A program made the translations under genes and the position numbers. A stretch of 64,000 nt of DNA from Clusia tigrina (Eukaryota > Arthropoda > Insecta > Diptera > Clusiidae): contig OV050031.1 of assembly GCA_920105625.2 (NCBI GenBank), positions 70,503,995-70,567,994 on the forward strand, read 5' to 3'. Positions within the stretch are counted from its first letter, which is position 1. Every line of letters starts with the position of its first letter. The notes under the pieces were generated by a model that had not been told where the DNA came from, did not search any database, and saw only the letters and a list, made by a program, of their open reading frames with translations. Positions 1-64,000 of the stretch are shown in pieces.

Positions 1-180
1 TCGACAGCGGAAGCAACTGAGACGCCTACATAGACGCTGACAATGGCTGCGGTGCCGACTGAGACGCCGACTGAGACGCCGACTGAGGCATATAAGGGTA
101 GATATTGGCATAGAGAAGGCAGCAGACCCCCCAATCGACAGCGGCACCGACTGAGACACCTACAGAGACGCTGACAGAGG
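1..180. repeat. Array edge with an AATGGCTGC-type monomer
   Basis: The window opens inside a monomer carrying CAATGGCTGC at 41-50 and the 12-mer GAGACGCCGACT repeated. This variant recurs at 17,851, 22,708, 26,083, 29,862, 32,149, 35,750, 50,455, 51,517 and 55,021, usually beside GCATATAAGGGTAGATATTG. Nothing other than array sequence is present. Confidence 0.85.
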
Positions 181-1440
181 CTGCGACGCCGACTGATGCG
201 AATAGGTTTAGATATAGCCATAGAGAAGGCAGCAGACCACCCCAATCGACGGCGGCAGCGACTGAGACGCCTAGAGAGACGCTGACAGAGGCTGCGAAGC
301 CGACTGAGTTGCCGACTGAAGCAGATAGTGGTATAAATAGGAATACAGAAGGCAGCAGGCCCCCCAATCGACAGCGGCAGCGAGTGAGACACCTACAGAG
401 ACGCTGACAGAGGCTGCGACGCTGACAGATGCTGTGACGCCGACTGAGACGCCGGCTGAGGCAGAGAGGGGTAGATTTATGCATAGAGAAGGCATCAGAC
501 CCTCCAATCGACAGCGGCAGCGACTGAGACGCCTACAGAGACGCTGACAGGGGCTGCGAAGCCGACTTTGACGCCGACTGAGGCGCGTAGGGGTAGATAT
601 AGGCATAGAGAAGGCAGCAGACCCACCAATCGACAGCGGCAACAACTGAGACGCCTACAGAGACGCTGATAGAGGCTGCGAAGCCGACTGAGTTGCCGAC
701 TGAGGCAGATAGTGGTATAAATAGGAATACAGAAGGCAGCAGACCCCCCAATCGACAGCGGCAGCGACTGAGACGCCTATAGAGATGCTGACAGAGGCTG
801 CGACGCTGACAAATGCTGCGACGTCGACTGAGACGCCGGCTGAGGCAGAGAGGGGTAGACATAGGCATAGAGAAGGCATCAGACCCCCCAATCGACAGCG
901 GCAGCGACTGAGACGCCTACAGAGACGCTGCCATAGGCTGCGACGCCGACTGAGACGCCGACTGATGCAGATACGGGTAGATATAGGCATAGAGAAGGCA
1001 GCAGACCCCCCCAATCGACAGCGGCAGCGACTGAGACGCATTCAGAGAGGCTGACAGGGGCTGCGACGCTGACTGAGACGCCGACTGAGGCAGATAAAGG
1101 TAGACATAGGCATAGAGAAGGCAGCAGAACCCCAATCAACGGCGGCAGAGACTGAGACGCTTACAGAGTGCTGACAGAGGCTGCGACGCCGACTGAGACG
1201 CCAACTGAGGCAGATAGGGGTAGATATAGGCATAGAAAAGGCAGCATACCCCCAATCGACAGCGGCAGCGACTGAGACACCTATAGAGACGCTGACAGAG
1301 GCTGCGACGCCGACTGAGGCAGATAGGGGTAGATATTGGCATAGAGAAGGCAGCAGACCCACCCAATCTACAGCGGCAGCGACTGAGACACCTACAGAGG
1401 CACTGACAGAGGCTGCGAAGCCGACTGAGTTGCCGACTGA
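181..1440. repeat. Higher-order block P, copy 1
   Basis: An ordered run of variant monomers that recurs at 4261-5520 with an offset of 4080, drifting to 4078 through C-tract changes. Shared rare landmarks in order: GATGCGAATAGGTTTAG, the GTGGTATAAATAGG variant (twice), CCGACTTTGACGCC, GGCGCGTAGGGG, CTGCCATAGGCTGC and the GCTTACAGAGTGCTGAC variant. Boundaries are judged by eye to within about 30 bp. Confidence 0.88.
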
Positions 1441-1770
1441 GGCAGATAGTGGTATAAATAGGAATACAGAAGGCAGCAGAATCCCCAATCGACAGCGGCA
1501 GCGACTGAGACGCCTATAGAGACGCTGACAGAGGCTGCGACGCAGACAGATGCTGCGACGCCGACTGATACGCCAACTTAGGCAGAGAGGGGTAGATATA
1601 GGCATAGAGAAGGCAGCAGACCCCCCAATCGACAGCGGCAGCGACTGAGACGCCTAGAGAGACACTGACAGAGGCTGCGACGCTGACTGAGATGCCGACT
1701 GAGGCAGATAAGGGTGGATATAGGCATACAGAAGCCAGCAGACCCCCCAATCGACAGCGGCAGCGACTGA

Positions 1771-2480
1771 GACGCTGACAGAGGCTGCGACGCCGACTGA
1801 GACACTTACAGAGATGCTGACAGACGCTGCAACGCCGACTGAGACGCCGACTGAGGCAGATAGGGGTAGATATAGGCATAAAGAATGCAGCAGCCCCCCA
1901 ATCGACAGCGGTAGCGACTGAGACACCTACAGAGACGCTGACTGAGGCTGCGACGCCGACTGAGGCAGATAGGGGTAAACATTGGCATAGAGAAGGCAAC
2001 AGACCCGCCCAATCAACAGCGGCAGCGACTTAGACGCCTACAGAGATGCTGACAGAGGCTGCGAAGCCGACTAAGACGCCGACTGAGGCAGATAGGGGTA
2101 GATATAGCCATAGAGAAGGCAGTAGACCCCCCAATCGACAACGGCAGCGACTGAGATGCCTACAGAGACGCTGACAAGAGGCTGCGATGCTGACAAAGGC
2201 TGCGACGCCCACTGAGTTGCCGACTGAGGCAGACAGGGGTAGATATAGGCATACAGAAGGCAGCAGATCCCCTAATCGACAGCGGCAGCGACTGAGACGC
2301 CTACAGAGACGTTGACAGAGGCTGCGACGCCGACTGAGACGCCGACTGAGGCAGATAGGGGTAGATATAGGCATAGAGAAGGCAGCAGACCCCCCAATCG
2401 ACAGCGGCAGCGACTGAGACGCCTAGAGAGACACTGACAGAGGCTGCGACGTTGACAGATTCTGCGACGCCGACTGAGAC
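1771..2480. repeat. 945-bp-period duplication, copy 1
   Basis: Matches 2716-3425 at a constant offset of 945. Shared landmarks are CAGACGCTGCAACGCC, CATAAAGAATGCAGCAGCCCC, GGTAAACATTGGCATAG, AACAGACCCGCCCAATC and AGATCCCCTAATCG. Its first monomer lacks one 12-mer (GAGACGCCTAGA) present in copy 2. It overlaps the start of block Q. Confidence 0.85.
2274..2395 (+). repeat. Type monomer, 122-bp class
   Basis: Clean example bounded by two AATCGACAGC starts. In order: AATCGACAGCGGCAGCGACT; 12-mers GAGACGCCTACA, GAGACGTTGACA, GAGGCTGCGACG; two copies of the CCGACTGAGACG/CCGACTGAGGCA type; the A/T-richer segment with GGGGTAGATATAGGCATAG; AGAAGGCAGCAGA; and a C6 tract. The closely related 122-bp consensus has A 36, C 33, G 41, T 12 by hand count, about 61% G+C and 10 CpG. 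This class and the 110-bp class make up most of the array. Confidence 0.93.
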
Positions 2481-2715
2481 GCATTCATAGAGGCTGACAG
2501 AGGCTGCGACGCTGACTGAGACGCCGACTGAGGCAGAGAGGAGTAGATATTGGCATAGAGAATACAGCAGACCCCCCAATCGACAGCGACTGAGACGCCT
2601 ACAGAGACGCTGACAGAGGCTGCGACGCCGACTGAGGCAAATAGGGGTAGATATTGGCATAGAGAATACAGCAGACCCCCCAATCGACGGCGGAAGCGAC
2701 TGAGACGCCTAGAGA

Positions 2716-3425
2716 GACGCTGACAGAGGCTGCGACGCCGACTGAGACGCTTACAGAGATGCTGACAGACGCTGCAACGCCGACTGAGACGCCGACTGAG
2801 GCAGATAGGGGTAGATATAGGCATAAAGAATGCAGCAGCCCCCCAATCGACAGCGGTAGCGACTGAGACACCTACAGAGACGCTGACAGAGGCTGCGACG
2901 CCGACTGAGGCAGATAGGGGTAAACATTGGCATAGAGAAGGCAACAGACCCGCCCAATCAACAGCGGCAGCGACTGAGACGCCTACAGAGATGCTGACAG
3001 AGGCTGCGAAGCCGACTAAGACGCCGACTGAGGCAGATAGGGGTAGATATAGCCATAGAGAAGGCAGTAGACCCCCCAATCGACAACGGCAGCGACTGAG
3101 ATGCCTACAGAGACGCTGACAAGAGGCTGCGACGCTGACAAAGCCTGCGACGCCCACTGAGTTGCCGACTGAGGCAGATAGGGGTAGATATAGGCATACA
3201 GAAGGCAGCAGATCCCCTAATCGACAGCGGCAGCGACTGAGACGCCTACAGAGACGTTGACAGAGGCTGCGACGATGACTGAGACGCCGACTGAGGCAGA
3301 TAGGGGTAGATATAGGCATAGAGAAGGCAGCAGACCCCCCAATCGACAGCGGCAGCGACTGAGACGCCTAGAGAGACACTGACAGAGGCTGCGACGCTGA
3401 CAGATGCTGCGACGCCGACTGATAC
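2716..3425. repeat. 945-bp-period duplication, copy 2
   Basis: Matches 1771-2480 at offset 945, with changes such as GACGATGACTGAG for GACGCCGACTGAG near 3270. It is nested in block Q, so the local duplication predates the copying of Q to 10.1 kb, which carries one complete version of this part. Confidence 0.85.
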
Positions 3426-3785
3426 GCCAACTTAGGCAGAGAGGGGTAGACATAGGCATAGAGAAGGCAGCAGACCCCTCAATCGACAGCGGCAGCGGAT
3501 GAGACGCCTACAGAGACGTTGACAGAGGCTGCGACGCCGACTGAACCAGATTGGGGTATATATTGGCATAGAGAATACCGCAGACCCCCCAATCGATGGT
3601 GGCAGCGACTGAGACGCCTAGAGAGACACTGACAGAGGCTGCGACGCTGACAGATGCTGCGACGCCGACTGATACGCCAACTTAGGCAGAGAGGGGTAGA
3701 CATAGGCATAGAGAAGGCAGCAGACCCCTCAATCGACAGCGGCAGCGGATGAGACGCCTACAGAGACGTTGACAGAGGCTGCGAC
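3350..3785. repeat. Local 250-bp dimer repeat
   Basis: A 140-bp plus 110-bp monomer pair is repeated at an offset of exactly 250: GATACGCCAACTTAGGCAGA lies at 3421 and again at 3671, each followed by the rare AGCGGATGAGACGCC variant. This is a short dimeric higher-order unit. Confidence 0.85.
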
Positions 3786-4260
3786 GCCGACTGAGACGCC
3801 GACTGAGGCAGATAGGGGTGGATATAGGCATAGAGAAGGCAGGAGACCCCCCAATCGACAGCGGCAACGACTGAGACACCTACAGAGACGCTGACAGAGG
3901 CTGCGACGACGACTGAGGCAGATAGCGGTATATATTGGCATAGAGAATACCGCAGACCGCCCAATCGACGGTGGCAGCGACTGAGACGCCTAGAGAGACA
4001 CTGACAGAGGCTGCGAAGCTGACAGATGCTGCGACGCCGACTGAGGCAGAGAGGGGTAGACATAGGCATAGAGAAGGCAGCAGACCCCGCAATCGACAGC
4101 GGCAGCGACTGAGACGCCTACAGAGACGTTGACAGAGGCTGCGACGCCGACTGAGACGCCGACTGAGGCAGATAGGGGTAGATTTATTCATAGAGAATGC
4201 AGGAGACCCCCCTATCTACAGCGGCAGCTACTGAGACGCCTACACAGACGCTGAGAGAGG
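3711..4260. repeat. Array monomers outside an assigned block
   Basis: No gene. The monomers include the TTTATTCATAGAG and TATATATTGGCATAG sub-families that dominate 16.1-17.5 and 21.0-22.5 kb. I could not assign this stretch to one long duplicated block by eye. Confidence 0.75.
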
Positions 4261-5520
4261 CTGCGACGCCGACTGATGCTAATAGGTTTAGATATAGCCA
4301 TAGAGAAGGCAGCAGACCACCTCAATCGACGGCGGCAGCGACTGAGACGCCTAGAGAGACGCTGACAGAGGCTGCGAAGCCGACTGAGTTGCCGACTGAG
4401 GCAGATAGTGGTATAAATAGGAATACAGAAGGCAGCAGGCAGCCCAATCGACAGCGGCAGCGACTGAGACACCTACAGAGACGCTGACAGAGGCTGCGAC
4501 GCTGACAGATGCTGCGACGCCGACTGAGACGCCGGCTGAGGCAGAGAGGGGTAGATTTATGCATAGAGAAGGCATCAGACCCTCGAATCGACAGCGGCAG
4601 CGACTGAGACGCCTACAGAGACGCTGACAGGGGCTGCGAAGCCGACTTTGACGCCGACTGAGGCGCGTAGGGGGAGATATAGGCATAGAGAAGGCAGCAG
4701 ACCCACCAATCGACAGCGGCAACAACTGAGACGCCTACAGAGACGCTGATAGAGGCTGCGAAGCCGACTGAGTTGCCGACTGAGGCAGATAGTGGTATAA
4801 ATAGGAATACAGAAGGCAGCAGACCCCCCAATCGACAGCGGCAGCGACTGAGACGCCTATAGAGATGCTGACAGAGGCTGCGACGCTGACAAATGCTGCG
4901 ACGTCGACTGAGATGCCGGCTGAGGCAGAGAGGGGTAGACATAGGCATAGAGAAGGCATCAGACCCCCAATCGACAGCGGCAGCGACTGAGACGCCTACA
5001 GAGACGCTGCCATAGGCTGCGACGCCGACTGAGACGCCGACTGATGCAGATACGGGTAGATATAGGCATAGAGAAGGCAGCAGACCCCCCCAATCGACAG
5101 CGGCAGCGACTGAGACGCATTCAGAGAGGCTGACAGGGCTGCGACGCTGACTGAGACGCCGACTGAGGCAGATAAGGGTAGACATAGGCATAGAGAAGGC
5201 AGCAGAACCCCAATCAACGGCGGCAGAGACTGAGACGCTTACAGAGTGCTGACAGAGGCTGCGACGCCGACTGAGACACCAACTGAGGCAGATAGGGGTA
5301 GATATAGGCATAGAAAAGGCAGCATACCCCCAATCGACAGCGGCACCGACTGAGACACCTACAGAGACGCTGACAGAGGCTGCGACGCCGATTGAGGCAG
5401 ATAGGGGTAGATATTGGCATAGAGAAGGCAGCAGACCCACCCAATCAACAGCGGCAGCGACTGAGACGCCTACAGAGACGCTGACAGAGGCTGCGAAGCC
5501 GACTGAGTTGCCGACTGAGG
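4261..5520. repeat. Higher-order block P, copy 2
   Basis: Second copy of the run at 181-1440. Private changes include GATGCTAATAGG where copy 1 has GATGCGAATAGG, GGGGGAGATATAGG where copy 1 has GGGGTAGATATAGG, and the loss of single bases in C and G runs. Downstream the sequence passes into block R through CAGAGAGGGTTAGACATAGG. Confidence 0.88.
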
Positions 5521-8160
5521 CAGAGAGGGTTAGACATAGGCATAGAGAAGGCAGCAGACCCCCAATCGACAGCGGCAACAAGTGAGACGCCTACAGAGAC
5601 GCGGACAGAGGCTGCGACGCCGACTGAGATACCGAATGAAAGAGGTAGGGGTAGATATAGGCATAGAGAATGCAGCAGACCCTCCAATCGACAGCGGCAG
5701 CTATTGAGACGCTTACAGAGATGCTGACAGAGGCTTCGACTCCGACTGAGGCGCCGACTGAGGCAGAGAGGGGTAGAAATAGGAATAGAGAAGGCAGCAG
5801 AACCCCAATAGACAGCGGCAACAACTGAGATGCCTACAGAGATGCTGACAGAGGCTGCGACGAAGACTGAGATGCCGACTGAAACAGGTAGGGGTAAATA
5901 TAGGCATAGAGAAGGCAGCAGACCCCCCAATCGACAACGGCAGCGACTGAGATGCCTACAGAGACGCTGACAAGAGGCTGCGACGCCATCTGAGACGCCG
6001 AATGAGGCAGATAGGGGTAGATATAGGCATAGAGAATGCAGCAGACCCCCCAATCGACAGCGGCAGGTACTGAGACGCCTACAGAGACGCTGAGAGAGGC
6101 TGCGACGCCGACTGATGCGTATAGGGGTAGATATAGCCATAGAGAAGGCAGCAGACCCCCCAATCGACAACGGCAGCGACTGAGATGCCTACAGAGACGC
6201 TGACAAGAGGCTGCGATGCCGACAGAGGCTGCGACGCCCACTGAGTTGCCGACTGAGGCAGATAGGGGTAGATATAGGCATAGAGAAGGCAGCAGACCCC
6301 CAATCGAAAGCGGCAGCGACTGAGACACCTACAGAGACGCTGACAGAGGCTGCGACGCCGACTGAGGCAGATAGGGGTAAATATTGGCACAGAGAAGGCA
6401 ACAGACCCCCCCAATCAACAGGGGCAGCGACTGAGCCGCCTACAGAGATGCTGACAGAGGCTGCGAAGCCGACTAAGACTCCGACTGAGGCAGAAAGGGG
6501 TAGACATAGGAATAGAGAAGGCAGCAGACCCTCAATCGACAGCGGCAACAACTGAGACGCCTATAGAGATGCTGACAGAGGCTGCGACGCTGACTGAGCT
6601 GCCGACTGAAACAGGTAGGGGTAGATATAGGCATAGAGAATGCAGCAGACCCCCAAAATCGACAGCGGCAGGTACTGAGACGCCTACAGAGACGCTGAGA
6701 GAGGCTGCGACTCCGACTGATGCGGATAGGGGTAGATATAGCCATAGAGAAGGCAGCAGACCCCCCAATCGACAGCGGCAGCGACTGAGACGCATTCAGA
6801 GAGGCTGACAGAGGCTGCGACGCTGACTGAGACGCCGACTGAGGCAGATAAGGGTAGACATAGGCATAGAGAAGGTAGCAGAACCCCAATCAATGGCGGC
6901 AGAGACTGAGACGCTTACAGAGATGCTGACAGAGGCTCCGACGCCGACTGAGGCGCCAACTGAGGCAGATAGGGGTAGATATAGGCATAGAAAAGGCAGC
7001 ACACCCCCCAATCGACAGCGGCACCGACTGAGACACCTACAGAGACGCTGACAGAGGCTGCGACGCCGACTGAGGCAGATAGGGGTAGATATTGGCATAG
7101 GGAAGGCAGCAGACCCCCCAATCAACAGCGGCAGCGACTGAGACGCCTACAGAGATGCTGACAGAGGCTGCGACGGCGACTAAGACGTCGACTGAGGCAG
7201 AGAGGGGTAGACATAGGCATAGAGAAGTCAGCAGACCCCCAATCGACAGCAGCAACAAGTGAGACGCCTACAGAGACGCTGACAGAGGCTGCGACGCCGA
7301 CTGAGATGCCGAATGAAAGAGGTAGGGGTAGATATAGGCATAAAGAATGCAGCAGACCCCCCAAACGACAGCGGCAGGTACTGAGACGCCTACAGAGATG
7401 CTGAGAGAGGCTGCGACGCCGACTGATGCGGATAGGGGTAGATATAGCCATAGAGAAGGCAGCCGACCAATCGAACACGGCAGCGACTGAGATGCCTACA
7501 GAGACGCTGACAGAGGCTGCGACGCCGACTGAGGCAGATAGGGGTAGATATAGGCATACACAAGGCAGCAGACCCCCCAATCGACAGCGGCAGCGACTGA
7601 GACGCCTACAGAGATGCTGACAGAGGCTGCGACGCCGACTGAGGCAGATAGGGGTAGATATTGGCATAGAGAATGCAGCAGACCCCCCAAACGACGGCGA
7701 CAGCGACTGTGACGCCTAGAGATACGCTGACAGATGCTGCGACGCCGACTGGGACGCCGACTGGGACGCCGACTGAGGCAGAGAGGGGTAGACATAGGCA
7801 TAGAGAAGGCAGCAGACACCCCAATAGACAGTGGCAACAAATGAGACGCCTACATAGACGCTGACAGAGGCTGCGAAGCCGACTGAGGCAGAGAAGGGTA
7901 GATATTGGCATAGAGAAGGCAGCAGACCCCCCAATCGACAGCGGCAGCGACTGAGATACCTACAGAGGCGCTGACAGAGGCTGCGAAGCCGACTGAGACG
8001 CCGACTGAGGCAGATAGGGGTAGATATAGGCATAGACAAGGCAGCAGATGCCCCAATCGACAGCGGCAGCGACTGAGACGCATTCAGAGAGGCTGACAGA
8101 GGCAGCGACGCTGACTGAGACGCCGACTGAGGCAGATAAGAATAGACATAGGCATAGAGA
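5445..8160. repeat. Higher-order block R, copy 1
   Basis: The 5445-7745 part matches 13,748-16,048 at a constant offset of 8303. The 6240-8160 part matches 11,687-13,620 at offset 5446-5447. Rare shared landmarks: CAGAGAGGGTTAGAC, CCGAATGAAAGAGGTAGG, AACAACTGAGATGCC, the ATTGGCACAGAGAAGG variant, CCCCAAAATCGAC, CTGAGCTGCCGACTG and CCGACCAATCGAACACGG near 7463. It contains the doubled GGGACGCCGACT near 7750. Confidence 0.88.
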
Positions 8161-8437
8161 AGGCAGCAGACCCCTCAATCGACAGAGGCAGCGACTGAGA
8201 CGCTTACAGAGATGCTGACAGAGGCTTCGACGCCGACTGAGACGCCGACTGAGGCAGATAGGGGTAGATATAGGCATAGAGAAGGCAGCAGACCCCCCAA
8301 TCGACAGCGGCAGCGACTAAGACACCTACAGAGACGCTGACAGAGGCTGCGACGCCGACTGAGGCAGATAGGGGTATATATTGACATAGAGAATGCCGCA
8401 GACCCCTCAATCGACAGAGGCAGCGACTGAGACGCTT

Positions 8438-10110
8438 ACAGAGATGCTGACAGAGGCTGCGACGCCATCTGAGACGCCGACTGAGGCATATAGGGGTAGA
8501 TATAGGCATAGAGAATGCAGCAGACCCCCCAATCGACAGCGGCAGGTACTGAGACGCCTACAGAGACCCTGAGAGAGGCTGCGACGCCGACAGAGGCTGC
8601 GACGCCCACTGAGTTGCCGACTGAGGCAGATAGGGGCAGATATAGGTATACAGAAGGCAGCAGACCCCCCAATCGACAGCGGCAGGGACTGAGACGCCTA
8701 CAGAGACGCTGACAGAGGCTGCGACGCCGACTGAGGCAGATAGGGGTATATATTGACATAGAGAATGCCGCAGACCCCCCAATCGTCGGCGGCAGCGACT
8801 GAGACGCCTATAGATACACTGACAGAGGCTGCGACCCTGACTGATGCTGCGACGCCGACTGAGACGCCGACTGAGGCAGAGAGGGGTAGACATAGGCATA
8901 GATAAGGCAGCTCACACCCCAATCGACAGCGGCAGCGACTGAGACGCTTACAGAGATGCTGACAGACGCTGCGACGCCGACTGAGACGCCGACTGAGGCA
9001 GATAGGGGTATATATATAGCAATAGATAACACAGCAGACCCCCCAATCGAAAGCGGCAGCGACTGAGACACCTACAGAGACGCTGACAGAGGCTGCGACG
9101 CCGACTGATGCGAATAGGTTTAGATATAGCCATAGAGAGGGCAGCAGACCCCCCAATCGACAGCGGCAGCGACTGAGATGCCTACAGAGACGCTGACAAG
9201 AGGCTGCGACGCCGACTGGGGCAGATAAGGGTAGATTTATTCATAGAGAATGCAGCAGACCCCCCAATCGACAGTGGCAGCGACTGAGACGCCTACAGAG
9301 ACGCTGAGAGAGGCTGCGACGCCGATTGATGCGAATAGGTTTAGATATAGCCATAGAGAAGGCAGCAGACCCCCCAATCGACAGCGGCAGCGACTGAGAT
9401 GCCTGCAGAGACACTGACAGAGGCTGCGACGCTGACAGATGCTGCGACGCCGACTGAGACGCCGACTGATTCAGAGAGGGGTAGACATAGGCATAGAGAA
9501 GGCAGCAGACCCCTCAATCGACAGCGGCAGCGACTGAGACGCCTACAGAGACGTTGACAGAGGCTGCGACGCCGACTGAGACGCCGACTGAGGCAGATAG
9601 GGGTAGATTTATTCATAGATAATGCAGCAGACCCCCAATCGACAGCGGCAGCTACTGAGACGCCTACAGAGATGCTGAGAGAGGCTGCGACGCCGACTGA
9701 TGCGAATAGGTTTAGATATAGCCATAGAGAAGGCAGCAGACCCCCCAATCGACAGCGGCAGCGACTGAGATGCCTACAGAGACGCTGACAAGAGGCTGCG
9801 ACGCCGACTGAGTTGTCGTCTGAGGCAGATAGGGGTAGATATAGGTATAAAGAAGGCAGCAGACCCCCCATTCGACAGCGGCAGCGGCTGAGACGCCTAA
9901 AAATCGCTGACAGAGGCTGCGACGCCGACTGAGGCAGATAGGGGTAGATATTGGCATAGAGAATGCAGTAGACCCTCCAATCGACGGCGGCAGCGACTGA
10001 GACGCCAAGAGAGACGCTGACAGAGGCTGCGACGCCGACTGAGATGCCGACTGAGGCAGATATGGGTAGATATAGGCATACAGAAGGCAGCAGACCCCCC
10101 AATCGACAGC
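8438..10110. repeat. Higher-order block S, copy 1
   Basis: Matches 19,205-20,880 at a constant offset of 10,767. Shared rare forms: GACGCCATCTGAGACG, CCAATCGTCGGCGGC, CACACCCCAATCG, the alternating TATATATATAGCAATAG at about 9009, GTTGTCGTCTGAGG, CCCCCATTCGACAG and CCTAAAAATCGCT at 9896. It abuts block Q copy 2 at about 10,110. Confidence 0.9.
9896..9908 (+). repeat. CCTAAAAATCGCT marker variant (first of eight)
   Basis: An A5-containing variant that replaces GCCTACAGAGACGCT. Copies begin at 9896, 20,663, 29,272, 31,560, 43,350, 48,930, 50,928 and 62,862. Pairwise distances equal the block offsets (10,767; 2288; 19,368; 19,512), so the variant arose once and was carried along by block duplication. 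It is a useful anchor for aligning long reads. Confidence 0.9.
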
Positions 10111-11680
10111 GGCAGGGACTTAGACGCCTACAGAGATGCTGACAGAGGCTGCGAAGCCGACTAAGACGCCGACTGAGGCAGATAGGGGTAGATATAGCCA
10201 TAGAGAAGGCAGTAGACCCCCCAATCGACAACGGCAGCGACTGAGATGCCTACAGAGACGCTGACAAGAGGCTGCGATGCTGACAAAGGCTGCGACGCCC
10301 ACTGAGTTGCCGACTGAGGCAGACAGGGGTAGATATAGGCATACAGAAGGCAGCAGACCCCCCAATCGACAGCGGCAGCGACTGAGACGCCTAGAGAGAC
10401 ACTGACAGAGGCTGCGACGTTGACAGATTCTGCGACGCCGACTGAGACGCATTCATAGAGGCTGACAGAGGCTGCGACGCTGACTGAGACGCCGACTGAG
10501 GCAGAGAGGAGTAGATATTGGCATAGAGAATACAGCAGACCCCCCAATCGACAGCGACTGAGACGCCTACAGAGACGCTGACAGAGGCTGCGACGCCGAC
10601 TGAGGCAAATAGGGGTAGATATTGGCATAGAGAATACAGCAGACCCCCCAATCGACGGCGGAAGCGACTGAGACGCCTAGAGAGACGCTGAAAGAGGCTG
10701 CGACGCCGACTGAGACGCTTACAGAGATGCTGACAGACGCTGCAACGCCGACTGAGACGCCGACTGAGGCAGATAGGGGTAGATATAGGCATAAAGAATG
10801 CAGCAGCCCCCCAATCGACAGCGGTAGCGACTGAGACACCTACAGAGACGCTGACAGAGGCTGCGACGCCGACTGAGGCAGATAGGGGTAAACATTGGCA
10901 TAGAGAAGGCAACAGACCCGCCCAATCAACAGCGGCAGCGACTGAGACGCCTACAGAGATGCTGACAGAGGCTGCGAAGCCGACTAAGACGCCGACTGAG
11001 GCAGATAGGGGTAGATATAGCCATAGAGAAGGCAGTAGACACCCCAATCGACAACGGCAGCGACTGAGATGCCTACAGAGACGCTGACAAGAGGCTGCGA
11101 CGCTGACAAAGCCTGCGACGCCCACTGAGTTGCCGACTGAGGCAGATAGGGGTAGATATAGGCATACAGAAGGCAGCAGATCCCCTAATCGACAGCGGCA
11201 GCGACTGAGACGCCTACAGAGACGTTGACAGAGGCTGCGACGATGACTGAGACGCCGACTGAGGCAGATAGGGGTAGATATAGGCATAGAGAAGGCAGCA
11301 GACCCCCCAATCGACAGCGGCAGCGACTGAGACGCCTAGAGAGACACTGACAGAGGCTGCGACGCTGACAGATGCTGCGACGCCGACTGATACGCCAACT
11401 TAGGCAGAGAGGGGTAGACATAGGCATAGAGAAGGCAGCAGACCCCTCAATCGACAGCGGCAGCGGATGAGACGCCTACAGAGACGTTGACAGAGGCTGC
11501 GACGCCGACTGAACCAGATTGGGGTATATATTAGCATAGAGAATACCGCAGACCCCCCAATCGATGGTGGCAGCGACTGAGACGCCTAGAGAGACACTGA
11601 CAGAGGCTGCGACGCTGACAGATGCTGCGACGCCGACTGATACGCCAACTTAGGCAGAGAGGGGTAGACATAGGCATAGA
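10110..11680. repeat. Higher-order block Q, copy 2
   Basis: Second copy of 2020-3710, lacking the 122-bp monomer that copy 1 has at 2274-2395 and carrying ATATATTAGCATAG near 11,527 where copy 1 has ATATATTGGCATAG. Its right end is the fusion to block R copy 2. Confidence 0.87.
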
Positions 11681-11692
11681 GAACCACTGAGT
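11680..11692. other. Chimeric joint between blocks Q and R
   Basis: GGCATAGAGAA is followed directly by CCACTGAGTTGCCGAC; the normal monomer end, C tract and monomer start are missing. Left of the joint the sequence follows 3.6-3.71 kb; right of it, 6.24 kb. Relative to the first copy the joint removes about 2.5 kb and breaks the monomer register. Confidence 0.85.
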
Positions 11693-13620
11693 TGCCGACT
11701 AAGGCAGGTAGGGGTAGATATAGGCATAGAGAAGGCAGCAGACCCCCAATCGAAAGCGGCAGCGACTGAGACACATACAGAGACGCTGACAGAGGCTGCG
11801 ACGCCGACTGAGGCAGATAGGGGTAAATATTGGCACAGAGAAGGCAACAGACCCCCCCAATCAACAGGGGCAGCGACTGAGCCGCCTACAGAGATGCTGA
11901 CAGAGGCTGCGAAGCCGACTAAGACTCCGACTGAGGCAGAAAGGGGTAGACATAGGAATAGAGAAGGCAGCAGACCCTCAATCGACAGCGGCAACAACTG
12001 AGACGCCTATAGAGATACTGACAGAGGCTGCGACGCTGACTGAGCTGCCGACTGAAACAGGTAGGGGTAGATATAGGCATAGAGAATGCAGCAGACCCCC
12101 AAAATCGACAGCGGCAGGTACTGAGACGCCTACAGAGACGCTGAGAGAGGCTGCGACTCCGACTGATGCGGATAGGGGTAGATATAGCTATAGAGAAGGC
12201 AGCAGACCCCCCAATCGACAGCGGCAGCGACTGAGACGCATTCAGAGAGGCTGACAGAGGCTGCGACGCTGACTGAGACGCCGACTGAGGCAGATAAGGG
12301 TAGACATAGGCATAGAGAAGGTAGCAGAACCCCAATCAATGGCGGCAGAGACTGAGACGCTTACAGAGATGCTGACAGAGGCTCCGACGCCGACTGAGGC
12401 GCCAACTGAGGCAGATAGGGGTAGATATAGGCATAGAAAAGGCAGCACACCCCCCAATCGACAGCGGCACCGACTGAGACACCTACAGAGACGCTGACAG
12501 AGGCTGCGACGCCGACTGAGGCAGATAGGGGTAGATATTGGCATAGAGAAGGCAGCAGACCCCCCAATCAACAGCGGCAGCGACTGAGACGCCTGCAGAG
12601 ATGCTGACAGAGGCTGCGACGGCGACTAAGACGTCGACTGAGGCAGAGAGGGGTAGACATAGGCATAGAGAAGGCAGCAGACCCCCAATCGACAGCAGCA
12701 ACAAGTGAGACGCCTACAGAGACGCTGACAGAGGCTGCGACGCCGACTGAGATGCCGAATGAAAGAGGTAGGGGTAGATGTAGGCATAAAGAATGCAGCA
12801 GACCCCCCAAACGACAGCGGCAGGTACTGAGACGCCTACAGAGATGCTGAGAGAGGCTGCGACGCCGACTGATGCGGATAGGGGTAGATATAGCCATAGA
12901 GAAGGCAGCCGACCAATCGAACACGGCAGCGACTGTGATGCCTACAGAGACGCTGACAGAGGCTGCGACGCCGACTGAGTTGCCGACTGAGGCAGATAGG
13001 GGTAGATATAGGCATACACAAGGCAGCAGACCCCCCAATCGACAGCGGCAGCGACTGAGACGCCTACAGAGACGCTGACAGAGGCTGCGACGCCGACTGA
13101 GGCAGATAGGGGTAGATATTGGCATAGAGAATGCAGCAGACCCCCCAATCGACGGCGACAGCGACTGTGACGCCTAGAGATACGCTGACAGATGCTGCGA
13201 CGCCGACTGGGACGCCGACTGAGGCAGAGAGGAGTAGACATAGGCATAGAGAAGGCAGCAGACAACCCAATAGACAGTGGCAACAAATGAGACGCCTACA
13301 TAGACGCTGACAGAGGCTGCGAAGCCGACTGAGGCAGAGAAGGGTAGATATTGGCATAGAGAAGGCAGCAGACCCCCCCAATCGACAGCGGCAGCGACTG
13401 AGATACCTACAGAAGCGCTGACAGAGGCTGCGAAGCCGACTGAGACGCCGACTGAGGCAGATAGGGGTAGATATAGGCATAGACAAGGCAGCAGATGCCC
13501 CAATGGACAGCGGCAGCGACTGAGACGCATTCAGCGAGGCTGACAGAGGCAGCGACGCTGACTGAGACGCCGACTGAGGCAGATAAGGATAGACATAGGC
13601 ATAGAGAAGGCAGCAGACCC
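11687..13620. repeat. Higher-order block R, copy 2 (left-truncated)
   Basis: Matches 6240-8160 at offset 5446-5447 and, in its left part, 14,540-15,980 at offset 2857. It is joined directly to block Q copy 2 at about 11,685, which removes the equivalent of 3711-6240. One GGGACGCCGACT unit fewer than copy 1 is present near 13,208. Confidence 0.87.
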
Positions 13621-13747
13621 CCAATAGACAGCGGCAACAACTGAGACGCCTACAGAGATGCTGACAGAGGCTGCGACGCAGACTGAGATGCCGACTGAAA
13701 CAGCTAGGGGTAGATATTGGCATAGAGATGGCAGCAGACCCACCCAA

Positions 13748-16048
13748 TCAACAGCGGCAGCGACTGAGACGCCTACAGAGACGCTGACAGAGGCTGCGAC
13801 GCCGACTAAGACGCCGACTGAGGCAGAGAGGGTTAGACATAGGCATAGAGAAGGCAGCAGACCCCCAATCGACAGCGGCAACAAGTGAGACGCCTACAGA
13901 GACGCGGACAGAGGCTGCGACGCCGACTGAGATACCGAATGAAAGAGGTAGGGGTAGATATAAGCATAGAGAATGCAGCAGACCCTCCAATCGACAGCGG
14001 CAGCGACTGAGACGCTTACAGAGATGCTGACAGAGGCTTCGACTCCGACTGAGGCGCCGACTGAGGCAGAGAGGGGTAGAAATAGGAATAGAGAAGGCAG
14101 CAGACCCCCAATAGACAGCGGCAACAACTGAGATGCCTACAGAGATGCTGACAGAGGCTGCGACGAAGACTGAGATGCCGACTGAAACAGGTAGGGGTAA
14201 ATATAGGCATAGAGAAGGCAGCAGACCCCCCAATCGACAACGGCAGCGACTGAGATGCCTACAGAGACGCTGACAAGAGGCTGCGACGCCATTTGAGACG
14301 CCGAATGAGGCAGATAGGGGTAGATATAGGCATAGAGAATGCAGCAGACCCCCCAATCGACAGCGGCAGGTACTGAGACGCCTACAGAGACGCTGAGAGA
14401 GGCTGCGACGCCGACTGATGCGTATAGGGGTAGATATAGCCATAGAGAAGGCAGCAGACCCCCCAATCGACAATGGCAGCGACTGAGATGCCTACAGAGA
14501 CGCTGACAAGAGGCTGCGATGCCGACAGAGGCTGCGACGCCCACTGAGTTGCCGACTGAGGCAGGTAGGGGTAGATATAGGCATAGAGAAGGCAGCAGAC
14601 CCCCAATCGAAAGCGGCAGCGACTGAGACACATACAGAGACGCTGACAGAGGCTGCGACGCCGACTGAGGCAGATAGGGGTAAATATTGGCACAGAGAAG
14701 GCAACAGATCCCCCCAATCAACAGGGGCAGCGACTGAGCCGCCTGCAGAGATGCTGACAGAGGCTGCGAAGCCGACTAAGACTCCGACTGAGGCAGAAAG
14801 GGGTAGACATAGGAATAGAGAAGGCAGCAGACCCTCAATCGACAGCGGCAACAACTGAGACGCCTATAGAGATGCTGACAGAGGCTGCGACGCTGACTGA
14901 GCTGCCGACTGAAACAGGTAGGGGTAGATATAGGCATAGAGAATGCAGCAGACCCCCAAAATCGACAGCGGCAGGTACTGAGACGCCTACAGAGACGCTG
15001 AGAGAGGCTGCGACTCCGACTGATGCGGATAGGGGTAGATATAGCCATAGAGAAGGCAGCAGACCCCCCAATCGACAGCGGCAGCGACTGAGACGCATTC
15101 AGAGAGGCTGACAGAGGCTGCGACGCTGACTGAGACGCCGACTGAGGCAGATAAGGGTAGACATAGGCATAGAGAAGGTAGCAGAACCCCAATCAATGGC
15201 GGCAGAGACTGAGACGCTTACAGAGATGCTGACAGAGGCTCCGACGCCGACTGAGGCGCCAACTGAGGCAGATAGGGGTAGATATAGGCATAGAAAAGGC
15301 AGCACACCCCCCAATCGACAGCGGCACCGACTGAGACACCTACAGAGACGCTGACAGAGGCTGCGACGCCGACTGAGGCAGATAGGGGTAGATATTGGCA
15401 TAGGGAAGGCAGCAGACCCCCCAATCAACAGCGGCAGCGACTGAGACGCCTACAGAGATGCTGACAGAGGCTGCGACGGCGACTAAGACGTCGACTGAGG
15501 CAGAGAGGGGTAGACATAGGCATAGAGAAGGCAGCAGACCCCCAATCGACAGCAGCAACAAGTGAGACGCCTACAGAGACGCTGACAGAGGCTGCGACGC
15601 CGACTGAGATGCCGAATGAAAGAGGTAGGGGTAGATATAGGCATAAAGAATGCAGCAGACCCCCCAAACGACAGCGGCAGGTACTGAGACGCCTACAGAG
15701 AAGCTGAGAGAGGCTGCGACGCCGACTGATGCGGATAGGGGTAGATATAGCCATAGAGAAGGCAGCCGACCAATCGAACACGGCAGCGACTGAGATGCCT
15801 ACAGAGACGCTGACAGAGGCTGCGACGCCGACTGAGGCAGATAGGGGTAGATATAGGCATACACAAGGCAGCAGACCCCCCAATCGACAGCGGCAGCGAC
15901 TGAGACGCCTACAGAGATGCTGACAGAGGCTGCGACGCCGACTGAGGCAGATAGGGGTAGATATTGGCATAGAGAATGCAGCAGACCCCCCAAACGACGG
16001 CGACAGCGACTGTGACGCCTAGAGATACGCTGACAGATGCTGCGACGC
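13748..16048. repeat. Higher-order block R, copy 3
   Basis: Matches 5445-7745 at offset 8303 with very few substitutions visible. It ends abruptly inside a monomer at about 16,047, where GACAGATGCTGCGACGCC passes into TACAGAGACGTTGACAG of block T instead of GACTGGGACGCC. Confidence 0.88.
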
Positions 16049-19000
16049 CTACAGAGACGTTGACAGAGGCTGCGACGCCGACTGAGACGCCGACTGAGGC
16101 AGATAGGGGTAGATTTATTCATAGAGAATGCAGCAGACCCCCCAATCGACAGCGGCAGCGACTGAGACGCCTACAGAGACGTTGACAGAGGCTGCGACGC
16201 CGACTGAGACGCCGACTGAGGCAGATAGGGGTAGATTTATTCATAGAGAATGCAGCAGACCCCCCAATCGACAGCGGCAGATACTGAGACGCCTACAGAG
16301 ACGTTGACAGAGGCTGCGACGCCGACTGAGGCAGATAGGGGTATATATTGGCATAGAGAATACCGCAGACCCCCCAATCGATGGTGGCAGCGACTGAGAC
16401 GCCTAGAGAGACACTGACAGAGGCTGCCACGCTGACAGATGCTGCGACGCCGACTGATACGCCGACTGAGGCAGAGAGGGGTAGACATAGGCATACAGAA
16501 GGCAGCAGACCCCCCAATCGACAGCGGCAGGGACTGAGACGCCTACAGAGACTCTGACAGAGGCTGAGACGCCGACTGAGGCAGATACGGGTAGATATTG
16601 ACATAGAGAAGGCAGCACACCCCCAATCGACAGCGGCAGCGACTGAGACGCCTACAGAGACGTTGACAGAGGCTGCGACGCCGACTGAGACGCCGACTGA
16701 GGCAGATAGGGGTAGATTTATTCATAGAGAATGCAGCAGACCCCCCAATCGACAGCGGCACCGACTGAGACGCCTACAGAGACGTTGACAGAGGCTGCGA
16801 CGCCGACTGAGACGCCGACTGAGGCAGATAGGGGTAGATTTATTCATAGAGAATGCAGCAGACCCCCCAATCGACAGCGGCAGATACTGAGACGCCTACA
16901 GAGACGCTGACAGAGGCTGCGACGCCGACTGAGGCAGATAGGGGTATATATTGGCATAGAGAATACCGCAGACCCCCCAATCGATGGTGGCAGCGACTGA
17001 GACGCCTAGAGAGACACTGACAGAGGCTGCGACGCTGACAGATGCTGCGACGCCGACTGATACGCCGACTGAGGCAGAGAGGGGTAGACATAGGCATAGA
17101 GAAGGCAGCAGACCCCTCAATCGACAGCGGCAGCGACTGAGACGCCTACAGAGACGTTGACAGAGGCTGCGACGCCGACTGAGACGCCGACTGAGGCAGA
17201 TAGGGGTAGATATAGGCATAGAGAAGGCAGCAGACCCCCCAATCGACAGCGGCAGCGACTGAGACACCTACAGAGACGCTGATAGAGGCTGCGACGCCGA
17301 CTGAGGCAGATAGGGGTATATATTGGCATAGAGAATACCGCAGACGGTGGCAGCGACTGAGACGTCTAGAGAGACACTGACAGAGGCTACCACGCTTACA
17401 GATGCTGCGATGCCGACTGAGGCAGAGAGGGGTAGACATAGGCATAGAGAAGGCAGCAGACCTCTCAATCGACAGCGGCAGCGACTGAGACGCCTACAGA
17501 GACGTTGACAGAGGCTGCGACGCCGACTGAGGCAGATAGGGGTAGATATAGGCATAGAGAAGGCAGCAGACCCCCCAATCGACAGCGGCAGCGACTGAGA
17601 CACCTACAGAGACGCTGACAGAGGCTGCGACGCCGACTGAGGCAGATAGGGGTAGAGATTGGCATAGAGAATGCAGCAGACCCCCCAATCAACGGCGGCA
17701 GCGACTGAGACGCCTAGAGAGACGCTGACAGAGGCTGCGACGCCGACTAAGATGCCGACTGAGGTAGGTAGGGGTAGATATTGGCATAGAGAAGGCAGCA
17801 GACCCCCCAATCGACAGCGGAAGCAACTGAGACGCCTACATAGAAGCTGACAATGGCTGCGGTGCCGACTGAGACGCCGACTGAGACGCCTACTGAGGCA
17901 TATAAGGGTAGATATTGGCATAGATAAGGCAGCAGACTCCCCCAATCGACAACGGCAGCGACTGAGACGCCTACAGAGACGCTGACAGAGGCTGCGACGC
18001 TGACAGATGCTGCGACGCCGACTGAGACGCCGGCTGAAGCAGAGAGGTGGAGACATAGGCATAGAGAAGGCATCAGACCCCCCAATCGACAGCGGCAGCG
18101 ACTGAGACGCCTACAGAGACGCTGACAGAGGCTGCGACGCTGACAGATGCTGCGACGCCGACTGAGACGCCGGCTGAGGCAGATAAGGGTAGACATAGGC
18201 ATAGAGAAGGCAGCAGAACCCCAATCAACGGCGGAAGAGACTGACACACCTACAGAGACGCTGACAGAGGTTGCGACGCCGACTGAGGCAGATAGGGGTA
18301 GATATTGGCATAGAGAAGGCAGCAGACCCACCAAATCAACAGCGGCAGCGACTGAGACGCCTACAGAGACGCTGACAGAGGCTGCGACGCCGACTAAGAC
18401 GCCGACTGAGGCAGAGAGGGGTAGACATAGGCATAGAGAAGGCAGCAGACCCCCAATCGACAGCGGCAACAAGTGAGACGCCTACAGAGACGCGGACAGA
18501 GGCTGCGACGCCGACTAAGATACCAAATGAAAGAGGTAGGGGTAGATATAGGCATAGAGAATGCAGCAGACCCCCCAACCGACAGCGGCAGCGACTGACA
18601 CGCTTACAGAGATGCTGACAGAGGCTTCGACTCCGACTGAGGCGCCGACTGAGGCAGAGAGGGGTAGAAATAGGAATAGAGAAGGCAGCAGACCCCCAAT
18701 AGACAGCGGCAACAACTGAGACACCTACAGAGATGCTGACAGAGGCTGCGACGAAGACTGAGATGCCGACTGAAACAGGTAGGGGTAAATATAGGCATAG
18801 AGAAGGCAGCAGACCCCCCAATCGACAACGGCAGCGACTGAGATGCCTACAGAGACGCTGACAAGAGGCTGCGACGCCATCTGAGACGCCGAATGAGGCA
18901 GATAGGGGTAGATATAGACATAGAGAATGCAGCAGACCCCCCCAATCGACAGCGCAGGTACTGAGACGCCTACAGAGACGCTGAGAGAGGCTGCGAGGCC

Positions 19001-19130
19001 GACTGATGCGTATAGGGGTAGATATAGCCATAGAGAAGGCAGCAGACCCCCCAATCGACAACGGCAGCGACTGAGATGCCTACAGAGATGCTGACAAGAG
19101 GCTGCGACGCCCACTGAGTTGCCGACTGAG
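16047..19130. repeat. Higher-order block T, copy 1
   Basis: Matches 21,002-23,985. The offset is 4955 to about 17,340 and 4857 afterwards. The net change of 98 is explained by two visible events: a 12-bp loss at about 17,345 (GCAGACGGTGGCAG without its C tract) and one extra 110-bp monomer near 17.5 kb. The left half is rich in the TTTATTCATAGAG and TATATATTGG sub-families. Confidence 0.88.
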
Positions 19131-19204
19131 GCATATAGGGGTAGATATAGGCATAGAGAAGGCAGCAGACCCCCCAATCGAAAGCGGCAGCGACTGAGAC
19201 ACCT

Positions 19205-20880
19205 ACAGAGACGCTGACAGAGGCTGCGACGCCATCTGAGACGCCGACTGAGGCATATAGGGGTAGATATAGGCATAGAGAATGCAGCAGACCCCCCAAT
19301 CGACAGCGGCAGGTACTGAGACGCCTACAGAGACCCTGAGAGAGGCTGCGACGCCGACAGAGGCTGCGACGCCCACTGAGTTGCCGACTGAGGCAGATAG
19401 GGGCAGATATAGGTATACAGAAGGCAGCAGACCCCCCAATCGACAGCGGCAGGGACTGAGACGCCTACAGAGACGCTGACAGAGGCTGCGACGCCGACTG
19501 AGGCAGATAGGGGTATATATTGACATAGAGAATGCCGCAGACCCCCCAATCGTCGGCGGCAGCGACTGAGACGCCTATAGATACACTGACAGAGGCTGCG
19601 ACCCTGACTGATGCTGCGACGCCGACTGAGACGCCGACTGAGGCAGAGAGGGGTAGACATAGGCATAGATAAGGCAGCTCACACCCCAATCGACAGCGGC
19701 AGCGACTGAGACGCTTACAGAGATGCTGACAGACGCTGCGACGCCGACTGAGACGCCGACTGAGGCAGATAGGGGTATATATATAGCAATAGATAAGGCA
19801 GCAGACCCCCCAATCGAAAGCGGCAGCGACTGAGACACCTACAGAGACGCTGACAGAGGCTGCGACGCCGACTGATGCGAATAGGTTTAGATATAGCCAT
19901 AGAGAGGGCAGCAGACCCCCCAATCGACAGCGGCAGCGACTGAGATGCCTACAGAGACGCTGACAAGAGGCTGCGACGCCGACTGAGGCAGATAGGGGTA
20001 GATTTATTCATAGAGAATGCAGCAGACCCCCCAATCGACAGTGGCAGCGACTGAGACGCCTACAGAGACGCTGAGAGAGGCTGCGACGCCGATTGATGCG
20101 AATAGGTTTAGATATAGCCATAGAGAAGGCAGCAGACCCCCCAATCGACAGCGGCAGCGACTGAGATGCCTGCAGAGACACTGACAGAGGCTGCGACGCT
20201 GACAGATGCTGCGACGCCGACTGAGACGCCGACTGATTCAGAGAGGGGTAGACATAGGCATAGAGAAGGCAGCAGACCCCTCAATCGACAGCGGCAGCGA
20301 CTGAGACGCCTACAGAGACGTTGACAGAGGCTGCGACGCCGACTGAGACGCCGACTGAGGCAGATAGGGGTAGATTTATTCATAGATAATGCAGCAGACC
20401 CCCAATCGACAGCGGCAGCTACTGAGACGCCTACAGAGATGCTGAGAGAGGCTGCGACGCCGACTGATGCGAATAGGTTTAGATATAGCCATAGAGAAGG
20501 CAGCAGACCCCCCAATCGACAGCGGCAGCGACTGAGATGCCTACAGAGACGCTGACAAGAGGCTGCGACGCCGACTGAGTTGTCGTCTGAGGCAGATAGG
20601 GGTAGATATAGGTATAAAGAAGGCAGCAGACCCCCCATTCGACAGCGGCAGCGGCTGAGACGCCTAAAAATCGCTGACAGAGGCTGCGACGCCGACTGAG
20701 GCAGATAGGGGTAGATATTGGCATAGAGAATGCAGTAGACCCTCCAATCGACGGCGGCAGCGACTGAGACGCCAAGAGAGACGCTGACAGAGGCTGCGAC
20801 GCCGACTGAGATGCCGACTGAGGCAGATATGGGTAGATATAGGCATACAGAAGGCAGCAGACCCCCCAATCGACAGCGGC
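19205..20880. repeat. Higher-order block S, copy 2
   Basis: Offset 10,767 from 8438-10,110 and nearly identical by eye; visible differences include AGATAAGGCAGC at about 19,793 against AGATAACACAGC in copy 1. It lies between two copies of block T, so the local order is T - S - T. Confidence 0.9.
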
Positions 20881-21001
20881 AGGGACTGAGACGCCTACAG
20901 AGACTCTGACAGAGGCTGAGACGCCGACTGAGGCAGATACGGGTAGATATTGACATAGAGAAGGCAGCACACCCCCAATCGACAGCGGCAGCGACTGAGA
21001 C

Positions 21002-23985
21002 GCCTACAGAGACGTTGACAGAGGCTGCGACGCCGACTGAGACGCCGACTGAGGCAGATAGGGGTAGATTTATTCATAGAGAATGCAGCAGACCCCCCAA
21101 TCGACAGCGGCAGCGACTGAGACGCCTACAGAGACGTTGACAGAGGCTGCGACGCCGACTGAGACGCCGACTGAGGCAGATAGGGGTAGATTTATTCATA
21201 GAGAATGCAGCAGACCCCCCAATCGACAGCGGCAGATACTGAGACGCCTACAGAGACGTTGACAGAGGCTGCGACGCCGACTGAGGCAGATAGGGGTATA
21301 TATTGGCATAGAGAATACCGCAGACCCCCCAATCGATGGTGGCAGCGACTGAGACGCCTAGAGAGACACTGACAGAGGCTGCCACGCTGACAGATGCTGC
21401 GACGCCGACTGATACGCCGACTGAGGCAGAGAGGGGTAGACATAGGCATACAGAAGGCAGCAGACCCCCCAATCGACAGCGGCAGGGACTGAGACGCCTA
21501 CAGAGACTCTGACAGAGGCTGAGACGCCGACTGAGGCAGATACGGGTAGATATTGACATAGAGAAGGCAGCACACCCCCAATCGACAGCGGCAGCGACTG
21601 AGACGCCTACAGAGACGTTGACAGAGTCTGCGACGCCGACTGAGACGCCGACTGAGGCAGATAGGGGTAGATTTATTCATAGAGAATGCAGCAGACCCCC
21701 CAATCGACAGCGGCACCGACTGAGACGCCTACAGAGACGTTGACAGAGGCTGCGACGCCGACTGAGACGCCGACTGAGGCAGATAGGGGTAGATTTATTC
21801 ATATAGAATGCAGCAGACCCCCCAATCGACAGCGGCAGATACTGAGACGCCTACAGAGACGTTGACAGAGGCTGCGACGCCGACTGAGGCAGATAGGGGT
21901 ATATATTGGCATAGAGAATACCGCAGACCCCCCAATCGATGGTGGCAGCGACTGAGACGCCTAGAGAGACACTGACAGAGGCTGTCACGCTGACAGATGC
22001 TGCGACGCCGACTGATACGCCGACTGAGGCAGAGAGGGGTAGACATAGGCATAGAGAAGGCAGCAGACCCCTCAATCGACAGCGGCAGCGACTGAGACGC
22101 CTACAGAGACGTTGACAGAGGCTGCGACGCCGACTGAGACGCCGACTGAGGCAGATAGGGGTAGATATAGGCATAGAGAAGGCAGCAGACCCCCCAATCG
22201 ACAGCGGCAGCGACTGAGACACCTACAGAGACGCTGATAGAGGCTGCGACGCCGACTGAGGCAGATAGGGGTATATATTGGCATAGAGAATACCGCAGAC
22301 CCCCCAATCGACGGTGGCAGCGACTGAGACGTCTAGAGAGACACTGACAGAGGCTACCACGCTGACAGATGCTGCGATGCCGACTGAGGCAGAGAGGGGT
22401 AGATATAGGCATAGAGAAGGCAGCAGACCCCCCAATCGACAGCGGCAGCGACTGAGACACCTACAGAGACGCTGACAGAGGCTGCGACGCCGACTGAGGC
22501 AGATAGGGGTAGAGATTGGCATAGAGAATGCAGCAGACCCCCCAATCAACGGCGGCAGCGACTGAGACGCCTAGAGAGACGCTGACAGAGGCTGCGACGC
22601 CGACTAAGATGCCGACTGAGGTAGGTAGGGGTAGATATTGGCATAGAGAAGGCAGCAGACCCCCCAATCGACAGCGGAAGCAACTGAGACGCCTACATAG
22701 ACGCTTACAATGGCTGCGGTGCCGACTGAGACGCCGACTGAGACGCCTACTGAGGCATATAAGGGTAGATATTGGCATAGAGAAGGCAGCAGACTCCCCC
22801 AATCGACAACGGCAGCGACTGAGACGCCTACAGAGACGCTGACAGAGGCTGCGACGCTGACAGATGCTGCGACGCCGACTGAGACGCCGGCTGAAGCAGA
22901 GAGGTGGAGACATAGGCATAGAGAAGGCATCAGACCCCCCAATCGACAGCGGCAGCGACTGAGACGCCTACAGAGACGCTGACAGAGGCTGCGACGCTGA
23001 CAGATGCTGCGACGCCGACTGAGACGCCGGCTGAGGCAGATAAGGGTAGACATAGGCATAGAGAAGGCAGCAGAACCCCAATCAACGGCGGCAGAGACTG
23101 AGACACCTACAGAGACGCTGACAGAGGTTGCGACGCCGACTGAGGCAGATAGGGGTAGATATTGGCATAGAGAAGGCAGCAGACCCACCAAATCAACAGC
23201 GGCAGCGACTGAGACGCCTACAGAGACGCTGACAGAGGCTGCGACGCCGACTAAGACGCCGACTGAGGCAGAGAGGGGTAGACATAGGCATAGAGAAGGC
23301 AGCAGACCCCCAATCGACAGCGGCAACAAGTGAGACGCCTACAGAGACGCGGACAGAGGCTGCGACGCCGACTAAGATACCAAATGAAAGAGGTAGGGGT
23401 AGATATAGGCATAGAGAATGCAGCAGACCCCCCAACCGACAGCGGCAGCGACTGACACGCTTACAGAGATGCTGACAGAGGCTTCGACTCCGACTGAGGC
23501 GCCGACTGAGGCAGAGAGGGGTAGAAATAGGAATAGAGAAGGCAGCAGACCCCCAATAGACAGCGGCAACAACTGAGACACCTACAGAGATGCTGACAGA
23601 GGCTGCGACGAAGACTGAGATGCCGACTGAAACAGGTAGGGGTAAATATAGGCATAGAGAAGGCAGCAGACCCCCCAATCGACAACGGCAGCGACTGAGA
23701 TGCCTACAGAGACGCTGACAAGAGGCTGCGACGCCATCTGAGACGCCGAATGAGGCAGATAGGGGTAGATATAGACATAGAGAATGCAGCAGACCCCCCC
23801 AATCGACAGCGCAGGTACTGAGACGCCTACAGAGACGCTGAGAGAGGCTGCGAGGCCGACTGATGCGTATAGGGGTAGATATAGCCATAGAGAAGGCAGC
23901 AGACCCCCCAATCGACAACGGCAGCGACTGAGATGCCTACAGAGATGCTGACAAGAGGCTGCGACGCCCACTGAGTTGCCGACTG
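21002..23985. repeat. Higher-order block T, copy 2
   Basis: Copy of 16,047-19,130. It keeps the full GCAGACCCCCCAATCGACGG at about 22,300 that copy 1 has lost. Its 21,660-23,265 part recurs a third time at 25,035-26,640 with offset 3375. Confidence 0.88.
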
Positions 23986-24136
23986 AGGCAGATAGGGGTA
24001 GATATAGGCATAGAGAAGGCAGCAGACCCCCCAATCGAAAGCGGCAGCGACTGAGACACCTACAGAGACGCTGACAGAGGCTGCGAAGCCGACTGAGGCA
24101 GATAGGGGTAAATATTGGCACAGAGAAGGCAACAGA

Positions 24137-24146
24137 CCCCCCCCCC
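24137..24146 (+). repeat. C10 tract, longest C run noted
   Basis: The monomer-end C tract is usually six C. Here it is ten, directly before AATCAACAGGGG. Runs of eight occur at 29,812-29,819, about 27,849 and about 49,470. Homopolymer length should be treated as uncertain in any assembly. Confidence 0.9.
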
Positions 24147-24689
24147 AATCAACAGGGGCAGCGACTGAGCCGCCTACAGAGATGCTGACAGAGGCTGCGA
24201 AGCCGACTAAGACTCCGACTGAGGCAGAAAGGGGTAGACATAGGAATAGAGAAGGCAGCAGACCCTCAATCGACAGCGGCAACAACTGAGACGCCTACAG
24301 AGATGCTGACAGAGGCTGCGACGCTGACTGAGATGCGGACTGAAACAGGTAGGGGTAGATATAGGCATAGAGAATGCAGCAGACCCCCAAAATCGACAGC
24401 GGCAGGTACTGAGACGCCTACAGAGACGCTGAGAGAGGCTGCGACGCCGACTGATGCGGATAGGGGTAGATATAGCCATAGAGAAGGCAGCCGACCAATC
24501 GAACACGGCAGCGACTGAGATGCCTACAGAGACGCTGACAGAGGCTGCGACGCCGACTGAGGCAGATAGGGGTAGATATTGGCATAGAGAAGGCAGCAGA
24601 ACCCCAATCAACGGCGGCAGAGACTGAGACGCTTACAGAGATGCTGACAGAGGCTCCGACGCCGACTGAGGCGCCAACTGAGGCAGATA

Positions 24690-25045
24690 GGGGTAGATAT
24701 AGGCATAGAAAAGGCAGCATACCCCCAATCGACAGCGGCACCGACTGAGACACCTACAGAGACGCTGACAGAGGCTGCGACGCCGACTGAGATGCCGAAT
24801 GAAAGAGGTAGGGGTAGATATAGGCATAAAGAATGCAGCAGACCCCGCAAACGACAGCGGCAGGTACTGAGACGCCTACAGAGACGCTGAGAGAGGCTGC
24901 GACGCCGACTGATGCGGATAGGGGTAGATATAGCCATAGAGAAGGCAGCCGACCAATCGAACACGGCAGCGACTGAGATGCCTACAGAGACGCTGACAGA
25001 GGCTGCGACGCCGACTGAGTTGTCGACTGAGGCAGATAGGGGTAG
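24690..25045. repeat. 1960-bp-period segment, copy 1
   Basis: Matches 26,650-27,005 at offset 1960, sharing CATAGAAAAGGCAGCATACC, CCGAATGAAAGAGG, CCCCGCAAACGAC, CCGACCAATCGAACACGG and GTTGTCGACTGAGG. Together with block T copy 3 this makes a tandem unit of about 1.96 kb starting at 24.69 kb, with a second, incomplete unit. Confidence 0.82.
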
Positions 25046-26640
25046 ATTTATTCATAGAGAATGCAGCAGACCCCCCAATCGACAGCGGCACCGACTGAGA
25101 CGCCTACAGAGACGTTGACAGAGGCTGCGACGCCGACTGAGACGCCGACTGAGGCAGATAGGGGTAGATTTATTCATAGAGAATGCAGCAGACCCCCCAA
25201 TCGACAGCGGCAGATACTGAGACGCCTACAGAGACGTTGACAGAGGCTGCGACGCCGACTGAGGCAGATAGGGGTATATATTGGCATAGAGAATACCGCA
25301 GACCCCCCAATCGATGGTGGCAGCGACTGAGACGCCTAGAGAGACACTGACAGAGGCTGTCACGCTGACAGATGCTGCGACGCCGACTGATACGCCGACT
25401 GAGGCAGAGAGGGGTAGACATAGGCATAGAGAAGGCAGCAGACCCCCCAATCGACAGCGGCAGCGACTGAGACGCCTACAGAGACGTTGACAGAGGCTGC
25501 GACGCCGACTGAGACGCCGACTGAGGCAGATAGGGGTAGATATAGGCATAGAGAAGGCAGCAGACCCCCCAATCGACAGCGGCAGCGACTGAGACACCTA
25601 CAGAGACGCTGATAGAGGCTGCGACGCCGACTGAGGCAGATAGGGGTATATATTGGCATAGAGAATACCGCAGACCCCCCAATCGACGGTGGCAGCGACT
25701 GAGACGTCTAGAGAGACACTGACAGAGGCTACCACGTTGACAGATGCTGCGATGCCGACTGAGGCAGAGAGGGGTAGATATAGGCATAGAGAAGGCAGCA
25801 GACCCCCCAATCGACAGCGGCAGCGACTGAGACACCTACAGAGACGCTGACAGAGGCTGCGACGCCGACTGAGGCAGATAGGGGTAGAGATTGGCATAGA
25901 GAATGCAGCAGACCCCCCAATCAACGGCGGCAGCGACTGAGACGCCTAGAGAGACGCTGACAGAGGCTGCGACGCCGACTAAGATGCCGACTGAGGTAGG
26001 TAGGGGTAGATATTGGCATAGAGAAGGCAGCAGACCCCCCAATCGACAGCGGAAGCAACTGAGACTCCTACATAGAAGCTGACAATGGCTGCGGTGCCGA
26101 CTGAGACGCCGACTGAGACGCCTACTGAGGCATATAAGGGTAGATATTGGCATAGAGAAGGCAGCAGACTCCCCCAATCGACAACGGCAGCGACTGAGAC
26201 GCCTACAGAGACGCTGACAGAGGCTGCGACGCTGACAGATGCTGCGACGCCGACTGAGACGCCGGCTGAAGCAGAGAGGTGGAGACATAGGCATAGAGAA
26301 GGCATCAGACCCCCCAATCGACAGCGGCAGCGACTGAGACGCCTACAGAGACGCTGACAGAGGCTGCGACGCTGACAGATGCTGCGACGCCGACTGAGAC
26401 GCCGGCTGAGGCAGATAAGGGTAGACATAGGCATAGAGAAGGCAGCAGAACCCCAATCAACGGCGGCAGAGACTGAGACACCTACAGAGACGCTGACAGA
26501 GGTTGCGACGCCGACTGAGGCAGATAGGGGTAGATATTGGCATAGAGAAGGCAGCAGACCCACCAAATCAACAGCGGCAGCGACTGAGACGCCTACAGAG
26601 ACGCTGACAGAGGCTGCGACGCCGACTAAGACGCCAACTG
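25035..26640. repeat. Higher-order block T, copy 3 (partial)
   Basis: Matches 21,660-23,265 at offset 3375. It begins at a switch inside a monomer (GGGGTAGA followed by TTTATTCATAG) and ends in a composite monomer whose CATAGAAAAGGCAGCATACC tail belongs to the 24.7-kb type. Confidence 0.85.
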
Positions 26641-26649
26641 AGGCAGAGA

Positions 26650-27005
26650 GGGGTAGACATAGGCATAGAAAAGGCAGCATACCCCCAATCGACAGCGGCA
26701 CCGACTGAGACACCTACAGAGACGCTGACAGAGGCTGCGACGCCGACTGAGATGCCGAATGAAAGAGGTAGGGGTAGATATAGGCATAAAGAATGCAGCA
26801 GACCCCGCAAACGACAGCGGCAGGTACTGAGACGCCTACAGAGACGCTGAGAGAGGCTGCGACGCCGACTGATGCGGATAGGGGTAGATATAGCCATAGA
26901 GAAGGCAGCCGACCAATCGAACACGGCAGCGACTGAGATGCCTACAGAGACGCTGACAGAGGCTGCGACGCCGACTGAGTTGTCGACTGAGGCAGATAGG
27001 GGTAG
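26650..27005. repeat. 1960-bp-period segment, copy 2
   Basis: Second copy of 24,690-25,045. It then switches at about 27,006 from the TTTATTCATAG continuation to a GATATAGGCATACACAAGG continuation, which is the form found near 7550 and 13,005. Confidence 0.82.
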
Positions 27006-28311
27006 ATATAGGCATACACAAGGCAGCAGACCCCCAATCGACAGCGGCAGCGACTGAGACGCCTACAGAGACGCTGACAGAGGCTGCGACGCCGACTGAG
27101 GCAGATAGGGGTAGATATTGGCATAGAGAATGCAGCAGACCCCCCAATCGACGGCGACAGCGACTGTGACGCCTAGAGATACGCTGACAGATGCTGCGAC
27201 GCCGATTGAGACGCCGACTGAGGCAGAGAGGGGTAGACATAGGCATAGAGAAGGCAGCAGACACCCCAATCGACAGTGGCAACAAATGAGACGCCTACAT
27301 AGACGCTGACAGAGGCTGCGAAGCCGACTGAGGCAGAGAAGGGTAGATATTGGCATAGAGAAGGCAGCAGACCCCCCCAATCGACAGCGGCAGCGACTGA
27401 GACACCTACAGAGGCGCTGACAGAGGCTGCGAAGCCGACTGAGACGCCGACTGAGTCAGATAGGGGTAGATATAGGCATAGACAAGGCAGCAGATGCCCC
27501 AATCGACAGCGGCAGCGACTGAGACGCATTCAGAGAGGCTGACAGAGGCAGCGACGCTGACTGAGACGCCGACTGAGGCAGATAAGGATAGACATAGGCA
27601 TAGAGAAGGCAGCAGACCCCCCAATCGACAGCGGCAGCGACTGAGACGCTTACAGAGATGCTGACAGAGGCTTCGACGCCGACTGAGACGCCGACTGAGG
27701 CAGATAGGGGTAGATATAGGCATAGAGAAGGCAGCAGACCCCCCAATCGACAGCGGCAGCGACTAAGACACCTACAGAGACGCTGACAGAGGCTGCGACG
27801 CCGACTGAGGCAGATAGGGGTAAATATTGGCATAGAGAAGGCAGCAGACCCCCCCCAATCAACAGCGGCAGCGACTGAGACGCCTACAGAGATGCTGACA
27901 GAGGCTGCGAAGCCGACTAAGACGCCGACTGAGGCAGAGAGGGGTAGAAATAGGAATAGAGAAGGCAGCAGACCCCCAATAGACAGCGGCAACAACTGAG
28001 ACGCCTACAGAGACGCTGACAGAGGCTGCGACGCCGACTGAGGCAGATAGGGGTAAATATAGGCATAGAGAAGGCAGCAGACCCCTCAATCGACAGCGGC
28101 AGGTACTGAGACGCCTACAGGGACCCTGAGAGAAGCTACGACGCCGACTGATGCGGATAGGGGTAGATATAGCAATAGAGAAGGCAGCAGACCCCCCAAC
28201 CGACAACGGCAGCGACTGAGATGCCTACAGAGACGCCGACAGAGGCTGCGACGCCCACTGAGTTGCCGACTGAGGCAGATAGGGGTAGATATAGGTATAC
28301 AGAAGGCAGCA
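27006..28311. repeat. Mosaic of block-R-like and 38-kb-like monomers
   Basis: 27,006-27,640 follows 13,006-13,640 at an offset of about 13,999. The 27.6-28.1 kb part resembles 38.7-39.0 kb (GAGGCTTCGACGCCG, TAAATATTGGCATAG, GAAATAGGAATAGAG). No gene or unique sequence is present. Confidence 0.75.
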
Positions 28312-30556
28312 GACCCCCCAATCGACAGCGGCAGCGACTGAGACGCCTACAGCCACGCTGACAGAGGCTGCGACGCCGACTGAGGCAGATAGGGGTATAT
28401 ATTGACATAGAGACGCCTATAGAGACACTGACAGAGGCTGCGACGCTGACTGATGCTGCGAAGCCGACTGAGACGCCGACTGAGGCAGAGAGGGGTAGAC
28501 ATAGGCATAGATAAGGCAGCTCACACCCCCAATCGACAGCGGCAGCGACTGAGACGCCTACAGAGATGCTGACAGAGGCTGCGACGCCGACTGATGCGAA
28601 TAGGTTTAGATATAGCCATAGAGAAGGCAGCAGACCCCCCAATCGACAGCGGCAGCGACTGAGACGCCTACAGAGGCGCTGAGAGAGGCTGCGACGCCGA
28701 CTGATGCGAATAGGTTTAGATATAGCCATAGAGAAGGCAGCAGACCCCCCAATCGACAGCGGCAGCGACTGAGATGCCTGCAGAGACACTGACAGAAGCT
28801 GCGACGCTGACAGATGCTGCGACGCCCACTGAGACGCCGACTGATTCAGAGAGGGGTAGACATAGGCATAGAGAAGGCAGCAGACCCCTCAATCGACAGC
28901 GGCAGCGACTGAGACGCCTACAGAGACGTTGACAGAGGCTGCGACGCCGACTGAGCCGCCGACTGAGGCAGATAGGGGTAGATTTATTCATAGAGAATGC
29001 AGCGGACCCCCCAATCGACAGCGGCATCTACTGAGACGCCTACAGAGACGCTGAGAGAGGCTGCGACGCCGACTGATGCGAATAGGTTTAGATATAGCCA
29101 TAGAGAAGGCATCAGACCCCCCAATCGACAGCGGCAGCGACTGAGATGCCTACAGAGACGCTGACAAGAGGCTGCGACGCCGACTGAGTGGTCGTCTGAG
29201 GCAGATAGGGGTAGATATAGGTATAAAGAAGGCAGCAGACCCCCCATTCGACAGCGGCAGCGGCTGAGACGCCTAAAAATCGCTGACAGAGGCTGCGACG
29301 CCGACTGAGGCAGATAGGGGTAGATATTGGCATAGAGAATGCAGCAGACCCTCCAATCGATGGCGGCAGCGACTGAGACGCCAAGAGAGACGCTGACAGA
29401 GGCTGCGACGCCGACTGAGATGCCGACTGAGGCAGATATGGGTAGATATAGGCATACAGAAGGCAGCAGACCCCCCAATCGACAGCGGCAGCGACTGAGA
29501 CGCCTACAGAGACTCTGACAGAGGCTGAGACGCCGACTGAGGCAGATACGGGTAGATATTGACATAGAGAAGGCAGCACACCCCCAATCGACAGCGGCAG
29601 CGACTGAGACGCCTACAGAGACGCTGACAGAGGCTGCGACGCCGACTGAGGCAGATAGGGGTAGATATTGGCATAGAGAATGCAGCAGACCCCCCTATCG
29701 ACGGCGGCAGCGACTGAGACGCCTAGAGAGACGCTGACAGAGGCTGCGACGCCGACTGAGATGCCGACTGAGGTATGTAGGGGTAGATATAGGCATAGAG
29801 AAGGCAGCAGACCCCCCCCAATCGACAGCGGCAACAACTGAGACGCCTACATAGACGCTGACAATGGCTGCGATGCCGACTGATACGCCGACTGAGACGC
29901 CGACTGAGGCATATAAGGGTAGATATTGGCATAGAGAAGGCAGCAGACCTCCCAATCGACAGCGGCAGCGACTGAGACGCCTACAGAGGCGCTGACAGAG
30001 GCTGCGAAACCGACTTTGACGCCGACTGAGGCGCGTAGGGGTAGATATAGGCATAGAGAAGGCAGCAGACCCACCAATCGACAGCGGCAACAACTGAGAC
30101 GCATACAAAGACGCTGATAGAGGCTGCGACGCCGACTGAGTTGCCGACTGAGGCAGACGGGGGTAGACATAGGAATACAGAAGGCAGCAGACCCCCCAAT
30201 CGACAGCGGCAGCGACTGAGACGCCTATAGAGACGCTGACAGAGGGTGCGACGCTGACAGATGCTGCGACGCCGACTGAGACGCCCGCTGAGGCAGAGAG
30301 GGGTAGACATAGGCATATAGAAGGCATCAGACCCCCCAATGGACAGCGGCAGCGACTGAGACGCCTACAGAGACGCTGACATAGGCTGCGACGCCGACTG
30401 AGACGCCGACTGAGACAGATAGGGGTAGACATAGGCATAGAGAAGGCAGCAGACCCCTCAATCGACAGCGGCAGCGACTGAGACGCCTACAGAGACGTTG
30501 ACAGAGGCTGCGACGCCCACTGAGACGCAGACTGAGGCAGATAGGGGTAGATTTAA
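28312..30556. repeat. Tandem block U, unit 1
   Basis: First of two adjacent copies; matches 30,557-32,845. The offset is about 2240 at the left end and 2288 after a 48-bp internal deletion at about 28,410, where GACATAGAG runs straight into ACGCCTATAGAG. It ends at a truncated monomer, GATTTAATCAGACCCCCC. Confidence 0.87.
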
Positions 30557-32845
30557 TCAGACCCCCCAATCGACAGCGGCAGCGACTGAGACGCCTACAG
30601 ACACGCTGACAGAGGCTGCGACGCCGACTGAGGCAGATAGGGGTATATATTGACATAGAGAATGCCGCAGACCCCCCAATCGACGGCGGCAGCGACTGAG
30701 ACGCCTATAGAGACACTGACAGAGGATGCGACGCTGACTGATGCTGCGACGCCGACTGAGACGCCGGCTGAGGCAGAGAGGGGTAGACATAGGCATAGAT
30801 AAGGCAGCTCACACCCCAATCGACAGCGGCAGCGACTGAGACGCCTACAGAGATGCTGACAGAGGCTGCGACGCCGACTGATGCGAATAGGTTTAGATAT
30901 AGCCATAGAGAAGGCAGCAGACCCCCCCAATCGACAGCGGCAGCGACTGAGACGCCTACAGAGACGCTGAGAGAGGCTGCGACGCCGACTGATGCGAATA
31001 GGTTTAGATATAGCTATAGAGAAGGCAGCAGACCCCCCAATCAACAGCGGCAGCGACTGAGATGCCTGCAGAGACACTGACAGAAGCTGCGACGCTGACA
31101 GATGCTGCGACGCCCACTGAGACGCCGACTGATTCAGAGAGGGGTAGACATAGGCATAGAGAAGGCAGCAGACCCCTCAATCGACAGCGGCAGCGACTGA
31201 GACGCCTACAGAGACGTTGACAGAGGCTGCGACGCCGACTGAGACGCCGACTGAGGCAGATAGGGGTAGATTTATTCATAGAGAATGCAGCAGACCCCCC
31301 AATCGACAGCGGCATCTACTGAGACGCCTACAGAGACGCTGAGAGAGGCTGCGACGCCGACTGATGCGAATAGGTTTAGATATAGCCATAGAGAAGGCAT
31401 CAGACCCCCCAATCGACAGCGGCAGCGACTGAGATGCCTACAGAGACGCTGACAAGAGGCTGCGACGCCGACTGAGTTGTCGTCTGAGGCAGATAGGGGT
31501 AGATATAGGTATAAAGAAGGCAGCAGACCCCCCATTCGACAGCGGCAGCGGCTGAGACGCCTAAAAATCGCTGACAGAGGCTGCGACGCCGACTGAGGCA
31601 GATAGGGGTAGATATTGGCATAGAGAATGCAGCAGACCCTCCAATCGATGGCGGCAGCGACTGAGACGCCAAGAGAGACGCTGACAGAGGCTGCGACGCC
31701 GACTGAGATGCCGACTGAGGCAGATATTGGTAGATATAGGCATACAGAAGGCAGCAGACCCCCCAATCGACAGCGGCAGCGACTGAGACGCCTACAGAGA
31801 CTCTGACAGAGGCTGAGACGCCGACTGAGGCAGATACGGGTAGATATTGACATAGAGAAGGCAGCACACCCCCAATCGACAGCGGCAGCGACTGAGACGC
31901 CTACAGAGACGCTGACAGAGGCTGCGACTCCGACTGAGGCAGATAGGGGTAGATATTGGCATAGAGAATGCAGCAGACCCCCCTATCGACGGCGGCAGCG
32001 ACTGAGACGCCTAGAGAGACGCTGACAGAGGCTGCGACGCCGACTGAGATGCCGACTGAGGTATGTAGGGGTAGATATAGGCATAGAGAAGGCAGCAGAC
32101 CCCCCCAATCGACAGCGGCAACAACTGAGACGCCTACATAGACGCTGACAATGGCTGCGATGCCGACTGATACGCCGACTGAGACGCCGACTGAGACATA
32201 TAAGGGTAGATATTGGCATAGAGAAGGCAGCAGACCTCCCAATCGACAGCGGCAGCGACTGAGACGCCTACAGAGGCGCTGACAGAGGCTGCGAAACCGA
32301 CTTTGACGCCGACTGAGGCGCGTAGATATAGGCATAGAGAAGGCAGCAGACCCACCAATCGACAGCGGCAACAACTGAGACGCATACAAAGACGCTGATA
32401 GAGGCTGCGACGCCGACTGAGTTGCCGACTGAGGCAGATGGGGGTAGACATAGGAATACAGAAGGCAGCAGACCCCCCAATCGACAGCGGCAGCGACTGA
32501 GACGCCTATAGAGACGCTGACAGAGAGTGCGACGCTGACAGATGTTGCGACGCCGACTGAGACGCCGGCTGAGGCAGAGAGGGGTAGACATAGGCATATA
32601 GAAGGCATCAGACCCCCCAATCGACAGCGGCAGCGACTGAGACGCCTACAGAGACGCTGACATAGGCTGCGACGCCGACTGAGACGCCGACTGAGACGCC
32701 GACTGAGGCAGATAGGGGTAGACATAGGCATAGAGAAGGCAGCAGACCCCTCAATCGACAGCGGCAGCGACTGAGACGCCTACAGAGACGTTGACAGAGG
32801 CTGCGACGCCCACTGAGACGCAGACTGAGGCAGATAGGGGTAGAT
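30557..32845. repeat. Tandem block U, unit 2
   Basis: Second adjacent copy of 28,312-30,556 with the undeleted monomer at 30,651-30,710. Where unit 1 is truncated, this copy reads GATTTAATCATAGAGAATGC and continues into other array sequence. From 31,320 it also forms the left end of the 13-kb block. Confidence 0.87.
32619..32752 (+). repeat. Type monomer, 134-bp class
   Basis: Three successive GACGCCGACTGA 12-mers precede GGCAGATAGGGG, giving 110 + 24 bp. This monomer lies in the left copy of the 13-kb block and is missing at the matching place in the right copy (near 51,993), so its gain or loss is one dated step in the history of the array. Confidence 0.9.
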
Positions 32846-35800
32846 TTAATCATAGAGAATGCAGCAGACCCCCCAATCGACAGCGGCAGCTAGTGAGACG
32901 CCTAGTGAGACGCTGACAGAGGCTGCGACGCCGACTGATGCGAATAGGTTTAGATATAGCCATAGAGAAGGCAGCAGACCCCCCAATCGACAGCGGCAGC
33001 GACTGAGATGCCTACAGAGACGCTGACAAGAGGCTGCGACGCCGACTAAGACGCCGACTTAGGCAGAGAGGGGTAGACATAGGCATAAAGAAGGCAGCAG
33101 ACCCCCAATCGACAGCGGCAACAAGTGAGACGCTGACAGAGGCTGCGACGCCGACTGAGATGCCGAATGAAAGAGGTAGGGGTAGATATAGGCATAGAGA
33201 ATGCAGCAGACCCCCCAATCGACAGCGGCAGGTACTGAGACGCATACAGAGACGCTCGCAAGAGGCTGCGACGCCGACTGAGGCAGATAGGGGTAGAGTT
33301 AGGCAAAGAGAAGGCAGCTGACCCCCCAATCGACAGCGTCAGCGACTGAGACGCCTACAGAGACGCTGACAGAGGCTGCGACGCCGAATGAGGCAGACAG
33401 GGGTAGATATTGGCATAGATAATGCAGCAGACCCCCCAATCGACAACGGCAGCGACTGAGATGCCTACAGAGACGCTGACAAGAGGCTGCGACGCCGACT
33501 GAGGCAGATAGGGGTAGATATAGGCATAGATAAAGCAGCAGACGCCCCCCCAATCGACAGCGTCAGCGACTGAGACGCCTACAGAGACGCTGACAGAGGC
33601 TGCGACGCCGACTGAGTTGCCGACTGAGGCAGATAGGGGTAGATATAGGCATACAGAAAGCAGCAGACCCCCCAACGGACAGCGGCAGCGACTGAGACGC
33701 CCACAGAGACGCTGACAGAGGCTGCGACGGTGACAGATGCTGCGACGCCGACTGAGACGCCGACTGAGGCAGAGAGGGGTAGACATAGGCATAGAGAAGG
33801 CAGCAGACAACCCAATCGACAGCGGCAACAAATGAGACGCCTACATAGACGCTGACAGAGGCTGCGAAGCCGACTGAGACGCCGACTAAGGCAGAGAAGG
33901 GTAGATATTGGCATAGAAAAGGCAGCAGACCCCCCAATCGACAGCGGCAGCGACTGAGACACCTACAGAGACGCTGACAGAGGCTGCGAAGCCGACTGAG
34001 ACGCCGACTGAGGCAGATAGGGGTAGATATAGGCATAGACAAGGCAGCATACCCCCCAATCGACAGCGGCAGCGACTGAGACGCATTCAGAGAGGCTGAC
34101 AGAGGCTGCGACGCTGATTGAGACGCCGACTGAGGCAGATAGGGGTACATATTGGCATAGAGAAGGCAACAGACCCGCCCAATCAACAGCGGCCGCGACT
34201 GAGACGCCTACAGAGATGCTGACAGAGGCTGCGAAGCCGACTAAGACGCCGACTGAGGCAGATAGGGGTAGATATAGCCATAGAGAAGGCAGTAGACCCC
34301 CAATCGACAACGGCAGCGACTGAGATGCCTACAGAGATGCTGACAAGAGGCTGCGACGCCCACTGAGTTGCCGACTGAGGCAGATAGGGGTAGATATAGG
34401 CATACAGAAGGCAGCAGATCCCCCAATCGACAGCGGCAGCGACTGAGACGCCTACAGAGACATTGACAGAGGCTGCGACGCCGACTGAGACGCCGACTGA
34501 GGCAGATAGGGGTAGATTTATTCATAGAGAATGCAGCAGACCCCCCAATCGACAGCGGCAGATACTGAGACGCCTACAGAGACGTTGACAGAGGCTGCGA
34601 CGCCGACTGAGGCAGATAGGGGTATATATTGGCATAGAGAATACCGCAGACCCCCCAAATCGACGGTGGCAGCGACTGAGACGCCTAGAGAGACACTGAT
34701 AGAGGCTGCGACGCTGACAGATGCTGCGACGCCGACTGAGGCAGAGAGGGGTAGACATAGGCATAGAGAAGGCAGCAGACCCCTCAATCGACAGCGGCAG
34801 CGACTGATACGCTTACAGAGACGTTGACAGAGGCTGCGACGCCGACTGAGACGCCGACTGAGGCAGATAGGGGTAGATTTATTCATAGAGAATGCAGGAG
34901 ACCCCCCAATCGACAGCGGCAGCTACTGAGACGCCTACAGAGACGCTGAGAGAGGCTGCGACGCCGACTGATGCGAATAGGTTTAGATATAGCCATAGAG
35001 AAGGCAGCCCCAATCGACAGCGGCAGCGGCTGAGACGCCTACAGAGACGCTGACAGAGGCTGAGACGCCGACTGAGGCAGATACGGGTAGATATTGACAT
35101 AGAGAAGGCACCAGACCCCCTAATCGACTGCGGCAGCGACTGAGACGCCTACAGAGACGCTGACAGAGGCTGCGACGCCGACTGAGGCAGATAGGGGTAG
35201 ATATTGGCATAGAGAATGCAGCAGACCCCCCAATCGACGGCGGCAGCGACTGAGACGCCTAGAGAGACGCTGACAGAGGCTGCGACGCCGACTGATACGC
35301 CGACTGAGGCAGAGAGGGGTAGACATAGGCATAGAGAAGGCAGCAGACCCCTCAATCGACAGCGGCAGCGACTGAGACGCCTACAGAGACGTTGACAGAG
35401 GCTGCGACGCCGACTGAGACGCCGACTGAGGCAGATAGGGGTAGATATAGGCATAGAGAAGGCAGCAGACCCCCTAATCGACAGCGGCAGCGACTGAGAC
35501 ACATACAGAGACGCTGACAGAGGCTGCGACGCCGACTGAGGCAGATAGGGGTAGATATTGGCATAGAGAATGCAGCAGACCCCCCAATCAACGGCGGCAG
35601 CGACTGAGATGCCTAGAGAGACGCTGACAGAGGTTGCGACGCCGACTAAGATGCCGACTGAGGTAGGTAGGGGTAGATATTGGCATTGAGAAGACAGGAG
35701 ACCCCCCAATCGACAGCGGAAGCAACTGAGACGCCTACATAGACGCTGACAATGGCTGCGGTGCCGACTGAGACGCCGACTGAGGCATATAAGGGTAGAT

Positions 35801-36051
35801 ATTGGCATAGAGAAGGCAGCAGACTCCCCCAATCGACAGCGGCAGAGACTGAGACGCTTACAGAGATGCTGACAGAGGCTGCGACGCCGACTGAGACGCC
35901 AACTGAGGCAGATAGGGGTAGATATAGGCATAGAAAAGGCAGCATACCCCCTATCGACAGCGGCACCGACTGAGACACCTACAGAGACGCTGACAGAAGC
36001 TGCGACGCCGACTGAGGCAGATAGGTTTAGATATTGGCATAGAGAAGGCAG

Positions 36052-36068
36052 CAGACCCACAGAGACGC
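36052..36068. other. Deletion scar shared by blocks A and B
   Basis: GCAGACCCAC runs into AGAGACGCCGAGAGAGG, losing the C tract and monomer start, roughly 35 bp compared with 39,741-39,785. The same joint is at about 55,463-55,480 in block B, so the deletion predates the 13-kb duplication. Confidence 0.85.
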
Positions 36069-36904
36069 CGAGAGAGGCTGTGACGCCGACTGATGCGTAT
36101 AGGGGTAGATATAGCTATAGAGAAGGCAGCAGACCCCCCAATCGACAACGGCAGCGACTGAGATGCCTACAGAGACGCTGACAAGAGGCTGCGACGCCGA
36201 CAGCGGCAGCGACTGAGACGCCTACAGAGACGCTGACAGAGGCTGCGACGCCGACTAAGACACCGACTGAGCCAGAGAGGGGTAGACATAGGCATAGAGA
36301 AGGCAGCAGACCCCCAATCGACAGCGGCAACAAGTGAGACGCCTACAGAGACGCGGACAGAGGCTGCGACGCCGACTGAGATGCCGAATGAAAGAGGTAG
36401 GGGTAGATATAGGCATAGAGAATGCAGCAGACCCCCCAATCGGCAGCGGCAGCGACTGAGACGCATACTGAGATTCTGACAGAGGCTTCGACTCCGACTG
36501 AGGCGCCGACTGAGGCAGAGAGGGGTAGAAATAGGAATAGAGAAGGCAGCAGACCCCCAATAGACAGCGGCAACAACTGAGACGCCTACAGAGATGCTGA
36601 CAGAGGCTGCGACGAAGACTGAGATGCCGACTGAAACAGGTAGGGGTAAATATAGGCATAGAGACGGCAGCAGACCCCCCAATCGACAGCGTCAGCTACT
36701 GAGATGCCTACAGAGACGCTGACAGAGGCTGCGACGCCGACTGAGTTGCCGACTGAGGCAGATAGGGGTAGATATAGGCATACACAAGTCAGCAGACCCC
36801 CCAATCGACAGCGGCAGCGACTGAGACGCCTACAGAGACGCTGACAGAGGCTGCGACGCCGACTGAGGCAGATAGGGGTAGATATTGGCATACAGAATGC
36901 AGCA

Positions 36905-38176
36905 GACCCCCCAATCGACGGCGGCAGCGACTGTAACGCCTAGAGAGACGCTGACAGATGCTGCGACGCTGACTGAGACGCCGACTGAGGCAGAGAGGGG
37001 TAGACATAGGCATAGAGAAGGCAGCAGACACCCCAATCGACAGCGGCAACAAATGAGACGCCTACGTAGACGCTGACAGAGGCTGCGAAGCCGACTGAGG
37101 CAGAGAAGGGTCGATATTGGCATAGAGAAGGCAGCAGACCCCCCCAATCGACAGCGGCAGCGACTGAGACACCGACAGAGGCGCTGACAGAGGCTGCGAA
37201 GCCGACTGAGACGCCGACTGAGGCAGATAGGGGTAGATATAGGCATAGACAAGGCAGCAGATGCCCCAATCGACAGCGGCAGCGACTGAGACGCATTCAG
37301 AGAGGCTGACAGAGGCTGCGACGCTGACTGAGACGCCGACTGAGGCAGATAAGGGTAGACATAGGCATAGAGAAGGCAGCAGACCCCCCAATCGACAGCG
37401 GCAGCGACTAAGACACCTACAGAGACGCTGACAGAGGCTGCGACGCCGACTGAGACAGATAGGGGTAAATATTGGCATAGAGAAGGCAGCAGACCCCCCA
37501 ATCAACAGCGGCAGCCGACTAAGACGCCGACTGAGGCAGAGAGGGGTAGAAATAGGAATAGAGAAGGCAGCAGACCCCCAAAAGACAGCGGCAACAACTG
37601 AGACGCCTACAGAGATGCTGACAGAGGCTGCGACGCAGACTGAGATGCCGACTGAAACAGGTAGGGGTAGATATAGGCATAGAGAAGGCAGCAGACCCCT
37701 CAATGGACAGCAGCAGTGACTGAGACGCCTACAGAGCCGCTGACAGAGGCTGCGACGCCATCTGAGACGCCAACTGAGGCATATAGGGGTAGATATAGGC
37801 ATAGAGAATGCAGCATACCCCCCAATCGACAGCGGCAGGTAATGAGACGCCTACAGAGACCCTGAGAGAGGCTGCGATGCCGACTGATGCGGATAGGGGT
37901 AGATATAGCCATAGAGAAGGCAGCAGACCCCCCAACCGACAACGGCAGCGACTGAGATGCCTACAGAGACGCTGACAAAAGGCTGCGACGCCGACAGAGG
38001 CTGCGACGCCCACTGAGTTGCCGACTGAGGCAGATAGGCGTAGATATAGGTATACAGAAGGCAGCAGACCCCCCAATCGACAGCGGCAGCGACTGAGACG
38101 CCTACACAGACGCTGACAGAGGCTGCGACGCCGACTGAGGCAGATAGGGGTATATATTGACATAGAGAATGCCGCA
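36905..38176. repeat. Tandem block V, unit 1
   Basis: Adjacent to unit 2 (38,177-39,612). The offset starts at 1272, becomes 1394 after one 122-bp monomer absent here (present at about 38,660-38,780) and 1436 after a 42-bp deletion at about 37,515, where GCGGCAGC runs into CGACTAAGACG. The same deletion is present in block B at about 57,055. Confidence 0.87.
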
Positions 38177-39612
38177 GACCCCCCAATCGACGGCGGCAGC
38201 GACTGTGACGCCTAGAGAGACGCTGACAGATGCTGCGACGCCGACTGAGACGCCGACTGAGGCAGAGAGGGGTAGACATAGGCATAGAGAAGGCAGCAGA
38301 CACCCCAATCGACAGTGGCAACAAATGAGACGCCTACATAGACGCTGACAGAGGCTGCGAAGCCGACTGAGGCAGAGAAGGGTCGATATTGGCATAGAGA
38401 AGGCAGCAGACCCCCCCAATCGACAGCGGCAGCGACTGAGACACCGACAGAGGCGCAGACAGAGGCTGCGAAGCCGACTGAGACGCCGACTGATGCAGAT
38501 AGGGGTAGATATAGGCATAGACAAGGCTGCAGATGCCCCAATCGACAGCGGCAGCGACTGAGACGCATTCAGAGAGGCTGACAGAGGCTGCGACGCTGAC
38601 TGAGACGCCGACTGAGGCAGATAAGGGTAGACATAGGCATAGATAAGGCAGCAGACCCCCCAATCGACAGCGGCAGCGACTGAGACGCTTACAGAGATGC
38701 TGACAGAGGCTTCGACGCCGACTGAGACGCCGACTGAGGCAGATAGGGGTAGATATAGGCATAGAGAAGGCAGCAGACCCCCCAATCGACAGCGGCAGCG
38801 ACTAAGACACCTACAGAGACGCTGACAGAGGCTGCGACGCCGACTGAGACAGATAGGGGTAAATATTGGCATAGAGAAGGCAGCAGACCCCCCCAATCAA
38901 CAGCGGCAGCGATTGAGACGCCTACAGAGATACTGACAGAGGCTGCGAAGCCGACTAAGACGCCGACTGAGGCAGAGAGGGGTAGAAATAGGAATAGAGA
39001 AGGCAGCAGACCCCCAATAGACAGCGGCAACAACTGAGACGCCTACAGAGATGCTGACAGAGGCTGCGACGCAGACTGAGATGCCGACTGAAACAGGTAG
39101 GGGTAGATATAGGCATAGAGAAGGCAGCAGACCCCTCAATGGACAGCAGCAGTGACTGAGACGCCTACAGAGCCGCTGACAGAGGCTGCGACGCCATCTG
39201 AGACGCCGACTGAGGCATATAGGAGTAGATATAGGCATAGAGAATGCAGCAGACCCCCCAATCGACAGCGGCAGGTACTGAGACGCCTACAGAGACCCTG
39301 AGAGAGGCTGCGATGCCGCCTGATGCGGATAGGGGTAGATATAGCCATAGAGAAGGCAGCAGACCCCCCAACCGACAACGGCAGCGACTGAGATGCCTAC
39401 AGAGACGCTGACAAAATGCTGCGACGCCGACAGAGGCTGCGACGCCCACTGAGTTGCCGACTGAGGCAGATAGGGGTAGATATAGGTATACAGAAGGCAG
39501 CAGACCCCCCAATCGACAGCGGCAGCGACTGAGACGCCTACAGAGACGCTGACAGAGGCTGCGACGCCGACTGAGGCAGATAGGGGTATATATTGACATA
39601 GAGAATGCCGCA
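38177..39612. repeat. Tandem block V, unit 2
   Basis: Fuller copy of unit 1, starting at CCAATCGACGGCGGC with GACTGTGACGCCTAGAGAG. It carries the monomers with GAGGCTTCGACGCCG and GAAATAGGAATAGAG, GACAGCAGCAGTGACTGAG and GACGCCATCTGAGACG. Confidence 0.87.
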
Positions 39613-39910
39613 GACCCCCCAATCGACGGCGGCAGCGACTGAGACGCCTACAGAGTCGCTGACAAGAGGCTGCGACGCCATCTGAGACGCCGAATGAGGC
39701 AGATAGGGGTACATATAGGCATAGAGAATGCAGCAGACCCCTCCAATCGACAGCGGCAGGTACTGAGACGCCTACAGAGACGCCGAGAGAGGCTGTGACG
39801 CCGACTGATGCGTATAGGGGTAGATATAGCCATAGAGAAGGCAGCAGATCCCCCAATCGACAACGGCAGCGACTGAGATGCCTACAGAGACGCTTACAAG
39901 AGGCTGCGAC

Positions 39911-39928
39911 GCCGACAGAGGCTGCGAC
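39911..39928. other. 18-bp unit present in block A, absent in block B
   Basis: Block A has GCCGACAGAGGCTGCGAC here; block B at about 59,450 reads GAGGCTGCGACGCCCACTGA without it. The unit is flanked by GGCTGCGACG direct repeats and is three hexamers long. With one C lost at the next C tract it explains the offset change from 19,541 to 19,522. Confidence 0.9.
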
Positions 39929-41274
39929 GCCCACTGAGTTGCCGACTGAGGCAGATAGGGGTAAATATTGGCACAGAGAAGGCAACAGACCCCCCCAATC
40001 AACAGGGGCACCGACTGAGACGCCTACAGAGATGCGGACAGAGGCTGCGAAGCCGAGTAAGACTCCGACTGAGGCAGAAAGGGGTAGACATAAGAATAGA
40101 GAAGGCAGCAGACCCTCAATCGACAGCGGCAACAACTGAGACGCCTACAGAGATGCTGACAGAGGTTGCGACGCTGACTGAGATGCCGACTGAAACAGGT
40201 AGGGGTAGATATAGGCATAGAGAATGCAGCAGACCCCCAAATCGACAGCGGCAGGTACTGAAACGCCTACAGAGACGCTGAGAGAGGCTGCGACGCCGAC
40301 TGATGCGGATAGGGGTAGATATAGCCATAGAGAAGGCAGCAGACCCCCCAATCGACAGCGGCAGCGACTGAGACGCATTCAGAGAGGCTGACAGAGGCTG
40401 CGACGCTGACTGAGACGCCGACTCAGGCAGATAAGGGTAGACATAGGCATAGAGAAGGCAGCAGAACCCCAATCAACGGCGGCAGAGACTGAGACGCTTA
40501 CAGAGATGCTGACAGAGGCTCCGACGCCGACTGAGACGCCAACTGAGGCAGATAGGGGTAGATATAGGCATAGAAAAGGCAGCATACCCCCAATCGACAG
40601 CGGCACCGACTGAGACACCTACAGAGACGCTGACAGAGGCTGCGACGCCGACTGAGGCAGATAGGGGTAGATATTGGCATAGACAAGGCAGCAGACCCCC
40701 CAATCAACAGCGGCAGCGAATGAGACGCCTACAGAGACGCTGACAGAGGCTGCGACGGCGACTAAGACGTCGACTGAGGCAGAGAGGGGTAGACATAGGC
40801 ATAGAGAAGGCAGCAGACCCCCAATCGACAGCAGCAACAAGTGAGACGCCTACAGAGACGCTGACAGAGGCTGCGACGCCGACTGAGATGCCGAATGAAA
40901 GAGGTAGGGGTAGATATAGGCATAAAGAATGCAGCAGACCCCCCAAACGACAGCGGCAGGTACTGAGACGCCTACAGAGACGCTGAGAGAGGCTGCGACG
41001 CCAACTGATGCGGATAGGGGTAGATATAGCCATAGAGAAGGCAGAAGACCAATCGAACACGGCAGCGACTGAGATGCCTACAGAGACGCTGACAGAGGCT
41101 GCGACGCCGACTGAGTTGCCGACTGAGGCAGTTAGGGGTAGATATAGGCATACACAAGTCAGCAGACCCCCCAATCGACAGCGGCAGCGACTGAGACGCC
41201 TACAGAGACGCTGACAGAGGCTGCGACGCCGACTGAGGCAGATAGGGGTAGATATTGGCATACAGAATGCAGCA

Positions 41275-42470
41275 GACCCCCCAATCGACGGCGACAGCGT
41301 ATGTGACGCCTAGAGAGACGCTGACAGATGCTGCGAAGCCGACTGAGACGCCGACTGAGGCAGAGAGGGGTAGACATAGGCATAGAGAAGGCAGCAGACA
41401 CCCCAATCGACAGTGGCAACAAATGAGACGCCTACATAGACGCTGACAGAGGCTGCGAAGCCGACTGCGGCAGAGAAGGGTCGATATTGGCATAGAGAAG
41501 GCAGCAGACCCCCCCAATCGACAGCGGCAGCGACTGAGACACCGACAGAGGCGCTGACAGAGGCTGCGCAGCCGACTGAGACGCCGACTGAGGCAGATAC
41601 GGGTAGATATAGGCATAGACAAGGCAGCAGATGCCCCAATAGACAGCGGCAGCGACTGAGACGCATTCAGAGAGGCTGACAGAGGCAGCGACGCTGACTG
41701 AAACGCCGACTGAGGCAGATAAGGGTAGACATAGGCATAGAGAAGGCAGCAGACCCCCCAATCGACAGCGGCAGCGACTGAGACGCTTACAGAGATGCTG
41801 ACAGAGGCTTCGACGCCGACTGAGACGCCGACTGAGGCAGATAGGGGTAGATATAGGCATAGAGAAGGCAGCAGACCCCCAATCGACAGCGGCAGCGACT
41901 AAGACACCTACAGAGACGCTGACAGAGGCTGCGACGCCGACTGAGACAGATAGGGGTAAATATTGGCATAGAGAAGGCAGCAGACCCCCCCAATCAACAG
42001 CGGCAGCGATTGAGACGCCTACAGAGATACTGACAGAGGCTGCGAAGCCGACTAAGACGCCGACTGAGGCAGAGAGGGGTAGAAATAGGAATAGAGAAGG
42101 CAGCAGACCCCCCCAATCGACAGCGGCAGGTACTGAGACGCCTACAGAGACCCTGAGAGAGGCTGCGATGCCGACTGATGCGGATAGGGGTAGATATAGC
42201 CATAGAGAAGGCAGCAGACCCCCCAACCGACAACGGCAGCGACTGAGATGCCTACAGAGACGCTGACAAAAGGCTGCGACGCCGACAGAGGCTGCGACGC
42301 CCACCGAGTTGCCGACTGAGGCAGATAGGGGTAGATATAGGTATACAGAAGGCAGCAGACCACCCAATCGACAGCGGCAGCGACTGAGACGCCTACAGAG
42401 ACGCTGACAGAGGCTGCGACGCCGACTGAGGCAGATAGGGGTATATATTGACATAGAGAATGCCGCAGAC
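41275..42470. repeat. Tandem block V, unit 3 (shortened)
   Basis: Follows 38,177-39,612 at offset 3098, then 2855 after about 42,110. The 243-bp change is a loss of two monomers, equivalent to about 39,013-39,250. The longest open frame in the window (41,432-42,454, - strand) lies here and is explained by monomer length and C-tract phase. Confidence 0.83.
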
Positions 42471-43885
42471 CCCCCAATCGACGGCGGCAGCGACTGAGAC
42501 GCCTATACAGACACTGACAGAGGCTGCGACGCTGACAAATGCTGCGACGCCGACTGAGACGCCGACTGAGGCAGAGAGGGGTAGACATAGGCATAGATAA
42601 GGCAGCTCACACCCCAATCGACAGCGGCAGCGACTGAGACGCTTACAGAGATGCTGACAGAGGCTGCGACGCCGACTGAGACGCCGACTGAGGCAGATAG
42701 GAGTAGATATAGGCATAGAGAAGGCAGCAGACCCCCCAATCCAAAGCGGCAGCGACTGAGACACCTACAGAGACGCTGACAGAGGCTGCGACGCCGACTG
42801 AGGCAGATAGGGGTAAATATTGGCGCAGAGAAGGCAAAAGACCCCCCCAATCAACAGCGGCAGCGACTGAGACGCCTACAGAGTCGCTGACAGAGGCTGC
42901 GAAGCCGACTAAGACATCGACTGAGGCAGAGAGGGGTAGACATAGGAATAGAGAAGGCAGCAGACCCTCAATCGACAGCGGCAACAACTGAGACGCCTAC
43001 AGAGATGCTGACAGAGGCTGCGACGCCGACTGAGATGCCGACTGAAGCAGGTAGAGTAGATATAGGCATAGAGAATGCAGCAGGCCCCCCAATCGACAGC
43101 GGCAGGTACTGAGACGCCTACAGAGACGCTGAGAGGGGCTGCGACGCCGACTGATGCGAATAGGTTTAGATATAGCCATAGAGAAGGCAGCAGACCCCCC
43201 AATCGACAGCGGCAGCGACTGAGATGCCTACAGAGACGCTGACAAGAGGCTGCGACGCCGACTGAGTTGGCGTCTGAGGCAGATAGGGGTAGATATAGGT
43301 ATACAGAAGGCAGCAGACCCCCCATTCGACAGCGGCAGCGGCTGAGACGCCTAAAAATCGCTAACAGAGGCTGCGATGCCGACTGATGCGGATAGGGGTA
43401 GATATAGCCATAGAGAAGGCAGCAGACCCCCCAATCGACAGCGGCAGCGACTGAGACGCATTCAGAGAGGCTGACAGAGGCTGCGACGCTGACTGAGACG
43501 CCGACTCAGCCAGATAAGGGTAGACATAGGCATAGAGAAGGCAGCAGAACCCCAATCAACGGCGGCAGAGACTGAGACGCTTACAGAGATGCTGACAGAG
43601 GCTCCGACGCCGACTGAGACGCCAACTGAGGCAGATAGGGGTAGATATAGGCATAGAAAAGGCAGCATACCCCCAATCGACAGTGGCACCGACTGAGACA
43701 CCTACAGAGACGCTGACAGAGGCTGCGACGCCGACTGAGGCAGATAGGGGTAGATATTGGCATAGTGAAGGCAGCAGACCCCCAATCGATAGCAGCAACA
43801 AGAGAGACGCCCACAGAGACGCTGACAGAGGCTGAGACGCCGACTAAGATGCCGAATGAAAGAGGTAGGGGTAGATATAGGCATA

Positions 43886-45815
43886 AAGAATGCAGCAGAC
43901 CCCCCAAACGACAGCGGCAGGTACTGAGACGCCTACAGAGACGCTGAGAGAGGCTGCGACGCCGACTGATGCGGATAGGGGTAGATATAGCCATAGAGAA
44001 GGCAGCCGACCAATCGAACACGGAAGCGACTGAGATGCCTACAGAGACGCTGACAAGAGGCTGCGACGCCGACTGAGGCAGATAGGGGTAGATATAGGCA
44101 TAGAGAAGGCAGCAGACTCCCCCAATCGACAGCGTCAGCTACTGAGATGCCTACAGAGATGCTGACAGAGGCTGCGACGCCGACTGAGTTGCCGACTGAG
44201 GCAGATAGGGGTAGATATAGGCATACACAAGGCAGCAGACCCCCCAATCGACAGCGGCAGCGACTGAGACGCCTACAGAGACGCTGACAGAGGCTGCGAC
44301 GCCGACTGAGGCAGATAGGGGTAGATATTGGCATAGAGAATGCAGCAGACCCCCCAAACGACAGCGGCAGTGACTGTGACGCCTAGAGAGACGCTGACAG
44401 ATGCTGCGACGCCGACTGAGACGCCGACTGAGGCAGAGAGGGGTAGACATAGGCATAGAGAAGGCAGCAGACACCCCAATCGACAGTGGCAACAAATGAG
44501 ACGCCTACATAGACGCTGACAGAGGCTGCGAAGCCTACTGAGGCAGAGAAGGGTCGATATTGGCATAGAGAAGGCAGCAGACCCCCCCAATCGACAGCGG
44601 CAGCGACTGAGACACCTACAGAGGCGCTGACAGAGGCTGCGAAGCCGACTGAGACGCCGACTGAGGCAGATAGGGGTAGATATAGGCATAGACAAGGCAG
44701 CAGATGCCCCAATCGACAGCGGCAGCGACTGAGACGCATTCAGAGAGGCTGACAGAAGCTGCGACGCAGACTGAGACGCCGTCTGAAGCAGATAAGGGTA
44801 GACATAGGCATAGAGACTGCAGCAGACCCTGCTGATGCGGATAGGGGTAGATATAGCCATAGAGAAGGCAGCAGACCCCCAATCGACAGCGGCAGCGACT
44901 GAGACGTATTCAGAGAGGCTGACAGAGGCTGACAGAGGCTGCGAAGCCGACTGAGGCAGATAGGGGAAGAGATAGGCATAGAGAAGACAGCAGACCCCCC
45001 AATCAACAGCGGCAGCTACTGAGACGCCTACAGAGACGCTGACCTACAGAGGCTGCGACGCCGACAGAGGCTGCGACGCCCACTGAGTTGTCGACTGAGG
45101 CAGATAGGGGTAGATATAGGTATACAGAAGGCAACAGACCCCTCAATCGACAGCGGCAGCGACTGAGACGCCTACAGAGAGGCTGACAGAGGCTGCGACG
45201 CCGACTGAGGCAGATAGGGGTATATATTGACATAGAGAATGCCGCAGACCCCCCAATCGACGGCGGCAGCAACTGAGACACCTATAGAGACACTGACAGA
45301 GGCTGCGACGCTGACAGATGCTATGACGCCGACTGAGACGCCGACTGAGGCAGAGAGGGGTAGAAATAGGCATAGATAAGGCAGCTCACACCCCAATCGA
45401 CAGCGACAGCGACTGAGACGCTTACAGAGATGCTGACAGAGGCTGCGACGCCGACTGAGACGCCGACTGAGGCAGATAGGAATAGATATAGGCATAGAGA
45501 AGGCAGCAGACCCCCCAATCGAAAGCGGCAGCGACTGAGACACCTACAGAGACGCTGACAGAGGCTGCGACGCCGACTGATGCAGATAGGGGTAAATATT
45601 GGCGCAGAGAAGGCAACAGACCCCCCCAATCAACAGCGGCAGCGACTGAGACGCCTACAGAGTTGCTGACAGAGGCTGCGAAGCCGACTAAGACACCGAC
45701 TGAGGCAGAGAGGGGTAGACATAGGAATAGAGAAGGCAGCAGACCCTCAATCGACAGCGGCAACAACTGAGACGCCTACAGAGATGCTGACAGAGGCTGC
45801 GACGCCGACTGAGAC
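43886..45815. repeat. Block W, copy 1
   Basis: Matches 46,084-48,013 at a constant offset of 2198. Both copies share unusual joints: AGCAGACCCTGCTGATGCGG at about 44,821, GACGTATTCAGAGAGGC at 44,903, GCTGACAGAGGCTGACAGAG, and the 4-bp oddity GCTGACCTACAGAGG at about 45,038. Confidence 0.9.
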
Positions 45816-46083
45816 GCCGACTGAGGCAGATAGGAGTAGATATAGGCATAGAGAAGGCAGCAGACCCCCCAATCCAAAGCGGCAGCGACTGAGACACCTA
45901 CAGAGACGCTGACAGAGGCTGCGACGCCGACTGAGGCAGATAGGGGTAAATATTGGCGCAGAGAAGGCAAAAGACCCCCCCAATCAACAGCGGCAGCGAC
46001 TGAGACGCCTACAGAGACGTTGACAGAGGCTGCGACGCCGACTGAGACGCCGACTGAGGCAGATAGGGGTAGATTTATTCATA

Positions 46084-48013
46084 GAGAATGCAGCAGACCC
46101 CCCAAACGACAGCGGCAGGTACTGAGACGCCTACAGAGACGCTGAGAGAGGCTGCGACGCCGACTGATGCGGATAGGGGTAGATATAGCCATAGAGAAGG
46201 CAGCCGACCAATCGAACACGGAAGCGACTGAGATGCCTACAGAGACGCTGACAAGAGGCTGCGACGCCGACTGAGGCAGATAGGGGTAGATATAGGCATA
46301 GAGAAGGCAGCAGACTCCCCCAATCGACAGCGTCAGCTACTGAGATGCCTACAGAGATGCTGACAGAGGCTGCGACGCCGACTGAGTTGCCGACTGAGGC
46401 AGATAGGGGTAGATATAGGCATACACAAGGCAGCAGACCCCCCAATCGACAGCGGCAGCGACTGAGACGCCTACAGAGACGCTGACAGAGGCTGCGACGC
46501 CGACTGAGGCAGATAGGGGTAGATATTGGCATAGAGAATGCAGCAGACCCCCCAAACGACGGCGACAGCGACTGTGACGCCTAGAGAGACGCTGACAGAT
46601 GCTGCGACGCCGACTGAGACGCCGACTGAGGCAGAGAGGGGTAGACATAGGCATAGAGAAGGCAGCAGACACCCCAATCGACAGTGGCAACAAATGAGAC
46701 GCCTACATAGACGCTGACAGAGGCTGCGAAGCCTACTGAGGCAGAGAAGGGTCGATATTGGCATAGAGAAGGCAGCAGACCCCCCCAATCGACAGCGGCA
46801 GCGACTGAGACACCTACAGAGGCGCTGACAGAGGCTGCGAAGCCGACTGAGACGCCGACTGAGGCAGATAGGGGTAGATATAGGCATAGACAAGGCAGCA
46901 GATGCCACAATCGACAGCGGCAGCGACTGAGACGCATTCAGAGAGGCTGACAGAAGCTGCGACGCAGACTGAGACGCCGTCTGAAGCAGATAAGGGTAGA
47001 CATAGGCATAGAGACTGCAGCAGACCCTGCTGATGCGGATAGGGGTAGATATAGCCATAGAGAAGGCAGCAGACCCCCAATCGACAGCGGCAGCGACTGA
47101 GACGTATTCAGAGAGGCTGACAGAGGCTGACAGAGGCTGCGAAGCCGACTGAGGCAGATAGGGGAAGAGATAGGCATAGAGAAGACAGCAGACCCCCCAA
47201 TCAACAGCGGCAGCTACTGAGACGCCTACAGAGACGCTGACCTACAGAGGCTGCGACGCCGACAGAGGCTGCGACGCCCACTGAGTTGTCGACTGAGGCA
47301 GATAGGGGTAGATATAGGTATACAGAAGGCAGCAGACCCCTCAATCGACAGCGGCAGCGACTGAGACGCCTACAGAGAGGCTGACAGAGGCTGCGACGCC
47401 GACTGAGGCAGATAGGGGTATATATTGACATAGAGAATGCCGCAGACCCCCCAATCGACGGCGGCAGAAACTGAGACACCTATAGAGACACTGACAGAGG
47501 CTGCGACGCTGACAGATGCTATGATGCCGACTGAGACGCCGACTGAGGCAGAGAGGGGTAGACATAGGCATAGATAAGGCAGCTCACACCCCAATCGACA
47601 GCGACAGCGACTGAGACGCTTACAGAGATGCTGACAGAGGCTGCGACGCCGACTGAGACGCCGACTGAGGCAGATAGGAATAGATATAGGCATAGAGAAG
47701 GCAGCAGACCCCCCAATCGAAAGCGGCAGCGACTGAGACACCTACAGAGACGCTGACAGAGGCTGCGACGCCGACTGATGCAGATAGGGGTAAATATTGG
47801 CGCAGAGAAGGCAACAGACCCCCCCAATCACCAGCGGCAGCGACTGAGACGCCTACAGAGTTGCTGACAGAGGCTGCGAAGCCGACTAAGACACCGACTG
47901 AGGCAGAGAGGGGTAGACATAGGAATAGAGAAGGCAGCAGACCCTCAATCGACAGCGGCAACAACTGAGACGCCTACAGAGATGCTGACAGAGGCTGCGA
48001 CGCCGACTGAGAT
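46084..48013. repeat. Block W, copy 2
   Basis: Copy of 43,886-45,815 at offset 2198 with few differences, such as GATGCCACAATCG at about 46,902 for GATGCCCCAATCG. The bridge between the copies (45,816-46,083) is built from monomers like those at 42.64-42.85 kb plus one TTTATTCATAG-type monomer. Confidence 0.9.
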
Positions 48014-50687
48014 GCCGACTGAAGCAGGTAGAGTAGATATAGGCATAGAGAATGCAGCAGGCCCCCCAATCGACAGCGGCAGGTACTGAGACGCCTACAG
48101 AGACGCTGAGAGAGGCTGCGACGCCGACTGATGCGGATAGGGGTAGATATAGCCATAGAGAAGGCAGCACACCCCCCAATCGACAACGGCAGCGACTGAG
48201 ATGCCTACAGAGACGTTGACAGAGGCTGCGACGCCGACTGAGACGCCGACTGAGGCAGATAGGGGTAGATTTATTCATAGAGAATGCAGCAGACCCCCAA
48301 TCGACAGCGGCAGCTACTGAGACGCCTAGAGAGACGCTGAGAGAGGCTGCGACGCCGACTGATGCGAATAGGTTTAGATATAGCCATAGAGAAGGCAGCA
48401 GACCCCCCAATCTACAGCGGCAGCGACTGAGATGCCTACAGAGACACTGACAGAGGCTGCGACGCTGACTGAGGCAGATAGTGGTAGATTTATTCATAGA
48501 GAATGCAGCAGACCCCCCAATCGACAGCGGCAGCGACTGAGACGCCTACAGAGACGCCTACAGAGACGCTGAGAGAGGCTGCGACGCCGACTGATGCGAA
48601 TAGGTTTAGATATAGCCATAGAGAAGGCAGCAGACCCCCCAATCTACCGCGGCAGCGACTGAGATGCCTACAGAGACACTGACAGAGGCTGCGACGCTGA
48701 CAGATGCTGCGACGCCGACTGAGACGCCGACTGATTCAGAGAGGGGTAGACATAGGCATAGAGAAGGCAGCAGACCCCTCAATCGACAGCGGCAGCGACT
48801 GAGACGCCTACAGAGACGCTGACAAGAGGCTGCGACGCCGACTGAGTTGTCGTCTGAGGCAGATAGGGGTAGATATAGGTATGCAGAAGGCAGCAGACCC
48901 CCCATTCGACAGCGGCAGCGACTGAGACGCCTAAAAATCGCTGACAGAGGCTGCGACGCCGACTGAGGCAGAGAGGGGTAGATATTGGCATAGTGAATGC
49001 AGCAGACCCTCCAATCGACGGCGGCAGCGACTGAGACGCCAAGAGAGACGCTGACAGAGGCTGCGACGCCGACTGAGATGCCGACTGAGGCAGATATGGG
49101 TAGATATAGGCATACAGAAGGCAGCAGACCCCCCAATCGACAGCGGCAGCGACTGAGACGCCTACAGAGACTCTGACAGAGGCTGAGACGCCGACTGAGG
49201 CAGATACGGGTAGATATTGACATAGAGAAGGCAGCACACCCCCAATCGACAGCGGCAGCGACTGAGTCGCCTACATGGACGCTGACAGAGGCTGCGACGC
49301 CGACTGAGGCAGATAGGGGTAGATATTGGCATAGAGAATGCAGCAGACCCCCCTATCGACGGCGGCAGCGACTGAGACGCCTACAGAGACGCTGACATAG
49401 GCTGCACCGCCGACTGAGACGCCGACTGAGGCAGATAGGCGTAGATATTGGCATAGAGAACGCAGCAGACCCCCCCCAATCAACAGCGGCAGCGACTGAG
49501 ACGCCTACATAGACGCTGACAGAGGCTGCGACGCCGACTGAGGCAGATAGGGGTAGATATTGGCATAGAGAATGCAGCAGACCCCCCAATCGATAGCGGC
49601 AGCGACTGAGACGCCTACAAAGACGCTGACAGATGCTGCGACGCTGACAGATGCTGCGACGCCAACTGAGACGCCGGCTGAGTCAGAGAGGGGTAGACAT
49701 AGGCATAGAGAAGGCATCAGACCCCCCAATCGAGAGCGGCAGCGACTGAGACGCCTACAGAGACGCTGACATAGGCTGCGACGCCGACTGAGGCAGAGAG
49801 GGGTAGACATAGGCATAGAGAAGGCATCAGACCCCCCAATCGACAGCGGCAGCGACTGAGACGCCTACAGAGACGCTGACATAGGCTGCGACGCCGACTG
49901 ATGCGAATAGGTTTAGATATAGCCATAGAGAAGGCAGCAGACTCCCCAAGCGATAGCGGCAGCGACTGAAACTCCAAGAGAGACGCTGACAGAGGCTGCG
50001 ACGCCGACTGAATCAGATATGGGTAGATATAGGCATATAGAAGGCAGCAGACCCCCCAATCGACAGCGGCAGCGACTGAAACGCCTACAGAATCTCTGAC
50101 AGAGGCTGACACGCCGACTGAGGCAGATACGGGTAGATATTGACATAGAGAAGGCAGCAGACCCCCCAATCGACAGCGGCAGCGACTGAGACGCCTACAG
50201 AAACGCTGACAGAGGCTGCGACGCCGACTGAGGCAGATAGGGGTAGATATTGGCATAGAGAATGCAGCAGACCCCCCAATCGACGGCGGCAGCGAATGAG
50301 ACGCCTAGAGAGACGCTGACAGAGGCTGCGACGCCGACTGAGATGCCGACTGAGATGACGACTGAGGTATGTAGGGGTAGATATAGGCATAGAGAAGGCA
50401 GCAGACCCCCCCAATCGACAGCGGCAGCAACTGAGACGCCTACATAGACGCTGACAATGGCTGCGATGCCGACTGACACGCCGACTGAGACGCCGACTGA
50501 GGCCTATAAGGGTAGATATTGGCATAGAGAAGGCATCAGACCACCCAATCGACAGCAGCAGCGACTGAGACGCCTATAGAGACGCTGACAGAGGCTGCGA
50601 AGCCGACTTTGACGCCGACTGAGGCGCGTAGGGGTAGATATAGGCATAGAGAAGGCAGCAGACCCACCAATCGACAGCGGCAACAAC
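48014..50687. repeat. Array mosaic between block W and block B
   Basis: No gene. The 48.7-49.25 kb part follows 29.05-29.6 and 31.3-31.88 kb, including the CCTAAAAATCGCT monomer at 48,930. 49.5-50.3 kb holds 110-140-bp monomers with private changes (CCAATCGAGAGCGGC, CCCCAAGCGATAGCGGC, GAATCTCTGACAGAGG). 50.3-50.6 kb resembles 29.75-30.0 kb. A 12-bp tandem expansion (GACGCCTACAGA doubled) lies at 48,541-48,564. Confidence 0.78.
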
Positions 50688-53600
50688 TGAGACGCCTACA
50701 GAGACGCTGAGAGAGGCTGCGACGCCGACTGATGCGAATAGGTTTAGATATAGCCATAGAGAAGGCATCAGACCCCCCAATCGACAGCGGCAGCGACTGA
50801 GATGCCTACAGAGACGCTGACAAGAGGCTGCGACGCCGACTGAGTTGTCGTCTGAGGCAGATAGGGGTAGATATAGGTATAAAGAAGGCAGCAGACCCCC
50901 CATTCGACAGCGGCAGCGGCTGAGACGCCTAAAAATCGCTGACAGAGGCTGCGACGCCGACTGAGGCAGATAGGGGTAGATATTGGCATAGAGAATGCAG
51001 CAGACCCTCCAATCGATGGCGGCAGCGACTGAGACGCCAAGAGAGACGCTGACAGAGGCTGCGACGCCGACTGAGATGCCGACTGAGGCAGATATTGGTA
51101 GATATAGGCATACAGAAGGCAGCAGACCCCCCAATCGACAGCGGCAGCGACTGAGACGCTTACAGAGACTCTGACAGAGGCTGAGACGCCGACTGAGGCA
51201 GATACGGGTAGATATTGACATAGAGAAGGCAGCACACCCCCAATCGACAGCGGCAGCGACTGAGACGCCTACAGAGACGCTGACAGAGGCTGCGACGCCG
51301 ACTGAGGCAGATAGGGGTAGATATTGGCATAGAGAATGCAGCAGACCCCCCTATCGACGGCGGCAGCGACTGAGACGCCTAGAGAGATGCTGACAGAGGC
51401 TGCGACGCCGACTGAGATGCCGACTGAGGTATGTAGGGGTAGATATAGGCATAGAGAAGGCAGCAGACCCCCCCAATCGACAGCGGCAACAACTGAGACG
51501 CCTACATAGACGCTGACAATGGCTGCGATGCCGACTGATACGCCGACTGAGACGCCGACTGAGACATATAAGGGTAGATATTGGCATAGAGAAGGCAGCA
51601 GACCTCCCAATCGACAGCGGCAGCGACTGAGACGCCTACAGAGGCGCTGACAGAGGCTGCGAAACCGACTTTGACGCCGACTGAGGCGCGTAGGGGTAGA
51701 TATAGGCATAGAGAAGGCAGCAGACCCACCAATCGACAGCGGCAACAACTGAGACGCATACAAAGACGCTGATAGAGGCTGCGACGCCGACTGAGTTGCC
51801 GACTGAGGCAGATGGGGGTAGACATAGGAATACAGAAGGCAGCAGACCCCCCAATCGACAGCGGCAGAGACTGAGACGCCTATAGAGACGCTGACAGAGG
51901 GTGCGACGCTGACAGATGTTGCGACGCCGACTGAGACGCCGGCTGAGGCAGAGAGGGGTAGACATAGGCATATAGAAGGCATCAGACCCCCCAATCGACA
52001 GCGGCAGCGACTGAGACGCCTACAGAGACGTTGACAGAGGCTGCGACGCCCACTGAGACGCAGACTGAGGCAGATAGGGGTAGATTTAATCATAGAGAAT
52101 GCAGCAGACCCCCCAATCGACAGCGGCAGCTAGTGAGACGCCTAGTGAGACGCTGACAGAGGCTGCGACGCCGACTGATGCGAATAGGTTTAGATATAGC
52201 CATAGAGAAGGCAGCAGACCCCCCAATCGACAGCGGCAGCGACTGAGATGCCTACAGAGACGCTGACAAGAGGCTGCGACGCCGACTAAGACGCCGACTT
52301 AGGCAGAGAGGGGTAGACATAGGCATAAAGAAGGCAGCAGACCCCCAATCGACAGCGGCAACAAGTGAGACGCTGACAGAGGCTGCGACGCCGACTGAGA
52401 TGCCGAATGAAAGAGGTAGGGGTAGATATAGGCATAGAGAATGCAGCAGACCCCCCAATCGACAGCGGCAGGTACTGAGACGCATACAGAGACGCTCGCA
52501 AGAGGCTGCGACGCCGACTGAGGCAGATAGGGGTAGAGTTAGGCAAAGAGAAGGCAGCTGACCCCCCAATCGACAGCGTCAGCGACTGAGACGCCTGCAG
52601 AGACGCTGACAGAGGCTGCGACGCCGACTGTGTTGCCGACTGAGGCAGATAGGGGTAGATATAGGTATACAGAAGGCAGCAGACCCCCCAATCTTCAGCG
52701 GCAGCGACTGAGACGCCTACAGAGACGCTGACAGAGGCTGCGACGCCGAATGAGGCAGACAGGGGTAGATATTGGCATAGATAATGCAGCAGACCCCCCA
52801 ATCGACAACGGCAGCGACTGAGATGCCTACAGAGACGCTGACAAGAGGCTGCGACGCTGACTGAGGCAGATAGGGGTAGATATAGGCATAGATAAAGCAG
52901 CAGACGCCCCCCCAATCGACAGCGTCAGCGACTGAGACGCCTACAGAGACGCTGACAGAGGCTGCGACGCCGACTGAGTTGCCGACTGAGGCAGATAGGG
53001 GTAGATATAGGCATACAGAAAGCAGCAGACCCCCCAACGGACAGCGGCAGCGACTGAGACGCCCACAGAGACGCTGACAGAGGCTGCGACGGTGACAGAT
53101 GCTGCGACGCCGACTGAGACGCCGACTGAGGCAGAGAGGGGTAGACATAGGCATAGAGAAGGCAGCAGACAACCCAATCGACAGCGGCAACAAATGAGAC
53201 GCCTACATAGACGCTGACAGAGGCTGCGAAGCCGACTGAGACGCCGACTGAGGCAGAGAAGGGTAGATATTGGCATAGAAAAGGCAGCAGACCCCCCAAT
53301 CGACAGCGGCAGCGACTGAGACACCTACAGAGACGCTGACAGAGGCTGCGAAGCCGACTGAGACGCCGACTGAGGCAGATAGGGGTAGATATAGGCATAG
53401 ACAAGGCAGCATACCCCCCAATCGACAGCGGCAGCGACTGAGACGCATTCAGAGAGGCTGACAGAGGCTGCGACGCTGATTGAGACGCCGACTGAGGCAG
53501 ATAAGGGTAGACAGAGGCATAGAGAAGGCAGCAGACCCCCCCAATCGACAGCGGCAGCGATTGAGACGCTTACAGAGATGCTGACAGAGGCTGCACCGCC

Positions 53601-54141
53601 GACTGAGACGCCGACTGAGGCAGATAGGGGTAGATATAGGCATAGAGAATGCAGCAGACCCCCTAATCGACAGCGGCAGCGACTGAGACACCTACAGAGA
53701 CGCTGACAGAGGCTGCGACGCCGACTGAGGCAGATAGGGGTACATATTGGCATAGAGAAGGCAACAGACCCGCCCAATCAACAGCGGCCGCGACTGAGAC
53801 GCCTACAGAGATGCTGACAGAGGCTGCGAAGCCGACTAAGACGCCGACTGAGGCAGATAGGGGTAGATATAGCCATAGAGAAGGCAGAAGACCCCCAATC
53901 GACAACGGCAGCGACTGAGATGCCTACAGAGATGCTGACAAGAGGCTGCGACGCCCACTGAGTTGCCGACTGAGGCAGATAGGGGTAGATATAGGCATAC
54001 AGAAGGCAGCAGATCCCCCAATCGACAGCGGCAGCGACTGAGACGCCTACAGAGACGTTGACAGAGGCTGCGACGCCGACTGAGACGCCGACTGAGGCAG
54101 ATAGGGGTAGATTTATTCATAGAGAATGCAGCAGACCCCCC

Positions 54142-54251
54142 AATCGACAGCGGCAGATACTGAGACGCCTACAGAGACGTTGACAGAGGCTGCGACGCCG
54201 ACTGAGGCAGATAGGGGTATATATTGGCATAGAGAATACCGCAGACCCCCC
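54142..54251 (+). repeat. Type monomer, 110-bp class
   Basis: Same layout as the 122-bp class but with only one copy of the CCGACTGAGACG 12-mer before GGCAGATAGGGG, which accounts for the exact 12-bp length difference. This copy carries the TATATATTGGCATAG and AGAATACCGCAG variants, which mark a sub-family also seen near 3.57, 16.35, 16.95, 17.3, 21.3, 22.3, 25.3 and 34.6 kb. Confidence 0.93.
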
Positions 54252-55101
54252 AATCGACGGTGGCAGCGACTGAGACGCCTAGAGAGACACTGATAGAGGC
54301 TGCGACGCTGACAGATGCTGCGACGCCGACTGAGGCAGAGAGGGGTAGACATAGGCATAGAGAAGGCAGCAGACTCCTCAATCGACAGCGGCAGCGACTG
54401 AGACGCTTACAGAGACGTTGACAGAGGCTGCGACGCCGACTGAGACGCCGACTGAGGCAGATAGGGGTAGATTTATTCATAGAGAATGCAGGAGACCCCC
54501 CCAATCGACAGCGGCAGCTACTGAGACGCCTAGAGAGACGCTGACAGAGGCTGCGACGCCGACTGATACGCCGACTGAGGCAGAGAGGGGTAGACATAGG
54601 CATAGAGAAGGCAGCAGACCCCTCAATCGACAGCGGCAGCGACTGAGACGCCTACAGAGACGTTGACAGAGGCTGCGACGCCGACTGAGACGCCGACTGA
54701 GGCAGATAGGGGTAGATATAGGCATAGAGAAGGCAGCAGACCCCCTAATCGACAGCGGCAGCGACTGAGACACATACAGAGACGCTGACAGAGGCTGCGA
54801 CGCCGACTGAGGCAGATAGGGGTAGATATTGGCATAGAGAATGCAGCAGACCCCCCAATCAACGGCGGCAGCGACTGAGATGCCTAGAGAGACGCTGACA
54901 GAGGTTGCGACGCCGACTAAGATGCCGACTGAGGTAGGTAGGGGTAGATATTGGCATTGAGAAGACAGGAGACCCCCCAATCGACAGCGGAAGCAACTGA
55001 GACGCCTACATAGACGCTGACAATGGCTGCGGTGCCGACTGAGACGCCGACTGAGGCATATAAGGGTAGATATTGGCATAGAGAAGGCAGCAGACTCCCC
55101 C

Positions 55102-55241
55102 AATCGACAGCGGCAGCGACTGAGACGCCTACAGAGACGCTGACAGAGGCTGCGACGCTGACAGATGCTGCGACGCCGACTGAGACGCCGGCTGAGGCAG
55201 AGAGGGGTAGACATAGGCATAGAGAAGGCATCAGACCCCCC
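55102..55241 (+). repeat. Type monomer, 140-bp class
   Basis: A 122-bp monomer plus an 18-bp insertion: GGCTGCGACG is followed by CTGACAGATGCTGCGACG, three hexamers long. The tail carries GCAGAGAGGGGTAGACATAGG and GGCATCAGACC. The class recurs, for example at 0.4, 4.5, 17.96, 22.8 and 26.2 kb. This copy is present in the right 13-kb block and absent from the left one near 35.83 kb, where the offset between blocks changes by exactly 140. Confidence 0.9.
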
Positions 55242-58200
55242 AATCGACAGCGGCAGCGACTGAGACGCCTACAGAGACGCTGACATAGGCTGCGACGCCG
55301 ACTGAGACGCCAACTGAGGCAGATAGGGGTAGATATAGGCATAGAAAAGGCAGCATACCCCCTATCGACAGCGGCACCGACTGAGACACCTACAGAGACG
55401 CTGACAGAAGCTGCGACGCCGACTGAGGCAGATTGGGGTAGATATTGGCATAGAGAAGGCAGCAGACCCACAGAGACGCCGAGAGAGGCTGTGACGCCGA
55501 CTGATGCGTATAGGGGTAGATATAGCCATAGAGAAGGCAGCAGACCCCCCAATCGACAACGGCAGCGACTGAGATGCCTACAGAGACGCTGACAAGAGGC
55601 TGCGACGCCGACAGCGGCAGCGACTGAGACGCCTACAGAGACGCTGACAGAGGCTGCGACGCCGACTAAGACACCGACTGAGCCAGAGAGGGGTAGACAT
55701 AGGCATAGAGAAGGCAGCAGACCCCCAATCGACAGCGGCAACAAGTGAGACGCCTACAGAGACGCGGACAGAGGCTGCGACGCCGACTGAGATGCCGAAT
55801 GAAAGAGGTAGGGGTAGATATAGGCATAGAGAATGCAGCAGACCCCCCAATCGGCAGCGGCAGCGGCAGCGACTGAGACGCATACTGAGATTCTGACAGA
55901 GGCTTCGACTCCGACTGAGGCGCCGACTGAGGCAGAGAGGGGTAGAAATAGGAATAGAGAAGGCAGCAGACCCCCAATAGACAGCGGCAACAACTGAGAC
56001 GCCTACAGAGATGCTGACAGAGGCTGCGACGAAGACTGAGATGCCGACTGAAACAGGTAGGGGTAAATATAGGCATAGAGACGGCAGCAGACCCCCCAAT
56101 CGACAGCGTCAGCTACTGAGATGCCTACAGAGACGCTGACAGAGGCTGCGACGCCGACTGAGTTGCCGACTGAGGCAGATAGGGGTAGATATAGGCATAC
56201 ACAAGTCAGCAGACCCCCCAATCGACAGCGGCAGCGACTGAGACGCCTACAGAGACGCTGACAGAGGCTGCGACGCCGACTGAGGCAGATAGGGGTAGAT
56301 ATTGGCATACAGAATGCAGCAGACCCCCCAATCGACGGCGACAGCGACTGTAACGCCTAGAGAGACGCTGACAGATGCTGCGACGCTGACTGAGACGCCG
56401 ACTGAGGCAGAGAGGGGTAGACATAGGCATAGAGAAGGCAGCAGACACCCCAATCGACAGCGGCAACAAATGAGACGCCTACGTAGACGCTGACAGAGGC
56501 TGCGAAGCCGACTGAGGCAGAGAAGGGTCGATATTGGCATAGAGAAGGCAGCAGACCCCCCCAATCGACAGCGGCAGCGACTGAGACACCGACAGAGGCG
56601 CTGACAGAGGCTGCGAAGCCGACTGAGACGCCGACTGAGGCAGATAGGGGTAGATATAGGCATAGACAAGGCAGCAGATGCCCCAATCGACAGCGGCAGC
56701 GACTGAGACGCATTCAGAGAGGCTGACAGAGGCTGCGACGCTGACTGAGACGCCGACTGAGGCAGATAAGGGTAGACATAGGCATAGAGAAGGCAGCAGA
56801 CCCCCCAATCGACAGCGGCAGCGACTGAGACGCTTACAGAGATGCTGACAGAGGCTTCGACGCCGACTGAGACGCCGACTGAGGCAGATAGGGGTAGATA
56901 TAGGCATAGAGAAGGCAGCAGACCCCCCCAATCGACAGCGGCAGCGACTAAGACACCTACAGAGACGCTGACAGAGGCTGCGACGCCGACTAAGACAGAT
57001 AGGGGTAAATATTGGCATAGAGAAGGCAGCAGACCCCCCAATCAACAGCGGCAGCCGACTAAGACGCCGACTGAGGCAGAGAGGGGTAGAAATAGGAATA
57101 GAGAAGGCAGCAGACCCCCAATAGACAGCGGCAATAACTGAGACGCCTACAGAGATGCTGACAGAGGCTGCGACGCAGACTGAGATGCCGACTGAAACAG
57201 GTAGGGGTAGATATAGGCATAGAGAAGGCAGCAGACCCCTCAATGGACAGCAGCAGTGACTGAGACGCCTACAGAGCCGCTGACAGAGGCTGCGACGCCA
57301 TCTGAGACGCCGACTGAGGCATATAGGGGTAGATATAGGCATAGAGAATGCAGCATACCCCCCAATCGACAGCGGCAGGTAATGAGACGCCTACAGAGAC
57401 CCTGAGAGAGGCTGCGATGCCGACTGATGCGGATAGGGGTAGATATAGCCATAGAGAAGGCAGCAGACCCCCCAACCGACAACGGCAGCGACTGAGATGC
57501 CTACAGAGACGCTGACAAAAGGCTGCGACGCCGACAGAGGCTGCGACGCCCACTGAGTTGCCGACTGAGGCAGATAGGCGTAGATATAGGTATACAGAAG
57601 GCAGCAGATCCCCCAATCGACAGCGGCAGCGACTGAGACGCCTACACAGACGCTGACAGAGGCTGCGACACAGACTGAGGCAGATAGGGGTATATATTGA
57701 CATAGAGAATGCCGCAGACCCCCCAATCGACGGCGGCAGCGACTGTGACGCCTAGAGAGACGCTGACAGATGCTGCGACGCCGACTGAGACGCCGACTGA
57801 GGCAGAGAGGGGTAGACATAGGCATAGAGAAGGCAGCAGACACCCCAATCGACAGTGGCAACAAATGAGACGCCTACATAGACGCTGACAGAGGCTGCGA
57901 AGCCGACTGAGGCAGAGAAGGGTCGATATTGGCATAGAGAAGGCAGCAGACCCCCCCAATCGACAGCGGCAGCGACTGAGACACCGACAGAGGCGCTGAC
58001 AGAGGCTGCGAAGCCGACTGAGACGCCGACTGAGGCAGATAGGGGTAGATATAGGCATAGACAAGGCTGCAGATGCCCCAATCGACAGCGGCAGCGACTG
58101 AGACGCATTCAGAGAGGCTGACTGAGGCTGCGACGCTGACTGAGACGCCGACTGAGGCAGATAAGGGTAGACATAGGCATAGAGAAGGCAGCAGACCCCC

Positions 58201-60330
58201 CCAATCGACAGCGGCAGCGACTGAGACGCTTACAGAGATGCTGACAGAGGCTTCGACGCCGACTGAGACGCCGACTGAGGCAGATAGGGGTAGATATAGG
58301 CATAGAGAAGGCAGCAGACCCCCCAATCGACAGCGGCAGCGACTAAGACACCTACAGAGACGCTGACAGAGGCTGCGACGCCGACTGAGACAGATAGGGG
58401 TAAATATTGGCATAGAGAAGGCAGCAGACCCCCCCAATCAACAGCGGCAGCGATTGAGACGCCTACAGAGATACTGACAGAGGCTGCGAAGCCGACTAAG
58501 ACGCCGACTGAGGCAGAGAGGGGTAGAAATAGGAATAGAGAAGGCAGCAGACCCCCAATAGACAGCGGCAACAACTGAGACGCCTACAGAGATGCTGACA
58601 GAGGCTGCGACGCAGACTGAGATGCCGACTGAAACAGGTAGGGGTAGATATAGGCATAGAGAAGGCAGCAGACCCCTCAATGGACAGCAGCAGTGACTGA
58701 GACGCCTACAGAGCCGCTGACAGAGGCTGCGACGCCATCTGAGACGCCGACTGAGGCATATAGGGGTAGATATAGGCATAGAGAAAGCAGCAGACCCCCC
58801 AATCGACAGCGGCAGGTACTGAGACGCCTACAGAGACCCTGAGAGAGGCTGCGATGCCGACTGATGCGGATAGGGGTAGATATAGCCATAGAGAAGGCAG
58901 CAGACCCCCCAACCGACAACGGCAGCGACTGAGATGCCTACAGAGACGCTGACAAAATGCTGCGACGCCGACAGAGGCTGCGACGCCCACTGATTTGCCG
59001 ACTGAGGCAGATAGGGGTAGATATAGGTATACAGAAGGCAGCAGACCCCCCAATCGACAGCGGCAGCGACTGAGACGCCTACAGAGACGCTGACAGAGGC
59101 TGCGACGCCGACTGAGGCAGATAGGGGTATATATTGACATAGAGAATGCCGCAGACCCCCCAATCGACGGCGGCAGCGACTGAGACGCCTACAGAGTCGC
59201 TGACAAGAGGCTGCGACGCCATCTGAGACGCCGAATGAGGCAGATAGGGGTAGATATAGGCATAGAGAATGCAGCAGACCCCTCCAATCGACAGCGGCAG
59301 GTACTGAGACGCCTACAGAGACGCCGAGAGAGGCTGTGACGCCGACTGATGCGTATAGGGGTAGATATAGCCATAGAGAAGGCAGCAGATCCCCCAATCG
59401 ACAACGGCAGCGACTGAGATGCCTACAGAGACGCTGACAAGAGGCTGCGACGCCCACTGAGTTGCCGACTGAGGCAGATAGGGGTAAATATTGGCACAGA
59501 GAAGGCAACAGACCCCCCAATCAACAGGGGCACCGACTGAGACGCCTACAGAGATGCGGACAGAGGCTGCGAAGCCGAGTAAGACTCCGACTGAGGCAGA
59601 AAGGGGTAGACATAGGAATAGAGAAGGCAGCAGACCCTCAATCGACAGCGGCAACAACTGAGACGCCTACAGAGATGCTGACAGAGGTTGCGACGCTGAC
59701 TGAGATGCCGACTGAAACAGGTAGGGGTAGATATAGGCATAGAGAATGCAGCAGACCCCCAAATCGACAGCGGCAGGTACTGAGACGCCTACAGAGACGC
59801 TGAGAGAGGCTGCGACGCCGACTGATCCGGATAGGGGTAGATATAGCCATAGAGAAGGCAGCAGACCCCCCAATCGACAGCGGCAGCGACTGAGACGCAT
59901 TCAGAGAGGCTGACAGAGGCTGCGACGCTGACTGAGACGCCGACTCAGGCAGATAAGGGTAGACATAGGCATAGAGAAGGCAGCAGAACCCCAATTAACG
60001 GCGGCAGAGACTGAGACGCTTACAGAGATGCTGACAGAGGCTCCGACGCCGACTGAGACGCCAACTGAGGCAGATAGGGGTAGATATAGGCATAGAAAAG
60101 GCAGCATACCCCCAATCGACAGCGGCACCGACTGAGACACCTACAGAGACGCTGACAGAGGCTGCGACGCCGACTGAGGCAGATAGGGGTAGATATTGGG
60201 ATAGACAAGGCAGCAGACCCCCCAATCAACAGCGGCAGCGAATGAGACGCCTACAGAGACGCTGACAGAGGCTGCGACGGCGACTAAGACGTCGACTGAG
60301 GCAGAGAGGGGTAGACATAGGCATAGAGAA

Positions 60331-60355
60331 GGCAGCAGACAGCAGCAACAAGTGA
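60331..60355. other. 11-bp deletion private to block B
   Basis: GGCAGCAGAC joins AGCAGCAACAAG; block A at 40,809-40,832 has an extra CCCCAATCGAC. The lost 11 bp ends in GAC, and GAC also precedes it, so microhomology flanks the event. It accounts exactly for the offset change from 19,522 to 19,511. Confidence 0.9.
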
Positions 60356-63300
60356 GACGCCTACAGAGACGCTGACAGAGGCTGCGACGCCGACTGAGAT
60401 GCCGAATGAAAGAGGTAGGGGTAGATATAGGCATAAAGAATGCAGCAGACCCCCCAAACGACAGCGGCAGGTACTGAGACGCCTACAGAGAAGCTGAGAG
60501 AGGCTGCGACGCCAACTGATGCGGATAGGGGTAGATATAGCCATAGAGAAGGCAGCCGACCAATCGAACACGGCAGCGACTGAGATGCCTACAGAGACGC
60601 TGACAGAGGCTGCGACGCCGACTGAGTTGCCGACTGAGGCAGATAGGGGTAGATATAGGCATACACAAGTCAGCAGACCCCCCAATCGACAGCGGCAGCG
60701 ACTGAGACGCCTACAGAGACGCTGACAGAGGCTGCGACGCCGACTGAGGCAGATAGGGGTAGATATTGGCATACAGAATGCAGCAGACCCCCCAATCGAC
60801 GGCGACAGCGTCTGTGACGCCTAGAGAGACGCTGACAGATGCTGCGACGCCGACTGAGACGCCGACTGAGGCAGAGAGGGGTAGACATAGGCATAGAGAA
60901 GGCAGCAGACACCCCAATCGACAGTGGCAACAAATGAGACGCCTACATAGACGCTGACAGAGGCTGCGAAGCCGACTGAGGCAGAGAAGGGTCGATATTG
61001 GTATAGAGAAGGCAGCAGACCCCCCCAATCGACAGCGGCAGCGACTGAGACACCGACAGAGGCGCTGACAGAGGCTGCGAAGCCGACTGAGACGCCGACT
61101 GAGGCAGATAGGGGTAGATATAGGCATAGACAAGGCAGCAGATGCCCCAATCGACAGCGGCAGCGACTGAGACGCATTCAGAGAGGCTGACAGAGGCAGC
61201 GACGCTGACTGAGACGCCGACTGAGGCAGATAAGGGTAGACATAGGCATAGAGAAGGCAGCAGACCCCCCAATCGACAGCGGCAGCGACTGAGACGCTTA
61301 CAGAGATGCTGACAGAGGCTTCGACGCCGACTGAGAGGCCGACTGAGGCAGATAGGGGTAGATATAGGCATAGAGAAGGCAGCAGACCCCCCCATCGACA
61401 GCGGCAGCGACTAAGACACCTACAGAGACGCTGACAGAGGCTGCGACGCCGACTGAGACAGATAGGGGTAAATATTGGCATAGAGAAGGCAGCAGACCCC
61501 CCCAATCAACAGCGGCAGCGATTGAGACGCCTACAGAGATAGTGACAGAGGCTGCGAAGCCGACTAAGACGCCGACTGAGGCAGAGAGGGGTGGAAATAG
61601 GAATAGAGAAGGCAGCAGACCCCCCCAATCGACAGCGGCAGGTACTGAGACGCCTATAGAGACCCTGAGAGAGGCTGCGATGCCGACTGATGCGGATAGG
61701 GGTAGATATAGCCATAGAGAAGGCAGCAGACCCCCCAACCGACAACGGCAGCGACTGAGATGCCTACAGAGACGCTGACAAAAGGCTGCGACGCCGACAG
61801 AGGCTGCGACGCCCACTGAGTTGCCGACTGAGGCAGATAGGGGTAGATATAGGTATACAGAAGGCAGCAGACCCCCCAATCGACAGCGGCAGCGACTGAG
61901 ACGCCTACAGAGACGCTGACAGAGGCTGCGACGCCGACTGAGGCAGATAGGGGTATATATTGACATAGAGAATGCCGCAGACCCCCCAATCGACGGCGGC
62001 AGCGACTGAGACGCCTATACAGACACTGACAGAGGCTGCGACGCTGACAGATGCTGCGACGCCGACTGAGACGCCGACTGAGGCAGAGAGGGGTAGACAT
62101 AGGCATAGATAAGGCAGCTCACACCCCAATCGACAGCGGCAGCGACTGAGACGCTTACAGAGATGCTGACAGAGGCTGCGACGCCGACTGAGACGCCGAC
62201 TGAGGCAGATAGGAGTAGATATAGGCATAGAGAAGGCAGCAGACCCCCCAATCCAAAGCGGCAGCGACTGAGACACCTACAGAGACGCTGACAGAGGCTG
62301 CGACGCCGACTGAGGCAGATAGGGGTAAATATTGGCGCAGAGAAGGCAAAAGACCCCCCCAATCAACAGCGGCAGCGACTGAGACGCCTACAGAGTCGCT
62401 GACAGAGGCTGCGAAGCCGACTAAGACATCGACTGAGGCAGAGAGGGGTAGACATAGGAATAGAGAAGGCAGCAGACCCTCAATCGACAGCGGCAACAAC
62501 TGAGACGCCTACAGAGATGCTGACAGAGGCTGCGACGCCGACTGAGATGCCGACTGAAGCAGGTAGAGTAGATATAGGCATAGAGAATGCAGCAGGCCCC
62601 CCAATCGACAGCGGCAGGTACTGAGACGCCTACAGAGACGCTGAGAGGGGCTGCGACGCCGACTGATGCGAATAGGTTTAGATATAGCCATAGAGAAGGC
62701 AGCACACCCCCCAATCGACAGCGGCAGCGACTGAGATGCCTACAGAGACGCTGACAAGAGGCTGCGACGCCGACTGAGTTGGCGTCTGAGGCAGATAGGG
62801 GTAGATATAGGTATACAGAAGGCAGCAGACCCCCCATTCGACAGCGGCAGCGGCTGAGACGCCTAAAAATCGCTAACAGAGGCTGCGATGCCGACTGATG
62901 CGGATAGGGGTAGATATAGCCATAGAGAAGGCAGCAGACCCCCCAATCGACAGCGGCAGCGACTGAGACGCATTCAGAGAGGCTGACAGAGGCTGCGACG
63001 CTGACTGAGACGCCGACTCAGCCAGATCAGGGTAGACATAGGCATAGAGAAGGCAGCAGAACCCCAATCAACGGCGGCAGAGACTGAGACGCTTACAGAG
63101 ATGCTGACAGAGGCTCCGACGCCGACTGAGACGCCAACTGAGGCAGATAGGGGTAGATATAGGCATAGAAAAGGCAGCATACCCCCAATCGACAGCGGCA
63201 CCGACTGAGACACCTACAGAGACGCTGACAGAGGCTGCGACGCCGACTGAGGCAGATAGGGGTAGATATTGGCATAGTGAAGGCAGCAGACCCCCAATCG

Positions 63301-64000
63301 ATAGCAGCAACAAGAGAGACGCCTACAGAGACGCTGACAGAGGCTGAGACGCCGACTAAGATGCCGAATGAAAGAGGTAGGGGTAGATATAGGCATAAAG
63401 AATGCAGCAGACCCCCCAAACGACAGCGGCAGGTACTGAGACGCCTACAGAGACGCTGAGAGAGGCTGCGACGCCGACTGATGCGGATAGGGGTAGATAT
63501 AGCCATAGAGAAGGCAGCCGACCAATCGAACACGGAAGCGACTGAGATGCCTACAGAGACGCTGACAAGAGGCTGCGACGCCGACTGAGGCAGATAGGGG
63601 TACATATAGGCATAGAGAAGGCAGCAGACTCCCCCAATCGACAGCGTCAGCTACTGAGATGCCTACAGAGACGCTGACAGAGGCTGCGACGCCGACTGAG
63701 TTGCCGACTGAGGCAGATAGGGGTAGATATAGGCATACACAAGACAGCAGACCCCCCAATCGACAGCGGCAGCGACTGAGACGCCTACAGAGACGCTGAC
63801 AGAGGCTGCGACGCCGACTGAGGCAGATAGGGGTAGATATTGGCATAGAGAATGCAGCAGACCCCCCAAACGACGGCGACAGCGACTGTGACGCCTAGAG
63901 AGACGCTGACAGATGCTGCGACGCCGACTGAGACGCCGACTGAGGCAGAGAGGGGTAGACATAGGCATAGAGAAGGCAGCAGACACCCCAATCGACAGTG

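What the first reader, a model, noticed from the sequence alone, without database searches (positions are those of the whole stretch)
31320..64000. A >13-kb satellite block copied as a unit, offset about 19.5 kb
31,320-44,488 and 50,688-64,000 share monomer order, rare variants and deletion scars across their whole length, and the second copy is unfinished at the window end. Duplication of over 100 consecutive monomers in one step is well beyond usual dimer-to-decamer higher-order repeats. The copies look recent: one mismatch in about 130 bases in the stretch I compared.
Basis: seen in the sequence. Interest (0 to 1): 0.75.

Follow-up and report, generated by a model that had tools for sequence, protein, structure and literature searches.

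The report
Nineteen-kilobase satellite block duplicated in tandem
In a fly's repetitive DNA, a block of about 164 repeat units was copied once next to itself, a large but understandable product of misaligned recombination; the same repeat family also forms some assembled chromosome tips in this fly.

Summary
31,320-44,488 and 50,688-64,000 align at 99.42% (73 mismatches in 12,681 positions) and share monomer order (101 of 112 monomers; ten shuffles reached 2-3). Fetched flanks show the whole event: copy A 31,318-50,692, copy B 50,686-71,271, past the window. Their edges meet within 7 bp, in monomer phase. So it is one tandem duplication of a 19,368-bp unit (about 164 monomers), best explained by out-of-register recombination; two copies, not a higher-order repeat. 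Point changes fall equally on both copies (31 and 30).

Scaffold lengths identify Clusia tigrina, a druid fly, chromosome 2. Its authors.3-92.3 Mb there low confidence for scaffold order, but the fetched 214 kb has no N. Reads could not be checked.

Beyond the finding: three of eight sampled ends of the four large scaffolds finish in 5-8 kb of a 113-bp variant of this satellite, pointing outward; 152 of its 155 exact 53-mer matches in the genome lie there. That resembles dipteran long-repeat telomeres.

The parts
1..64000 (+). satellite array, 532 indexed monomers; main length classes about 110, 122 and 140 bp, built on a 6-bp periodicity
   Evidence: autocorrelation 0.40-0.49 at lags 6, 12, 18, 30 against 0.27 expected
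31318..50692 (+). copy A of the duplicated unit (unit length 19,368 bp, about 164 monomers)
50686..64000 (+). copy B, part inside the window; it continues to window coordinate 71,271 in the fetched flank
50686..50692 (+). duplication junction: 7 bp in which the unit's left edge and right edge overlap, in monomer phase
   Evidence: (junction monomer 110 bp)
32618..32751 (+). 134 bp present in A only, read as lost from B
34903..35225 (+). 323 bp present in A only, read as lost from B
52580..52701 (+). 122 bp present in B only, read as lost from A
53484..53716 (+). 233 bp present in B only, read as lost from A
55147..55286 (+). 140 bp present in B only, read as lost from A
56801..56923 (+). 123 bp present in B only; identical third copies (58,197; 41,754; 38,656; 27,617), one in the same relative place of the adjacent tandem copy, point to a loss in A
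36903..39610 (+). older 1.3-1.4 kb tandem pair inside copy A, also present in copy B (56,320-59,151), so it predates the large event
   Evidence: 1.26% and 1.36% divergence
43896..47937 (+). 2.2-kb offset tandem pair found in copy A only (0.49 +- 0.16%); copy B has its own 2.9-kb pair at 64,090-69,909 (0.34 +- 0.11%)
16134..24022 (+). example of the smaller block duplications in the array (16,134-19,165 against 21,089-24,022, 0.41%)
8521..20857 (+). another smaller block duplication (8,521-10,090 against 19,288-20,857, 0.25%)

Best explanation
A 19.37-kb block of about 164 monomers in an internal satellite array on Clusia tigrina chromosome 2 was duplicated once, head to tail. Shown: two adjacent copies at about 99.4% identity, edges that meet within 7 bp at the same monomer phase, mutations shared equally between the copies, and a 214-kb stretch full of similar but smaller block duplications. 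Inferred: two copies of the array paired out of register by about 164 monomers and recombined inside a homologous monomer (unequal sister-chromatid or homologue exchange, or break-induced replication restarting behind the fork); the copies then diverged by point mutation, by loss of one to three monomers at a time, and by one smaller tandem duplication in each copy. No function need be assumed for the block. The satellite family has a separate variant at chromosome ends, which is a candidate telomere; the duplicated array belongs to the internal, diverged part of the family.
For: Alignment and edges. The event gives chains of 112 and 31 matched monomers; the next of 136 chains of 6 or more in the 214 kb has 48. 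Two smaller tandem duplications have equally clean junctions: 1.66 kb with 24 bp overlap and 1.75 kb with 11 bp. Of 73 mismatches, 31 were polarised as changes in A, 30 in B, 1 neither; 8 had no close third copy and 3 lay outside indexed monomers. No N in the 214 kb. Unequal exchange and break-induced replication are the published models for such arrays (PMC8997354, passages).
Against: No reads, depth or second individual could be examined. The assembly authors mark chromosome 2 from 60.32 to 92.32 Mb as low confidence for order and orientation of scaffolds (PMC10915360, passages). Perfect identity at the junction is only 7 bp between monomers about 87% alike, short for classical crossing over. 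Six of the nine duplications put to the junction test did not show a clean junction; that test was ungapped, and one of the six, the 2.9-kb pair, does abut by monomer index, but several copies in this array are not simple tandem duplications or have since been altered. Two short right-part comparisons are more diverged, 0.98 +- 0.23% and 0.78 +- 0.26%. Most of the monomer-scale losses are inferred from unlikeness to neighbours, not from third copies.
Confidence: 0.78

Rival explanations
1. Assembly artefact: two haplotypes or a mis-resolved repeat placed in tandem.
For: The locus lies in a stretch that the authors call low confidence for scaffold order and orientation; curation of this assembly removed 5 haplotypic duplications overall. 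A divergence of 0.58% could be heterozygosity (inference).
Against: No N in the 214 kb around it, so no visible scaffold join. The junction is in phase, with flanks only about 87% alike, so it is not an overlap join of near-identical ends. The right edge of copy B lies where a tandem duplication predicts. Each copy carries its own missing monomers and its own secondary tandem pair. About 1 variant per 174 bp should be resolvable by 31x HiFi reads (coverage; resolvability inferred).
Confidence: 0.08
2. Break-induced replication or template switching behind a stalled fork, rather than reciprocal unequal exchange, made the second copy. This is a sub-case of the best explanation.
For: A published model for such arrays (PMC8997354, passages); only 7 bp of perfect identity at the junction; nested duplications are abundant.
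Against: The junction is in monomer phase inside a homologous monomer, which ordinary homologous pairing also gives. The final structure is the same, so sequence cannot decide.
Confidence: 0.35
3. Reintegration of an extrachromosomal circle excised from the array.
For: A head-to-tail arrangement with a homologous junction fits circle insertion too; no call tests it.
Against: Needs two events where one suffices; no data on circles were available.
Confidence: 0.08
4. A very long higher-order repeat (164-mer) with more copies elsewhere.
For: Two tandem copies exist.
Against: No third copy of comparable length among the chains in 214 kb; matches to the unit outside A and B are short pieces. The rest of the internal arrays was only sampled.
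Confidence: 0.04

Closest known systems
Segmental duplications inside plant centromeric satellite arrays (pea CEN6: FabTR-107, FabTR-85; 5.2-Mb tandem duplication; PMC10027222, passages)
   Same: Large portions of a satellite array duplicated as blocks, seen as long parallel lines in a self dot plot.
   Different: Here a single 19.4-kb tandem duplication in an insect, with the junction resolved to 7 bp and the later history of both copies read out.
Alpha-satellite higher-order repeats; the longest human one has 34 monomers (DYZ3; PMC8997354, passages)
   Same: Multi-monomer unit copied head to tail; unequal exchange or break-induced replication as the model.
   Different: About 164 monomers but only two copies; not a homogenised array of units.
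Long complex terminal tandem repeats of Diptera (midges about 176 or 350 bp, a mosquito about 820 bp, Bradysia 161-191 bp; PMC12051294, passages; PMC9498494, passages)
   Same: Complex satellite at chromosome ends, with relatives in internal regions, as in Bradysia where terminal satellites also occur near centromeres.
   Different: 113-bp unit in an acalyptrate fly; an exact 53-mer of the end variant is absent from the 214 kb and from 16 other internal stretches checked.

Membership tests
Tandem duplication within a satellite by out-of-register recombination | Two adjacent colinear copies with far higher identity than random monomers | tested here: met
   99.42% against about 88% for same-length monomer pairs; adjacent at 50,686
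Tandem duplication within a satellite by out-of-register recombination | Left and right unit edges coincide at one junction, in monomer phase | tested here: met
   Edges 50,686 and 50,692; junction monomer 110 bp
Tandem duplication within a satellite by out-of-register recombination | Present in single reads at normal depth | not testable with these tools
   No reads available
Higher-order repeat array | Many tandem copies of the same multi-monomer unit | tested here: not met
   Two copies only in the 214 kb examined
Assembly or haplotype duplication | A contig join or gap at the copy boundary | tested here: not met
   No N in 43 bins of 214 kb; an ungapped mis-join cannot be excluded
Dipteran long complex terminal tandem repeat (for the satellite family) | Satellite at chromosome ends | tested here: met
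   At 3 of the 8 ends of the four large scaffolds: C1 right, C2 left, C2 right; not at C1 left or either end of C3 and C4
Dipteran long complex terminal tandem repeat (for the satellite family) | Uniform polarity towards the end and homogenisation between ends | tested here: met
   Same monomer strand reads outward at 3 of 3 ends; same commonest 113-bp monomer at all 3; mean pairwise divergence 0.7% and 0.1% in the C2 end stretches, but 11% in the last 3 kb of C1
Dipteran long complex terminal tandem repeat (for the satellite family) | No TTAGG telomere repeat | not tested
   The genome search for TTAGG repeats did not complete
Dipteran long complex terminal tandem repeat (for the satellite family) | No telomerase gene | tested here: inconclusive
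   PF12009: 0 matches, but the search rang in none of 14 control genomes
Dipteran long complex terminal tandem repeat (for the satellite family) | Physical terminal position (Bal31 or FISH) | not testable with these tools
   Needs the bench

The most novel reading that the evidence does not exclude
Clusia tigrina telomeres are arrays of a 113-bp variant of this satellite, kept nearly identical between chromosome ends by recombination among ends, yet sealed off from tens of thousands of diverged internal copies; the internal arrays, including this 19.4-kb duplication, are older telomere-type DNA that keeps recombining only locally.
Probability: 0.4. Interest if true: 0.65.

Novelty: new member of a known kind. 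Interest (0 to 1): 0.42.

Why it matters
It gives a cleanly bounded satellite duplication: junction to 7 bp, both copies' later changes readable, and monomer losses, point mutations and secondary duplications countable on the same clock (6 monomer-scale gaps per 73 substitutions in the window part). That lets models of satellite turnover be fitted to data. The side finding, an end-located variant of the same satellite, makes a candidate telomere of an acalyptrate fly directly testable.

Tried and rejected
Coding origin: the minus strand has long open frames (up to 356 codons without a stop), but all three minus frames are about equally poor in stops (0.0124-0.0146 per codon) and the commonest monomer lengths shift the frame, so I read this as composition; a 340-aa minus ORF had no homologue at E <= 0.001 among 7,997 scored candidates. 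RNA genes: none in Rfam at gathering scores, no tRNA. Mobile, viral or prokaryotic origin: no exact match of two core oligos in viral or prokaryote genome contigs; no blastn match of a 1-kb stretch in plasmids or phages. Three oligos are in no held paper. Crane fly Tipula helvola was considered from genome size and dropped because its chromosome lengths differ (PMC12405859, passages). Two megablast self-comparisons gave nothing usable (one search also stopped with an error) and were replaced by chunked blastn and monomer chaining. The scripts stopped at the final save step after printing the results cited; one search's alignment was rerun complete.

My first reading was that all monomer-scale changes after the duplication were losses; the right part of the unit shows a 2.2-kb tandem pair in A only and a 2.9-kb pair in B only, so gains probably occurred too.
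Full report
WHAT IS THERE. The whole window is a satellite array: 532 indexed monomers, main length classes about 110, 122 and 140 bp, with an internal 6-bp periodicity. Monomers of one length class differ by a median of about 12%. Order is not periodic; instead the array is a mosaic of block duplications. In the window, 83.9% of the bases fall in colinear runs of 6 or more monomers, and in 214 kb there are 136 such runs.

THE FINDING. 31,320-44,488 and 50,688-64,000 align at 99.42%: 73 mismatches in 12,681 aligned positions, 14 gaps. The chain holds 101 matched monomers of 112 in each copy; ten shuffled orders reached 2-3. Odd monomer spacings are shared.

THE WHOLE EVENT. The genome search answered after several busy replies and placed the window at G000:C2:70,503,995-70,567,994 of a 1.214-Gb genome in 666 contigs. 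I fetched 70 kb of left and 80 kb of right flank; none of the 214 kb contains N. The match runs on beyond the window and stops at 50,692 in A and 71,271 in B. On the left it starts at 31,318 in A and 50,686 in B. Both edges therefore meet in the 7 bp 50,686-50,692, which is what one tandem duplication leaves. The unit is 19,368 bp; counted by monomer index (256 to 420) it is 164 monomers. Beyond the edges identity drops to about 86-92%. The junction monomer has normal length and phase.

ONE STEP, AND WHAT FOLLOWED. Divergence is 0.55 +- 0.07% in the left part. In the right part four comparisons give 0.52 +- 0.11%, 0.58 +- 0.13%, 0.98 +- 0.23% (43,896-45,739 against 63,408-65,251) and 0.78 +- 0.26% (the overlapping piece 44,578-45,739 against 67,000-68,160). 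Mismatches in the window part are not significantly clustered (dispersion 1.36, P = 0.11). Using close third monomers as outgroups, 31 changes fall in A and 30 in B; of the other 12, 1 matched neither, 8 had no close outgroup and 3 lay outside indexed monomers. In 6 of the 62 compared positions both bases were seen among outgroups, so most changes look private. The six monomer-scale differences in the window part are segments unlike their neighbours (78-92%), so I read them as losses: four from A, two from B; only the one at 56,801 has direct support from third copies. A further 342-bp segment is missing from A near 48,780. Each copy also has its own smaller tandem pair near its right end: 2.2 kb in A (0.49 +- 0.16%) and 2.9 kb in B (0.34 +- 0.11%).

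HOW IT COMPARES IN THE ARRAY. The event comprises chains of 112 and 31 matched monomers; the next largest chain in 214 kb is 48. Nine duplications were tested for a clean junction with an ungapped edge finder: three have one (19.4 kb with 7 bp overlap, 1.66 kb with 24 bp, 1.75 kb with 11 bp) and six do not; one of the six, the 2.9-kb pair, nevertheless abuts by monomer index, so the test can miss. Block duplications in the array span 0.25% to 2.7% divergence, several close to this one, so the event belongs to a continuing process.

MECHANISM. Out-of-register recombination between homologous monomers gives this structure. Whether it was reciprocal exchange or break-induced replication cannot be told from sequence; both are published models (PMC8997354, passages). 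Short perfect identity at the junction leans a little to replication-based repair; monomer phase fits both.

WHICH GENOME. The COX1 of contig C666, translated with code 5, has its best listed matches in flies (94% to Homoneura picta). Scaffold lengths 429.82, 230.18, 187.99 and 206.07 Mb match one paper, Clusia tigrina (PMC10915360; listing, passages), where they are chromosomes 1, 2, 3 and X; contig C6 fits its Y (6.71 Mb) and C666 its mitochondrion (17.68 kb). The paper gives 1,216.4 Mb in total, the held copy 1,214.0 Mb. The authors state that chromosome 2 from about 60.32 to 92.32 Mb is repetitive and of low confidence for scaffold order and orientation. The window lies there. Orientation flips that I saw in nine 1-kb probes between 70.7 and 72.0 Mb may be scaffolding effects and I draw nothing from them. 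The duplication itself lies in DNA without gaps.

BEYOND THE FINDING. A 69-base core of the satellite has 46,298 matches (26,365 forward, 19,933 reverse, up to 2 mismatches) in the genome, none for the reversed control. Eight ends of the four largest scaffolds were sampled. Three (C1 right, C2 left, C2 right) end in the satellite, in arrays of roughly 7.4, 7.7 and 5.5 kb bounded inward by other DNA; five do not. At all three the same strand reads outward and the commonest monomer is the same 113-bp sequence. In the stretches sampled the two C2 ends are nearly uniform (0.7% and 0.1% mean pairwise divergence) and the last 3 kb of C1 is less so (11%); four 3-kb internal samples are at 14-24%. An exact 53-mer of the end type has 155 matches in the genome, 93 forward and 62 reverse. 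The 100 places listed lie in the last 7.2 kb of C1 (43) and the first 6.9 kb of C2 (57). Five more are in the next kilobase of the C2 left end (13 in L061, of which 8 were listed), which completes the 62 reverse matches, and 47 are in the fetched right end of C2. That is 152 of 155; three forward matches were not located. The 53-mer is absent from the window, the 214 kb and 16 other internal stretches, one of which holds no satellite. Dipteran telomeres of long complex repeats, with relatives in internal or pericentromeric regions, are known (PMC12051294, passages; PMC9498494, passages). No held paper has both Clusia tigrina and telomer-. Absence of TTAGG was not tested because the search did not complete; the telomerase search is uninformative.

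VERDICT. A well-bounded, large single tandem duplication in an internal satellite array, very probably real; ordinary in kind, large in size. The link to a candidate telomeric satellite is the more interesting lead and does not depend on the duplication.

Noticed in passing
L033, L034, L035, L059-L061 (ends of scaffolds C1 and C2): Outward-pointing 113-bp end variant of the satellite at three of eight sampled ends of the large scaffolds; candidate telomere of Clusia tigrina.
   Followed up: partly
L060, about C1:429,811,500-429,811,950: A short CCCGCCAAATTTT-like minisatellite lies directly inside the terminal array at the right end of C1.
   Followed up: no
window coordinates -66,495 to -53,543 (L017, L018): A 12.95-kb stretch without indexed satellite monomers; L018 holds a minus-strand ORF (2,700-3,758) with CCHC zinc-knuckle-like motifs (my reading of the letters), as in retrotransposon gag proteins.
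   Followed up: no
window coordinates -17,475 to about -16,360: A 1.1-kb monomer-to-monomer gap filled by an unrelated insert in the array.
   Followed up: no
whole window: Monomers are built from hexamers (autocorrelation peaks at 6, 12, 18, 30) and the main length classes differ by 12 and 18 bp; the plus strand is T-poor (12% T).
   Followed up: partly
G000 scaffolds C1, C2, C3: Many nuclear matches to mitochondrial COX1: 67 PF00115 matches in all (one of them in the mitochondrial contig), several nearly full length on C1.
   Followed up: no
C2:80,586,001-80,596,000 (L028) and C1:235,825,001-235,835,000 (L027): Further internal arrays of the same satellite, the C2:80.59 Mb one in opposite orientation.
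   Followed up: partly
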